DNA from: Prasinococcaceae sp. CCMP 1430
Taxonomy: Eukaryota > Prasinodermophyta > Palmophyllophyceae > Prasinococcales > Prasinococcaceae
Direction: 5' to 3'
Length of the DNA stretch: 61,278 bases
Assembly (NCBI GenBank): GCA_013416795.1
Contig: RQSC01000020.1
Coordinates: 142,535-203,812, forward strand
Part shown: piece by piece, positions 1-61,278 of the stretch
Layout: every line of letters begins with the position of its first letter
How positions within the stretch are numbered: position 1 is the stretch's first letter
Made by a program: the position numbers and the translations under genes
Notes under the pieces: model-generated
The model's input: the letters and a program-made list of their open reading frames with translations, nothing else
Databases searched by the model: none
What the model was told of the DNA's origin: nothing

Positions 1-1247
1 CACGCGCCGCTGATACGTGCGCGTGCGCGCGTGCGTGTGGGGTCGCGCACCGACGTAGAATCCGCTCGTGCGTGGCGCGCGGGGCGCGCGCCACGCGCAA
101 GGGGCGGTTGCTGCGCAGACGCTTCCGCGTGCGATGGCGTCTGCGGCAGGGGGCCGAGCACAACCCACGCCGGACTCGCGCACCACCTGCGGACGACCTT
201 GCCTCCGCCCGACGCACTCGCAGCCCCCGCAGCCCCCGCAGCGCCCCTCCCCTCCCCCTGACCCCCCTCACCGGCCCGCGCGCGCGCCCCCTCGTGCGGG
301 CAGCGCTCTGGCGCGCCGGCCGGCAGGCGGCGCGTCCGTTGTGGATGAGGCGCGGGACGACGGCCCTGGCCGACGTGGCCAACACACACCAACGCACACG
401 TACACTGCACAGTGTACGGTACGTCAAATTGCGGGCACCACGTTTCGGTTAGGCATTAGGGCTGCCCTCGTTCAGGGTTAAAATGCGTTAAAACGCCCGA
501 ATCGCGTATACTTTGACCTGCCCATATCAAAGTATGTTGAAAAGGGTAGAATTGGACCCTTTTCAAATCCCCAAAATACGTAATTCTGCGTACGTAACCC
601 AAAGGGGGGTGTTGGGCGCGCGCGCGGCCCTCGGTGACCGGGGCGACGCGCGCTGCGCGCGCTGCGGGGCGCCCGACTTAAGGTTTTTGAAAAAAATAGG
701 GTTTGTGCGCTGCGTTTTGGGAGGTCATCAGGGGAGGCGCGTTGCGGGCGGAGGCGGAAACGTTTTCGTCAGGCCTTGCGCACACAGACAGCGGGAAATG
801 CCCCCGAAAGGCGGCATTGACCCGGATTCAAAACAGGCTAGACCAGGGATGGTGGGTGCGAACCCGGAGGCTGATCGGCGCTTTTCGTTGCATCGGAGTT
901 AGGGGTTGCGATGCGTTTGGCGCCACGTGCGCCACGACGTCACGAGCGCCACGTGGCGGCCGAGAGCGCGCGCTCGGGCGCACGGGACGGCTGTCCGTGC
1001 ACACGTGCGGCAGCGTGCAAGAGACAGACCAGGTGGCGGCGGCGGGGCGCCGATCGCGCGCGCGCGCGAGCGCCGGGGGTGCGCGTGCGCGTCGCTATCG
1101 ACCAATGCAGCGCGAGCGTGCTCGTCCGTCGTCGTCGAGGAGGTCGCCAGGGTTCACAGGGTGCACTTGGAGGGCGGCCGCTCGAGCGCTGCCCCCTCCC
1201 CTCGCTCGCAGCTCGGACAGCTGCGCACGCGGCGTCGCATCGGCCGA
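1..1247. other. Left-edge region with no supported gene
   Basis: The first 1.2 kb is GC-rich, with alternating CG runs and an AT-richer island at about 480-600. Open frames exist on both strands but all are low-complexity Arg/Ala/Pro translations typical of stop-poor GC-rich DNA, and none resembles a known protein. The part after about 900 is open in frame with the downstream phosphatase but has no ATG, so it is probably its 5' leader and promoter. I see no tRNA or repeat array. Confidence 0.5.
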
Positions 1248-1835
1248 ATGGGCGTGCGGCTCATGCTGATGAGACACGCCAAGTCGTCGTGGGACGACCC
1301 CCAGCTGAAGGACAAGGACAGGCCGCTCAACGCTCGCGGCTTGCGCTCCGCCGAGAGGGTGGGCGCGATCCTCTGCCAAAACGAGGCCGCAGACTGGATC
1401 CCAGACGTGATATTGTGCTCCGATGCCGTGCGTGCACAGTCCACGCTGGAGCACATGGTGCTCGCAAACCCCGGGCTGAGGAGCGTGCCAACGTCCGTGT
1501 TCCCGGAGCTCTACTCGCGCTCGGGCTCGGGCGCGGACATCGTCGATGTGCTCCAGAAATTGCTGCCCAAGACGGCCGACAATGGCAATGGCACGGCACA
1601 TAGCAAGTGCGCCCTGTTGATTGGCCACAACCCTGGCTGGGAGGAGTCGGCGGCCTGGTTGTGCGGCGACGATGCGCTGCGGCTCAAGACCGCACACGCT
1701 GCGCTGCTGCAGTCCGATGCGGACGGCTGGGCGGATGCCCTCAACGGTGGGGCCGGCACGTGGGCGCTCGTGGGGATGCTCACGGTGAAAAGCAGAAAAA
1801 AGAAGACGCGAGCCGGAGTGGATTTTGAGGACTAG
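1248..1835 (+). CDS. SixA-like phosphohistidine phosphatase (histidine phosphatase superfamily)
   Basis: This is a 195-residue single-exon protein of the histidine phosphatase (phosphoglycerate mutase-like) superfamily, closest to the short SixA branch. The N-terminus MGVRLMLMRHAKSSWDD carries the catalytic RHxxS motif, with the phospho-accepting His in LMRHAKS. LNARGLRSAERVG, LCSDAVRAQSTLE and the second histidine motif LLIGHNPGWEE follow in the family order. In bacteria SixA dephosphorylates phosphohistidine on phosphotransfer proteins; the substrate here is unknown. The frame is open upstream to about 906, but without an ATG, so I start at the first in-frame ATG. The C-terminus is a short basic tail (KSRKKKTR). 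The gene is convergent with the chaperonin gene, 376 bp away. The family is certain; the substrate is not. Confidence 0.88.
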   Translation: MGVRLMLMRHAKSSWDDPQLKDKDRPLNARGLRSAERVGAILCQNEAADWIPDVILCSDAVRAQSTLEHMVLANPGLRSVPTSVFPELYSRSGSGADIVDVLQKLLPKTADNGNGTAHSKCALLIGHNPGWEESAAWLCGDDALRLKTAHAALLQSDADGWADALNGGAGTWALVGMLTVKSRKKKTRAGVDFED

Positions 1836-2211
1836 GCGCTCAAACAAGACCCGACGATCGCGAAGGCGGCGAGCATGCGTCGCACTCATGATGGTATGCG
1901 CACGCAAGCGCGTGCGCACAGCGGATTGGACGGTGCGGTGACGGTGCATGTGGGGGGTTGGTGGGTGTGATCGTGGGTGTGGTGGTGGTGGTGGGTGGGG
2001 ATCGGGAGGGCCGGCGCTGCCGAAAGGTGCGCAGTCAAATCGACCAAATCGCGGACGCTTTCGACACGAACAACGAGAGCACGTGCTTGCGCGAGTAAGG
2101 CACAGTCGTTCATACAGCACGCCCTCCATTCTATCGCCGAGACAAAAAAAAAATAACTTTGCACTGCGCCAAAACCTCGCTTACGAATTCGTGATAGATG
2201 TCCCAGCGCGC
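1836..2211. other. Convergent intergenic spacer, SixA-like / chaperonin
   Basis: This 376-bp spacer between two convergent stop codons contains a GTGGGT/GTGGTG-rich stretch at 1945-2000 and an A-rich patch (a run of nine A) near 2144-2156. The A-rich patch is a plausible 3'-end processing region. I see no gene in it. Confidence 0.5.
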
Positions 2212-4080
2212 TCATTGCGCGAGAGCGCAGCCCACGGCACGCCGGGCGAGGGCTGCCGCCAGCAGCACGCCGTCCGCACGCCAGCGCAGAACGTCGCCAA
2301 CGAGCGGCTTCGCCTCGCTGCGGCTTCCATCATGCGCCGTGCGCTCAGCGTCATCGTCCCACACGCCGAGTAGCGGCCCGAGACAGAGCAGCTCCGCAGC
2401 ATGGGGGTTGCAGCCGGCCGGGGAGTCGCTCGGCGCGCTCGCTCGCTTGCACCGCCAGTCGTCATGGGCCGTGCATCCGGCAGCGAGCGCGGCCAGCGCA
2501 TCCTCGGAAGTGCGCCCAGCGCGTACGAGGCACACGCGCACAAGCTCCTCGAAGCACGCTGCGAACGTGCGGTAGCACTCAGACCGGTAGCATGCGCCAT
2601 TGGCAGTCTCCACGTGGGCCATGTGCCTCAGCTCCGCCGCGAGTGCCATTTCCAGCGCGCCCGCGCCGGGTGCGATGCCACCCTCCCCGAGGGACGTGCG
2701 TGTGGCGGCGAGCGAGCGCGCTGCGCTCGCCGCCGCCTCGCGCGCCCCGAGCTCCGTCGGAGCGCACATGAGAAGCGTGGCGACCGACTCAGGATCGCCA
2801 ACGGTGGGCGGATCGCTTCCCTCGCCCTCGCCGCTGAAGCACTCCGCACGTCCCACCACGAGCACGCCGCACGCCTCGAGGTCCTCGCCGAGGCCTTGGA
2901 GGTGCCCTGCGCGGCGTGGCGCGACCAGCAGCGTCGCGCGCGCGCGCGCGCGCGACGCGCGCACGAGGCGAGGCGACGCGCTTGGGACCGCGCCGCACGC
3001 AGCGGCCGCAGCCTCCAGGTCGGCCATCGGCAATCCATCCACCAGCGTGATGCCCTCCGATGCACACGCACTGGTGACTCCCTCATGCGCCTTCCCGAGG
3101 CACAGCACCAGCCCCACGCCGAGCTTCACCATGCGCTCAACAAAGCGCTTGGCGAAGGCCTCTTCACGCGCGGCCGCCCCGCCCGCAGCCAGTTCGTCGG
3201 CAAGCTCAGACGCAGTCGACACCTCTCTCGCGCACGACGCGGCGCCAGATTCAGCTGCCTGGCCGAGCACCTCACAGGTGAGCACTGCCACACGGCAGCA
3301 CATCGACTGCTCGTCGTCCTCGTGCGCGCCCGCGATTATACGCGCGTCGCCGCTGGTACTCTGTGCGCGCACGAGCTGCAGCTGTCGGGCGTGCCTGAGG
3401 GGCACCGCCGCACCGGCGATCGCTGACGACGCCCGCCGCGGCCAGCCCGCAAGCGCAACGACGCGTGTGGCGTCAAGAACGTCCAACACAGCCTCGTGCG
3501 GGTCTCCCGTCCCGAGTGCAGCGCTCTCAGCGGCCGCGCACACGAGCGCAGCTGTGTGCGGGTCGCGACTTGCTGCGACGTAGTGCGCCGCAGCGCGTGC
3601 GTCGGCGAGCGCGCCGTGGCCGCGGTCGGATCCGAAGCCGCCTCGCTCTTCCGGAGATCCTAGCGGATCCTCCACCCGGAGGCTTGAGAGGGGCACAGCG
3701 AGTGCGAGCGTTGCATCTCTGCAGGCCTCTGCCGCGCGCTCGAGCGCGTCGAGCACCTCATCGAGTGGCACGCCGCCTCCATCGGCAAGCGTGGCTGCCG
3801 CGGCCGTCAGCGCGCCGGCGAGCGCGGCGACCCAGCCACCGCCACCACCACCGTGCGCACGCTCGAAGCACTCGCATCCCTCCGCAAGCTGTGTGGCCAC
3901 CGGATGCGCCGTGGCCTCCGCCACCGCTGCCACAGCGTCCATTGCCGACAGCGCCAGCTCAGAGTCGCCGTGCGCGAGCCGACCAGCTGCGTGCAGCGGG
4001 CCGAGCCGGCCGCGGGCGGCCGCGGCGGCCGCAGCGAGCGCCGCGCACGCAGCGCGGGCAGCGGCCGAGAGCTCGCACAT
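2212..4080 (-). CDS. Bardet-Biedl type group II chaperonin-like protein (BBS6/10/12-like)
   Basis: This 622-residue protein has the layout of a CCT/TCP-1 chaperonin. It has an equatorial start (RGRLGPLHAAGRLAHGD, equivalent to the LGPxGMDK/NDGAT region), an intermediate and apical part with VGLVLCLGKAHEGV and GITLVDGLPMADLEAAA, and the C-terminal equatorial signature GEGGIAPGAGALEMALA. The ATPase motif GDGTT that should follow the second helix is replaced by a run of glycines (ERAHGGGGGGW), and NDGAT is also degenerate. Loss of the catalytic motif is typical of the BBS chaperonins MKKS/BBS6, BBS10 and BBS12, which help assemble the BBSome for ciliary traffic. I cannot tell which of the three it is. 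Ala-rich insertions are common. It is divergent from the FPGS gene, 551 bp away. Confidence 0.72.
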   Translation of the reverse strand: MCELSAAARAACAALAAAAAAARGRLGPLHAAGRLAHGDSELALSAMDAVAAVAEATAHPVATQLAEGCECFERAHGGGGGGWVAALAGALTAAAATLADGGGVPLDEVLDALERAAEACRDATLALAVPLSSLRVEDPLGSPEERGGFGSDRGHGALADARAAAHYVAASRDPHTAALVCAAAESAALGTGDPHEAVLDVLDATRVVALAGWPRRASSAIAGAAVPLRHARQLQLVRAQSTSGDARIIAGAHEDDEQSMCCRVAVLTCEVLGQAAESGAASCAREVSTASELADELAAGGAAAREEAFAKRFVERMVKLGVGLVLCLGKAHEGVTSACASEGITLVDGLPMADLEAAAAACGAVPSASPRLVRASRARARATLLVAPRRAGHLQGLGEDLEACGVLVVGRAECFSGEGEGSDPPTVGDPESVATLLMCAPTELGAREAAASAARSLAATRTSLGEGGIAPGAGALEMALAAELRHMAHVETANGACYRSECYRTFAACFEELVRVCLVRAGRTSEDALAALAAGCTAHDDWRCKRASAPSDSPAGCNPHAAELLCLGPLLGVWDDDAERTAHDGSRSEAKPLVGDVLRWRADGVLLAAALARRAVGCALAQ

Positions 4081-4631
4081 CGCGCGCGAGCCGCAGCGTC
4101 GCCCTTGAGGGACTGTGCGCCTCTACGCCCCACCTCGCCCCACCTCGACTCGTGCTCGGCGTCACCGCCAGCGCTCTGGCCACGCGGCACGCATCGCGCC
4201 GCGCGCGCGGGGCCGCCGCCGCAAGCAGGAGCGCGCGCCCGCGGCGAAGGGGAGGGAGGCTGGCCCGACGAGCTTGCGCGGTCGACGCCGTCGCGCACGC
4301 GCACGCGCGCGCCCTGCGTACGTGTGGAGCCTGGGCGACGCCCGCGAGCGCGCGCGCTGTCGCGGCGCGCGCCGGCGCAGTGAGAAACAGAAACCTCAGT
4401 GAGAACGACATTTTCGGGTTTTAGGGTTTAATGGTGAGAGGGTTCGTGGTTTGTGTCAATTTGCATGCGTGGAATGCGTGCGGGGGTGGCGCACGCGGCC
4501 GGGGCCGGCCGCCGCGCATCGCTCCCCTGCCGACACACACACCACGCACGCACACACGTCGCCACACGCTGTGCGTGGGACGGCCGGTGGTGGCGCGGGC
4601 GTGGGCGCGGGTGCGGGCGCGGGCGCGGGCG
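4081..4631. promoter_or_regulatory. Shared divergent promoter region, chaperonin / FPGS
   Basis: This 551-bp intergenic region lies between two divergent start codons. An AT-richer core at about 4380-4460 holds a telobox-like element, TTTTAGGGTTTA, at 4419-4430. The part next to the FPGS start is a GCGGGC/GCGGGT repeat (about 4597-4631). No coding content is evident. Promoter function is inferred from position. Confidence 0.4.
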
Positions 4632-6454
4632 ATGGCGGCGGCGGTGGCCGCCGACAAGGGCGCATCCGCGGCGGCCATTGCCGCGGACTATCCGCGAACG
4701 TACGACGGCACGCTCGCCGCGCTGAGCTCGCTCATCAGCGGGCGACGGCGCGGCTCGGGCATCGCGTGGGAGGAGACGTTCGGCATGATGGGGGTCTACC
4801 TCGAAACGCTCGGTATCGCCGACGATATCAAGGCGCTGCCAGTGGTGCATGTGGCCGGGACGAAGGTGCGCGCGTGCGTCCGCTCGCGCTCGGCCGCCGC
4901 TCGCGGCCGCCGCTACTCGCGCGTGCGCCCGCTGACCTCGCCCGGCCTGCCCCGCCCGGTGCGCCTCCCTGTGCGACCGCTGGCGATCTCCTTCCCGCCC
5001 GGATCCCTCTCTACCAGGGCAAGGGATCGACGTGCGTGCTCGCCGAGTCGATCCTGCGCTCGTCGGGCCGCCGCACGGCGCTCTTCACGTCGCCGCACCT
5101 CGTGGACGTTCGCGAGCGCATCCGCATCAATGGCAGGCTCATCTCTAAGGCCGAATGGACCAAGCGATTCTGGGAGGTCTGGGACAAGCTATGGGCCGCA
5201 GCGCAGTCGGCTGGCGCCGACGCGGGTGGTCCGCCGCTGATGCCCGCGTACTTCCGCTTCCTGACGCTGCTTGCGCTCTACGTATTCGTCAAGTCATCCG
5301 AGCCCTTCGACGCGGTCCTCCTTGAGGTCGGGCTTGGCGGGCGTCTGGACGCCACCAACGTAGTGAAACGTCCTGTGGTATGCGGCATCACGCACCTCGG
5401 GCTCGACCACGTCGAGCTGCTCGGCGACACGGTGGGCAAGATCGCGTACGAGAAGGCAGGGATAATGAAGCCAGGCGTGGACGTGGTGACCGCTGAGGGA
5501 CAGGAGGCCGAGGCGGATGAGGTGCTGCGCGCGCGCTCGGCCGACGTGGGCGCGCCGCTATCGGTTGCGCGACCGCTTCACTCGTATGCTGGCTGCGCAC
5601 CGCGCAGCATCGAGCTCGGGCTCGCGGGCGCGCACCAGCACGAGAACGCCGCCGTAGCAGTCGCGTTGTGCCGCAAGCTCGCGGCGCACGAGCGCAGCCA
5701 CGGGCCGGCGAGCAGCGAGGCGCGCGCCGCCGCTGAGGAGGCGGCGCTCGCGCGTGGCGAACTGCCCCACGCGTGGCGCACAGGGCTCGAGAGTGCGACC
5801 TGGCCAGGGCGAGCGCAGATTGTGCCGGACAGCGGATATGGTGGGCCGGAGGACGGCGACGACGATGCTGCCGAGAGTGACGACAGCGACGGCAGCGGCG
5901 ATGCGATCGACGAGCACCCACCGCCTACGAAGTCCGCGGCGCCAAACCTGACCTTCTACATGGATGGCGCGCACACGCCGGAAAGCATGGTGCTCTGCGC
6001 GGAGTGGTTTGCGAAGGCGCAGAGTCGCCAAGCGGCGCCAGGGCCGCGTGACGAGGTGGCGCTGCTGTTCAACATCATGGACGAGCGCTCGCCCGAGGAG
6101 CTGCTCGCGCCGCTTTCGGCCACGCTGGAGGCCAATGGCGTACGCGTGAGCCGCGCACTCTTCACGCCTCCGAACTCCTCGTACAAGAGCGTGTCATCAG
6201 CCTCGCCCGCGGTGGCGGACAACCTCGAGCGCTCCCTCGTGTGGCAGGAGCGCCTACGGAGCACGTGGGACGGCCTGCCGCGCCGGCAGCCTAACCAGGG
6301 GAGCAGCGCGGTGGTGCCCTCGCTGCGCGACACGCTCGCGGCGCTGCGCGCGCGCGCGGCCGAGGTGCGCCCCGCCAAGGTGCGCGTGCTCGTCACGGGC
6401 TCGCTCTACATCATCGGCGACCTGCTGAAGATGCTGAGGCGGCCGCCGCGATGA
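4632..6454 (+). CDS. FPGS: Folylpolyglutamate synthase (Mur ligase family)
   Basis: The enzyme adds glutamates to reduced folates, retaining them in the cell. There are two exons, 4632-4865 and 5018-6454, joined in phase 0 across a 152-bp intron (GTGCGC...ACCAG). Splicing restores the P-loop as VAGTKGKGSTC, which is what fixes the junction. The 556-residue product then shows FTSPHLVDVRERIRINGR, LLEVGLGGRLDATN and THLGLDHVELLGDTVGKIA, the standard FPGS/FolC landmarks, followed by a C-terminal Mur ligase domain with FYMDGAHTPESM and LFNIMDERS. An acidic insert (around GGPEDGDDDAAESDDSD) interrupts the C-terminal domain. A strong transit peptide is not obvious. It is the only gene here followed by a neighbour on the same strand. 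Confidence 0.95.
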
Positions 6455-7051
6455 GCCGACTCTGTAATTTCCCGGTTTGTCTGGAACCACCATCACGAGC
6501 TTTCAATACTCACAATGAAAATGCGGATCGAATACGGTCTGCTCTGCGTTTTTCTGTGTGTGATGAGTGTGTGTTTTGATCCCGGCTCCACGGGGAACGC
6601 GCCGAATCGCGACTCGAACGGGTGCGGCGCAGGAAGGCGCGAAGGGGCACGGGCGACGCGCTCCGCGCAGCGCGCAGCACGCACCGCGCCTCCATGTCCC
6701 TCCACCTCCCGTGCCCATGGATCCTCCCGCATCGCTCTCCTGGGGTCGAACACACGAACAAGGGCTGCTGTTGTTGTTGTGGGTGTGTGGGTGTCGCGAG
6801 GGGTGGGGGAGGGCTGAAAGGGTGGCAGGTGGCGGGGGGCACGCGCGCGTTCGAGGGGGCGCGGGCGCGTTCGAGGGGGCGCGGGCGCGGGCGCGGGCGC
6901 GGCGCGCCACACCGTGCGCGGCGCGACGACTGCCACGCACGCAGCCGCGTGCAGGTGCGACGAGCCGTGGCCACTGGCCGAGCTCTTGGGGTCGTCCTTC
7001 GACGAGGCAGAGTTGAGGAGTCGTCGCAGCCGGCACTGAAGCAGCAGCCCC
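6455..7051. other. Intergenic region upstream of the acyltransferase, with a 20-bp direct repeat
   Basis: This 597-bp region separates two genes on the same strand. Near 6475-6540 it has an AT-richer patch suited to the FPGS 3' end. At about 6844-6883 two copies of a 20-bp unit (CGCGTTCGAGGGGGCGCGGG) run into a GCGGGC repeat. The short open frames here are low-complexity and I do not call them genes. Confidence 0.45.
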
Positions 7052-8695
7052 ATGTCTTCCTTGAAGGTTCCAATTGCGGTTACTATTCCTGACCAAGCAA
7101 GTGGGGCGCTCCCGCCCATTGTGCCTGCGTCGGAGGGCGATGAGGTCAACGTCGCCCCGCAAGGGCATCGGCCGCCCTCTTCCGTGGACACAACGCCGCT
7201 CACAGGTCTCAGAGGACTGGCCGCCATCCACATCATGGTGAGTCACTACCTCCTCTTTACGACAACTAAGCACGACCTCCTGGGAGGCGCCTCAATGCCG
7301 CTCTTTTACCTCATGTCGGGTCTGATCATGACGCTCGGCTACGGAAAGGATCTCTCGCGCCGCCCTTATCCAGGGGAGCCCGACCCTTCCCCGCTCGCGC
7401 TCGGGCCTTTCCTTCGCAAGCGTATCGCTCGCCTGTACCCGGTGTACATGCTCGTCAACTGTGCCGAGCTGGTGATCTACTCGCTGGGCATCGGCCCCAA
7501 CCTCGCGCTCAAGTGGCCTGCTGCCCTTGCCAACTTCGTCCTTACCGCGTTTGGACTGAACATGTGGCTCCTCCCCTTCACGTGGGTCTTTCCCTTTCCC
7601 ATCACGCTGCCCACAGCAGGTGTCACGTGGACCGTGCAGACCATGTTCTTCTTTTACGTGTGCTTTCCGCGCGTGCTCGCCTGGCTTCGCGAGCGCCGTG
7701 AGCGCGGCACTTGGGTGGAGGGTCTGTACCACGCGCAGTGGGTGGCATTTATCTTCATTCTCATCCTCGTGACGATCAAGACCCAGGATCTGGGTGATGT
7801 GGGGGCATGGGTCGCGTACTTCTCGGCGCGTGGGTGGCCACCATCCCGCCTGCTTGTCTTCGTCATGGGATGCGCGGTGGGCGCCGACCTCATGCACGCC
7901 GAGTCCGAGGGCTGGTCCGTGCGCTCGTGCTTTTGCGGCGTCTGCTATCCGCTCACGGCGCTCGTCGACGTGCAGCAGCCCGCGACGCCGAAGACTTGGG
8001 GCAAGCGTGCGACTGTCGCGGGCGCCGCGTATGCCGTCGCGGTGGTGCTTCTCTCCTTCGCGCCGAATTCGTCCGTCACTCGCCTCGCCACCGAAGCGCT
8101 CGGCCCTCTTCTTTTCATCCACATCATGGTGTGCCTGTGCCGCAGCGGGGGCGTCGGCACGCTGGCGCGTCTCTGCAACTCTCGCGCCATGCAGCTGATG
8201 GGAGAAGTTTCCATGAGCGTGTACATGCTGCACTTGACGGTGCTGCTTGTCCTTGGGGCCGCCGTGAAGGGCTACAGTGCTCACGACTGGGCGGGCAAGC
8301 GCATCGAGGGCATTCAGTGGGCGGACAGTGAGTGGACGTATCCCGACAAACACCACTGCCGTGATCTTTGGAAGGATGACCCGGCCCTGCAAGTGGCACT
8401 TGGCAAGGGCTCCGATGCGGAGGTCGACATGGAGCAATGGCGCAACGCCACGGGCGCGTGCGAGCAAGTCTTTGACGACGACTACCAAAGCAAGCTTGCC
8501 CCTGCTTGGCTCATCCCCGTTTGCCTGCTCGTGTCACTGCTCTTGGGATTCCTCGTGACACGTTTCTATGAACAGCCTGTCGCCCGGCTGATGCGCCCGG
8601 GGCGGGCCGTCACGAGCGTGAAGGGCGAGAGCAAGGGCGTCCTCCAGGAGACCTCGCCGAAGGACCTCACGGCCGTGCCAGACGTCGAAGCCTGA
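7052..8695 (+). CDS. Acyltransferase-3 family integral membrane protein (OafA/NRF-6-like)
   Basis: This 547-residue single-exon protein has multiple transmembrane segments and belongs to the acyltransferase-3 family, which moves acyl groups onto sugars, lipids or other extracytoplasmic acceptors. The diagnostic N-terminal segment is TGLRGLAAIHIMVSHY, with the conserved Arg and His, followed by SMPLFYLMSGLIMTLGYG and the cytoplasmic FLRKRIARLYPVYML. Further hydrophobic helices follow (WVAFIFILILVTIKT, AVAVVLLSFAP, MSVYMLHLTVLLVLGAAV and a last one near LIPVCLLVSLLLGFLVT). The final FYEQPVARLMR is typical of the family's C-terminal end. A lumenal insert of about 65 residues precedes the last helix. 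The acceptor cannot be predicted. Confidence 0.88.
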   Translation: MSSLKVPIAVTIPDQASGALPPIVPASEGDEVNVAPQGHRPPSSVDTTPLTGLRGLAAIHIMVSHYLLFTTTKHDLLGGASMPLFYLMSGLIMTLGYGKDLSRRPYPGEPDPSPLALGPFLRKRIARLYPVYMLVNCAELVIYSLGIGPNLALKWPAALANFVLTAFGLNMWLLPFTWVFPFPITLPTAGVTWTVQTMFFFYVCFPRVLAWLRERRERGTWVEGLYHAQWVAFIFILILVTIKTQDLGDVGAWVAYFSARGWPPSRLLVFVMGCAVGADLMHAESEGWSVRSCFCGVCYPLTALVDVQQPATPKTWGKRATVAGAAYAVAVVLLSFAPNSSVTRLATEALGPLLFIHIMVCLCRSGGVGTLARLCNSRAMQLMGEVSMSVYMLHLTVLLVLGAAVKGYSAHDWAGKRIEGIQWADSEWTYPDKHHCRDLWKDDPALQVALGKGSDAEVDMEQWRNATGACEQVFDDDYQSKLAPAWLIPVCLLVSLLLGFLVTRFYEQPVARLMRPGRAVTSVKGESKGVLQETSPKDLTAVPDVEA

Positions 8696-8910
8696 GTCCG
8701 ACGAAGGCGTACCAGCCAGGCAGCCGCCGCCAAGCAGTCCAACGACCCCTCACAGACCGGAGGATGGCGGTACACACACGCGCGTCAAGATTCCGGGCTC
8801 AGCGTGGTAGACAGCGCTCAGAGGGCGTTGCGGGGCACGCACGCACACGCGCATTTAAAGTGACCCGCGAGCAATCCTTGAATGCCATTATAGCAATTTA
8901 CGCGACACGC
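8696..8910. other. Convergent spacer, acyltransferase / MadBub
   Basis: This 215-bp spacer lies between two convergent stops, with an AT-rich patch at 8880-8905 (ATTATAGCAATTTA) next to the MadBub stop. It is probably shared 3'-end processing sequence. Confidence 0.4.
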
Positions 8911-11900
8911 TCACGCGGCGTGCGCGAGGTCAAAGAGCATGACGTTCTGCTCTGCCATCGCCGTACGCAGCTCGCGTCCGGCGCCCGCGAGCTCCTCGGC
9001 CAACGCTTCGCGCGCAGCGCGCACAGGCGGCGCAGAGCAGCCCTCCCCGCCGTGGTTGAGCAGCGCCGCAAAGACGGCGCTCGCCCAGGCTGGCAGCGCA
9101 CCTGCGTCGCATGCCGGCCTCAGCATCGAGCTGGTCACATCAACGTCAGGCGCAGCGTCGAACGCAGAGGTCTCAAGCTTCACGCCTGCGTCAACGCCCT
9201 GTAGCATGCGATGCACCACGTCAACTATCGACATGGCGTCCAGCGAGAGCGCCGCTGCCGCCGAGGTCGGTGCCTCGGGACACTTAGGCGCGCCCATGTC
9301 ACCGGCACACGCTGCCAGCGCGTCGCGCACCGCCGCGTCTGCCTCCCCACTCAGCGCGCCCAGCTCAAGCGAGCGCTCCCATGATCCGACCGACACTCCA
9401 ATGTCGGACCAGGGCCCAACCTCGGCGGGCGTCCAGTCTGTCGCCCCTACCTCGGCCGACAGCAGGCCGAGCACGTCCGGCGCGAGGCCGCAGTGCGCGA
9501 ACCCTGCCGAGTGGACTGCCGCCATACCGTCGAGTAACCGCAGGGCGTAGAAAGCAGCCAGCGGCGACGGCATAGTGCCGCCAGCCACCGAGTACGCTCG
9601 CAGGGCGCACGCAAGCGAGAAACCTCTGCCACTTTCGTCCATGGCACTGCCACCAGATGCCTGCGCGAGAGGCACGCGGCTGATGCTCGCGTCGCTGAAG
9701 CAATAGCACATGCCCGCAGCGGGCACGAATCCCCTGGGAGCGCAACAGCGTGCGGTCGACAGCTGCGCATTAATCGCGCTGGTGACGCAGTGAGCCCACG
9801 CGCCGTGCACCCACGTGCCCGTGTGTACCTCCAGTGTGCACTGCTCGTCATCGTTCCCAAGACCCATGGCAGCGAGAGTCACGTCGTCCGTCGCGAATGC
9901 AGAGAATACGCGCGCGCCGCTGGTGCGGCTCGCACGCAGTGCGGCAGTCAGGATGTACGTGTCATCACCGAGTGTCAACGGTTCGACCGACGCAGAGTCG
10001 CTGCCAGCTTCGCACGCGGTCAGCACGTGCGTCCCATCGAAGCTCTGACCAGCACAGACGAGCGATGCCAACCCAGGCGCCGAGTCGGGCCGCGCACCCA
10101 GCAGCGCGGAGCGTGCCTCGATGCCCCAAGGATTGCTCGCGCTGGCGCTCCCATCGCTCGAGGGCAAGCACGCACGCAGCTTTCCGAGACCGGCATGGCC
10201 GCAGGTCGCTCCTACGCCGCCATCTTCGAGCGCATCGGCTTCCGCGGGTGCTTCGGCCGTGCTGGCAATGTCCTTGAACACATGCGTCACCGAGAAGGGC
10301 TCGGCGCCCTCATTCACGGCATCGTCCTCGTTCTCACACTGAGGGGCGGCAGCCACCACGTCGTGAGCCGCGCTCTCGACCGGTCGCGGAGAGTCTTCGA
10401 AAACAGCCAGATTTTCGGCCGCATCTACAGCGTTCTCATCACCCTCGAGCGTAGCACCTGACGGGAAGTTCTGCGCGGGCGCGTCCGCGTCCGCCGGAGG
10501 CGGCGCGTTCTCTGCGTCGTCGTTCTCGACGGCGGCCAGCGGGGCACGCGGCGGCGCGGGTCCTGCACTATCGCCGCCCGGCGCATCCCCGAAAACCTCG
10601 AAAAGAGGATTCATGCTGATGCGAGAGGGTTTTGTGTTCGCCCTTGGGATCGCAGGAGACTCGGGTGTGAGCTCACCCATCGCGTCATTGGCGTCTTTTT
10701 CAAGGTCCTTGCCTGCGCAGAGGTCTTCAAAAACATCAAGTGGTGCGTCGTGACCACTGGGGGCACCATCCGCACCTCCCTTGTGGCCCTGGGGACACTC
10801 GTCCTCGAACACGTCTACGGAGAATGATTTAGGGTCGCCGAACGTATCGTCATCGGCGTCAGCATTTCTTGACGGCGCATCTTCGTAAACAGCCACCGCA
10901 TCGCCTTCGCCGACGGTAACAGATGAAGCAACGGGCGCCGCAGGCGCAGTGTTGGTCCCCCCTCCGTTGTCGCATCGCATGGTGCCCTGGCACGGCAGAT
11001 CCTCCTTGAACATCGACATGATGTCATCCATGGCCTCCTGCGTGTTGATGGTCATGTCATCCGCCTGTCCGCGCTGCATGGCCTGGCGAAAGTTCAGCGT
11101 CGGCGACGGAGGCTGAAAGATTTGGAAGCCGTCGCTGGTGTCGTCCTCTTCCTCAACAGCGTCGTCATTGGCACGGCCGCCTTCCATGTGCTCCTTCACA
11201 GCCGACAGGGGAGGCGCGACACTCGCCGCCGCGCCCGGCAGCTGTGCGTCGGGTGCACGCGAAGCATCCTGCGCGGGCGCCGCGGGCGGCTTGGCATTCT
11301 CGTCGTCCTCGAACACATCGAGCGGTTGGACTGCGCGGGCATCGTGCGTGGGCGCGGCGTTCTCGTCGTCCACGTAGACCTGAAGGGGTTCGCCCCCTGC
11401 ATCCAGCGGCGCAGCACCAGACGTGTGCGCGGCGTTTTGATCCTCTTCGAAGACCGCAATATCCTCGGCGAGGGGCTCCGGGCGCTGGGCGGGTGCCGTG
11501 GCGGCGACAGGCGAGTCGTCCTCGTCCATCTCCATCTCAACGTCGCTGCCGCTGCTCTCTTGCTCCCGCTCCTGCTCACACATAGCCTCGCGCTCGCGTG
11601 CGGCGCGCGCGCGCCACATTGCCACGCGGCGCTCCTCAAAGCTAACCTCGTTCCCGTCGGCGCCCACAAGCGCCGCTGGGTCGAACGCAGTCAGCGCACC
11701 GGCGTCGGTCCGGTAGACGCGGACGCGGCGCTTCGGTGCAAACATCCTGGCGACTCCCACGGGTGCCGATGCCGTTCGCTCCGCGGCAGCGGCAGCGGCC
11801 GCGACCTCGTTGGTGCGGGCCTCGGCCGCGTCCCTGGCCTTGCACGCGTCGAGGCACCTGCTGGTAGAAGTTGCGTTCTTCTCGTCGGGCTTTGCCTTGC

Positions 11901-12906
11901 CCTCGAACTCGGGGTCGACGAAAATCGCGAGCGAGTCGGCCGCGGGATCCACGGCTGCAGCGGCGGCCGCAGCCCCGGCGGCGCCCCCAAGCGTGGTGCC
12001 CGCCCACTGTGCAGGATTGGCGGCGTTCTCCGAGTTGTTCTGGCGCTGCGTCTGCAGGTGCTGCCACGGCCCCGCGGTGGCCCCGACGGCGCCGCTACCT
12101 GTGCTCCCGCCCACCCCATCGTCGGTGAATACCTCGAGCGGCGCGGCGGGGACGTTCGCGTCTGCCGCACCGAGCGGCTCGCCGCCACCGGCACCCGGCG
12201 CGCGCCGTGTCACGCGGCCGGGGGCTCGGAGATCGCCGAGCATGGCCCGCGAGGGGCCCTCGGCGATGGCCTCGGCGCTCGCGCTGTGCTCCTTCTTGGC
12301 GCGGGCGCGGCGCTTTGCCATGCGCACCTCGAAGCCCTTGCGCTTGGTGCGCAGTCGGTCGATCGGCTGGGCCATCCTGTCGATGCCCTCGTCGTAGACG
12401 CGCTTGGCCGCCTCGTGGTTGCCGCGCAGCTCGAGGAAGGTCGCGTGCGCCTCGTAGAACACCGCGAAGCATTGGCCGATGCCGTTGGCGCTCAAGTAGG
12501 AGAAGATGTCCTTTGGCTCGGGCACCCAGTCTGCGTACAGCAGCCACACGCGCAGGTAGCGCACGTCCTCCTTGTACTTGTCGGCGTGCGTTTCGCCCGG
12601 CGCGAACGCCTTGGTGCAGTCCTCGAGCAGCGGCACGAGCTCGGACTGGAGGCCCGCGGCCGGCACGGACTCCTTGGTCCACTTGATGGCGACGAGCCAC
12701 GGCGCCAGCGGATCGTTGCCCTCGTACGACTCGATGGACTGGCGCAGCAGTCGCCTGTGCTCCTTGTGCTTGCTGCTGACGCCTCCACCGCCGCTCGCCG
12801 CGCTGGCGAGCGCCGCGAGGCCCTTGCCGCCGCGGCCCGCCTTGAGCGGCACGACGTTCTCCTTGGCGCCCTCGAGCGCCGACGCGTCCGCCGTCGTCGC
12901 GGCCAT
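8911..12906 (-). CDS. MadBub spindle-checkpoint protein with ABBA-like motif array and C-terminal pseudokinase (BUB1/BUBR1/Mad3 family)
   Basis: This 1331-residue single-exon protein is a BUB1/BUBR1 homologue that should act in the mitotic checkpoint against APC/C-Cdc20. A KEN box lies at residues 15-17 (EGAKENVV). The Mad3/BUB1 TPR domain spans about 45-190 (ESYEGNDPLAPWLVAIKWTK; KEDVRYLRVWLLYADWV; FYEAHATFLELRGNHEAA). A long acidic, disordered middle carries about 12 short repeats of the form L-x-[VI]-[FY]-x-[DE]-[DE], matching the ABBA motif that binds Cdc20. MTINTQEAMDDIMSMF resembles the conserved CDI motif of BUB1. The C-terminal region aligns with the Bub1 kinase but looks dead: the catalytic loop reads HSAGFAHCGLAPDV, without the Asp and Lys of HGDIKPDN, and the DLG region reads SDIGVSVG. 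Start: the in-frame ATG immediately before the KEN-containing segment. It behaves more like BUBR1 than BUB1. Confidence 0.9.
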   Translation of the reverse strand: MAATTADASALEGAKENVVPLKAGRGGKGLAALASAASGGGGVSSKHKEHRRLLRQSIESYEGNDPLAPWLVAIKWTKESVPAAGLQSELVPLLEDCTKAFAPGETHADKYKEDVRYLRVWLLYADWVPEPKDIFSYLSANGIGQCFAVFYEAHATFLELRGNHEAAKRVYDEGIDRMAQPIDRLRTKRKGFEVRMAKRRARAKKEHSASAEAIAEGPSRAMLGDLRAPGRVTRRAPGAGGGEPLGAADANVPAAPLEVFTDDGVGGSTGSGAVGATAGPWQHLQTQRQNNSENAANPAQWAGTTLGGAAGAAAAAAAVDPAADSLAIFVDPEFEGKAKPDEKNATSTSRCLDACKARDAAEARTNEVAAAAAAAERTASAPVGVARMFAPKRRVRVYRTDAGALTAFDPAALVGADGNEVSFEERRVAMWRARAAREREAMCEQEREQESSGSDVEMEMDEDDSPVAATAPAQRPEPLAEDIAVFEEDQNAAHTSGAAPLDAGGEPLQVYVDDENAAPTHDARAVQPLDVFEDDENAKPPAAPAQDASRAPDAQLPGAAASVAPPLSAVKEHMEGGRANDDAVEEEDDTSDGFQIFQPPSPTLNFRQAMQRGQADDMTINTQEAMDDIMSMFKEDLPCQGTMRCDNGGGTNTAPAAPVASSVTVGEGDAVAVYEDAPSRNADADDDTFGDPKSFSVDVFEDECPQGHKGGADGAPSGHDAPLDVFEDLCAGKDLEKDANDAMGELTPESPAIPRANTKPSRISMNPLFEVFGDAPGGDSAGPAPPRAPLAAVENDDAENAPPPADADAPAQNFPSGATLEGDENAVDAAENLAVFEDSPRPVESAAHDVVAAAPQCENEDDAVNEGAEPFSVTHVFKDIASTAEAPAEADALEDGGVGATCGHAGLGKLRACLPSSDGSASASNPWGIEARSALLGARPDSAPGLASLVCAGQSFDGTHVLTACEAGSDSASVEPLTLGDDTYILTAALRASRTSGARVFSAFATDDVTLAAMGLGNDDEQCTLEVHTGTWVHGAWAHCVTSAINAQLSTARCCAPRGFVPAAGMCYCFSDASISRVPLAQASGGSAMDESGRGFSLACALRAYSVAGGTMPSPLAAFYALRLLDGMAAVHSAGFAHCGLAPDVLGLLSAEVGATDWTPAEVGPWSDIGVSVGSWERSLELGALSGEADAAVRDALAACAGDMGAPKCPEAPTSAAAALSLDAMSIVDVVHRMLQGVDAGVKLETSAFDAAPDVDVTSSMLRPACDAGALPAWASAVFAALLNHGGEGCSAPPVRAAREALAEELAGAGRELRTAMAEQNVMLFDLAHAA
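10265..12136 (-). other. Array of ABBA-like short motifs in the MadBub linker
   Basis: Within the MadBub gene, degenerate repeats occur at about 12116-12136 (LEVFTDD), 11910-11932 (LAIFVDP), 11432-11462 (IAVFEED), 11352-11381 (LQVYVDDENA), 11292-11321 (LDVFEDDENA), 11104-11128 (FQIFQPP), 10870-10897 (VAVYEDA), 10791-10823 (SVDVFEDE), 10715-10740 (LDVFEDL), 10578-10604 (FEVFGDA), 10385-10410 (LAVFEDS) and 10265-10291 (VTHVFKD). Most fit the published ABBA consensus [FIL]-x-[ILV]-[FHY]-x-[DE]. The number of functional sites is an inference. Confidence 0.7.
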
Positions 12907-13122
12907 CCTCTCCTTTCCCTCCCTTTTCGGCCCTCGCCGCCCCGCAATTTCCCCCGCCCTCCGGCTCTTCTTCGCCCGCGCCTCCTTCTCCTCCTCCCGA
13001 CGAATCCCCTTCGCAACCCTCCGAAAGCGGCCGCCGCGGCGTGCCGCGCGGGGGAACGCGCTGCGCGCGGCGGTGCAAGCGGCTGTCTCCAAGAGCCCGC
13101 AGCTGGCGCAGGGTCCTTGCAG

Positions 13123-13682
13123 GTCGTCGCCGAGGCGGAGGCAGAGGCCGTGGGCGACGGCGGCGAGCAGCTGGCCGCGCACCGAGCGGCGGAGGAGGGC
13201 GGCGCCGGGGCGGACGCCGGCGGCGACGTCCCGCAGGGGCCGTACTGCGACCTGCACGACGCCCGCGCGCGCGCCGCCTTCGAGCGCTGCCTGCAGGAGC
13301 ACCCTGAATGCCACCTCGCGGCCGTGAGCTACGCGCAGTACCTGCGCTGGCGCCAGGAGGAGATGCAGAACTCGTGCAGGGCGCGCGCGCGCAATTGGGT
13401 TGAGGCGGCGTCGCTGGACGCGGGCGACGCGGGCGACGAGGACGCGCGAGCCGCGTGGGCGGGCGCCGGCGCCGCGCGGTCGCGGCCGTACGCGAGCGCG
13501 CGAGAGAGTGAGTCCCGCGCCTCGTGTGACGCCGCCCCCTTCCTGCGCCCCTCGCCCCCCCCACACACACACCGGCGACCCGCGTCGCCCCAGCCGCACT
13601 GGCCGTGCGCGCCTCCGGCCCGCTGCTGCGCGGCGGGCGTCCGGTAGGTGACCCCAGGCTGCCAGTACAAAACGCATTGTGA
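13123..13682 (+). CDS. Unrecognised spliced protein, C-terminal part (hypothetical)
   Basis: I do not recognise this gene. An open stretch at 13123-13507 is bounded by a good acceptor (CCTTGCAG) and a near-canonical donor (GTGAGTCC). It is followed by a C-rich tract ending CGCCCCAG and a final exon at 13594-13682. The phases agree (one base carried over), giving a continuous frame that ends at TGA. Its sequence is not low-complexity in the middle: DLHDARARAAFERCLQEHPE, then HLAAVSYAQYLRWRQEEMQN with a few Cys. The last exon ends RPVGDPRLPVQNAL. The 5' exon and start codon are not identified. It would be divergent from the MadBub gene. Against it: the evidence is coding appearance and splice signals only. 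Confidence 0.38.
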
Positions 13683-15211
13683 GTGGCGACCGAGTGTGCC
13701 ACGCCATGAAGTTGCATTGGATTTCGAACCCTACCCCAAATATTTCACCAACCCTAACCACGCCGCGCGCGTCGCCCGCGCGCGCTGTGGGCGCCGCGCC
13801 GCGCGCGAAAACCGAACCTCCTCGCCGGCGGGAGCCAAGAACCCAAACCCACGCGGGGAAAACGCATTCACGACGCAGGTCAAACATCCAATTTTACAAA
13901 CCCTACATATCCAGAAAACACTCAAAACCGTAATTCGGGCGCGAAACGGTCACAAGCGCGCGCGCCCCCCCCGATGGCGTTTGATATGCGGAGATGGCGT
14001 TTGACGGGCGAGCGCGTTTTGACGGTAAGGGGATGGTTTCGCAGCGGCGGCGCGCCGGAATCGAGGTTCGTTTGCATCAATAATAATCGCGGAGAGATAT
14101 TTTGGTTTGTGTGCAAAATAGACTCCGTGAAAGTGGTCAAATGGAATGTAAAAGGGCCTCAACGATTCGCTGAAATGAAAGGAAGTATGCATGGATTCAA
14201 CGGAATCCCTTTCGCGCCCCCGTCCGTCCTCGTCAAACCGCACGCGCGCCCGTCACACCGCACGCCGCGCGGCCCCGTTAGGGTCGCGTGCGATTTCGGA
14301 ACCCATCGGAGGGATTCCATCTGGTTTCGGAAGTGGATTCCATAATGTCACGGGAGTTTTCATTTGGGAGCGCGAGAGTTGCGTCGGCGCCGGCGGCGTA
14401 TCCGCGCGCGCGCGCGCGCCGGCGGCTGGTATGGCGGTGAAGGTCGATGGGGGCAGCGGGACTGGCGGGCTCGGTGGGGGCTGCCCAGGAGCGCGTGGCT
14501 TGCTCGGGTGCAGCGCGAGGGGGCTAGGTGAGGCGGGCGGGCTCGTGGCCGAAGACTGCGCATTGGAAGGCGGGCGCCGCGGCACACGCGTGGCGTGCCG
14601 GCGCACGGTGCGTGCAGCAGGTCGGGTCGGCGAGGGCGGTTTCGAGAGCGGAAGTGTGCGCCGTGCACGACAGCGGGCGCCTGCGCCCACGGGCGGATGA
14701 GGGCAGCGATGGTATGTGCAANTCGCGACGAGCAAGCGGCGGGCGGCGCAGCGGCCATGTGCGCCGGCCGTGCCTTTGTCACGCATGACACGCACGGCCC
14801 GGCACGCGTCGCCCTGTCAAGCCGCGGCCGCCAGGAGACCGGGGCCGGCGCGTGCGCGTCGTTTGCCTGTCGCGGACCAGGGGGCCGCGCGGGCCGCGCG
14901 CTACGCGGCCGGCGGCGGCGGGGGTTGGATGGGTCGACGCCAATCCTATGCCGGCGGGCGTCAGCGCGACCAGCGATGTCCGCAGCTCCGCTCCCCCGCC
15001 TGCCCTATGTTTTGTGCTCCCGCTCGCCCCACTCGCTCGCTCGCTCGCGCGCGCGCTCGCTCGCGCGCTCGCTCTCACGCGCGCCGGGGGGAAGGGCGAT
15101 GCGAGGCGGTGGCAGCGCCTCCTCGGCTCGTGCGCTGACATGCCGTGTTCCGCGCTGCCCCTGTGCGGCCGCACCGCGATGCCCGTATCGCCCCGCTACG
15201 CAGCTGCAACC
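13683..15211. other. Intergenic region upstream of eS7 with AT-rich promoter-like island
   Basis: This is about 1.5 kb without a supported gene. An unusually AT-rich island at 13680-14345 holds telobox-like AACCCTAA/AAACCCTA pieces (about 13737-13755, 13905-13912) and two copies of GGATTCCAT (14312-14320, 14335-14343). The remainder is GC-rich, with an ambiguous base (N) at 14722 and CGCT/GCTCGC simple sequence at 15020-15080. The long open frames across 14190-15200 on both strands are low-complexity shadows. Confidence 0.45.
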
Positions 15212-15778
15212 ATGGCCGCCATGCAGCGCAAGAAGATCGTCAAGGAGGGCGGCGCTGCCCCCTCCGACTTCGAGGAGACCGTGGCGCAGGCTCTCTTCGA
15301 CCTCGAGGCCACCAACGCCGAGCTCAAGGCGGACCTCAAGGACCTGTACATCAACGGCGCGAGCGAGGTTAATGTGTCGTCCAACCGCCGCGCCATCGTG
15401 ATCAAGGTGCCCTTCAGGCTGCTGAAGCAGTTCAACCGCGTGCAGCAGCGCCTCGTGCGCGAGCTCGAGAAGAAGTTCTCGGGCAAGGACGTCGTCATCG
15501 TCGGCAACAGGCGCATCATGCGCCCCACCAAGTCGCTGAAGGACCAGCGCCCGCGCAGCCGCACCCTCACCGCCGTCCACGACGCGCTGCTCGAGGACCT
15601 CGTGTACCCCGTGGAGATCGTCGGCAAGCGCATGCGCTACAAGCTCGACGGCAGCAAGCTGCTCAGGGTCTTCCTTGACCCCAAGGACCGCAACACCTCC
15701 GAGTACAAGCTGGAGACGTTCGCGGGTGTGTACTCTAAGATGACCGGCAAGGCCGTCACCTTCGAGTACGGCAACTAA
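15212..15778 (+). CDS. RPS7: 40S ribosomal protein S7 (eS7)
   Basis: This 188-residue cytosolic small-subunit ribosomal protein is complete in one exon. [14 protein letters not shown] is followed by family landmarks [54 protein letters not shown] and the long basic run [20 protein letters not shown], and it ends KAVTFEYGN. The length matches the family (about 190-195). The ATG sits in ACCATGGCC; a second Met four codons in is an alternative. Codon use is strongly C/G-ending, as expected for a highly expressed gene here. It is convergent with guanylate kinase, 188 bp away. Confidence 0.97.
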
Positions 15779-15966
15779 GCAGCAGCAGCGGGTGGGTAAA
15801 TACACATTATCTTACTATCGCGAGCGGCGCGGGCGCCGCTCGAGGGCACGAGCACGCGCCGCCGCCGCCGCTCGACGGCGCGCGCCTCCGGCGCCGCGAG
15901 CCACTCTGGGAGCGTGGACCTGGTTCCGTCCGTCGAACAGCAAATGCAGAGCAGTGCATCTCTATG

Positions 15967-16653
15967 TTACAAAATGTAGTGGCGCTCGCGAGTGCGCAAC
16001 TTCTCCGCGTCGATGATCGCGCCCAACTCGTGCACGGTGCGCTCGAGCTCACCCTGGGCGTTCACGACGACGTAGTCGAACTCGTCCATCTTGGTGAGCT
16101 CATCTCGCGCCGTGCCCACCCGCTCGACGAGCTTGTGCGGCGGCTCGGTCTTGCGCCCGACCAGCCGTGACGCAAGCTTCGCCTCGGACTCGGCAGTGAT
16201 GAAGATGCTGACGCTCTCCGGTAGCAGCTTGCGGATGGTCGCGGCGCCCTGCACGTCCAGCCTGAGCACCACGTCGCCACCCCTGGCGATCTGCTCGGTG
16301 ATCTGGCTCTTGGGGATGCCCTTGTAGTCGCCATACACGTTGGCATGCTCGAGCAGCTCGTCATCGGCGATCATGCGTTCGAACTCGTCGCGCCCTACAA
16401 AGAAGTAGTCCACGCCATCGACCTCACCCGGCCGCGGGGGGCGGCTGGTCGCAGTCGTCACGAAGTGCAGCCTGTCCCCGCGCAGCTCCTGCAGCCGCTT
16501 GATGACTGAGTCCTTGCCCACGCCCGAGGGTCCCGAGATGATGACGACCAGCGGCGAGGGCGCCGGCACCAGCGGCTGCGTGGGCAATCCCTCGAGCAGG
16601 TCCTTGATCTCAGCCGAAGAGGAGTCCTGGCGTGCGCGCGCGGGGGCGCGCAT
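15967..16653 (-). CDS. Guanylate kinase
   Basis: The enzyme phosphorylates GMP to GDP using ATP. The 228-residue protein has a short Arg/Ala N-terminal extension before the kinase core. The P-loop IISGPSGVGKDSVIKRL, the GMP-binding segment TATSRPPRPGEVDGVDYFFV and EHANVYGDYKGIPKSQI, and the lid/Walker B region VVLRLDVQGAATIRKLLPES are all present in order. Asp replaces the usual Ser/Thr after the P-loop Lys (GVGKDS), as in plant organellar guanylate kinases, which fits with the extension and hints at plastid or mitochondrial location. I start at the in-frame ATG (16653); the upstream frame is open but has no ATG. The upstream side faces the phosphatase gene across the assembly gap. Confidence 0.93.
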   Translation of the reverse strand: MRAPARARQDSSSAEIKDLLEGLPTQPLVPAPSPLVVIISGPSGVGKDSVIKRLQELRGDRLHFVTTATSRPPRPGEVDGVDYFFVGRDEFERMIADDELLEHANVYGDYKGIPKSQITEQIARGGDVVLRLDVQGAATIRKLLPESVSIFITAESEAKLASRLVGRKTEPPHKLVERVGTARDELTKMDEFDYVVVNAQGELERTVHELGAIIDAEKLRTRERHYIL

Positions 16654-16943
16654 TGTCGGGCGAGAACGGATGCGCGCGTCCAGATGAGTGCGTGCGCGCT
16701 CGGTCAGGGCGAAGCAACACGCGCGGAGCGCCGGACCAGGGCAGGCGCATGGGTGCACGGGTGGGATCTCGCTCTGTGCGCTGGCGCAAATCTAGGACAA
16801 ACGCGTGCGGGGGCCGACCGGCTGGCGATTGGCGCGCGGACGTACACACACGCTGGTCGAGGCGTCCGACCCGCTCGCCGCCGTCCTCGCCGCCACTCCC
16901 CCCAGCCGCGCGCGCAGCGCAGCGCACGGCGCGCGCCCCGCCG

Positions 16944-17585
16944 NNNNNNNNNNNNNNNNNNNNNNNNNNNNNNNNNNNNNNNNNNNNNNNNNNNNNNNNN
17001 NNNNNNNNNNNNNNNNNNNNNNNNNNNNNNNNNNNNNNNNNNNNNNNNNNNNNNNNNNNNNNNNNNNNNNNNNNNNNNNNNNNNNNNNNNNNNNNNNNNN
17101 NNNNNNNNNNNNNNNNNNNNNNNNNNNNNNNNNNNNNNNNNNNNNNNNNNNNNNNNNNNNNNNNNNNNNNNNNNNNNNNNNNNNNNNNNNNNNNNNNNNN
17201 NNNNNNNNNNNNNNNNNNNNNNNNNNNNNNNNNNNNNNNNNNNNNNNNNNNNNNNNNNNNNNNNNNNNNNNNNNNNNNNNNNNNNNNNNNNNNNNNNNNN
17301 NNNNNNNNNNNNNNNNNNNNNNNNNNNNNNNNNNNNNNNNNNNNNNNNNNNNNNNNNNNNNNNNNNNNNNNNNNNNNNNNNNNNNNNNNNNNNNNNNNNN
17401 NNNNNNNNNNNNNNNNNNNNNNNNNNNNNNNNNNNNNNNNNNNNNNNNNNNNNNNNNNNNNNNNNNNNNNNNNNNNNNNNNNNNNNNNNNNNNNNNNNNN
17501 NNNNNNNNNNNNNNNNNNNNNNNNNNNNNNNNNNNNNNNNNNNNNNNNNNNNNNNNNNNNNNNNNNNNNNNNNNNNNNNNNNNNN
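16944..17585. other. Assembly gap (642 N)
   Basis: Unsequenced run of N. It removes the 5' end of the purple acid phosphatase gene and most of its promoter shared with guanylate kinase. Open frames drawn across it are not evidence of coding. Confidence 0.99.
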
Positions 17586-19805
17586 GCGCCGGGCGACCGC
17601 GCGCCGCGGCTGCACCCGCTCACGCGCGTGCCGCCGTGGCCGGTGCACAACGAGCTCGAGGCGGTCGCCGGAGCGGTGCTCTCGCAGGGCGCGCTCGGCG
17701 CCTCGGCTGGCACCGTGGCCGCGGCCGGCTGCAACGTCACCGTCGGTGCCGCGGAGGAGACGCCGCTCGATGACGGCGCGGTCGTGTCGGTCAGCGTTCG
17801 CTGCGCGGCGCCGGCGAGCACGCACTGGCTGGCGGCCTACTCACCGCCTCGCGCCAACGTCACCGCGCAAGCGCCGACAAAGTACGCCATTCTATCAAAA
17901 GTGAACTCGAGCTACCCGCAGACTGGCGAGGCCTCGGTGCATTTCTCGCTGACGGCCGCGCGAGCGGGATTCGACTTCGTGCTGTTCGCCGCCGACCCGC
18001 TCGCGCCGCACGTGTCCGAGGCCCTCGCGCGCTCCGAGGTCGTCGACTTCGCCGACGCCGATGCGCCGCTCAGACCGCGTGCCGTCTTCCTGCCGGGAGG
18101 GCGCCTGGGCGTGGCGTGGTCCTCCGGCCGCGGGGAGGAGCATGCCCCAACGCTCGGGTGGCGCGTCGAGGGGAGCGACGAGTGGACCGAGGTGGACGCG
18201 AACACGTCGACGTATTCCGCTGTGGACATGTGCGGCGGGGTCGCCGGTGGCCTCGGCTGGCGTGATCCTGGCTATGTGCACGTGGCCGCGATCGAAGGGG
18301 CCCCCGCGGGGGTGTCGCTGGACATCCGGCTGTCGGACGACACCGGGGCCACGTACGATGCCCCAACTGCGCTGCGCGTGCCGCCGGCGCCCGGGTCGGA
18401 GGGCACGCGCCTCGCGCTCTTCGCGGACATGGGGCGCGGGGACACGGACGATGCGCACACCTGGATGGAATACGGCCCTCCAGCGGTCAATGTAAGCGCC
18501 GCGCTCGCCGCCGACGGCCCTTTTGACGCCAGCTTCCTCTCTGGCGACCTGTCCTACGCGCAGGGCTTCGCGTCTGTCTGGGACGACTGGCTCCGCATGA
18601 TCGAACAGTTCGCGTCTGCCGCGCCGCTCCTTGCGAACCTCGGCAATCACGAATACGATGCACCCGCGCAGAGCTGGCCGGCGGGACGAAGGCGCGACCT
18701 GTTCTTCGGAGAAGATTCGGGCGGCGAGTGCGGCGTAGCGGCCGCTGCTCAGGTGCCCACGCCGCGAGTCGGCGTCGACCAAGCATGGTGGGCGCACGCA
18801 GTGGGGAATGTCATGATCGTGAGCATGAACACCGAGGTGGATTTCGCCTGCGGGTCGGCGCAGTGGCGTTGGCTACAGAAGACGCTTGCGGGCATTAACC
18901 GCACCGAGACGCCCTGGGTGTTGTTCGGAGGGCACCGGCCTGGTTTGATTGACTCCACCTACGACCGCGCCGCCGAGTGCTGCGGATATGGCCGCGTGCC
19001 TCCGCACTGTCTCGCGCCGCCCGATTGCAAGCTTCCCGGCGAAGACCCCTCTGATGCAGGTGTGATGGCCAGTCTTCAGAAGGAGATTGGACCGCTGCTC
19101 GAGTACTACGACGTTGATTTCGCGCTGTGGGGCCACAACCACGTGTATCAGCGCCATTGCGCGTACGCGAGGGGCCAGTGCGTGCGCAAGAGCGGCGCGG
19201 GGGGTGTATACGATGGCTCCTCGGACGTCACAGCTGGCGATGCGGGCGTGGTGCACCTCGTGGTCGGCGCCGCGGGTGCGACGCTCACCAAGAATGCGTG
19301 TGGCGCGGCATTCTCCGAAAAGGTGCACAACACGTGGGGCTACGTGCGCGTGGTGGCTCACAACGCCACGCACCTGAGCGGCGAGTTCGTCGAGGCCAAG
19401 GCCGGACCTGGCGGGCGCGTGCTCGACACTTTCGCACTGGTGCGGCCCTCGACCCCACGCGAGAAACCCACGTCACGAGCGCCGTACTGCGCGGGCGACG
19501 CGTGCGTTTGCGACTACGTCGAGGAGCGCCCCGAGGCGTTGATAGACTGCATTGGAGGCGGGGGCGGTGAGGACGACTCGACGGGCGAGCTCGTGCCCAT
19601 CATCATCGGGGCTGTGATCGTGCTCGTGGCCACTGCGGCGGGCGTATACGGCGCAATGAGACTCGTGCGGCGGCGCCGAGCGCGCGCATACGGCGCCATC
19701 GACGACAGCGCGGGCGACCTAGACGCGGCGGCCGCCGCGCTCGGCGTCGATGGGGTCGATGCGCGCACCGTCAACCCGCTCGCAGTTCCCGCTGATGAGT
19801 CCTGA
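17586..19805 (+). CDS. Purple acid phosphatase-like metallophosphoesterase, membrane anchored (5' end in gap)
   Basis: At least 739 residues are visible; the start lies in the N run. The N-terminal half has a fibronectin-like PAP N domain (VFLPGGRLGVAWSSGRG). The catalytic domain shows the seven-ligand metal site in order: FADMGRGD, LSGDLSYAQG, ANLGNHEYD, LFGGHRPG and LWGHNHVYQRH. PAPs are secreted Fe-Zn or Fe-Mn phosphatases that scavenge phosphate from organic esters. The C-terminal VPIIIGAVIVLVATAAGVYG followed by RLVRRRRAR is a transmembrane anchor with a cytosolic basic stop-transfer, so the enzyme should face the outside or a lumen. Several NxT/NxS sites are present. It is convergent with NDUFAF2, 88 bp away. 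Confidence 0.9.
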   Translation, partial: APGDRAPRLHPLTRVPPWPVHNELEAVAGAVLSQGALGASAGTVAAAGCNVTVGAAEETPLDDGAVVSVSVRCAAPASTHWLAAYSPPRANVTAQAPTKYAILSKVNSSYPQTGEASVHFSLTAARAGFDFVLFAADPLAPHVSEALARSEVVDFADADAPLRPRAVFLPGGRLGVAWSSGRGEEHAPTLGWRVEGSDEWTEVDANTSTYSAVDMCGGVAGGLGWRDPGYVHVAAIEGAPAGVSLDIRLSDDTGATYDAPTALRVPPAPGSEGTRLALFADMGRGDTDDAHTWMEYGPPAVNVSAALAADGPFDASFLSGDLSYAQGFASVWDDWLRMIEQFASAAPLLANLGNHEYDAPAQSWPAGRRRDLFFGEDSGGECGVAAAAQVPTPRVGVDQAWWAHAVGNVMIVSMNTEVDFACGSAQWRWLQKTLAGINRTETPWVLFGGHRPGLIDSTYDRAAECCGYGRVPPHCLAPPDCKLPGEDPSDAGVMASLQKEIGPLLEYYDVDFALWGHNHVYQRHCAYARGQCVRKSGAGGVYDGSSDVTAGDAGVVHLVVGAAGATLTKNACGAAFSEKVHNTWGYVRVVAHNATHLSGEFVEAKAGPGGRVLDTFALVRPSTPREKPTSRAPYCAGDACVCDYVEERPEALIDCIGGGGGEDDSTGELVPIIIGAVIVLVATAAGVYGAMRLVRRRRARAYGAIDDSAGDLDAAAAALGVDGVDARTVNPLAVPADES

Positions 19806-19893
19806 GGGAGAGTTGCACATTCATATGTACAGTATGGTTCCACATTATTATCCCTCCCCGGCCGCCGCTCGCTTGCGCGGCTGCACACTGCGC

Positions 19894-20567
19894 TCACTTG
19901 CCTGGCGCCCACGACTCGGGCACGAAGTTGGCGCCCGCGCCCGCTGTGGGGTCGACACCCGAGCGGCGCTTGAGCGGTTTCCGCACGTCGTCAGCGCGCG
20001 GCGCGTCCAGCGCCGCGGTCGGCGCACCGACGCGCTTGAGCTCCTCCTTGCGAAGCGAGCGTTCGGCGAAGACCGCGCGCTCGCGGGCGAGCGCGACGCC
20101 TCGCGCGCGTGCAGCGATCAGCTCCCGCCGCGCCGCGAGCTGCTTCTGTTCCTCGAGCGGCACGGGCTCCTTGCGTTGTCCCACGAGCCACGACTGCCAC
20201 TCGACGGCCAGCTCCGACGTCGCACCCACGCCGCCGTGGCTGTACTCTACCCACCGCGCCTCGCGCTGAAATTCCTGCGGTAGGGGCGCGCGCGGCCGCG
20301 TGCGCGGCAGCGCGTGTTAGCCGCGCGGCAGGACGCTGCGGGGCCAGGCGAGCGCCCGGGCCCAATCCCGCACCCCCAACCCCAATCCAAAGCTCCACAC
20401 CCACACCTTCCCATCCCACCCCACCGCACTTCCTCGCGCGCGCCCACCTTGGTCTTCGGGATGTAGAAATACTCGTTGCCCACGAGGTCCGTGCCCGCCT
20501 TGATGGCACCCTTCTCGCGGTTGAGCGCGCGCAGGAAGCGCAGCGAGCGCGCCACGAGCCCCGACAT
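19894..20567 (-). CDS. NDUFAF2: NADH dehydrogenase (complex I) assembly factor 2 / mimitin
   Basis: This 166-residue mitochondrial protein is a paralogue of complex I subunit NDUFA12. The exons are 20448-20567 and 19894-20274 (minus strand), joined in phase 0 over a 173-bp intron (GTGGGC...CGCAG). The first exon gives SLRFLRALNREKGAIKAGTD and LVGNEYFYIPKTK, the second EFQREARWVEYSH followed by SELAVEWQSWLVGQRKEPVP. The pattern VGxxxFxN-YY-P...RWVxY...P-EWxxWL is shared by NDUFA12 and NDUFAF2. The absence of NDUFA12's longer N-terminus and the charged C-terminal tail ending NFVPESWAPGK favour NDUFAF2. NDUFA12 is the alternative. Confidence 0.82.
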
Positions 20568-21411
20568 GGCGCGGGGGGCGTGCGCGCGGCCGCTGCGCCC
20601 GCAGCCGCCCCCGCAGCGCACGCGGCGCGCGCACACCAGGAAGGGGGGGGGGGGGGACTGTGTGCGTGCGACGCGCGCCTGTCCAGGGGCAACCAGCAGG
20701 GCCCAAAGTGCCAAGGAGCCTCCGGGGTTGCGGGGTGGTGGGGACCCGGGCCCGGCTGGGCGCAGGGGGGAGGCGCCCTCACGGGTGCGCGGGTGCGCTG
20801 CGCCGCGCGCGCTGTGCCGCACCCCCGCGGCGCGCGCCGCCTCGCATCGCACGCGCGTGCCAAAAAAAGAAAAAACGCGTTGTTTGGGTCATTTCAGGGT
20901 TTACTGTGCTCGCTCCGCGTCTTTCTTCGAACTTCGATGTGGGTTCGAATGCGAATGAATGCGTGGGTGGATTTCGCGCGCGCGCGCGCAGAGGGGCGCG
21001 CGCGAACGACGCGCGGGGCGGCCGCGGGTGCGCCAAGCCTGCGCAAGGCGTGCAAGTCGAGCGCCGAGCTCGTCTTCGTGGAGCCGCCGCAGCCGCCGCC
21101 GCCCGCCCCAATCCGCGGGAATCCGCGCGCGACGCCGCCGGCATTCCGCGTGTTTCGTTGGCGCGGAACCCACGCATGCCAATGGTAACGTCGGTGTTGC
21201 GCATCGGCGCATCCAAACTCTCCCGTGGCTCAATAATACATACACATGAATGTTATTATTTTTCATGCACGCTCATCCGTTTTTTAGAACCATCGGTCGC
21301 TTTCACTGCAAAACACGCAAAAACCTGGATCGCGAGCCGCGTGCGGTGCCGGTCCGATGGCGCAGCGCGGGAGCGGTTTGGGGTTGCGCATATTTAGGGT
21401 GTTTACGGTAG
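20568..21411. other. Intergenic region upstream of NDUFAF2 and NSE4
   Basis: No supported gene. A 14-G run lies at 20643-20656. AT-richer promoter-like patches occur at 20860-20960 and 21180-21420, with telobox-like sequences (CAGGGTTTAC near 20899; TTTAGGGTG and TAGGGTTAC near 21393-21416). The open frames are low-complexity. Confidence 0.4.
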
Positions 21412-22137
21412 GGTTACATTGAACGCGAAATATCCACAGGCAGGATTTCCCCCCCCCTTCCGATCCGCCACGGTGGCGCTGCGCTCCCGCGAAAAGTGCA
21501 AGATAAGGACTGCGCGGCCGGGGCGAGCGGGGGTGGGGATGGGGAGAGGGCGAGCGCGGTGCGAGCGGCCAGCAGCGGCATTCCTGGCGAGCGCCACCCA
21601 GAGCGCGATTCCCAGTCCGGCGACGAGGACGGCGCCGCCGACGCGGACGCGGACGCGGCGGACGCTTCGCGCGCGCGCTCGCGGGTCGCGAACGGGGACG
21701 CCGCGGCCAAGTCCGCGGAGGCGGCCGAAGCGCGCGCGGCTGCGGCGGAGCGCGACGCAGCGGACGCGGAGGCCGCGCTGGACGACGCGCGCGAGGAGAA
21801 TCGCGCCCTGCAGGCGCAACTGACGGAACTGGTGGGCGTGTCCATCCGTCTGGACGAGGCCGTCGAGGCCAACGCGGCGCTGCGAGCTGAAGCGGAGCGC
21901 CTGCGCGCGGACCTCGCGCGGCAGGCCGAGACGGCGGCTGCCGTCGAGCGCGCGCACGCCGCGGCGCTGGCCTCCAAGGACGACGTCGGCGCCGGCCTGC
22001 AATCGAAGCTGCTGCAAGTGCAGGCGGCGCTGGGCGAGGCCAAGGCGAGGGCGGATTTGGCGCGGACCCAGTGCGCGCGGCACAAGGCGCTGCTCGAGGC
22101 GAAGGACGCCGAGCTTCGCGCGGCGCGCGCGGCGGCC
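21412..22137 (+). other. ATG-less open frame encoding a coiled coil, in frame with NSE4
   Basis: From the in-frame stop at 21409-21411 the NSE4 frame stays open for 242 codons without a single ATG. From about 21700 it has a strongly coding appearance, as a heptad-rich Ala/Glu/Arg coiled coil (LQAQLTELVGVSIRLDEAVE, then LRAEAERLRADLARQAE and KLLQVQAALGEAKARADLAR). It could be an N-terminal extension of NSE4 reached by an unseen upstream exon or a non-ATG start, or an internal exon. I do not assign it to a protein. Confidence 0.45.
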
Positions 22138-23376
22138 ATGTCGGCGCCGGAGGGGATGGACCCCCTGCGCGAGAAATTCCTCCTCTCGCAGGACAACAGG
22201 CGCAACATCCGCAACAAGTACCGCAACCTGGACCGAGCGGCGGCCGGTGCGTCGGCGCGCGCGCGGGGTGGGGCTGTGCGCGTGGGGCAGCGCGCGAGTG
22301 GCAGCGCCGCATGAGCCTGGAGACACCGCCAGACGAGGCTCGCGCGTCCGAGCAGGGCGCGCTAGAGCCCCCCCTGCGCGCGCCGCGCTCCGTTCGCACG
22401 CTGACAGACGCAATGCGCCGGCGGTGCCGTGCCGAATTGGCGAATGCGCGCGCGCCCGGCGCTGTGGCGCCTGCTCCGCCTCGCACACCGCTGCCGCCAC
22501 CCTCGACGCGACACGCACGCAGCGAACAAAGACCAGCTGACGCAGCTGGGCACCTCCGAACTGGTGGAGATGATCCAGGAGGCCAACGATATCAACAACG
22601 ACGTGGTGCACCTCCGCGAGCAGGCGACTGACTCGAGGGTGATCCTCAAGTTGAGCGAATACGCGTACGACATCGTCAAGAAGCTCAAGCCAGGGGCGGC
22701 GACCGCGAACCCGCGCGACGTCCTCGCCGGGCTCAAGCGCAAGCACGCGAGAGGCTACGACGGCAGCGACGCGGAAATTGCGGCGGGGGCATTCGACTGG
22801 GTGGGTCTCGGCGCGACGATGACCAAGTACTTCCGCGTGGCGCCGTCGCAGGGCTGCATGATGGGCCCCCTCGACGTCGAGCCCAAGGCAAAGAAGCAGC
22901 GGCAGGCGGCGCGGTACGGGCGCGGCGAGCTGGCAGAGCTCGCGACCGCTGACGAGGTGACCGAGCACAAGGAGGGCCCCACCGATACAGACCGCAACAT
23001 GACTATCATGCGGAAGGCACACAAGGCCTTCCTGAGAGAGGAGGCGCGCCAGCCCACGCTGCCGCTTGCCATCAACAACAGCTCGAGCTTCGCGCAGACC
23101 GTGGAGAACATGTTCGCGCTCTCGTTCCTGGTGCGAGACGGGCACATGGGGCTGCACGACGGCGACAGCGACGAAATCTGTGTGCACAAGCACGCGAAGC
23201 CGACCGAAGATAATTGGGCGCGGGGCGAGGCCAAGTCCACACAGTTCGCCGTGTCGTTCGACATGAAGACGTGGCGCGCAATGCAGGCGGCTGCGAGCGA
23301 GGGAAATGCCCTCATGCCCCACCGCGAGCCGGCCGACATAGCCCAGAACGCTCGGTTGATCGCCGACGATGAGTGA
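22138..23376 (+). CDS. NSE4: SMC5/6 complex kleisin NSE4
   Basis: NSE4 is the kleisin that bridges the SMC5/SMC6 heads in DNA repair and chromosome segregation. The exons are 22138-22246 and 22523-23376, joined in phase 1 (GTGCGT...CGCAG, 276 bp), giving 320 residues. The N-terminus MSAPEGMDPLREKFLLSQDN with NIRNKYRNLDR matches the family's opening helix, followed by IQEANDINNDVVHLREQATD, the SMC6-neck-binding region. The C-terminal winged helix carries the signature NNSSSFAQTVENMFALSFLV then RDGHMGL. The ATG at 22138 fits the family's usual start; the frame continues open upstream as a coiled coil. Confidence 0.9.
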
Positions 23377-23620
23377 ACGCGCGCACGCGCGTGCGCTGGT
23401 GCCCACTCTCCCGGGCATGTCGGCGGGTTGGCTTGTAATATTCCATGTGAGCAACGATGTGCCGCTCCCGCCTTCGAGAGCAGCGCTGTGCGGGTACGGT
23501 CCGTGCGCCCACGTCCACGACCCTGCAACTCGCTTGCGCTCGCGCGCGCGCGCGCGCCTGGCTTCTTCACCTACCCCACACGCATTGATTACTCCGCTCC
23601 GCAGCTGCTCGCTCGTGCGC
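23377..23620. other. Convergent spacer, NSE4 / prefoldin 1
   Basis: This 244-bp spacer between two stop codons has an AT patch near 23430-23450 (TTGTAATATTCC) and a CG run at 23540-23555. No gene is visible. Confidence 0.4.
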
Positions 23621-24275
23621 TCACTTCGCGGCCAGACCCGGCACGGAACCGATGAGATCCTTCAGGCCAGATTTGACCTCGTCGAGCTTCGAGTCGAAAT
23701 ACTCTTTGCTCTTCTCCAGCCCCGCCACGTCGGTGTCGATCTTCGAGTTGGCCTCGATGAGCTCGTCCTCAACCGTGGTCTGCACGCCGCAGAGCGCAGC
23801 GGGTAGGGCACGAGCGCAGTGTTCGCGAAGACGATCTGCTGTCAGTCCTTTCTGCGCGCACCCGATGCCGGCATAGCATCCACACAAGGGGTTTTGAGCG
23901 CATTCACACGCGTGGCATTGTGGCGCGCCCGTGTTCTCGCTCGCGGCGTCGCACGCCTTTGTGCTCGCTCGCTGCGTCCGTAGCGCACGCCCCGCTCGCC
24001 GCTGCAAGCAGCGACACGCGACCACAGTGCCGTCGGCGCGTTGTCGCCGCGCGACGCACCTTGTCGCGCAGCACAAACATCTTGCCGACCGCCTGGTACG
24101 TCTTGGTCTCCTCTGGCAGCTCGTTGAGCTCCGAGAGCACGAAGACGTTCTGGCGCTTGTCCTTCATCTTGTTCTGCGCTTGCATGACTGTCTGCTTCTG
24201 TTTGGTGGAGAGCTCCATCATGCGCTCCTGAAGCTCCATCAGCTGCTCACGCTTCTCCTGCGGCAGGGAGTTCAT
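23621..24275 (-). CDS. PFDN1: Prefoldin subunit 1
   Basis: This 124-residue beta-type prefoldin subunit belongs to the hexamer that hands unfolded actin and tubulin to CCT. The exons are 24060-24275 and 23621-23779 (minus strand), joined in phase 0 across a 280-bp intron (GTGCGT...TGCAG). The first coiled coil is followed by the beta-hairpin region FVLSELNELPEETKTYQAVG with KMFVLRDK. The second exon (TTVEDELIEANSKIDTDVAG then LEKSKEYFDSKL) gives the returning helix. Length and pattern match PFDN1; PFDN6 or PFDN2 fit less well. It is divergent from the methyltransferase gene. Confidence 0.88.
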
Positions 24276-25125
24276 GGCTGCCGGCCGGAAGTGGTTGGGG
24301 GGCAGGCGGCGGATGGCAGCAGCCGCGAGTGAGGGGCTCTTGGCGGGTCTCGCCGGGCGCGGGCGCGCGGGGTGCGTGCGTGGGCCGGCGCCGCGATGCC
24401 ACAGCCACCTTCCATGGTGCTAGGTGCGACAGTGTCTCGCTAGCTAGCTCCCGCCGGCCGCGCCGATCGCGCGCGCGCGCCCCGCATGCGTTTCGAGCTG
24501 CAACTTTTCGTGTCAAAACTGGTATCGCGGAGGCGACCGCGTGCGCTGCCGGTCAATGCAACAAAATGCGCCTTCCGCCGCCTGCCGAGCCACACCATGG
24601 GGGGAAAAATGTAAAAACGCGGATTACGTGCGTGCGAGCGCCCTGGAATAGTCTCACTCATCCATTAGTACGACTAATAGAAATGAATGCGCAGCCCGGT
24701 GGTGCGGCGTCAGGCCCATGCGAAATCTCTTCCGCGAAATGAAAGTCGCTGCATTCTCTTGTGCGTGGGCGCGCATGTGTTTTGATGGCGGTCTGAGGGT
24801 CGCCAATTCGTTTCGAGGGACGTTGCCGTTCCCCCAGCGCGCGCGAACGCGCGCGCCTGGCAGCGCCGCCCGGCCCGATGCGGCGGCGCGGCGCGGCCGC
24901 CAGGCGTGCAGCGTGGTGTGTGCGTGGGGGGAATGGGATGGGATGGAATGGGATGGGGTGTGGATGGCGCGGTCCGAGCGGCGGGCGTTCGTCTGCCTGT
25001 CGCGGCCATGGGCCGGCGCGACGCCCTCCGTCGCCACACGCGCGGAGAGGTGCGGGCGCCGCCGAGGCGAGCGGCGCGGAGGCGCGCGGCACGCCCGCGG
25101 CGCGCCCGCGGCAGGCCGCGTGGCC
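24276..25125. promoter_or_regulatory. Divergent promoter region, prefoldin 1 / methyltransferase
   Basis: This 850-bp region lies between divergent starts, with an AT-richer core at about 24500-24800. A short GGGAT/GGAAT repeat lies at 24926-24962. No gene is supported; the open frames overlapping it are low-complexity. Promoter role inferred from position only. Confidence 0.35.
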
Positions 25126-25935
25126 ATGCCCGACTATGGCGACAAAGGCTTCTGGGACGCGCGGTACGCCGACATTCCCACCGGGGGCAAGCTCGACGGA
25201 CTTTTTGACTGGTACAACGACTGGGACGCCATTGAGCCAGTGGTCGCTTCCGAGGGCATGCTCGAGTCGCAGGAGTTGGTGGCGCTCTCCGTTGGCTGTG
25301 GCAACTCGTCGCTCAGTGAGAAGATGTACGACGCGGGCTACCGCCACGTGGTGGGCGTGGACTTTTCCGAGTCTGTGATTGAGCACATGCGCGCGCGTGC
25401 GAGGCGGGCACGGCCGGAGCTGAAGGTACCGAGCGCAACCGCTCATGCGCCCCAGCGAGCGCGTGGCGAGGCGAAGGGCCCGTGCCCGGCTCTTGACATG
25501 CAGGCGCTGACGCACGCCCCGACACCCGCATTGCGCCTGCAGTACGAGGTGATGGACGTGCGCGAGCTCCGATTCGGCGACGAGGCCTTCGACTTGATCG
25601 TCGACAAGGGCACGCTCGACTCTGTGGTATGTGGAACAGATGTGAAGAAAGCTGTCAGTGAGTACCTGACGGGGCTGAGCAGAGTGCTGCGCTCGGGTGG
25701 CCTGCTGCTGGTGATGAGCTACGGCCGCCCCGACGACCGCAAGTTCTATCTCGAGGAGGACAGGTACGACTGGACCGTCGAGGCCAAGACTATCCCAAAG
25801 CCCAAGCTGAAAAACCTGCAAGAGGGCATATCGGAGGACTTCACCGTCGCGGACTATTCGGCGGCAGGTGGCGGAGGCTCGGACGAAGACACCCACTTCA
25901 TATACAAAATGCGCAAGCGACAAGCGCAGGACTGA
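25126..25935 (+). CDS. Class I SAM-dependent methyltransferase (EEF1AKMT4 / METTL13 N-terminal type)
   Basis: This 230-residue methyltransferase of the group that methylates lysines of eukaryotic elongation factor 1A in animals has exons 25126-25425 and 25543-25935 (phase 0; GTACCG...TGCAG; 117 bp). The intron keeps the frame open, so retention would insert 39 residues, but the spliced form matches the family. MPDYGDKGFWDARYADIP and FDWYNDWDAIEPV are the usual start. LVALSVGCGNSSLSEKMYDA is the SAM motif I, HVVGVDFSESVIEHM motif II, and FDLIVDKGTLDSVVCG the conserved acceptor segment. The target is inferred by family only. It is convergent with the SMYD gene, 102 bp away. Confidence 0.88.
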   Translation: MPDYGDKGFWDARYADIPTGGKLDGLFDWYNDWDAIEPVVASEGMLESQELVALSVGCGNSSLSEKMYDAGYRHVVGVDFSESVIEHMRARARRARPELKVPSATAHAPQRARGEAKGPCPALDMQALTHAPTPALRLQYEVMDVRELRFGDEAFDLIVDKGTLDSVVCGTDVKKAVSEYLTGLSRVLRSGGLLLVMSYGRPDDRKFYLEEDRYDWTVEAKTIPKPKLKNLQEGISEDFTVADYSAAGGGGSDEDTHFIYKMRKRQAQD

Positions 25936-26037
25936 GCGCGCGCGTATAATATCCCTGTGCCACCCGCTGTGCGCGTGGGCGCTTTTTGCACCAATGAAGC
26001 ATTACTATACTGCCTGTCACGCCCGGCGCGCCCATCC

Positions 26038-27494
26038 TCATTCGCCAGCTCCACCTAGCGCCTCGAGGAGCGTGGCGCATCCCTTTGTGGTGTGTGCCCG
26101 CTCGCCGAGAGCGCGCCGCAGCACGGGTAGCGCCTCGGCAGCGAGAGCAGCCGCAGCGTCGACGTCACCAGCGGCGGCAGCAGCGGCAGCGGCAGCGTAC
26201 AGATCCGCCGCAGGTCGCGGATGGCCCTCTGGATGAAGTGCCGAGCGCCTCGCAGCATTTTGGGAGTACTGAGAGGCTGCGAACGCGAGCTCGCCCGCGG
26301 CGAGCGCTGCAGTAGCGGCCGCATCGCCCGCGCGCAGTGCGTCCGATCCGCCCGCGCGCTCGAGCGCCGGCAGAGCGCTGCGTAGCAGCGCCAGCTCCTC
26401 GGCAGGGTCTTCCTCGGCCGCAGCTTTGTCTAAGCTGGCGCGCGCTTGGCGCAGGGCATCGTCGTCAGCGCTGTTGACAAGTCCCGCACCCGCCGTTTCT
26501 GTCTCATCGCTCTCGTCCGCAGCTGCCGCTGCGCCATTTGCCTCGGCCACGCAGCGCTCGCATTCGCAGTCGAAGCCGTAATCTGAAGACAACTCCGCGC
26601 GCCGGGTGCCGCGCGCCGCCTCAGCGTCCACGTAACAGTGCGTGAGCTCCTCTCCCTCGCCAATGTCGCGCAGTGCTCGGAAGACCTGCACGCGGCCAAC
26701 TTTCCCGGCGCCTCCGTTCTCGGGCGGCTCGTAGGAGAGGAAGCAGTTCGGCGAGCACGAGCTATTGAGCATCGCGCCTTCTGGGTACACAGCCGCGGCG
26801 ACGACCTCTTGCGACGCGAGCGCGCCCACGAGCACGCCAAAATTGTTTGAGTCGAAAGCCAACAGGCAGTCGTATGGTTTCGGGAGTCCGGCGGCCTGCT
26901 CGCCTTCCGGAACGAGCTTGGCGGCCGTGGCTATCTTGTACGCTGTCATGCGCGCTTGCACGCGCGCGACGTCCGCAGGGGAGACCTTCGTCATCGCCCC
27001 GGCCTTCATCCTCTCCTCCGGGCCATTGGGAGCCGGTCGCAACGCACACAGACGCTCGCGGGCGGCCGCATCGGCGGATGCCGCGCGCAACGCGCGGCCG
27101 AGGAGCAAGGCCTGCGTCTTCGCACTTGAGTCGGCGTCCGCAATGTCGGCGTTGCTCTTGCCAACGCCGTACTCTCGCAGCACCCTCAGTCTGGAGCACT
27201 CGAGCTTGTGCCAGCCCTTCCACGCCGCCATCTGGCACGCACGCGAGCAATACCTTTCCTCCTCGCAGCGCCCGCACTTCGAGAGTGCGCCGGTGCCGGC
27301 CCCGGCCGCCGCCGTGTCAGCATAGCACACAGCGCATCTCGCCGCGCGCAGCTCCCATCGCAGCGCCGCCGCGAGCGGCCACCGCGCGAGCGCTCGCTCG
27401 CCGGCGGCAGCGCGGCGAGAGCCGCTCGGCCGCCGCCGCAGCCCACCGACCGGCCGCACGCCGCGTCGGGGCCCAGGTCCAGCGCTGCTGCCAT
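26038..27494 (-). CDS. SMYD-type SET/MYND lysine methyltransferase, apparent frameshift near the N-terminus
   Basis: The main frame (26038-27459) encodes a MYND zinc finger (CAVCYAD, CGRCEEERYCSRACQMAAWK, HKLEC), the SET core (AFDSNNFGVL, GAMLNSSCSPNC, GEGEELTHCYVD), the post-SET cysteines (YGFDCECERC) and a TPR-like C-terminal domain. That frame has no ATG before the finger. The expected SET start, MAAALDLGPDAACGRSV, lies in another frame from the ATG at 27494. Frames must switch between about 27443 and 27420, just before AAAGERALARWPLAA. A sequencing or assembly error in the GGC-rich tract, or an unrecognised small intron, would explain this. SMYDs methylate histones and other proteins; no substrate is inferred. 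Confidence 0.85.
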
Positions 27495-27846
27495 GACCAC
27501 TCCCGCCGGCCCCCGGCGTGCCGGCGCGGGCGGGGGCGGGCCGCCGGGAGCGTGCGTGCTGTGGCCACTCTCAAATTTGATGGCGTTTTTGCGTGCCTGT
27601 TCTGAAGCTCCTCTCGGCGCCGCGCCAGAGGGCGCGCGCGGCGCGTGGGGGGAGCCCCCCCACCCCCACCCCACCCATCCACCGACCCACACCGGCCGCC
27701 GCGAGCCAGGCCCTCTGCCCTCGCTGGCGTGCCCTCGGGCGGGGCGGCGCGGACGAGGGGCGGACCCGCAGGGCGGGTTGGGTGGGGCGGCGGGGCTGCC
27801 CGGCCCTGCGGAGGGCCGCACGGGGCCGGTGGTGGGGCGGGCGGGC
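27495..27846. promoter_or_regulatory. Divergent promoter region, SMYD / glycosyltransferase
   Basis: This 352-bp GC-rich region lies between divergent starts. A small AT-richer window at about 27560-27605 (CTCAAATTTGATGGCGTTTTT) is the best promoter core candidate. No gene seen. Confidence 0.35.
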
Positions 27847-30475
27847 ATGGGGACGCGATGGAGCCCGCTGTCCGTGCTGCTTGCGCTCGGCTTCGTGCTG
27901 CAGCTCGGCACGGTGGTTATGCTGCTGACGGGGCTGGACGGCTTCGGCCGCGGCGGCGGCGGGCCGGACGCGCTCGCATTTGCCGCGGATGACGCGCCGG
28001 CGACCGGCCTCGAACCTCGGCGCAAGCACAGCGGGCGCGCAGCGCTCACGGGGGCGATGCTTACGGGGGGCGCGACGGCCGGGAAACTAGCGCGCACAGA
28101 CGGCGGCAGGGGTGGCGGTGAGCGCGAGCAGGGGCTGTCGACCAGCCTCGTCTTTCCTGCGCCGGCCTTCGGCACCGTGCCGGCGTACGACCCACGCCTG
28201 CACAACGGCGTCGCGATCGCGGTGAAAGTGCGTGTGCCCACTCGTGCAGTCTGAGCGCCTGCGCCCATGCTCGCTCTTCTCTGCGCGCGCTGACGTCCCC
28301 GCTTCACTCCGTCGCGGCACCGCGCGCCGGGCGTTGCCCCCGCGCGCCGCCCAGACCTTTAACAGGCCCGATTGCATCGCGCGCTCTGTGGAACGCTGGC
28401 GGTCCGTGCTGCCGCACGTGCCGTTCTACTACCTCGACGACGGGACGGAATCGACAGAAGCGAGCCTGGCGGCGCTCGCAGCGCATCCGCGAGCGACGCG
28501 CGTCGACGCCGGGGGGTTCGACGTTGGCACGGCCGCGGGGCGCAACATGCTTGTCGACGCGATCGCGCGCGATGGGTATGCGTACACCATCATGGCCGAC
28601 GAGGACTTCATGGTGGACGAGCGCTTTGACCTGCGCACGCTGTGGGGGGCGCTGCACGAGGCCGGCGCCGACATTGTTGGCATCAACCGCTGCGAGACGT
28701 ACGGACAGTGCCGCGGCCATCACGCGCTCGTGCGCGCCGAGGGGCGCATCTTCGTGCTGCCCAATGTCACGCGATGGGGCGCGCCGCCCACTCCCACCGG
28801 CGCGTGCGTGCGCACAGACCTCGTGCAGCAGATTTTCCTGGCACGCACGCAGAGCCTGGTGGACTCGCCCTGGGACGACTCGCTCAAGAACAACGACCAC
28901 TACGACATGTTTCTGTCTGCGCAGGCCAACGCTCTGAAGGTGTACTACTGCCCGGGCATTCAGGTCAGCCATGAGCCCCTGTGCCAGTGCACGGGCAAGG
29001 CGGCCGTGTCGCCGCAGGCCGCCGCGATGGGCGCGGGTTGCGCATCCCGCGGCAAGTACCTGCAGACGCGCGGGCGGCGCTGGGAGACGTTCGTGCCGTA
29101 CCTCGCGCAGAAGTGGAACTACAGCGAGCTTTGGGACGAGGAGTCAAAGATCATCAGGCCCCGCAAGGATGGCGCCACGGTCGTGCGCACGCCCTTCAGT
29201 CCGGCTCGCTTGACCGTCAGCGCAAGCGTGGGCGGCTCTCGTGCCGCCGCAGCGCTGCGCCATCTCGCGCCCATGCGGGTCCAGGCGCACGCTGCCGCTG
29301 AGGCCCTCGACGGCGCCAAGACTCTCAAGAAGGCAGAAATGCTACAGGTTGATAGATGCAGGTTCAGACAGACGATTGGAGACGGTGAAAACTCTGTGAG
29401 CTGGTCTGGACTCGGGACGGACTCGCTGTGCCCTTACTTGTCTACCCTCTTGCATGTGGACGACGCGAGCGGCGTTGGCGGCGTCCAGACAGCGCAGGTC
29501 GCAGAGACCAGTGCCGGCGTGGCTGTCGCACCTCGCATCACCATCGTGCTCCTCGCGCATGTCACCTCGGACGCGTCCAACGCACACGTGGGCGACCTCG
29601 TCGAAGCCGACCATCGTGACGCGCTCTCGGCAGTGATGTATGTGCAGGAGAGCGCGCGGGTGCTGGCAACCGAGCTGGGCGACGCCGCGGCAGCCGTGGC
29701 GCCCGCATTTCTTCTTGACGATGCCGGTGGGAGAGTCGCGTCGGAGCGGCTGGCGGACATGCACTGGGAGTGCTATCACGTCTTGTCAAGCGGCGACCCC
29801 GGAGTCGCAGCTGAGGCCGCGCGGGATGTTGCCCGCGCCTGCGGCAAGCACGCCTCTGCGGGCGGCAGCTCAGAGGTGATCCTGGTGGTGCTGCCCTCGC
29901 CGTGGGTGCGTGTGACGGGCGAGGCAGCGCGCGGCGTGCGAACCTTCGGCGCAGCGGATGGGTTCGCATATGCGCCCGTCGCGCCCTCATGGGCGGTGGG
30001 ACTGCTCGCGGCGCCGGTAGAGGATGTCGTGGCCGTGCTGGCGGGGGCGGGCAAGGGCGCCAACACCAAAGGCGTGCGCAAATCCGGACTAGGTGGCCTT
30101 CTCGCGCCTGCAGCTCGAGCACTGGCGCAATCCGGCTGGGTTTTGCTTCGAGACCGCCCCGCCGACGGGCTGAAAGACTTGGTGCGCTCGCCAGGACTGT
30201 CGCACGCGGAGCTCGCCGCGGCGGCGCTCAGCGAGCACATCTCCCTGCCACTTGACGGTGTGCTCGGCCACGCTGTCGCGCAAGCCGTCGCGCGCGTTGC
30301 GCCCGGGGCGGCCATGCGGAGCCTCAGCGTCGTCCGTGTGTTGGATGACACGAGCGGCGGGAAGCCAGTCGCGACCGAGACGCTCGTCGCCGAGCTGTTT
30401 GGCGTTGGCGGCAGAGCCGCGCGCCTCGCGCGCTTGCAACACCCCGTCGGCGACCGTCTCGTCGAGCTCAAGTGA
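27847..30475 (+). CDS. Type II membrane glycosyltransferase (GT2/B4GALNT-like) with unknown C-terminal domain
   Basis: The exons are 27847-28227 and 28355-30475, joined in phase 0 across a 127-bp intron (GTGCGT...CCCAG), giving 833 residues. The N-terminus has a signal-anchor (PLSVLLALGFVLQLGTVVML) and a stem. The junction rebuilds VAIAVKTFNRPDCIARSVER, the nucleotide-sugar fold start. FYYLDDG, AAGRNMLVDAIARDGYAYTI and MADEDFMVD (DxD metal motif) follow, then WDDSLKNNDHYDMFLSAQAN and VYYCPGIQVSHEPL, similar to beta-1,4-GalNAc transferase-like enzymes. It should be a Golgi lumenal enzyme. About 400 C-terminal residues after YLAQKWNYSELWDEESK have no domain I recognise. Donor and acceptor sugars are unknown. 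Confidence 0.8.
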
Positions 30476-30561
30476 CGCGTGTGATGAATACCACTAATAA
30501 TTTACTGGACTATAATTACATCACCACGTCCCGCCGGTGTGACCGAGCCCCTGCGGTGCGC

Positions 30562-31253
30562 TCAGTGAGGCATCTTGTCGCGCACATCACGCATTATCCT
30601 GCGCATGAACTTGAGCCGCGTGGTGGCCTCTGCCGCCGCGCGCACGTCCTCGCCCGCGAATGCTGCGCTCAGTGCGCTGACCTCGGTGGACACGCGTCCG
30701 TTTAGGCGATCGTGCATGTCCGTGAGGGCGTCGACACCCTTCGAAGCGGCGGCCTCGGCCTCCTCGTCAAGCTCCATCACCTCCATGAGCAGCGCCGGCG
30801 ACGTCGCGTTGCTCCCAGTCTCGTCACCCCCAATGAGGCCGAGCAGTGCCTCGGCGCGCTTGAGAGGGTCGCGCAAAGCGCCGACGGCGAGATTGACGGC
30901 GCGGGATGCCTCCTCGGCGGCAGCGACGACGCGGTCGCCGCCGCTTGCCGCGAACTTGTCCGGGTGCAGCTCACGCTGCAGGCCGCGATAGGCGGCCTCG
31001 AGCTCCTTTTCGTCGATGTCGAAGGTCCTGTCAAGGCCGAGGAGTGCGAAGGGGTCGTCGACATCAAATTTCCTGTCGAGGCCGAGAAGCGCGAAGGGGT
31101 CCCTACGCGCCATCTCCTCCGCCGCCTCGGCTGCTGGCTGCGGCACGTCGCAGCCGCCTGCGGCCGCGTTGCAGTACGGCGCTCGCTGGATGCGCGCGCC
31201 GCAGCTCGCGCACTCGGTGCGCGCGCCGCCGCGCACGGCTGCGGCAGCAAGAG
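30562..31253 (-). CDS. HSCB: Iron-sulfur cluster co-chaperone HSCB (5' end in gap)
   Basis: HSCB is the J-protein that delivers ISCU with its nascent Fe-S cluster to mitochondrial Hsp70. About 230 residues are visible. A Cys-rich N-terminal zinc site (CASCGARIQ, APYCNAAAGGC) typical of eukaryotic HSCB precedes the J domain with LQRELHPDKFAA (HPD motif). The C-terminal HscB oligomerisation helices follow (RAVNLAVGALRDPLKRAEAL; MEVMELDEEAEAA). The first J-domain strand/helix is duplicated: DPFALLGLDRKFDVD then DPFALLGLDRTFDID. The initiator and any targeting peptide are in the N run. It is convergent with the glycosyltransferase (86 bp) and divergent from the LysM gene. Confidence 0.9.
31012..31101 (-). 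repeat. Diverged 45-bp tandem duplication inside HSCB
   Basis: Two adjacent 45-bp units (31057-31101 and 31012-31056) encode 15-residue repeats at the start of the J domain, differing at two residues and about ten bases. The extra copy lies before helix I of the J domain. Confidence 0.85.
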
Positions 31254-31335
31254 NNNNNNNNNNNNNNNNNNNNNNNNNNNNNNNNNNNNNNNNNNNNNNN
31301 NNNNNNNNNNNNNNNNNNNNNNNNNNNNNNNNNNN
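31254..31335. other. Assembly gap (82 N)
   Basis: Run of N between two divergent genes. It hides the starts of both HSCB and the LysM protein and their common promoter. The true gap is probably longer than 82 bases, since two N-termini and a promoter must fit. Confidence 0.99.
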
Positions 31336-33074
31336 CGCGCGGCAGCGCGGGCGGCGTTCGGCAACGCCGCCGCTGCGCCCCCGAGCGCGCGGCCCTACAC
31401 CGTGCGCCCGGGCGACACCGTGTCGTCCATCTGCAGAAAGAGAGGCTTCGATGAGAAGCAGGTGCGGGTAGGCAGGGTGGGGCGCGATGCAAGAGCTCGC
31501 GCGCGCGCGTGCGCGGTGCCTCGGGTCCCGCCTGCCCGCACCCATCCCAGCGAGCGTTTGCGCCCGCTCAAAATACCGCCCGCATGCGCTGGCGGGGGAT
31601 GTTGCCGTGGCAGCACACGCGCACCCACGATGATGTCCGCCGCACCGCCAAAATGCTGCAACAGGTGCACTGCGGGGAAGGGATTGGGGCGCGTGCATCG
31701 CATCGCGGCGAGGCGCGCTTGCCGCACCCCTCCTGCTCCAACCCCCCGCTGGCTCGCTCCCCTCGGGCAGCGCGTGAATGTTTGTGAACCTCAAAAGCGT
31801 GTACGCATCCTGGCGGCCCCTCCGGACCGTTTGAGAGGTGCTCGAGGGGCGCGCTCGCGGCCGTGCTGTGCTAGCCTAGCAGTCGCCGCGTCCTGACGAG
31901 CCTCCCTGCGCCCGCCCGCCCGTGCCCGCCCGTTTCGCCGGGTGCGCGCTCAACAGGTGTACGCGATGAACCCGATGCTGCGAGGCGGGGAGGGTGCGTC
32001 GACGCTCTCGCCTGGCCAGACGATCCTCGTGCCGGGCGCCAAGTACAGCGCCCGCGACATGGAAATCCTCGCGGGGCTCGCTGCGGGGGTCGGCAAGGGA
32101 GGCGTGCGTACGTACCCCGCGCGCGAGGGCGAGACCGCGGAGGCGGTCGCCTCGGTGCGCGACGTGACGATGGCGGAGCTACGCGAGCTCAACCCAGGCC
32201 TGAACGTGCGAAGGAAGCTCAAGGGTGGAGAGACACTGGTGCTTCCGCCGGGCAAGTTTTCCGAGCGCGAGTTGGAGATGCTTCAAGGGATCTTGCCGAC
32301 GAGCTCGTACACTGGAAAGGACGCTCCCAACCTGATCACGGGCCTTGTGAATGCGGTGACCAAGGCCAAGGCCGGCGCGGGCGCGCGGCCCTACACAGTG
32401 CGCGCTGGCGACACGGTCGGCTCGATCTGTGCGAAGCGCGACATCCCGATCGACCTAGTGATTTCGCTCAACCCGGTGCTGAAGGAGTCGGGCGGCGACG
32501 TCCTGCTGGCGGGCGAGAAACTGCTCATCCCTGGCCACCGCTACAGCGCTCGCGACCGCGAAATCATGGCGGGCATCGCGACGGGTGTCGGCAAGGGAGG
32601 CACGCGCACGTATCCGCTGCGCGAGGGCGAGCGCCTCACCGACGTACTGCGCGCGAGGGACATTAGCATGGCTGAGGTGGAGGAGCTCAACCCTGGCGTC
32701 AACCTCAAGCAGCTGCCAGCGGGGGCGACCATCATCCTGCCAGGCAAGGTCCGTCTCGTGCGCGCACCCGCACGCTGTGCTGGGTGCTCCGCCGGGTGCT
32801 GCCCTGGCGCCTGCTCTCGCGACGTCGCTTGTCTCCCTGTGACGCTGACCGCGCCCCCACCCCCACACACACACACACACTTTCAAATGACTGGCGGCGG
32901 GCGCCGCAGTTTTCTCGCCGCGAGCGGGAGGTGCTGTCGGGTCTGATGCCCGCGCAGGTCACCGGCTCGGCCAATACGCCCCTCGCTGGATTCGCGACGG
33001 TGTCGCTCACCGCTGCCGTTGCCGCAATCGTCGCCGGTTCGTGGCTCTCAAAGCGCTGGAGCTCGGGTAAATGA
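31336..33074 (+). CDS. Multi-LysM tail-anchored membrane protein (5' end in gap)
   Basis: Visible exons are 31336-31461, 31957-32748 and 32910-33074, all joined in phase 0 (GTGCGG...AACAG, 495 bp; GTCCGT...CGCAG, 161 bp). The first junction completes a LysM motif: RPYTVRPGDTVSSICRKRGF then DEKQVYAMNPML. Four LysM modules are present as two similar pairs, each with a linker [KR]YSARD-EI-AG-A-GVGKGG and ending PPGKFSERELEML or PGKFSRREREVL. The C-terminus LAGFATVSLTAAVAAIVAGS then WLSKRW is a tail anchor. LysM modules bind N-acetylglucosamine polymers, but in algae also occur in plastid proteins of unknown ligand. The location is not clear without the N-terminus. Confidence 0.82.
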
Positions 33075-33206
33075 CTCAGAGACATCTCCAATACGCACAG
33101 TATCAATCATGCACACCTTGGCTGCGCGCTGGCGCTTGTGCGCACATGTTGGGCGTGCCCTGCAACGCACACAGGTCAATTTTACCACCGCGGGCTCCCA
33201 CGAAGC

Positions 33207-33830
33207 TCACAGCCCCTGCAAGGCCTTCAACCGCTTTGCAGTCTCCTCGTCGAGCTCGTCCTCGACATCCGCTTCCGACGCCTTGCGCTTCCCCGCGCCC
33301 GCCGCCTCGGCCGCTGCGCCGGGCGCCTCGGCCTCGAGCTCGTCCTCGTCAGGCAGAGGGGTGTTCCACCAGATTGGCGCGCCCTTGTCGCTGCTGCAGC
33401 ACGACACGCAGCCCGTCGTGGCGGCCGGGGCGAGCTGCGCGTGGTGGCGCTTGTGCAACGGTATGCGGCAGATCGACGTCGTGCCGAAGTTGGTGTTCTG
33501 CGTAGAGATGGCTTGCAGCGAGCACAGCTTCTCGTACCCTTGCTTGCGCCACTGTTTCATGAGCGGCATGTCAACCACCTTCTCGCGCCCGAGCCACTCG
33601 TACAGCTCGCGCGAGATGGCCTTCTTGCGCCAGAAGAGGTCGTAGACGTAGCGGCTCTTCTCCCAGTGCAGCCGCGTGATGCGCCACGTGAGCTCGTTCT
33701 TGCGCTTGCCAGAGTGGTCCTCGTTGACGGCGTCGCGCAGCTGCTCCTCGTACTGCTGGATCGTCTCACGCACGAGGTCGATGCCCGGCGGGGGCCGGCG
33801 CGTGGCAATCTTGCGCTTGAGCGTCGACAT
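33207..33830 (-). CDS. BUD31: BUD31 / G10 spliceosomal protein
   Basis: BUD31 is a conserved component of the activated spliceosome (NineTeen-related). The 207-residue protein begins MSTLKRKIATRRPPPGIDLV. ITRLHWEKSRYVYDLFWRKK, AISRELYEWLGREKVVD and LIAKWKKQGYE-type LMKQWRKQGYEKLCSLQAIS are followed by the Zn-binding end NFGTTSICRIPLHK...CVSCCSSD. Family members are usually about 145-160 residues; here there is an extra acidic/Ala tail of about 50 residues (DEDELEAEAPGAAAEAAGAG, then a KRKASEADVEDELDEE stretch). It is convergent with the LysM gene (132 bp) and divergent from NOP14. Confidence 0.95.
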   Translation of the reverse strand: MSTLKRKIATRRPPPGIDLVRETIQQYEEQLRDAVNEDHSGKRKNELTWRITRLHWEKSRYVYDLFWRKKAISRELYEWLGREKVVDMPLMKQWRKQGYEKLCSLQAISTQNTNFGTTSICRIPLHKRHHAQLAPAATTGCVSCCSSDKGAPIWWNTPLPDEDELEAEAPGAAAEAAGAGKRKASEADVEDELDEETAKRLKALQGL

Positions 33831-34527
33831 GGCGTCGGTCTTCCTTTGAGGGCTCGATGCGCGAGGCTAGTGCCTCGTCGGCTGCGCACGAGGGCAGCGC
33901 CCCGCCCAGCGCGCGCCGCAGACCGCTGCGCGCGCCCCGCTTCGCCCCAGCCCGCGAGCGCCCGCGCGCACCGGGGTCGCCGCCCGCCCGCCTTTTCCCC
34001 GCCTCGCTACCTCCAACTCGCGCGCCCCGTCGTCCTCAAAGGCGGGCTGGCACACCGCCCGCCCCGCCCGCACCCGCCTCGCCTTCACCCGCGCGCGGTG
34101 TGGCGCGCGGCCGCCCCCCGTGTGCTGCTGCGGCGCGCAGACATTACGGATGGGACGACAAATGTCTCCGAGTCTTCACACTTTCGATCTCGAATTCCAT
34201 AATAATTCACACTCAAAATTTAAAATGGGGAAACGACGCGACGCGGAGGCAGACCCTTCACATCGCGTGGTCGCGGCCCCGTGTTCTTTTTGGCCGGCGC
34301 TCGAGCTGCGGCCCGAGGTCGGAGTCGAACCCTCGCGCGGCGCGAGGCGCGGCGGATGCGCGTTTGATTTGGATTTGTTTTGATGGACTCCAGGGGTTGG
34401 GGTTTGGGTTTGGGTTTGGGTTTGGGTTCGGTCGCGGCGGCTGCGGCGGCGGCTGCGTCGCGCGCGCGGGCGGCGGCACAGCACGCACGGGCGCGGGCGC
34501 GGCGGGCGCAGGCGCCGTGCGGGGGGG
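33831..34527. promoter_or_regulatory. Divergent promoter region, BUD31 / NOP14
   Basis: This 697-bp region has a marked AT-rich core at 34140-34240 (including ATAATAATTCACACTC) and a GGGTTT hexamer run at 34401-34429 close to the NOP14 start. The segment at 34320-34345 resembles a tRNA B box but no tRNA fold surrounds it. No gene otherwise seen. Confidence 0.45.
34401..34429 (+). repeat. (GGGTTT)n short tandem repeat, telomere-like and G-quadruplex-prone
   Basis: Almost five units of GGTTTG/GGGTTT lie about 100 bp upstream of the NOP14 start. Five GGG runs with TTT loops satisfy the usual G-quadruplex pattern on the + strand. It differs from the TTAGGG telomere unit. Confidence 0.85.
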
Positions 34528-37491
34528 ATGGGGCGCAAGCAGAGCAAGTCCTCGGCGAAGGCGTCGCGAGGCGGCGGCGGCGGCGGCAGCGGGGGCCGTC
34601 GCGCGGGCGCGGGAGCGGATGGCGAGGGCTCGCTCTTCGACCGGCGCTTCACCAAGAACAAGTTCAGCGTGCTGGGTCGGAAAGTGAAGGGCGCGGGCGA
34701 CGGCACCAACGTGGCGCGGCGTCGCTCGGAGGCACAGGCGAGGCGCTCGAAGACGCTGCTCGACGAGTTCCGCCGCGCGGGCGAGGGCCGGCGCAACGCG
34801 TTCGACGACCGCCGCCTTGGCGAGCGCGACCGTGACCTCGCGGGCGATGAGGACGCCAAAGCAATGCTGCGCTTTCAGCGACTGCGCGCAGGCGGCGGGC
34901 GCAAGGCGCGCTTCGCGCTCGGAGAGGACGACGAGGGCGGCAGTGGCAGCGGATTCTTCACGCACAACGGCCGCGCGCTGGGCGAGTCGCTCGACGCCAC
35001 CGAGCTTCTCGACGGCGGCGGCGAGGGCAGCGACGGCGACGAGGATGACCTCGACCGTGCTCTCGACGGCAAGCTCACCGACGCGCTGCAATTTGGCGGC
35101 GGCTATCGGGAGGCTGCGGCCAACGCCGCAAACGCCGGCGCAGACCCTGGCCGCCAGAAGACCAAGCGCGAGGTCATGGCCGAGCTCATCGCCAAGAGCA
35201 AGGCCTTCAAGCACGAGCGCCAGAAACTGAAGGAGGAAGACGAGGAGCTGCGTAATCAGCTCGACGAGACTTTCCGCGAGCTCGCGGCTTCGGGCGCTCT
35301 GGCCAAGGGGAGCTCAAGGGGGCCGATGGGCGCCACCCCTCGCGGCCGCGAGGTGCCGGACGAATTTGACAAGCAGGCGAGAGCGCTCGGCATGGAGGCG
35401 CGCGGCCACGCGGGCAATCGCACCAAGACCGCCGAAGAGGTTGCCGAGGAGCGACGCGAGCGCCTGGAGGAGCTTGAAGCGCAGCGGCAGCGACGCATGC
35501 GCGGAGACCTCTCTTCTGACGACGAGGACGGCGCTGACTCAGACGGCGGGGCTGATGGGCGCGCCGGCCGGCCGGCGCGCAAGCCGCGCAAAGAGAGCGG
35601 CGACGCCTTGGATGAGAACTTCGTGCTCTCCGACGAAGAGGGCGACGAAGATGCCGACGAAGACTCTGAGGATGAAGACGATATGTCCGGCGAGGAGGCC
35701 GATGGCGAGGCGGGCGCTGGGCCGGGGTCGGATGAAAAGGAGGATATGGACTCCGGGGAGGACGAGGACTACGATGACGACGAGGATTACGACGAGGAGG
35801 CGGAGGCAGCAATCGACGCGCGCATCGCCGAGGCACTGCGGCAGAGACGCGCGATGGAGGCCGGAGCGGCCACCAAGCCCCTCGCCAAGGCAGGTGACGG
35901 CGCGGGCGAGCCCGCATTTGAGCAGGACGACAGTGACAGCGAGGGCGCGGGCGACAGGAGCGACGCAGAAGCTGGCGGCACGCGGGGCGGTCGCGGTACG
36001 GGTGCGGAGGGAGCGAGCATAACAGCCGAGGCTATGGCCGCGGCGCGCAGTGCGCTGCCCTTCACCATCGCCGCGCCGGCAACGTACAAGGAATTCGCAA
36101 TGCTCGTGCGCGACAGGCCAGCATCGGAGCTCGCCGAGGCAATCGAGCGCATCCGCGCGTGCACGGCAGTCGAGCTATCCCACGAGAACCGCCGCAAGTT
36201 GCAATCGTTTTATGGTGTGCTGCTGTCGCACTACGGTGCGGTGTCGGACGCTCTACCCTTGGACCAGCCGATGCTCGACGCAATGGTCACGCCGCTGCTT
36301 GAAATGACCGCACAGCTGCCGCTGTACGCGGCGACGGCTGCCCGGGCGCACCTGCTGCAGGCACACACGAAGCTGTGCGACGCGCTTGAGGCCAAGGGTG
36401 GCTCGCACGCACGTTGGCCCGCGCGCCGCACCATGCTCATGGTGAAGCTTTGGTGCATGGCCTTCCCAGTGTCGGATGCGCGGCACCCGGTGGTTACGCC
36501 CGTGTCCCTGCTGCTCGGCCACGCACTGTGCATGTGCCCACTGGAGCGCGCGCAGCACGCAGCACACGCGCTCTTCTGCGCGCAGCTCGCCACTCACATG
36601 GCAACGCCCGGTGGCAGGCTCTTTCCGGAGGCCATCGTCACGCTCGCACAGCTGCTCGAGGGAGCCGCCCCCGAGGGCGCCGTGGAGCCAAATCCGACCG
36701 CGGAACCGGCCCGAAGAGCGAAACCATTGCTGCGCGTGGACGCGGGCGCGGACCACGCCGATGCGGACGAGCTTGCTGAGCTCGTCGACACCAACGCGGG
36801 ACCTGCAGAGCTGGTGCTGGACTTCGGGGAGGTCATGGACAGCGCGGAGCTCATGGAGACGGGCGCCGACGCTGATGGCTCGGCAGAGGATCTGCTGACC
36901 TCGGTGCGTTTCCGGCTGGGCGCGACCACCGCAGCAGCGGCGTGCGCTGCGCGTCTCGCCGAAGGGCTGCGTGAGCTGCCGAGCGCCGCCGAGGCGCTCG
37001 AACCGCTGGCAGTTGCGCTGCGTGCGTGTGAGGACGCCGAGCACTGGCCAGTGGCCCTGCGTGCGCACGCCGGGGCGTGCGCTCAGCGCGTGCAGCACGT
37101 GATGGACAGCTGCGTGGCCGGCCGCGTGCCGCTCAGGATGTTCGCGGATAGGAAGGCGGTGCGCAGCATCAAGCAGTTCACGCCGAGATTTGAGGAGGAC
37201 TTCAACCCTCTGCAGAACTATGACCCCGATCGCGAGCGGGCGGACGCAAAGAAGATGAAGCGCCAGATTGCGAAGGAGGCGCGCGGTGCGGCGCGTGAGC
37301 TTCGCAAGGACAATCACTTCCTTGCAGATGCGCGCGAGGAGCGGCAGGAGGCCAACCGCGAAGAGATCGCCGCCGGCCACAAGCGCGGACGCGCGCTTCT
37401 TGAGGAGACAGAGACAGCATGGAAAACAGGGGGCGGCAAGCGCAAGAAGGCGAGCAGGCTGCGCGACCTCAAGGCCGCCGGCAAGCGGTAG
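34528..37491 (+). CDS. NOP14: Nucleolar protein NOP14, small-subunit processome
   Basis: NOP14 is part of the U3 snoRNP/SSU processome needed for 18S rRNA maturation. The 987-residue single-exon protein opens with MGRKQSKSSAKA and the family's FDRRFTKNKFSVLGRKVKGA, ARRSKTLLDEFRRAGEGRRN and AFDDRRLGERD. A long acidic middle (for example DEEGDEDADEDSEDEDDMSG) matches the usual Asp/Glu tract. The C-terminus PLRMFADRKAVRSIKQFTPR, then FEEDFNPLQNYDPDRERADA, KKMKRQIAKEARGAARELRK and a basic tail is diagnostic. Yeast Nop14 is about 810 residues. A shared divergent region with BUD31 would allow coordinated expression of RNA-processing genes. Confidence 0.96.
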   Translation: MGRKQSKSSAKASRGGGGGGSGGRRAGAGADGEGSLFDRRFTKNKFSVLGRKVKGAGDGTNVARRRSEAQARRSKTLLDEFRRAGEGRRNAFDDRRLGERDRDLAGDEDAKAMLRFQRLRAGGGRKARFALGEDDEGGSGSGFFTHNGRALGESLDATELLDGGGEGSDGDEDDLDRALDGKLTDALQFGGGYREAAANAANAGADPGRQKTKREVMAELIAKSKAFKHERQKLKEEDEELRNQLDETFRELAASGALAKGSSRGPMGATPRGREVPDEFDKQARALGMEARGHAGNRTKTAEEVAEERRERLEELEAQRQRRMRGDLSSDDEDGADSDGGADGRAGRPARKPRKESGDALDENFVLSDEEGDEDADEDSEDEDDMSGEEADGEAGAGPGSDEKEDMDSGEDEDYDDDEDYDEEAEAAIDARIAEALRQRRAMEAGAATKPLAKAGDGAGEPAFEQDDSDSEGAGDRSDAEAGGTRGGRGTGAEGASITAEAMAAARSALPFTIAAPATYKEFAMLVRDRPASELAEAIERIRACTAVELSHENRRKLQSFYGVLLSHYGAVSDALPLDQPMLDAMVTPLLEMTAQLPLYAATAARAHLLQAHTKLCDALEAKGGSHARWPARRTMLMVKLWCMAFPVSDARHPVVTPVSLLLGHALCMCPLERAQHAAHALFCAQLATHMATPGGRLFPEAIVTLAQLLEGAAPEGAVEPNPTAEPARRAKPLLRVDAGADHADADELAELVDTNAGPAELVLDFGEVMDSAELMETGADADGSAEDLLTSVRFRLGATTAAAACAARLAEGLRELPSAAEALEPLAVALRACEDAEHWPVALRAHAGACAQRVQHVMDSCVAGRVPLRMFADRKAVRSIKQFTPRFEEDFNPLQNYDPDRERADAKKMKRQIAKEARGAARELRKDNHFLADAREERQEANREEIAAGHKRGRALLEETETAWKTGGGKRKKASRLRDLKAAGKR

Positions 37492-37587
37492 AAAGAACGC
37501 CGAGCGCACACACCCCCGTTTGGATGCCCCTCGCTTGGGATTCAGATGCTGCAGATTAATACTTGTGAGTGACGCACAGGCACACGC

Positions 37588-38709
37588 TCACCTCGCGGGC
37601 GCCCACGGCAACTCCTGGTCGAACCAGCGTGGTCCACAGTAGACGAGCAGCTCGGCCATCGCCGGGCATTCGGCAGTGTTGACGGCCGCAGCACGCGCGT
37701 AAGGGTCACGGCCCGTGCGCTGCGAAGCGCGGAGAGCACCAGATGGGGGGGGGGAGTGCGTGGGCGCGCAGCGCGGGCGAGCACGTGGCAGGCGAGTTGG
37801 AAAAGGTCAGCACGCATTCCCGCGCGCCTCGGGAACGCCAGGCGAGCGCGAACACACCTTTCCCCCCAGCTCTCCTCCGCATCCGTAATGATCTGCACGC
37901 CATGCTTCCAGAGTGCGCTCCTCTGCCCGCTCGGCGTTCTCACGTGCCGCGGGTGCTGCCGCGAAACCCAAGTAATGGAAGCGCTCAGTCGGGAAGCGCA
38001 CCGCCGCACGGTGCACCTCTTCGAAGCGCGTGCGCTTGAAGTCATAGCCGACAACGGTGAAGCGTTCGGGGTAGTGCCCCGCGAGCTCATAGAAACGACA
38101 GAGCGCAAACAAGACGTTCTCATACGAGTCACGCGCACCCTCCTCGGTGACCGCGCGCCAGCGAACCGAGTCGCGCGAGCCATACCAACCCGCGGCGTCC
38201 GCGACACTCCAGTAGCTCGTCGCCTCGGAGCGCGGGCCGGCGTCGATGCGCGTCTCACCGCCTGAGAACATGAGCATGGCAGTGTCATCCGCGGCTGTGG
38301 CCTCCACGCCTGCGCGGATGTGCTCGACGAACGTCTCCGCCTGGCCTGGTACGCGCTGATAGCTCTCGAGCAGCCACGCGCTGTTCCGCGAGGCAGCGTC
38401 TGGTGAGAAGTCGTGGCCCATGTACACCGCGTGCCCCGCCACCAGCACGAGGTGTGTGAGGTCCGCGTAGCGGTCGAGGTGGGTGTGGCTGCGCGTGCGA
38501 ACCGAGGACGCGCGTGCACGGCGCGGGGCGACCCGCCTGTCGTCACTCGCGCCACCGACCGAGGCGTGCAGTTCCCCCGTCACTAGCAGCACGAGGCTGA
38601 CGAGGCCGAGTGCGGCAAACGCAAACACCAGCGCGAGCGCGAGCGCGGTGCTGCGGCGTGCGCCATGGCGAATCGAGGGACGCGGTGGGTACACGGGTGC
38701 GAAGGGCAT
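37588..38709 (-). CDS. DUF218 (YdcF-like) domain protein with N-terminal membrane anchor
   Basis: The exons are 37858-38709 and 37588-37719 (minus strand), joined in phase 0 (GTGTGT...CGCAG; 138-bp intron with a 10-G run), giving 327 residues. A membrane segment follows a basic start (STALALALVFAFAALGLVSL). The DUF218 domain shows LTHLVLVAGHAVYMGHD, DDTAMLMFSGGETR, DSYENVLFALCRFYELAGHY and RFTVVGYDFKRTRFEEVHRA. The last exon RTGRDPYARAAAVNTAECPA, then LLVYCGPRWFDQELPW, matches the end of eukaryotic DUF218 proteins. Family function is poorly defined; bacterial YdcF binds SAM and ElyC affects envelope polymer synthesis. It was started at the first in-frame ATG; the upstream frame is open but without ATG. 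Confidence 0.82.
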
Positions 38710-38978
38710 CGTCGAGGGCAAGCTCACCACCGGCGGTGCGCCCGCCGCTGGTGCGGCGGCCGCCCCGCGCGCCCTGTGGCCCCGCGGTCGCGGTGGGCCC
38801 AGGCGGCAATCACCGCGCAAGTGCGCACTTTCTGGCGCGCAGCAGCCCGCAACAGACGCAGATTCGCCACAAATGCCGCGCGCGGCGCGCAGCCCACGCG
38901 CGCCGCACGCAGCGCGGCGCTCGCCCTAGCTTGTCTTACCGCGGGCGAGCGGGGCGGACGCTGCCAATAACGGGTGCG
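38710..38978. promoter_or_regulatory. Short divergent promoter, DUF218 / beta-galactosidase
   Basis: This is the shortest divergent spacer in the window at 269 bp. It is GC-rich with no obvious AT core. Both genes must take their promoters from it or from each other's 5' parts. Confidence 0.35.
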
Positions 38979-41900
38979 ATGCAGCGGCGAGCGCGCCCGC
39001 TCCTACCCAGCCAGCTGCGCTTGCACGATGAGCCGTCGGTATGCGGCGCGCGGCGCCTGGGCCCGCATGCGCCGCTGCTCCACCTCATGGCGCACGAGAC
39101 GAACGTGATGTCTCTCAACGGGGTGGACTGGTGGCTGGCAGTTCGCCCCTCGCCGGATGCCGTCACTGAGGCCGACATCTGCGCCGATGCCGGCGCCGGC
39201 GAGGGCGATGCGGCCGGCGATGAGGGGAGATTTGTGCGCACGCGCGTACCTTCAAACTGGCAGCTCGAGCCCGCCGGACACGCAGCGCAAGACAGGCCGC
39301 TGTACTCGAACTTCACGTACGCCTGCGCGCCGACGCCGCCGTTGGCACACCTCAGCGGCGCGTGGCGGGAGAAAGTCGCCAGCGACGACAACGCGGGCGG
39401 CGGCGAGCCCGGTGGCATGCTCAAGGCGTTCGTGTGGAGCGGCGAAATGCCGGCGGCCGGCGAGGCGCCTGCAGCCCCCCTGGATGCAGCAGCCACGCCG
39501 GCGCCGATGGACGAGGGGCAGGGCAGCGGGCAGGGATTGGAGGCGGAGGAGGGAGCGCGGCCCCACTACGCAGGCGGTCCGAATCCCACCGGCATATATC
39601 GCCGCTCTGTAGCGCTGCCGCTGACTTGGGCGGAGGCTGAGGTGGGGAATGACGGCTGCTCAGAGGGTACTCTACGCCCTGCGCAGGCATTCACTCTCAC
39701 ACTGCACGGCGCCGATTCGTGTGCATACGTATACGCCGACGGTGAGTTCGTTGGCTTCGGCACTGACTCTCGGCTACCATCCGAGTTCGACGTGACCCGG
39801 CAGGTGCGCGCGGCGATGGCGGACGCCAGACGACCCATTGAGCTTGCGGTAGTTGTGCCGCGGCTCAGCGCCGGAACCTACTTTGAGGACCAGGACCAGT
39901 GGTCACTGAGCGGCCTACACCGTGGTGTCACGCTCACGCGCGTACCCGAACGCGCTATTGGCGACTACAGCATCGTGCCGCGCCTCGAGTTCGAGCAGCA
40001 GGACGACTGGGGTATGGATGAGGCAGAGCCGCGACTGGCTTGCGCATTCTTCGACATCAAGGTTGATGTGCTTGCTGCCCACGACGGCGGGGCGACTTTC
40101 GACCCGGCGGCGCAGGCGTGGTCGCCGTCCGCGGCAAATGACCTCGCTCTACACGTCTCGGTGTTCGACGCGCAAACCAGTCGCATGGTGACCAGCACTG
40201 CGGGCGTCGCCGTCGACGGCATGGTTCGCCGCGGTGTGGCTACGAAGTCCCTGACCATCGATGTGCCGCTCGAGCGTGCGCAGCTTTGGTCAGCCGACGC
40301 GCCACATTTGTACAGGATTGTGCTCACGCTCGAGCACACAGCCACGGGCGAAGCAGTGTCGGAGGAAGCGCTCGTCGGTCTGCGCGAGGTCCGTATCGAT
40401 AAGGGCGTGCTGCGCGTGAACCGCCGCGCGGTCACCATACGTGGCGTCAACCGTCATGAGCATGATCCCGTGGGTGGCAAGGCGGTCACGTACGACAGCA
40501 TGATGGACGACGCGCTTCTGATGAAGCGCGCAAACTTCAACGCAGTGCGGTGCAGCCACTATCCTAATTGCCAGCAATGGTACTCCATCTGCGACAAGGT
40601 GGGGCTCTATGTGATCGACGAGGCCAACATAGAGACGCACGGCTTCCATGATGGTGGATACCCGAACTCGGAGCTGACGGGCGACCCGCAGTGGGCCGGC
40701 GCTCTCATGGAGCGTGTGATGCGCATGGCTGAGCGCGACAAGAACCATCCGTGCGTGATCGTGTGGTCCCTGGGCAACGAGGCTGGATTTTCCTCCGCGC
40801 ACGCCGCGGCCGCAGCATGGCTGCGAGCTCGCGACGCGTCGCGGGTGGTGCACTACGAAGGCGGCCTAAGCCGCACGTGCGCGACCGACATCATTTGCCC
40901 GATGTACAGAACTGCCGACGAGCTCATGGCTTGGTCGGACGAGGAGGCCGTAAAGCCTGCCGAGAAGCGGCGACCGGTGATCGCATGCGAGTACTCGCAT
41001 GCGATGGGCAACAGCAATGGGCGCCTGGACGAGTTTTGGCGAGCGATTTGGGAGCGCGGCAACTACCTGCAAGGCGGCTTTATTTGGGACTGGGTCGACC
41101 AGGGACTCCTGGACGTTGCGACGACGCCTGAGAATGCGAGAAGGCGTCGGAGCAGCGGCCATCCATCGCTGCGCCAGTATTCTCAGCAGGACTTCTTGCA
41201 TGGGGGGCACCACGACGACATGCCGCATGATGCCCAGTTTTGCTTGAATGGCCTACTCGCGCCCGACCGCACACCGCACCCCGGCCTCGTGGAGGCTGCC
41301 GCTGTTATGCAACCGGTGGCGTTCGATTTCGATGCAGCCGCCAATCCACCTGTGCTGGGCGTGAGCAATCGCTTGGATCATGCGACCCTCGCCGATGTGC
41401 AATTGCTGGTGATCGCTCGTGCGATGCCATGCAACGCTTGGGAAGCGCTCGCGACGGCCGCGAAAGTGGGCAATGCGCCCGCCAGGCATCTCAAACCTCT
41501 GCGCTGCATGCTTCCAGTCTCTGGCGAGCACGCGGGGGCGCTTGCGTCGCTCTCACCCGGCCAGCGCATGCGTTTTCCCCTCCGCGAAGTGTTCGAGTGG
41601 AGGGCTGAGCTGGAGCGGAAGGCCGCAAGGCTTGGTGGCGAGAGCGGTAGCGGCGGCGGTCCGCCGCGGTGGCAACTTCAAGTGTTTGCGCTGCGCGGCG
41701 ATGTGGTGTTGGCACGCGACTTCTTTGACGTGCAGCCGGCGTGTGCACCGCTACCGCCCGCCCCCGTGCGCCCTCTGCGGCGTGGCGGCGGCTATGTATG
41801 TCCTGTCACGCTCACCCGCGACACCAAGAATGGCGAAGTGCGCGTCGTATCCGAAGGGTTCTACGAAGCCACGGTGTGCCTGAGCACTGGCGCACTCACG

Positions 41901-43129
41901 CGCCTCGCGAGTACCCCGCAAGTCCGTGGCACGTTCGCGGAACCGCCTGTCGAGCTGATTCACAGAGCGTTTGATCGGCCGAATGTCTGGCGTCGTCCGA
42001 CAGATAACGACATCTGCCCTGGCTCGCGCAGCTACGCGGCGCAGTGGAAACGTCACGGCCTTGACAGGATGGAGCCTTCGTCTTTCCGGGCAGATGTGGA
42101 TACGCAGGTACGTCGCGGACCGCGCCCTGCGAGACTGTGGGTGGGCATGTGGGTGGGTAGTACTCACACTCGCGTCGGTAGGCCGCTTTCTTCACCCCAC
42201 GAGGTGAATGCATGCAATGAGCGCCGCGCTAATACCGCCACGCGCGTGCGCGTAGGCCCTCACGGTGATATGTAGATGTGCGTTCGAGCCAGGGCCGCCC
42301 GATGCCAGCGGGGGCGCGTGCATCGGCGGTGGTGAGACATATTCTGATTCCGGACACCGGTGTTGGAAGGCTCACGTCATGCATACGGTTGAGTACTCAT
42401 TCCAGCGTGACCGCGTGTCTGTTGGCGTGACGATGGCTGTGAGTGACAGCAATCGAGACGAGGCGGACAGGTTGAAGTCGTGGCCGAGGGTGGGCGTAAG
42501 CTTGGAGCTGGCAGCAGCAGTAGGCCAGGTCGGGACAACATACCTCGGCGAAGGTGCGCCCAGATCAGCCACAGATTACTGCTGCTGCCTTCACGCAACC
42601 CCCGCGAGCGCCGCACGCGACCTCCGGGTGGCCCTTCCTCACACTTGCGACAGCGTGCTGACACTGCCTCGGTCGCAAACCGCGCGCTTTCCTGCGGCGC
42701 GTCTGTCTCCGCATCCCAGGGCCTCATGAGTGCTATCCAGATCGTCGGGCAGCGGCGCACCGTGGCATCCACGCGCTAGATACGTCCTTGGAATGCCCGT
42801 ACGTTGTGAAGCAGGAATACGGCGGGCGCTCCAACGCCGAGGTGGTATGGGCGCCCGCTGCGGGCAACGATGGCGTCGCGGGTGGCCTCGGCGTGCACGT
42901 GCGCAGCGCGGTGGCTACCGGCGCGCAGCAGCCGGGCGCGCAGCTGGGCTTTGATCGTGTCGAACACAATGTGGGCGGGCACGTCCGGCTCGACATTGAT
43001 GCGGCGCACATGGGCGTGGGCGACAACAGTTGGATGCTCAGCGTTGCACCCGACCACTGCATCAAGAATGGGGTGTACAAACTCGCTCTCGATCTCCTGC
43101 CTATGGGCAAGGCCGACGCACATCACTAG
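38979..43129 (+). CDS. LacZ-type beta-galactosidase (glycoside hydrolase family 2)
   Basis: The exons are 38979-42107, 42370-42553 and 42720-43129 (introns GTACGT...GGAAG and GTGCGC...CCCAG), giving 1240 residues. All five LacZ domains can be followed: SLNGVDWWLAV, VPSNWQLEPAGHAAQD, AYVYADGEFVGFGTDSRLPS, DQDQWSLSGLHRGVTL, IRGVNRHEHDPVGGKAV and ANFNAVRCSHYPN. The acid/base Glu lies in VIVWSLGNEAGFS and the nucleophile Glu in VIACEYSHAMGNSNG. The second junction completes LGEGPHECYPDRRA, as in LacZ domain 5. E. coli LacZ has 1024 residues; the extra length is acidic and Gly/Ala inserts near the N-terminus. No signal peptide is seen. It hydrolyses beta-galactosides. The first acceptor is weak (GGAAG), so that junction is less certain. 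Confidence 0.9.
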
Positions 43130-43197
43130 GCGCGACTGAAGCTCTCTGGTCCGTAACTTAATTTCGTGAGGTGCATGTCTGTCGCTCGGCGCGCGCG

Positions 43198-44979
43198 TCA
43201 CAGGCAGCGCCCCCACAGCGACATAGGCCCGGGCTCATTTTGGAACACCTCCTCGTACCCGTCCACGTACCTCTTTGCAGGAAGCTCCTCTTCTCGACTT
43301 TCAAGCACCGCGTCTTGGCGCGCGTGCCGGTGCGCGGGCGCAGAGTGGAGTGAGGTGGGCGCGTTGGGCATTGTATTAGCGACACGACGTCGCTCCTCGC
43401 GAGCGCAAAAGTGCTGGCACGCGCACATGTGTGACTGCGTTGCACTCTCGACACGCACCACAGATGGAACCACCGTACATGACCGACCTATCCCAGCTCC
43501 CCGGCGCCCACGCAGTCGTCAGTCTTATCTCGAGCTCGCCAAAAATCTTCTCGACGCGCACGTCGTCCAATCCTTCTGTATCATCGAACGGATCTTCAAG
43601 ACCAATGGCAATGTTGAAGAGCCCCTGAGAGAGTTGCGAGAGCGCGGAAGCGTATGTCGCGCCGTGCAGAGCCACGAATCAGCGCCACAGCGGTGCGCTC
43701 TCCCTCTCTCTTTCTTTCTCTCTAGCGAGCTATCGGCTAGGGAAGCAATACAAATGGCGCGGTCCTTCAGCGCGCAAATGGCACGCGTTCTCACCTGCAT
43801 GGCCACCCCCGTAAAGATCGCCAGCGCGATAGCAAAGCCCAAGTTGGCCTGAAACGGCCACTGGGATGCCTCGACGCGCCCAGCTCCCGCGACCCAGGCA
43901 TAGTACGGGCCGATGAAAAATGGGTGCGTGAGGATGTAGAGCCTGCCAAATGCTCGCAGGCCTGTGGGCGTACGGTAGCCCTTGATGGCGCGGCATTGCT
44001 CGAACTCCTTCGTGAGCAACATGAGGTATTGATTCATGCGCGCGGCCTCATTTCCGGGCAATCCCACGGCCTTCATGCGCTCGACGGCCAGCGAGAGGCG
44101 CGACAGCTCGGCGTAGATCTCGGCGAGGCACCGCCGCTGCACTGGGCGAACGTGTTTCCGCATGCGCTGGCCACTGCGCGTGAACATGTGCTTGCTGCGG
44201 TTGGCGAGGGGCAGACGCAAGAAGTCGCGCATTGCCCGCGTCATGCGGATGAGGGTTTCTCGGACCTCAGCCACGTGTTGGTGCGCAGCAGCACCGCCTT
44301 CGTAGTATTCTGCAGCGGGCGACGACTTCTCCTCGCTGGCAGCGCGCGTGCAATCGACCCCTCCTTCACAGGCGCCGTCGTCGCCGCTCTTCCCGCGGGC
44401 GCCGGCGCCACGCTCCCCCTCGCCGCCGGCCTCGGCTGCTGCCTCCTTCTGATTTCCGTGCTGTGGGTAGCGAGGGGTGGTGGCGAGCAGCCTGCGCCCG
44501 ACGAAGTCCCCCTTGACTGGCCATGACCACGAGTTGTGCGCGAGGTAGAGATGAAAGACGAGCGACCTCAGATCGGCTAGCGCGGCGAGCGCTCTCTCGC
44601 GCCGCACGAAGGCGTAGCCTATGTTCGCGGTGATCGGAAACACTATGATGAACGAGAAGAAAGAGAGCGATAGCTTCGCAACCAGCGGTTCCTCGTCGGG
44701 ACGGTAGAAGAAGTAGAAGCACGTGGCGCCTGCTTGCAGCGAGCAGACGAAGATGGTCTCGGGGGTGATGAGGTGCGCGACCGCCACCTGTAGCGACACC
44801 CAGTACGTCAGCAGGGTCTCCCATACCGACCCCAGGGGTGAAGCACGAAGCAGCGCGGGCGTCGGCTGCGCGTCGTCCATGTCGGACTTCACCGAGGCCG
44901 TCGACAGCGTGGGCGCGCGCGGATGGGAAGCGCGTCGGTCGACGCCGGCCTCGCCGTTCGCGTCCCCGTCCGGCGCCAT
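43198..44979 (-). CDS. Bestrophin-like (UPF0187-related) membrane protein
   Basis: The exons are 43795-44979, 43459-43624 and 43198-43313 (minus strand), with junction phases 0 and 1 (GTGAGA...CTCAG; GTGCGT...CCAAG), giving 488 residues. Hydrophobic segments include ETIFVCSLQAGATCFYFFY, LSLSFFSFIIVFPITANIGY, LYILTHPFFIGPYYAWVAGA and LGFAIALAIFTGVAMQ. The second exon gives GLFNIAIGLEDPFDD, a pattern typical of the bestrophin/VCCN-like anion channels, where the acidic stretch binds Ca2+ in animals. A charged loop separates the first and second pairs of helices. The last exon ends EEVFQNEPGPMSLWGRCL. The second intron rests on frame and splice pattern only. The channel assignment is tentative. 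Confidence 0.62.
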
Positions 44980-45512
44980 TTCCCGCCGCGCGCCACAGGG
45001 TCGCGGCGTGGAGCGCGGGGCGCGACGCCGTCCTCATCTGAGGCGCCCGAGCGACGCGCGCTCGGCGGGTCCGCCCCGCGCGGGGCGTTGGGGGTGCGGG
45101 GCGGGGACGCGCTGTGGCGCCGCAGCACGCCGCTGCCAACGCCGCTGACGTGGCGCGCGGGTGCGCGCACCCGTCCTCTCCCCTCGCGAACGCCCGCCGG
45201 GCAAACTCGCGCGACAGTTGGCATTTGCCATTTCCACCAGCAACACAAGCACACCTACACCTTCAAGCACTTTACATTACCCCACGGGAGACTCCATACC
45301 ATCGATGCACCTGGCCTGCTCCCTTTCGTTTTGATAGCGACGGAGTCGCGAGCGCGCCAGCACGCCGTGGTGCGTTTGAGCGGGGTGCCAGAGGGCGAGG
45401 CGAGCGCGCGCGCGGGGGGAGGGGGGCTCAGCCTGAGGGGGGTCGCCCGAGCGGAAGGCGGGGGGAGAGAGAGGGGGGGGAGGCGAGCATGGGCGCGCGG
45501 CAGCCGCGATGA
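44980..45512. other. Intergenic region upstream of the orphan M13 exon
   Basis: This is 533 bp of GC-rich DNA with a G-rich stretch at 45415-45482 (runs of GGGGG, GAGAGAG). I find no other M13 peptidase sequence here on either strand. It must include the promoter of the bestrophin-like gene. Confidence 0.4.
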
Positions 45513-45689
45513 CGGACGCCGCGGCGCGAGGGCGCGCTGCGGGCGCAGCTGCTCTCCAACCCGCACAGCCCGGAGGAGTACCGGGTCAACGGCATCGTGC
45601 GGAACATGGACGAATGGTATGCCGCTTTCGGCGTGAAGCCCGGCGACAAGCTGTATTTGCCGCCCGAGGAACGGGTCCACGTCTGGTAA
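45513..45689 (+). pseudogene. Orphan C-terminal exon of an M13 (neprilysin/ECE-like) metallopeptidase
   Basis: The frame ending at TAA 45687-45689 encodes the last ~55 residues of an M13 peptidase: EGALRAQLLSNPHSPEEYRV, then NGIVRNMDEWYAAFGVKPGD and KLYLPPEERVHVW. This matches the family's invariant finish (HxPxxYRVNG...N...F...F.....D.......R..IW). An in-frame stop at 45510-45512 precedes it. The zinc site (HExxH...ExxxD) and the rest of the enzyme are nowhere within the window. The upstream neighbour is an intact gene on the other strand. It is either a gene remnant or an exon of a gene broken by rearrangement or misassembly. It cannot encode an active peptidase by itself. Confidence 0.75.
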
Positions 45690-45707
45690 GCCAGCGGGAC
45701 AAAAGGA

Positions 45708-45744
45708 AAAAGGGGCGCCGGGATCCGATCCCTGCGCCCCTTTT
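45708..45744 (+). repeat. Strong inverted repeat (hairpin) just after the M13 exon
   Basis: AAAAGGGGCGC (45708-45718) pairs perfectly with GCGCCCCTTTT (45734-45744). Inside it GGGAT (45720-45724) pairs with ATCCC (45728-45732). The result is a 16-bp stem with a single internal mismatch and a 3-nt loop. It could be an RNA 3'-end structure, a terminator-like fold or a palindrome left by rearrangement. Confidence 0.8.
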
Positions 45745-45822
45745 CTTTGCTCCGACCATACATGCCGATGAAATAAAACATTCAAACCGAAATGGCGTCA
45801 TTTTCATCAGGCGACATTACAG

Positions 45823-48800
45823 ACGGCGCGCACGCCGACGCCACGGCGGCGCCGCGGTCGCGCTCGCGGCAACGGCGGCGTTTGCGGCAGCAGTGGCGCT
45901 CGCCGCGGCGCCGCGCGTGATCGCAGCGCCGACGAACGTTGCCACAGAGGGTGTGCGCGTGGCTTCGAACGCCAACGAGCTGCAGGAGCTCATCGACGAC
46001 TCCGATGCAGGGGAGACGCTCGGCGTGAGCGCGTCATTTGCGCTCGACGGCGAGCCGCTGCACGTGACGCGCTCGTTGCGCATCGAAGGTGAGCGCGCAC
46101 GCGCCACCAGCTCCGGCGCCTCGTTTCCGGCGCACGCGCACGTCGCGCTAACCCCTCCTTCTGCCTCTCCGCGCCACCCATCGCGCGGCATGCGCTGCGG
46201 CGGCGACGGCGTGCGCGCGCGCACGCGCTCGCTTTCATGCGCGCGCCCGCGCGCCCGCACCGCACGTCTCAAGGGATCGGCCATGGCTGCAAGCAGCTCG
46301 TAGGCTTCTTCCTTGAGGACGACCGGTGCGTCGTTGACGCTGGGTCGCTTTCGCGCGTGATTGAGGTCGCAGAGGGGGTGACGCTCTCCCTGTGGGGAAT
46401 AGTGCTCGCCAACGGAAATGCCAGCGACGCCGACAACGGCGTGCATGCGGGCGATGGGGGGTGCGTGTTGGCAAGCGCTGCATCGATCGTGCTCATGGAC
46501 GGTGTCCTGGTGACGCATTGCGATGCCTCCGACGGCCGCGGCGGCGCTGTCTTTGCTGCGGGTGGCGCCGTCCTTCGCGCAGTCGACACCACATTTGCGC
46601 ACGCCCAATCGACGTTCGGCGGTGCGGTGTACCTTGACGGCAACGCCGAGGCGCGCCTGGCGCGCGCCGACGGCGACCGCCGCATCGATGCTGCCTACGT
46701 ACACATCGAGACTCTTTGCGTGGTTGCGAACAACACCGCGAGCGACACGGGCGGCGCAATTTTTGCCGTGGGCGCAGCGTATGTTTCCATCGCAGGCTGC
46801 GACGTGACAGGCAATTTGGCCTCGGAGGGCGGCGCATTCATGCTCGACACCGCGGCCGCCTTCGTGTACCGGTCGGTTCTTGCAAACAACACGGCCACGC
46901 AGGGCGCGGGCGGCGCCATATTCACCGGCGGAGACACCATTCTGCAGCTCCGCAAGGGCAACTCTGTCATCAACAACACTGCGGAGACGTATGGCGGCGG
47001 GATATTCGGCTGCGGCACGTGTGCCGTCGACGTCGAAGGCACGCTCTTCGAGAGCAACAGCGCAGGGATCGCTGGTGGTGGGGTGTACGCCGCGTCCGGG
47101 TGCGCTCCTAGTCTCATGGATCAAGACGGACTCTGCGACGATTCGACCGGCTGCACGCGATACGAGTGCCGGCTCAGTGGCAACGAGGCGCCGGCTGGCG
47201 GCGGGCTGTACGTCAGCGGGTCGCTGGCGCACAGCGCGCGTATCGCGCGATGCACCTTCTCGCACAACAACGCGACTGTGACGGATGGCGGGGCCATCTG
47301 GATTGGCCAGGGCGCGAACGTCAGCTTCCTCGACGGGCGCATCGAGGGCAATGCTGCGACTGGTCACGGCGGCGGTGTGTTTCTGGACGGCTCGGACTCG
47401 TCGCTCCTCCTGTCTCCCGACCCCGACCCCCCGCGTGAGAGCACGCTGGGCAACTCCCAGGCCGAGCTCACGATGCATGAACTCGTGGACGTGGGCCTCG
47501 CGCACCAGCCCGACGAGAGCTACGGGGCGCCAGAGGTGTACGACGCTTCGAATGGTGGCATCCTTGGTCCTCTGCTCCGAGGCTACTCCGAGCTCGAGCT
47601 CGCTACGCGCGTGTACAACAACTCCGCGGGGGGGTTCGGCGGGGGGCTGCGCGTCGGCGGGGGGTCACTGGTGGCGCTGAGCACGCGCTTCGAGGGAAAC
47701 TACGCGCGCTCGGGCGGCGGCGGCGTTCATCTCGCGGCAGACACTTCTGACTCGCTGCCGTCAGTCGCGGCGCTGTGGGGATGCAATTTCGTTTCGAATC
47801 GCGCCTCCCTCAATGGAGGCGGGGTGCACGCGAGCTCGGACTCGCGCCTCGTGTCGATTCACACCAACTTTTCCGCCAACGAGGCGAACGTGTATGGCGG
47901 CGCGCTGTATTCTGAGGCCGCTCACATGTACCCAAGTGTAGACGCGCGCTTCGGATTCGTCCTCGGCAACACTGCCAACAGCGGCGCTGGCATCGCGGTG
48001 GCCGGCGGGGCCTCGCACATCTTCCGTGTGACCATTACTGGCAACCAGGCGGACTCGTACGGCGGCGGCGTCCTCGCGATGCCCTTCGCTTCAATCACGC
48101 TGAACTCGAGTACCATGGTACACGAGGATGCGCCTAACTCAGCGAGCGATTCCGGGACGTCCGGCGATGGCGGCTGGGCCATGGCCGGCGGTGTCATTTT
48201 TAGATTCAATCAGAGCTCCAGCCCAGGCCATGGGGGCAACATAGACGGAGTCGAGACGGTGCGCTTTTGCGGGCCATGCGCGCCCGGACAGTTCGCTACT
48301 GGTGCGTGCACTGCCACCGAGGACGCCCCTTGCGGGCCGTGCGCGCCGTGTGTGGACGAGGACCACTTCATCTCGCGGGCGGGCGGCGTGCCGACAATGT
48401 TCGACGACACGTTGTGCGTGCCCTGCTCGGCTGCCTGTCCCGCGGGCGCGGTGATATATGCGCCCTGCCGCAGAGGCAGCCTCGTGTTGGCTGGCCAAGA
48501 TTTGGAGTGCGGTCCGCAGCCACTCAGGGCTGAGGGTAGTCAGGCGGATCCGCTGCCTCCCTATGGCGGGCACGCCGAGGTCTTGAGTGCCGCGAATACC
48601 GTACGCCCTCCTGACGCGCTGGACTCGGCAGCACCGCCGACAATCAACTTCATCCACCCTCGCTCTGGCCCCGTGGAGGGTGGCACGCTGATCACCATCG
48701 ACGGCGCCAACTTTCAGCGGCGCTTACACATTCGATGCCGCTTCGGCTCGGCCAATGAGCTCGACGAGGTGCGCGCCACGAGGGTGAGCGGCCAGCGCGT

Positions 48801-50265
48801 CGTGCTCTTCACACCTGCGCGCGACTACCCCACCACCGCTCTGGTGTCGTGCTCAAACGACGGCACGACCTGGAGCAATCCCCCGGTGAGCTCCGTGCAG
48901 GGCGGCGGCTCGTTCACGGTTTTCACGTTCGTGCACGCGGTGCCTGCGGGCATTTTCCACCTGGATAACACCACGGGCCCTTTCGAGGGCACCACAGTAG
49001 TGTCCATCAGCGTGGAGCCACCTGCGTACGGCAATAAGACGGACTGGGTCGATCCTGAGCTCCGCCAGTGGGAGTGGGAAAATGGTACCGAGGCACAACC
49101 CGCGCCCGTAGGCATCCCGCTCGCGAGGTTCCAGCCGAGCGAGCGGCTGCTGTGCATGTTTGGCGACAACGTGGTGCGGGCGAAGTGGCGGACCTACCAG
49201 AAGATTGAATGCACGGCCCCAGCGTACGATCGGAGCGCGCAAATCTCGGGCACGATGTCGTCCACAGTGGATGTTCAGGTGACCAACAACGCATTCCACT
49301 ACGTCAAGGTCGGAGAGTTCACCTACTTCCACGGGAGGCCCACGGTCAGGAACGTGTACACGCTCAACGACGCGGGCTCCTGGAAGGCGCGCGGCACGTT
49401 TGAAGGCAACACGGAGATGTTCATCAATGGCACGGGCTTCTTGCCTTCTGAGCGCCTCACTGCTCGGCTCGTCAAGTTTGTGCCTGAGGGCACCGAGTAC
49501 AAGTACATGAGGTGCTCGTACGACAGCGCAGAGCAGATTCGCTGCATTACGCCGCCGTGGGCACCGAAGAGCATCGAGCCGATGTTCTCCGGAGCATTTG
49601 ATCCGTGCTTCAAGGTCGCCGTCGACGTCTCGAACAATGGCGAAACGATGTGGAGCCTTCCAAGTGAGGAGCGATTTCTGTACGGCGACATCTACGTCTC
49701 TCTCTCAGGCAGCGACCTCTGGGGGGACGGGACTCCCAAATTGCCCTACCGAACGATCTCGCGCGCCATCATGGCCGCGAACAGCAACCCGCGCGCCCAT
49801 TGGGTATTGAGGTCGCGCAGTGGAGACACCGGCATGCTGTCCACGGGCCGCGAGGTGCGTGGCGTGGGCAGAGGCGGCGCTGGTAGGTACATCAACCGCG
49901 ATGTCATTCGACTCACGGATGGCATGTACCGCAACGGGCTGGGCTTCGACGGTCTGGAGCAGAACCTCATGCTCTCGCCGCACGGCAAGTTCATCGATAT
50001 CAAGCCGGTGAATCCAGGGATGGCGTACATCGACTGTGAGGACGACGCCTCCGACGATTGGACGCTGGGCGAGCTGAACGACGACCCCAACGCGCCCGCT
50101 GGTGAGACCAATGGGATCATCACGCTCACGGGCGTGGGTGTCGTGCGCTGCAGGCCCATGAATATCCTGGAGCACCTTGACTCGCACTCGCGCCCCAGCT
50201 GGTACGTCGAGGACGACGACGCTTCGGACTACAACGCGACGTCGAATGCGACTTCGAATCTCTAG
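45823..50265 (+). CDS. Giant secreted beta-helix protein with Cys-rich and IPT/TIG domains (polymorphic-membrane-protein-like)
   Basis: The exons are about 45823-46088 (start not found) and 46274-50265, joined in phase 1 (GTGAGC...CAAG, 185 bp). The first exon has a signal-peptide core (AVALAATAAFAAAVALAAAP) but no in-frame ATG, so an upstream exon is likely. The acceptor CATTACAG at 45822 is a candidate. The body is about 650 residues of right-handed parallel beta-helix with GGAI/GGGV turns (GRGGAVFAAGG, NNTASDTGGAIFAVG), as in chlamydial Pmp repeats. A TNFR-like Cys-rich segment (CGPCAPGQFATGACTA), an IPT/TIG domain (INFIHPRSGPVEGGTLITID) and a second helix start (DIYVSLSGSDLWGDGTPKLP) follow. 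It ends SNATSNATSNL without a membrane anchor. A surface or matrix adhesin role is inferred. Confidence 0.78.
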
Positions 50266-50415
50266 GCTACGGCGAGGGACGGACCTCAAAGTGACGGCAC
50301 CCTGACCCTGCCGTATGGCTTGCATCCGCTCACGACGCAGCGCACGCGCGCGGTGAATCTTGTAAATACTGTACGCTACTTCAGACAGCGGCCCCTCTGG
50401 CGCGGCTGTATGCGC

Positions 50416-51538
50416 TCAGAGCTCCGACGCCGGCGTCGGCTTGGGCACGTAGATACCCTCCGTGGCCTTCCAATTCGAGTCGACCGAGTGCCCGCGCGAA
50501 CCCACCACCTCGAGTTGGCCTGAAATAGGCCGGCCGAAGCGGCGGCTGGTCATGGAGAGGTACGCATTCGTGGCCACGTGCTGAATGTGCACCTTGCTCT
50601 CCTGCTTCCACTTCGAGTTGGGGTCCATCACGAGGCGCCATACGTCGTTGGCGTCGCTGCGGAGGCGCATTCGCGCGACGAGCCGGCGTGTTGGTTGGCG
50701 AACGGTGCGCGAGCGAGTCAGAGCGCGCGCTCCCGCTGCAGGATCTGCAACGATGGCGCAAACACGCATCGAGGTGCAGGTGGGCGAGAGCGGGCGGCCG
50801 CGGAGGTCGCGCGCACCTGTTGTCGTGGTCGCCGTGACAGCTGACCTCCTGCTGGTTTGAGAGCGGGCTCTGGAAGTTGTGGGAGTGAAGCCACTTCTTG
50901 CTCGAGGCGTGCATGAGGCGGAACTCGCTGTTGTGCGTGAGCGGCTCGCCACTCTCGATGGAACTGCGCGCATCGGCGAGAGCGCGCGGGCGCCGATGGG
51001 TGCGTTGCGGTGGGGCGGGGCGTCGGGTTTGCGGATTAGGTGAGGCGTTGCGTAGGGGAGCAGGACGACAGAGCGCAAAAGCGGGGCCGGAAACGGGGGC
51101 AAGTGGGTGGGTGGGTGGGCGGGTCAGCGAGGCAGCATGCGCCGCGCGGTTGCGCTGCGCAGCCACCACCACAGGGGCAGCGCAGCGAGCACCGGCCCTC
51201 GTGAGCCGCGGATCAGCTGTTCAACACGTCCGCGACCAAAGTGCAGATTGGCGCGCGTCGGCCGCCGCTCACCTCCCCTCGACGGGCTTGATCATCCAGA
51301 GGTCCTCCTCGTCGCCTTCGTTGGCCGTGCCTGTCACGCTCTGCTGGCCGCTACCCGACCCGTACGAGATCTCGTGCGAGTGCAGGTTGAAGGCGTGCTG
51401 CGTGGAGGCGAGCTTGACGGCCGAGCCGTAGGTGACCAGGTGCCTTTCGAGCGCCGCGGCGGGCGAGGCCGCGGCGGCCACGAGCAGCGCCGCGACGGCC
51501 CCTGCAGCTGCCACTGCCCGCGCCGCCAGTCCCGCCAT
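50416..51538 (-). CDS. SDF2: SDF2-like secreted MIR-domain protein (ER)
   Basis: The three exons 51273-51538, 50817-50963 and 50416-50656 (minus strand), with both junctions in phase 2 (GTGAGC...CGCAG and GTGCGC...CGCAG), give 217 residues, the family's usual size. MAGLAARAVAAAGAVAALLV and an Ala-rich run form the signal peptide. Three MIR motifs follow: VTYGSAVKLASTQHAFNLHS; HNSEFRLMHASSKKWLHSHN; KVHIQHVATNAYLSMTS. Junctions rebuild KPVEGSSIESGEPL and CHGDHDNSDANDVWRLVMD. SDF2 works with ERdj3/BiP in ER quality control. No C-terminal HDEL is seen (it ends TPASEL). It is convergent with the beta-helix gene, 150 bp away. Confidence 0.93.
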
Positions 51539-51949
51539 CGCGCGCCCTGCCTGCCGCCCCGCCCAGCGCCAGCAGTGGCACCGCCCCGCAGACGCTCGCT
51601 CGCGCGCGCGCGCGATCGGCGCATGCCCGAGCCGAGGCCGGGGCGAGTCGGGCGGCAAGGCTTCGAATTGCTCGCCCGTGGTGAATTATTCTCAATTTAT
51701 TGATTGTCTATCACCACAGCTCTTTTTTATGAGGGCTTTGGCGAGGCGGATGGGGATGGAAAAGATCGGCGAGGCGGTGCGCGCTGAGTCACCGGCGCAC
51801 AGCAGCGCGGAGGGAGGGAGGGGGAAGGGGCGGGGAAGGGGGCGGGGGGCACACCCGGGTGCGAGCGCGCAGAAGCGTGAGTGAGGGCTGGTGGTCTGGC
51901 GGGTGTGGGGGTGCGCGGGGTGCGCGGGGTGCGCGGGCGATCGTCTCCG
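51539..51949. promoter_or_regulatory. Divergent promoter region, SDF2 / GMC oxidoreductase
   Basis: This 411-bp region has a clear AT-rich core at 51680-51730 (AATTATTCTCAATTTATTG) flanked by GC-rich DNA and a GGGTGCGC repeat near 51900. It is the best-defined candidate promoter core among the divergent spacers. Confidence 0.45.
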
Positions 51950-53887
51950 ATGGTTCGCTCGCTGGGCGGGAGGCTCGCGCTGCTGCTCGCGGCGGCCGCG
52001 GCCGCGCTCGCCGCGTACACGGCCGCGCCGCACCGCAGCGCGCGCGCCGGCGCAGCGAGGCGCGCTGCCAGCCTCGAGTGGGACGTGGTCGTGGTCGGGG
52101 GCGGCTCGGCGGGGGCGGTCGTGGCGTCAAGGCTCAGCGCCGACCCCAGCCTGCGCGTGCTGCTGCTGGAGGCCGGCGGCGAGCTCGAGCCCAACTGGAT
52201 GACCAGGGTGCCGCTGGTGAGCGCTTTGCTGCAGCACTCCCGCATCGACTGGGCGTTTGACACGGTGCCGCAGGAGCACAGCTCTCGCGGCCTCAAACGG
52301 AATGTGTCGCAGTGGCCGCGCGGCAAGGTGCTGGGAGGGTCGAGCGTGCTGAACTACATGGCGTGGGTGCGCGGAGCGCGCGAGGACTACGAGCGTTGGC
52401 GCGACGAGTTCGGCGCCGAGGGGTGGGGATATGAGGACGTGCTGCCCTTCTTCAGGCGCGCCGAGCGGTGCTACTTTGGGCAGGGCGCGAGCTCTGCTGA
52501 GCGGGAGTTGTCGCCGCTGCGCGGTGCGGACGGCGCGCTGGCGATACGAATGGAGCAGCCGACGCTGCGGGAGGCGTCCAAGCGCTTTCTGCGCGCTTGC
52601 GCGGCCGACGAGCGCATCGGCGCGGTGGACGACTACAACGGCGAGACGATGCTCGGCTCGGGCCACACGCAGTGCAACATCGACGAGGGTGGGCGCCGGC
52701 AGGACACTGCCAGGACGTACCTCCGCAGGGAGCTACGACGAGGGAGGCCCAACCTGCACGTGGTGACGCGAGCGCACGCGGCGCGCGTCGTCTTTGGGAG
52801 GGAAAGCGGCACGGGCGAGCCGGTTGCGAAGGGTGTCGAGTTCATTGCGGATGCGCTCGGCCCCGAGGCGCCGCTTATGGCGCCCCTCGCCGCGGGCGGT
52901 GAGGTCGTGCTGTCGTCCGGCGCCGTCGGCACGCCGCTCATCCTGCAGCGCTCGGGCGTCGGCCCTGCCGATCTGCTCAAGAGCACCGGCATCGATGTCG
53001 TCGTCGCGAACGACAACGTTGGGGCTAACCTGCAGGACCACATCTTCACGCCGCTCGCGGCGGACACAAACGCACTCTCCCTCCACGCCGGAATGATCAA
53101 CCCCGCGACGATCAGCGACTACCTGTCCGAGGGCTCGGGCCCACTGGCGTCCGATTTCATCGAGGTGACCGCCTTCCTGAGCACCGGGGCGCGCCCCGAT
53201 TTGCACGGCGCGCCCGACATCCAGCTCCACTTCGTGCCTGCCCGTGGAGACACGGTGTATTGCAAGGCAATGGGTTTCGGAGAGGAGTGGTGCGACGCCA
53301 TGTGGCGCGCCCAGATGGGGGGCGTGGACTCTTACAACATGCTGCCCACGCTGCTGCACCCGCTGTCCACTGGCCACGTCAACGTGAGCTCCGCCGACCC
53401 TCTCGCACCGCCGCGCATCGACCCCAACTACCTGTCGGACGAGCACGGCACTGACGTGCGCACGCTGAGGGAAGGGCTTAGGATCGTGACTGGGCTCATC
53501 GCAAGCGAGCACTTCCGGGACATCAACGTGGGCCTCACAATGCCGTTCAATTACCCGCAAGCGTTTCGTGAAGAGGTTGGGCTGCCACTGCGCCCCGGCG
53601 ATGAGCCGACATGGCTTCTGCCGAACGCGACAGACGAGGCTTTCTGGGAGGCGTACATCCGCCAGGTTGCGCTCACGGTGTACCACCCGACGAGCACGTG
53701 CGCGATTGGCGCCGCGAATGGCAGCTCGTGCGCGCTGCCGGACATGAGCGTGCGTGGGGTGCGCGGCGTACGCGTGGCCGACGCCAGCGCGATGCCGGCA
53801 ATCACCTCGGGAAATACCAACGCACCGTGCATCATGCTCGGTGAGCGCGCAGCGGAGCTCGTCGCCGCGGCGCTGCGCGCACGGTGA
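51950..53887 (+). CDS. GMC family FAD-dependent oxidoreductase (choline dehydrogenase-like)
   Basis: This 645-residue single-exon flavoprotein starts at an in-frame ATG after an open leader. A hydrophobic N-terminus (LGGRLALLLAAAAAALAAYT) is a signal peptide or anchor. The FAD-binding core is DVVVVGGGSAGAVVASRLSA, then LRVLLLEAGGE. WPRGKVLGGSSVLNYMAWVR is GMC signature 1 and GGEVVLSSGAVGTPLILQRS signature 2. The C-terminal catalytic segment YHPTSTCAIG contains the active-site His, followed by VADASAMPAITSGNTNAPCI. Enzymes of this family oxidise alcohols or choline; fatty-acid photodecarboxylase is a related algal branch, but no feature here singles it out. It is convergent with the TMEM65 gene, 159 bp away. 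Confidence 0.94.
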   Translation: MVRSLGGRLALLLAAAAAALAAYTAAPHRSARAGAARRAASLEWDVVVVGGGSAGAVVASRLSADPSLRVLLLEAGGELEPNWMTRVPLVSALLQHSRIDWAFDTVPQEHSSRGLKRNVSQWPRGKVLGGSSVLNYMAWVRGAREDYERWRDEFGAEGWGYEDVLPFFRRAERCYFGQGASSAERELSPLRGADGALAIRMEQPTLREASKRFLRACAADERIGAVDDYNGETMLGSGHTQCNIDEGGRRQDTARTYLRRELRRGRPNLHVVTRAHAARVVFGRESGTGEPVAKGVEFIADALGPEAPLMAPLAAGGEVVLSSGAVGTPLILQRSGVGPADLLKSTGIDVVVANDNVGANLQDHIFTPLAADTNALSLHAGMINPATISDYLSEGSGPLASDFIEVTAFLSTGARPDLHGAPDIQLHFVPARGDTVYCKAMGFGEEWCDAMWRAQMGGVDSYNMLPTLLHPLSTGHVNVSSADPLAPPRIDPNYLSDEHGTDVRTLREGLRIVTGLIASEHFRDINVGLTMPFNYPQAFREEVGLPLRPGDEPTWLLPNATDEAFWEAYIRQVALTVYHPTSTCAIGAANGSSCALPDMSVRGVRGVRVADASAMPAITSGNTNAPCIMLGERAAELVAAALRAR

Positions 53888-54046
53888 AGCGGCATTCGCG
53901 ACTGTGGCGGCTTCTAGCTAGAGTATAGCTGCGATGTGGGATTTCAAGGTGGAATATCATACAATAGAGATTGCGCGCTGTCGACCGCACGACACGGGTC
54001 CGGCGCGAGCCACGTCTAGCGCCACCGCTGTGCTCGGCGCACGACT

Positions 54047-54304
54047 TCAGCGGAAGCCCGGCACCACCAGCGGCGTCATGCCTAGCACGCACCCGACCAT
54101 CACCCCCGCGGCGCAGCCAAAGGCCTTCGCCTTATTTGCTTGTGCGCTCTCCATCATCTGGGGGGAGATCGGCGGCAGGTGGATGCCGAGCTTTGAGGCG
54201 CCGCGCTCGATGTACTTGGCCTGTTGTGACGTGCGCGCGTGTGCGGCGCAGAACACAGGGTACGGGTCAGGTTGGGTCAATGTTTGGGCGTGCGTGCGCG
54301 TGTA

Positions 54305-54342
<38 letters not shown>

Positions 54343-55187
54343 GGGTATGAGCTGGCGAGCGCGGGGTGCATCACCACGCGCGTTGTGGCGCAGTGATTTT
54401 TTTTGGGGGGGGGGTGATGAGGGGGGAGGGGTATGAGCTGGCGAGCGCGGGGTGCATCACCACGCGCGTTGTGGCGCAGTGCGTTGCCCAGTGCCAACAG
54501 CCGCGCCGCGCGGCGGCGCACCAGCGAGATGCCTAAGACGTCCGAAACCAAGTTGCCCATGGCCGCGGCCCCCATCGTGCTAAGACCCATCGCGACGCCA
54601 AGATGACTCTCGATGATGTCGCCGCTCATGATCATGATCATGTTGTCGCAAAATCCGAAGCCCACGAACGGCACGCTGCTCACGAACGCCAGCGCGCGCA
54701 TCTCGTCCCAGGTGAGGTCGCGCAGGCATGGCTTGCGGCCCCTTACGTTGCCGATACCGTGCGCCGCGTTCCACTCGTCGCGGTCGATCACGCCGTCCTC
54801 GTTTGCGTCGTGCGCCGCGTTCCACTCGTCGCGGTCGATCACGCCGTCCTCGTTTGCGTCAATGGTGTCGAAGTCGCCACTCGCAAACGTCGTGCGGATG
54901 GGCGACGCGGCGCGCAGCCGAGCGCGCAGAGCGTCCGCGGAGCCTCCATCGAGCGCGCGCACGAGCGCGTCAACGTCCTCCGGCGTGCGCACCCGCCTTG
55001 CGAGCTCCCTCATCGCCCTCTGCCCCTCAGAATCCCTCCCCCCCTCCGCGCCCGTCGCGTACCCCCCCGCAAGCCACCCGTGCCGCCCGCCCGCTCCGCC
55101 AGCGGCGGCTGCGCCCGCGCCCCGCCCGCAGCCCGCTCGGTGAGCCCTATCAAACAAAACGCATGCAATCCCCACGCCCGTCGGCAT
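54047..55187 (-). CDS. TMEM65 homologue fused to N-terminal EF-hands
   Basis: The exons are 54522-55187 and 54047-54220 (minus strand), joined in phase 0 across a 301-bp intron (GTGCGC...AACAG), giving 279 residues. The C-terminal half is the TMEM65 domain: FVSSVPFVGFGFCDNMIMIM, GVAMGLSTMGAAAMGNLVSD, VLGISLAKYIERGASKLGIH and GCAAGVMVGCVLGMTPLVV. TMEM65 is a mitochondrial inner-membrane protein linked to Na+/Ca2+ exchange in animals. Before it lies a canonical EF-hand loop, DANEDGVIDRDE, present twice in tandem as a perfect 51-bp repeat. The first ATG (55187) gives an Ala/Gly-rich, Arg-containing leader; a later Met (MRELARRV) is an alternative start. The second EF loop lacks its own entering helix. 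Confidence 0.88.
54305..54341 (+). repeat. Poly-G tract (37 G) in the TMEM65 intron
   Basis: An uninterrupted run of 37 G (poly-C on the coding strand) lies in the intron of the EF-hand/TMEM65 gene. Its length is likely to be unreliable in the assembly. Confidence 0.95.
54345..54481. repeat. Perfect 51-bp direct repeat (54345-54395 and 54431-54481)
   Basis: The two 51-bp copies are identical and are separated by a 35-bp T/G-rich spacer beside the poly-G tract. Both lie in the intron of the EF-hand/TMEM65 gene, close to its donor site. This is a recent duplication or an assembly artefact around the homopolymer. Confidence 0.9.
54759..54860 (-). repeat. Perfect 51-bp tandem repeat encoding two EF-hand loops
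   Basis: Units 54759-54809 and 54810-54860 are identical at every base and encode the 17-residue unit DANEDGVIDRDEWNAAH twice, in frame. Identity at synonymous sites points to a very recent duplication. Confidence 0.95.
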
Positions 55188-56090
55188 TCATACCCAATCA
55201 TTAACAGACGTATTATCCACACACGGGAGACTTATCACTCACCGCTGGAACCCACGTCATTTTGATTTGGAACCCTTAAGTTTTAAGGAATCCATTCTTT
55301 CCATTTATATGTACACTTTCACCAGATTGTGGATTCCATTCGGTGAGATCTTTCGTCGTTGACTTCCGCGGCTTCGCGTGGGATAGATACGTGCACATAC
55401 ATTTCATGGAGAAACGTCGGTTGAGATTTCGATTTGCATTTTCCCGTCGCCGCAGGGCCGCGCGCGCGCGCGCACGCGCGCACGTCGCGCGCATGGAGAG
55501 CCGCCTCAGCTGCGAGAGGGGTGGGTACGTACGTAGCACGGCACAGACGCACACACACGCGTGCGCACACACACACACAGGGTACACACACACCTACACA
55601 CACACGCACACACCTACACACACACACGCACATACACACACACACACACACGCACACACACGCACACGCACACACACGCACACGCACACGCATACGCGCA
55701 CGCACTCGCACGCGTACCTTATCTGGTCGGCCCCGGCGGCGCGATCCCCGCGCGCCCCGCGGATTCGCCCGCGGAATGCGCGCCGGCAGCCTGCGCGCGC
55801 ATGGCAAACGGCGGGTCGAAATGGGGTCGAATTTGGTTCCGGCGAAACGGAGCGGGGGCGGGGCGCGCGCGCGCGCGCGGGCAATGGGGTTCCAAACGCA
55901 TCGAAATATCTTTGGATTCCATTATCTGGTTAGATGTATGTACATGTAATGCGGATAAGGATTCGGTATGAATTGTTGGATTCCGTGTAGTGGGGGGGAT
56001 TGAGGCGCGGATTGCGCCCGCGCGGCCCCGCACGCCACACCGCGCGCGCCAGGCCCGACCCCCCTCCCCCCCCCTACGCCACCCGACGCC
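55188..56090. promoter_or_regulatory. Divergent intergenic region with AT islands and CA microsatellite
   Basis: AT-rich islands at 55190-55440 and 55890-55990 flank a CA/TG microsatellite. The islands hold the motif GGATTCCATT at 55331-55340 and 55914-55923, and GGATTCC at 55978-55984. The open frames that cross the microsatellite (His-Thr repeats) are not genes. Confidence 0.45.
55548..55716. repeat. Interrupted (CA)n microsatellite
   Basis: About 170 bp dominated by CACACA with CTACACA, GCACA and GCGCACG interruptions. All translations are His/Thr or Val/Cys repeats. Confidence 0.95.
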
Positions 56091-56218
56091 ATGGCGTTCG
56101 CCGCGAAGAGCTTCATCGGCTCGGCCGCCCGCGTGGCGGCCACCACCAACGGCGGCAAGACCCGCGCCATGGCCGCCAAGCCCTCGGGCAGCCTCTCCAA
56201 GTTCTACGGTGCGCGAGC
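56091..56218 (+). CDS. Orphan N-terminal exon of an unrecognised protein
   Basis: The ATG at 56091 opens 42 codons with a non-random, targeting-like composition (MAFAAKSFIGSAARVAATTN then GGKTRAMAAKPSGSLSKFYG), rich in Ala, Ser and Lys with few acids. A GTGCGA donor follows. A transit peptide for plastid or mitochondrion would look like this. The following intron would contain a 20-T run (56269-56288). A possible continuation after CGCGCAG near 56489 (AGQMPTRPNSSAPESRPW) has the right phase, but I cannot confirm it. The product is unknown. Confidence 0.35.
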
Positions 56219-56989
56219 GCGCGCGCCGCGCGGCGGCGGGCACGCTCGCGTTATCTGCGTGCGCCCGCTTTTTTTTTTTTTTTTTTTTACGGTCTCCACC
56301 TGCTTTAGCCGCGTGTCGCAGCATCGCCGCCGCCTCGCGCGCCCCGAAATCCCGAACCGACCGACCGCCCCGACCCACAGCGGCGCGGAGCGGCGCGGCA
56401 GAGGCAGAGGCGGAGGCGGAGGCGGCAGCGCGCGCCACCACAGTGGCGCCCCCCCGCGACCCCACCCCCTCCCCCTCCCGTCCCGCGCAGCCGCCGGTCA
56501 GATGCCCACGCGCCCGAACAGCTCCGCGCCCGAGAGTCGCCCGTGGTGTCAGATGATCTCACTCCAAGATGTTTATCTTTTAGAGACCCTCTTCGTGGGA
56601 CCTTACCTAAAAATGCCGATTGCGCTCGGGCGGCGAGTGTTTGAGGCGATTTCATTTCGTTTTGACGCGCTCCCTGCCGTTGGGCTCGCGCTCAAACCCG
56701 AACCCTCGGCGTTCCCCGATCGCGTGTACGAAACATCCGTGCGCGCGCTCGCGCGGCGCTGGTCCAGGCCCGCGGGGGGAGCACGGGAGTGGGGACGTGT
56801 AGCTCTGGCTGGTCGTTGGAGGTGAGTGGGGGGGGAGGTGGGTACCCGCGGGATGTGCGGCACAGCAGCGTGCGGGCCCGCTGCGGGCCACGGCCGGCCG
56901 CGTCGCGTCGCGTGGCGGGCGGCGCGGCAGGGCGGGGCGGGGCAGGGCGCAGCGTAGCGCAGCGCTAAGAAAGTCAGGGGGCCGCTGCG
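56219..56989. other. Region between the orphan exon and the coiled-coil/C1q gene
   Basis: A 20-T tract at 56269-56288 is followed by GGCGGA-type repeats at 56395-56435 and an AT-richer patch at 56535-56665 that suits a promoter. The region 56850-56965 has repeated GGCGGG/GCGGGG. No further gene is supported. Confidence 0.4.
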
Positions 56990-59017
56990 ATGGACAGCTC
57001 TGCCGCGCCGGCGGCGCGGCTGGCGCAGTCGTCGGTGGTGATGGACGACCTGCTGTCCGGTCTGAACGAGTGGCGCAACATTCAGGATGTGGTTCGCCTG
57101 ACGGTGCGCGTAGGCGTGGGCGCTCGCGCGCCGGGCACGCACGAAAAGGAAGCTCGCAAGCCGGCGCACGCTGACGCGCGCATGGCCTCATCCAATCCCA
57201 CACACAACCCCATCCCTGCGCGCGCTCCCCACTCGCCCGACTCGGCGTGTGCGTGCGGGCGCGGCGCGCGATACAGTTCAAAGCATTTTATGACGTGCTG
57301 CGCGCGCAGGGCGACACCATCCGGTCCCTTGAGGCGCAGCTCGAGGACAAGGCCAGCCACGCGCAGGTGACGCGCATCGCGGAGGCGCTGGGTGCGCCTG
57401 GCACACTGCGCGCGACGCTCGCGGAGCTCGGGGGCGCGCTCGCCGACAAGGTAGACGCGGCCGAGCTACGTAGCGCGCTCGCGCGGCGCGTGACTCGCGC
57501 CGATCTGGAGGCTGCAATCGAGGGGCGGCCCCGCCTCGCCGAGGTGCAGCACGCGCTCGATATGAAGGCAACCACAGAGGACGTCGACGCGCTCGCCGCG
57601 CGCGTGGTCCAGCTCGGCGCGGAGCTCGAGGCCAAGGCCGACGCGCGAGAAACCGAGCGCGCGCTTAGCACCAAGGCCGAGGCATCGGAGCTGCGCGGGG
57701 CGATTGCGGATGCGACCAGCGCCGCTGACATGGCCGTGCGCATGGAGGGCATGGTGCCTCGAGAGCATCTAGCGGGCGCCATGGCGGAGAAGGTCGACAG
57801 GGCGGACCTCGAGATGACCGTGTCGTCTCTCCGCGACGAAATCTTGCAGCTCGAGCACACGAAGCTGCGCGCGGGTCGGGAGGAGACCGCCGCGCTGCGC
57901 GCCGAGGTGAAGCGCCAGGGCGCCGAAATTTGCGCGCTGCGCGACGAGCAGCGAAGGATGGCAGAGCGCGCCCGCGAAGACACCGACACCGCCGCCTCCG
58001 CGCTGCGCGCCTTCAACGCAAATTTCGATGGGGCCCTGGCCGACATGCGTCGGCAGCTTGCGACCGTCGAGGAGGCCGCCGCCAGCGGCGGAGGTCGCGC
58101 AGGCGCTGAAGCACTAATGGACGCGCTTGACGAGAAAGTCGATCGCGAGGAGATGCGTCACTGGCTTGAGCTCAAGTCGGACGTCGCGCAAGTCAACGAG
58201 GCGCTGGCACAGAAGGCGAACATCTCGGCCGTCAACGAGGCCCTCGAGCGCGCTGAGAGCTCGCGCGCAGCGAGTGGCGCGACCGCCAATAGTCAGCTGG
58301 CGGACAAGGCAAACCTCAGCGACGTGTGCGCGCTGCTCGACGCCAAGGCGGGCATCGACGACGTCAACCGCGTGCTGTCCGAGGTCAACTCAGAGCTCGA
58401 GGCGCGCGCGACGGTGGACGACCTGCGGCGGACCGTCCAAGACCTTTGCTCGGAGGCTGCGGTGGCCAGGTGGATATGGAAGACCGGGAAGACCAAGGCC
58501 GGCAACGCCGTGCCATGGAACGTGCAGAGCGTCAACACGGACCCCTCCAACTTCCTGTGGGAACGCGACAAGGCCACTGTGGTCGCGGTGGCGCCGGGGC
58601 TCTACGAGGTCACCTTCGGATTCTTCACGCGACGGAAGCCCTCTGTGCGGCTGCTGGTGAATGGCGAGCCTGTGTTGGCGGCTGTCAACAGCGCGAGCTA
58701 TGTCGTGCACCATTCGAGTGGGCGGCTTACCAACGGTGCGTCAGACAGATTGCGCGCGCACGAGTGTGCGTGGGCGTGTACCCTGGGAAAAGCTCAGCGC
58801 TACAAGCGACTGTCCGTGATGCTGACCCTGCACCTGCCGGTATAAACCCACGCCGCCCCAACCCGCGCCCCCGCTTGCAGTCGGGCGGCACCCCGCTGGG
58901 AACGTCACAGGCCTCACCCTCATTGACTTTCTCGCGCTGCCGGCCAAGGCGAGGGTGGCAATCACGTATGCGGGCGAGGAGGGGGGCGAGGGATTCCTTA
59001 GCCTCAAGAAGCTCTGA
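56990..59017 (+). CDS. Long coiled-coil protein with C-terminal C1q-like domain
   Basis: The three exons 56990-57103, 57277-58735 and 58881-59017 (GTGCGC...ATACAG; GTGCGT...TGCAG; phases 0 and 1) give 569 residues. The first junction gives WRNIQDVVRLTFKAFYDVLR. About 390 residues of repeated coiled coil follow, with a recurring pattern L..KA....VN.AL..K (ALAQKANISAVNEALE; ALLDAKAGIDDVNRVLSEV). The last ~130 residues form a compact, very conserved-looking domain: WIWKTGKTKAGNAVPWNVQS, GLYEVTFGFFTRRKPSVRLL, NSASYVVHHSSGRLTN and, after the last junction, TGLTLIDFLALPAKARVAIT. This resembles C1q/TNF-like jelly-roll domains. I infer a ciliary or cytoskeletal role from similar protist proteins; no function is known. 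Confidence 0.78.
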
Positions 59018-59379
59018 CCAAGCTAGGATCCAGCGCCGGCCTTCCAAGCCGTCAGCTTGGTCACCGCGCGCCGCCTGCCATGCATGTGTTGCAGCCCAGT
59101 AAGCGAGGACCTTCCGCATGCGCACGTCGACGCGCGGTGGCAAAATCGAACGAGTCTCTTATCCGCGGCGCGCCCAGCGCGCGCGCAAAGCCCACCCTGC
59201 CACGCGCCCGCTGCCGAAGTGAGGTGCGCGCACGGGGCTGCGCACATGCACAGTCACATATGCGCAGCGATCGCCGTGCCATCGCGACGTCGACTCCGTG
59301 TGCCTGAGATGTACCTCAGGAGTCCAGCGCCGCCGCCGCCTCCTTCTTGGGCGCGAGGGGTCTCGTCCGGCGCCTTTTG
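59018..59379. other. Convergent spacer, coiled-coil/C1q / zinc-finger protein
   Basis: 362 bp between two stop codons. No gene or repeat recognised; it is less AT-rich than the other convergent spacers. Confidence 0.4.
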
Positions 59380-61278
59380 TTACGGCCGCACGGGCTTCTC
59401 CAAAACGGCTGCAAGGCTTGTGTTGCCGGTGGAGAGTGTGGAACCTCGGCGCCCCTCGAGCATTTGAATGAGGCTTTGTGGGAGCTGCGAGCTGAAGGAC
59501 CCACGCGTCATCCCTTTGCCCACGCAGGCATCATCGAGGGGAGTGAGCTCCGTGGACAGCTCGGCTGCGGCGTGCAGCGCGCCGATCTGACTGATGTGAG
59601 CGGCGTGTGCTGCGGCCATGTTCATGGCCGCACCGTTGGCAAGCACGGAGGGCAGAGGCGCGGTCGCCGTGGTGGCGGGTTGAGCCCCCGCGGCGGTCGA
59701 GCCGTTGGCGGTGGCCAACGCAGGCATCTGCATGAGGTTGGGGTACAGCAATGGGTTGAGGCCTAGCGGCGGTTGCACGGCCACCATGGGGGGCGCTGCG
59801 GTCGCCGTTGCCGCCTTGCTGGCATCCCCGTTGGTATCTGCCGGCAAAGCCGCGCCGGGCGCGCCTGGAGCCGTCTGCCCCGCCGCCGCACCATTCCCCC
59901 CTTGCCCCGCAGCGTACTGCTGCAGAGAGCCTGCGCTGCCCACGCCGCCTACGCCCCTCACGCCCCCCACGCCCGCAGGGCTCAGAGCCCCCATCGGGCC
60001 ACCTGTGCTGGCAATTGCCGCGACGTTGGAAGCGCTGAGTGGCGCGCTCGCGCCCAGGTTGTTGAGCTCGCCCGACTTGAGCAGGTCAGAGATGGTGCGG
60101 TCGGGGTCGCATGCGGCCAGCTGCGTGAGCACCTGCATGACAGCGTCCTGTGCCGCTTTCGATGCGACGCTCGCGATGGTCGATTGGATGGAGGTGTGCA
60201 GATTGTCTGCCGCGCCGGACAGCGAGGGCGCGGCGCGGTCCTGTTGTTGCATGGCCGCCAGGGCCGCGCGCGGCGAGGCCATGTCGGCGCCCGCCGCGGC
60301 CGCTTGCGTCTGCGCGGTCGTCGGCGGCGGGGCGGTGGGAATTGGCGCCGTGAAGGAGCCGCGCCGACTCTTGTTGGGGAGCGGCGGCGCGTCCGGGTCG
60401 GCCGTCGGCGCCGTGGGTGACGGGACCGAGATGCCCGGATGGTGGGACCCGACCGTCGCTACCGGTACCGCGAGCGTCAGCGCGCCACCCGCCTGCGCGT
60501 ACGCGGCCGGCTTGCGTTTGCGCGGCGCGGAGGGGCGCGGGGCGCCGCCGCCCGCGGCGTCCTTCCGTGGCCGCTTCGCCGAGCCCGTCGCCGCGGCTCC
60601 CCCCGCCTTCCCACCCGGGACGGGGGGGAACGAGCCCCGGGCGCCCGCGCCGCCCGCCTTGGCCGCCTGCCACGCGGGCGCCTTGCCACCAGCACTGCTC
60701 ACCGCCTGGAGCGCCGCTCCACCGCCGGCGCCGCCCGACGCGCCCGCCTTGCCGCCGTTGGCCTTCGCCCGTGCCGCCGCCGCCTGCGCCGTGCTGTGCC
60801 GCTTCTTTCTCTGCACGCCCGTGTGGCACGTCACCGGCCCGTTCGAGCACCAGCACGCGTTCGAGCAGCGCGGGCACAGCGCCGGGTCGATGGTGCAGCC
60901 CGTGAGCTTGTAGCGGCCGGCGCAGTCGAACGTGTGGTAGCGGCACTGGCACAGCGGGCACTTGGCCGCCTTGTTCGGATCGGTGAACGACGCGCTGCAC
61001 TTGTGGCACGCGCCCTTGAAGACGTCGGGCGCACCCTCGCCGCCGAGCGCGGCCGTCTTCTTCTTGCCGCCCTTGGCCTGCACGGGCGACGGCGGCTGGG
61101 CAGCCGCGCCACCCTTGGCCTTGCTGCCGCCCTTGGAGCCCTGCGCCACCGCGTCCGGTGGTCTGACCCCTACGAGTACCGCCGCTGCCGTCGCGGCGGC
61201 CGCCGCCGCGCCCTTGCCCCCGTCGGCGTCGCTGTCGCCAGCCGCGGCCTGCAGCGGCGCACTCGCCTGCACCGACTG
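59380..61278 (-). CDS. Cys-rich zinc-finger protein with Ala/Pro-rich disordered tail (5' end off the window)
   Basis: The frame runs from the stop at 59380 to the right edge, with no ATG near the edge, so the N-terminus is probably outside. At about 60825-61005 there is a compact Cys cluster: CHKCSASFTD, AAKCPLCQCRYHTFDC, GCTIDPALCPRCSNACWCS and VTCHTG. This is like the 4CXXC/R1 zinc finger of CDCA7-type proteins or a RING/PHD variant. A basic KR patch (QRKKRHS, KRPRKDA, PRKRKPA) suggests a nuclear protein. The remainder is Ala/Gly/Pro-rich with one helical stretch (IQSTIASVASKAAQDAVMQV), ending SLAAVLEKPVRP. A chromatin or transcription role is a guess. Confidence 0.65.
   Translation of the reverse strand, partial: QSVQASAPLQAAAGDSDADGGKGAAAAAATAAAVLVGVRPPDAVAQGSKGGSKAKGGAAAQPPSPVQAKGGKKKTAALGGEGAPDVFKGACHKCSASFTDPNKAAKCPLCQCRYHTFDCAGRYKLTGCTIDPALCPRCSNACWCSNGPVTCHTGVQRKKRHSTAQAAAARAKANGGKAGASGGAGGGAALQAVSSAGGKAPAWQAAKAGGAGARGSFPPVPGGKAGGAAATGSAKRPRKDAAGGGAPRPSAPRKRKPAAYAQAGGALTLAVPVATVGSHHPGISVPSPTAPTADPDAPPLPNKSRRGSFTAPIPTAPPPTTAQTQAAAAGADMASPRAALAAMQQQDRAAPSLSGAADNLHTSIQSTIASVASKAAQDAVMQVLTQLAACDPDRTISDLLKSGELNNLGASAPLSASNVAAIASTGGPMGALSPAGVGGVRGVGGVGSAGSLQQYAAGQGGNGAAAGQTAPGAPGAALPADTNGDASKAATATAAPPMVAVQPPLGLNPLLYPNLMQMPALATANGSTAAGAQPATTATAPLPSVLANGAAMNMAAAHAAHISQIGALHAAAELSTELTPLDDACVGKGMTRGSFSSQLPQSLIQMLEGRRGSTLSTGNTSLAAVLEKPVRP

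Follow-up and report, generated by a model that had tools for sequence, protein, structure and literature searches.

Neighbouring genes in this algal genome tend to lie on opposite strands, and the window (the whole stretch of DNA analysed, 61,278 nucleotides) represents the upper tail of this genome-wide tendency. Across the genome, alternation is a bias and not a rule, real yet milder than first claimed. Selection against close tandem promoters is, on balance, the probable driver of this bias.

Strand alternation in the window

Genes were predicted with a two-strand gene HMM trained on the window and on stretches of the same genome (90 introns). With this independently built list of 27 genes, 25 of the 26 neighbour pairs were found on opposite strands, which reproduces the count of the first-pass annotation. 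The sole same-strand pair named there, folylpolyglutamate synthase (FPGS; 4632-6454) and an acyltransferase (7235-8695), both on the plus strand, was recovered as well, and the probability of 4e-7 attached to the pattern is correct against a 50% null. Strand alternation in the window is a confirmed, real observation. The genes and one additional fragment are listed by coordinates, strand, description and support (Pfam accessions with E values).

1248..1835, +, gene 1, histidine phosphatase family (gene model; PF00300, 5e-7)
2212..4080, -, gene 2, TCP-1/cpn60-like chaperonin (gene model; PF00118, 2e-19)
4632..6454, +, gene 3, folylpolyglutamate synthase (gene model; FPGS homologues; no Pfam match at 0.01)
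7235..8695, +, gene 4, acyltransferase 3, same strand as gene 3 (gene model; PF01757, 2e-16)
8911..13677, -, gene 5, Mad3/BUB1-like, one open frame (gene model; PF08311, 4e-36)
15212..15778, +, gene 6, ribosomal protein S7e (PF01251, 2e-76)
15967..16653, -, gene 7, guanylate kinase (PF00625, 3e-39)
18228..19805, +, gene 8, purple-acid-phosphatase-like (PF00149, PF14008)
19894..20567, -, gene 9, weak NDUFA12-like match below cut-off (gene model; PF05071, 0.0009, exon scan)
21357..23376, +, gene 10, Nse4 (PF08743, 8e-19)
23621..24275, -, gene 11, prefoldin subunit (PF01920, 3e-8, exon scan)
25126..25935, +, gene 12, methyltransferase (PF08241, 7e-14)
26038..27231, -, gene 13, SET domain (PF00856, 8e-7)
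27847..30475, +, gene 14, no family found (gene model only; no Pfam or NCBIfam match)
30562..31113, -, gene 15, HscB co-chaperone, ORF continues to 31875 (PF07743, 3e-14)
31966..33074, +, gene 16, LysM protein (PF01476, 1e-14)
33207..33830, -, gene 17, BUD31 (PF01125, 3e-49)
34528..37491, +, gene 18, NOP14 (PF04147, 4e-169; PRCOL_00006390)
37807..38709, -, gene 19, DUF218-like, below cut-off (gene model; PF02698, 0.001)
39087..43129, +, gene 20, beta-galactosidase family GH2, three exons (PF02836, 1e-85; last exon PF02929, 1e-12)
43525..44979, -, gene 21, no family found (gene model only; no Pfam or NCBIfam match)
45531..45677, +, C-terminal fragment of an M13 peptidase, divergent spacer of genes 21 and 22 (PF01431, 49 residues)
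46237..50265, +, gene 22, TIG domain and beta-helix matches (PF01833, 1e-15; PF13229)
50416..51538, -, gene 23, weak PAS-like match below cut-off (gene model; PF21815, 0.003)
51950..53887, +, gene 24, GMC oxidoreductase (PF00732, 1e-41)
54047..55013, -, gene 25, TMEM65 with EF hand, two exons (PF10507, 5e-22; second exon 3e-10)
56990..59017, +, gene 26, conserved protein, no assigned function (69 homologues at E <= 1e-5)
59380..61278, -, gene 27, no family found, extends past the window end (gene model only; no Pfam or NCBIfam match)

The end of gene 5 at 13677 stems from an earlier gene-model run, the final run stopping at 12906; the start of gene 8 was likewise taken from the earlier run because the final one extended into the 725-N stretch between genes 7 and 8. 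The PF21815 match of gene 23 was obtained with an open frame that extends beyond the exons, and a scan of two exons gave no match. Examples among the homologues of gene 26 share 40-42% identity across 88% of the query. An NCBIfam scan of ten frames was useful for one.

Homology support, i.e., a Pfam match above the curated cut-off or clear homologues, was obtained for 21 of the 27 genes; three (genes 9, 19, and 23) have a Pfam match only below the cut-off, and for another three (genes 14, 21, and 27) no homologue was found. Where both neighbours are homology supported, 14 of 15 pairs are opposite, one of the 15 lying across the N gap and one across a doubtful minus-strand ORF (55319-55693) within a CA-repeat stretch. 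This ORF is the extra entry in the unedited 28-gene list of the HMM, in which 24 of the 26 scored pairs are opposite, the pair across the N gap being left out; pair counts exclude predicted genes of <60 aa and pairs with >50 N between them. Under 12 parameter settings, 24 pairs were opposite throughout, out of 25 in three settings, 26 in six, and 28 in the three with introns switched off.

The 13 convergent spacers of the window measure 86-395 bp (median, 188), and the divergent ones 377 to 2,305 bp, not counting one 30-bp value due to the N gap. The first-pass annotation had described 13 short convergent spacers (68-376 bp; median, 150) and divergent spacers from 269 bp to above 2 kb.

Gene calling and missed genes

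In a flip control the called alternation was 0.509 against a true value of 0.513, i.e., the caller added no alternation. Note that this control is blind to fusion, as a truly fused tandem pair stays fused; within that limit, caller-made alternation was rejected. The gaps of the window hold 143 N-free stop-to-stop ORFs of at least 45 aa, one of which scored as coding. A Pfam scan of the gaps matched two families, namely, the tail of an M13 peptidase, already noticed in the first-pass annotation, which would contribute one more same-strand neighbour if it is a gene, and TT_ORF1, a weak match (E of 0.001) treated as chance. By coding score and Pfam scan, hidden genes in the gaps were rejected save for the M13 fragment. 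No RNA genes were detected in the window by ARAGORN or by Rfam at gathering scores.

Strand switching in the genome

For an estimate beyond the window, 26 contigs known from kinase matches supplied 963 ten-kb bins, of which 25 were picked by seeded shuffle, so that the sample is not uniform across all 145 contigs. Two stretches (L022 and L029) consisted entirely of N and went unused; in the remaining 23, 52 of 75 pairs were opposite (69%; P = 0.0005; 95% CI, 0.58-0.79). Scatter among loci showed no excess (permutation P = 0.68, with few pairs per locus). Kinase-centred loci, which are short and cut genes, gave 5 of 10, and the sample rate dropped to 0.59-0.63 with introns switched off; both values run against the favoured explanation, a genome-wide bias driven by selection. 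At switch rates of 0.66-0.79, a range spanning the values measured in this genome, the probability of at least 25 opposite pairs in 26 is 0.0003-0.017.

A second test used only the places and strands of Pfam matches and no gene caller, same-family, same-strand matches within 1.5 kb being merged into one gene. Below 3 kb, 23 of 29 pairs were opposite; kept among the 29 is C134 (WD40 and RING on the same strand), a single 663-aa open frame and probably one gene. Including same-family pairs, the count was 26 of 34, two of the added pairs (C36 and C73) sitting inside single frames. The proportion then fell with distance: between 3 and 4.5 kb 10 of 21 pairs were opposite, and between 4.5 and 6 kb 5 of 12. 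At 8-12 kb, 18 of 26 pairs were opposite, contrary to the prediction of a short-range bias. The gene lists of this test are partial because several families were scored on part of their candidates (AAA, 19 of 108; WD40, 150 of 529).

Tandem pairs whose members belong to different Pfam families occur in L009, L010, L023, L030, and L031, and include runs of DUF547-glutaredoxin, aldolase, and MutS genes (L010) and of aminotransferase, U-box, and SYF2 genes (L030). Two apparent tandem pairs are probably one split gene each, i.e., a BUB1 N terminus and kinase in L013 and a 66-aa piece beside a V-ATPase subunit in L023, and the kinesin of L014 is perhaps a third gene split by the caller; as the probable splits were counted as same-strand, the alternation figure is lowered. 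Long same-strand runs, i.e., unidirectional gene blocks, were not seen in the window and the sampled stretches. Strand switching in the sampled stretches is thus above 50%, and the proposal that the genome is built on near-perfect alternation is not supported by the sample and its tandem pairs.

Spacer lengths and promoter arrangement

In the genome sample, median spacers were 244 bp for convergent, 595 bp for tandem (n = 21), and 818 bp for divergent pairs (n = 24); this set is made up of N-free spacers between genes of at least 100 aa, with kinase loci excluded. Convergent 3' ends mostly lie 100-450 bp apart. Judged from the convergent and tandem medians, the divergent median corresponds to about two 5' regions side by side; in an additive model, (C+D)/2-T amounts to -87 (95% interval, -379 to 108, nearly 500 bp wide). 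Six of the 21 tandem spacers are shorter than 350 bp, which fits poorly with strong selection against such close pairs. The first-pass annotation had proposed shared bidirectional promoters and packed 3' ends as the basic organisation. Switching above 50% and the tight convergent ends agree with this, but the divergent median fits two 5' regions; a single promoter per divergent pair is not supported by spacer length, though sharing may occur.

Of the divergent spacers, 14 of 29 contain A/T runs of at least 6 (1.30 runs per kb), compared with 7 of 30 tandem (0.47) and 5 of 48 convergent ones (0.33). This concentration of A/T tracts makes open chromatin common to both genes of a divergent pair plausible, and their presence in 14 of 29 is suggestive, but only suggestive, of a nucleosome-depleted region common to close divergent starts. 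Of the 29 divergent spacers, 6 have the upstream-enriched motif GCCACA directed outward to both genes, 6 to one gene, and 17 to neither. Genes of <60 aa and spacers with any N were omitted from the A/T-run and motif counts, and kinase loci were included.

Competing explanations

That missed or fused tandem genes merely create the pattern is extremely unlikely. Six window genes have no homologue or weak matches only, the M13 fragment would add a same-strand neighbour, and fused calls are invisible to the flip control; however, that control was unbiased, the Pfam-only test is independent of the gene caller, gap ORFs lack coding signal and Pfam matches apart from the M13 fragment and a single match at chance level, and 14 of the 15 fully supported pairs alternate. 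A special constraint on this 61-kb stretch, stricter than in the rest of the genome, would account for the low probability of its count at genome-wide rates, and is nevertheless very unlikely: 24.5 Mb hold approximately 400 stretches like the window, which was chosen for its striking look and whose genes come from many different families, and the sampled loci show no excess scatter.

We also consider it quite unlikely that near-strict alternation is the basic organisation, with each divergent pair on one shared bidirectional promoter. The window itself, the A/T tracts, and the 17 of 24 divergent spacers that separate coding regions by less than 1 kb (an N-gap artefact among them) are in its favour; the sampled switch rate, the mixed-family tandem runs, and the length of divergent spacers oppose it, and the GCCACA orientations fit one promoter as well as two. 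Unlikely, though less so, is a neutral by-product of rearrangement and compaction, e.g., by fusion of same-strand neighbours, with no selection on orientation. Open frames in which domains of unrelated families are joined, namely RNase PH with inositol trisphosphate kinase (L017), a cupin with a weak glycosyltransferase 8 match (L015), and ThiF with TatD (L027) are consistent with fusion, as is the KYU-HAAO fusion in the Prasinoderma coloniale genome paper (PMC7455551). Against it, the few cases noticed would not suffice to remove the approximately 29 tandem pairs by which the 75 fall short of an even split, and random single-gene inversions would, by our reasoning, lead to a 50% equilibrium.

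The explanation by selection against close tandem promoters draws on the sampled rate and the absence of excess scatter among loci, the Pfam-only pairs below 3 kb with the fall up to 6 kb, the unbiased flip control, the median spacers with their additive lengths, and the A/T runs. We infer its selection step as follows. In a gene-dense genome, a promoter a few hundred bases downstream of the 3' end of another gene would be disturbed by read-through from that gene and hence selected against. Start sites would then gather in divergent promoter islands, where one open-chromatin region would hold two largely separate core promoters; 3' ends would gather in short convergent spacers that would need little termination space.

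Comparison with other eukaryotes

The source genome is probably that of P. coloniale, judging from one protein with 96% identity; a PRCOL identifier was among the matches listed for one of three proteins searched. The genome paper gives 7,139 genes, 6,996 of them backed by transcripts (PMC7455551). The words "strand" and "orientation" are absent from its available text, and in a literature search by titles and abstract beginnings no further study of the direction of nuclear genes in green algae was noticed.

An opposite-strand bias of this kind has already been described in the brown alga Ectocarpus (PMC7784034), a lineage unrelated to this green alga, in which neighbouring genes tend to opposite strands and 61.7% of genes flanking spacers adjacent to transcription start sites are in divergent pairs. 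The corresponding value in our sample, 2D/(2D+T), is 42/65 (65%), assuming that the Ectocarpus figure gives the proportion of genes whose upstream neighbour is divergent. The order of spacer lengths is reversed: in Ectocarpus, where shared chromatin is documented, the divergent median (409) is far below the tandem one (2293) (PMC7784034), whereas here divergent spacers are the longer and this Ectocarpus-type feature is not seen.

According to a survey of 64 eukaryotes, gene direction is near random in most species and less random in Monosiga, Cyanidioschyzon, Thalassiosira, and Cryptococcus (PMC2871058). Like this alga, these four depart, in one direction or the other, from the usual 50% co-directional pairs; Ostreococcus is not mentioned in the main text of the survey. 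It is usual for compact genomes that convergent spacers are shorter than those containing promoters, and the alga resembles yeasts in this respect (PMC3128071). Yeasts have two length classes of divergent spacers, the shorter matching about one unidirectional promoter region (PMC3128071); the 24 divergent values of the present set were compared by median. Dinoflagellates and kinetoplastids likewise show strong genome-wide order of gene direction, but with neighbours on the same strand, i.e., of opposite sign (PMC8110479).

Significance

This is a second, unrelated alga with an excess of opposite-strand neighbours, and its spacer pattern is unlike that of Ectocarpus. Promoter sharing and avoidance of tandem read-through, as possible sources of the bias, could be distinguished because they predict different divergent spacer lengths, and as the genome is small and a transcriptome exists (PMC7455551), the question is cheap to settle. 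It is conceivable, if improbable, that a genome at the base of the green plants actively purges tandem adjacency, same-strand neighbours being inverted into divergent or convergent order or fused. If so, promoter islands and shared 3' ends would be strung together along its chromosomes. Such an organisation would have arisen independently of the brown algae, and its divergent spacers would be long and contain two promoters.

Strand alternation in the window

A two-strand gene model, comprising start, stop, GT-AG introns and a fifth-order base model dependent on codon position, was trained on the window together with stretches of the same genome, and every stretch was then decoded. For the window, 27 genes and one doubtful open reading frame (ORF) were obtained.

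Features called by the gene model in the window
4632-6454, +, FPGS, tandem with the acyltransferase gene
7235-8695, +, acyltransferase, tandem with FPGS
55319-55693, -, doubtful ORF in a CA-repeat stretch

The first-pass annotation had placed 25 of 26 neighbouring pairs among 27 genes on opposite strands, with FPGS and the acyltransferase as the sole same-strand pair; the independently made list of 27 genes bore out both statements. If the doubtful ORF is counted and the pair across the 725-N gap is left out, 24/26 pairs are opposite; 12 parameter settings gave 24/25, 24/26 or, with introns forbidden, 24/28. Of the 27 genes, 21 are backed by an above-cut-off Pfam match or by evident homologues, matches below the curated Pfam cut-off only were found for genes 9, 19 and 23, and the Pfam and homologue search gave no match for genes 14, 21 and 27. 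Where both members have support, 14 of 15 pairs are opposite. Strand alternation as observed in the window is confirmed. The intron consensus derived from the model's own calls is GTGCG(T/C)G at the donor and GCAG at the acceptor, and later exons of genes 20 (beta-galactosidase, GH2) and 25 (TMEM65) contain the expected Pfam continuation.

The spacers between the window genes contain 143 stop-to-stop ORFs 45 aa or longer, all of which were screened. The coding score was positive for one (45513-45686, +), and a Pfam scan of all 143 gave one match read as chance and the following:

45531-45677, +, C-terminal piece of Peptidase_M13, 49 residues, inside a divergent spacer

This piece, the sole Peptidase_M13 match found in the genome, may be a relic or an isolated fragment acquired by transfer; were it a gene, the window would gain one same-strand neighbour, as had been cautioned.

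Strand switching across the genome

Over its whole length, the NOP14 protein of the window shares 96% identity with EukProt entry PRCOL_00006390, whose prefix we take to stand for Prasinoderma coloniale, a species placed in Prasinodermophyta. The assembly comprises 24.5 Mb and the window has a G+C content of 68%, in agreement with the 25.3 Mb and 69.8% given in the P. coloniale genome paper (PMC7455551); in the main text of that paper, as far as available, the words strand, orientation and intergenic are absent.

Twenty-five random 10-kb stretches were drawn from 963 bins on 26 contigs, and 23 were used, two being wholly N (N makes up 23% of the letters in the 25 stretches, 57,781/250,000). 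These N runs are either gaps in the assembly or sequence that was withheld. The 75 scored pairs comprised 31 convergent, 21 divergent and 23 tandem ones, i.e., 52/75 opposite (69%; P = 0.0005 versus one half; 95% CI, 0.58 to 0.79). Scatter among loci, with at most six pairs each, was as expected from a single rate (permutation P = 0.68). Parameter changes moved the rate between 0.59 and 0.70, values of 0.59 to 0.63 arising solely with introns forbidden, and small kinase-centred loci gave 5/10 opposite pairs. Tandem neighbours of different families occur in several sampled stretches.

Same-strand neighbours of different families
L009, permease and UbiA (pair)
L010, DUF547-glutaredoxin, aldolase and MutS (run)
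L023, two pairs
L030, aminotransferase, U-box and SYF2 (run)
L031, tubulin and WD40 (pair)

Alternation is not a rule in this genome: of the proposal that it is near-perfect and the basic organisation, switching above 50% holds, but strictness does not. At opposite rates of 0.66 to 0.79, the probability of 25/26 is 0.0003 to 0.017; the window is best read as the upper tail of the genome-wide distribution, because there are about 400 such windows per genome and this one was noted for being striking.

In a flip control, each gene with its half-spacers was randomly inverted and the gene model rerun in eight trials, in which genes truly fused by the caller remain fused; the mean called opposite fraction was 0.509 versus a true 0.513, and the caller is therefore neutral on strand. 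Independently of the caller, at least 470 genes were located by Pfam matches of eleven families. Among the matches listed, different-family pairs less than 3 kb apart were opposite in 23/29 cases (binomial P = 0.0012), compared with 10/21 at 3 to 4.5 kb, 5/12 at 4.5 to 6 kb, 11/19 at 6 to 8 kb and 18/26 at 8 to 12 kb; for this last bin, which lies above expectation, small size is the sole explanation we offer. The surplus of opposite pairs stands out most at nearest-neighbour distances.

Frames joining unrelated families, and probable paralogues

Three open frames carry domains of unrelated families; two Mad3/BUB1 genes were also noted.

L017:1349-3538, +, 730-aa open frame, Rrp42-like RNase PH domains, then an inositol 1,3,4-trisphosphate 5/6-kinase domain
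L027:2-4678, +, ThiF and TatD (locus with 3,085 N)
L015:4969-7269, +, cupin and a weak glycosyltransferase 8 match
Window 8911-13677, -, long Mad3/BUB1 gene without kinase match (Pfam)
L013:4434-7431, -, Mad3/BUB1 gene adjoining a kinase domain (Pfam)

The L017 frame is an unusual combination of unrelated enzymes, and fused genes may be common here. As one Mad3/BUB1 gene lies beside a kinase domain and the other lacks a kinase match, separate BUB1 and Mad3/BUBR1 paralogues are suggested.

Spacers, motifs and a proposed origin of the bias

In the window and the sample, kinase loci left out, median spacers were 244 bp for convergent (n = 41), 595 bp for tandem (n = 21) and 818 bp for divergent pairs (n = 24). 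One promoter used twice predicts a divergent spacer of about tandem length or less, whereas own space for each gene end predicts that the mean of convergent and divergent equals tandem; the difference was -87 bp, with a wide interval (95%, -379 to 108). Within that interval, lengths are additive, and divergent spacers resemble two adjoining 5' regions rather than a single promoter serving both genes. The shared bidirectional promoters proposed in the first-pass annotation find no support in length. A/T runs of at least 6, rare in this G+C-rich genome, are densest in divergent spacers (1.30 per kb, versus 0.47 in tandem and 0.33 in convergent ones; present in 14/29, 7/30 and 5/48 spacers, respectively), which would fit one nucleosome-poor island with two promoters. 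The first-pass interpretation is partly supported.

GCCACA, top-ranking among all 6-mers scanned upstream of start codons, occurs in 25 of 88 regions of up to 250 bp in the window and fetched loci (6.2 expected from block shuffles). Its density in convergent, tandem and divergent spacers alike exceeds that in coding sequence. At 50 to 200 bp from the ATG it favours the sense strand (21 versus 7), and it is a candidate core promoter element. TGTAA, the green-algal polyadenylation signal, peaks near stop codons, 10 of 25 sense occurrences binned up to 1 kb downstream falling within 50 bp.

Co-directional pairs amount to about 50% in most of 64 eukaryotes, according to PMC2871058. Ectocarpus is the described case of surplus opposite-strand neighbours; 61.7% of genes flanking TSS-adjacent spacers belong to divergent pairs, nucleosome-depleted regions are common to both partners at spacers below about 600 bp, and transcript levels of divergent partners do not correlate (PMC7784034). 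The genome studied here shares the excess (42/65 by the formula matching the 61.7% figure); unlike in Ectocarpus, where divergent spacers are much shorter than tandem ones, the divergent median exceeds the tandem median, and that spacer feature is therefore absent. The genome works partly like the Ectocarpus organisation, being of the same broad kind by convergence. From sequence, a divergent spacer would be a single nucleosome-poor island holding two promoters, as the A/T-run pattern fits; selection against tandem read-through is a cause of the bias proposed by inference from the spacer, A/T-run and motif data.
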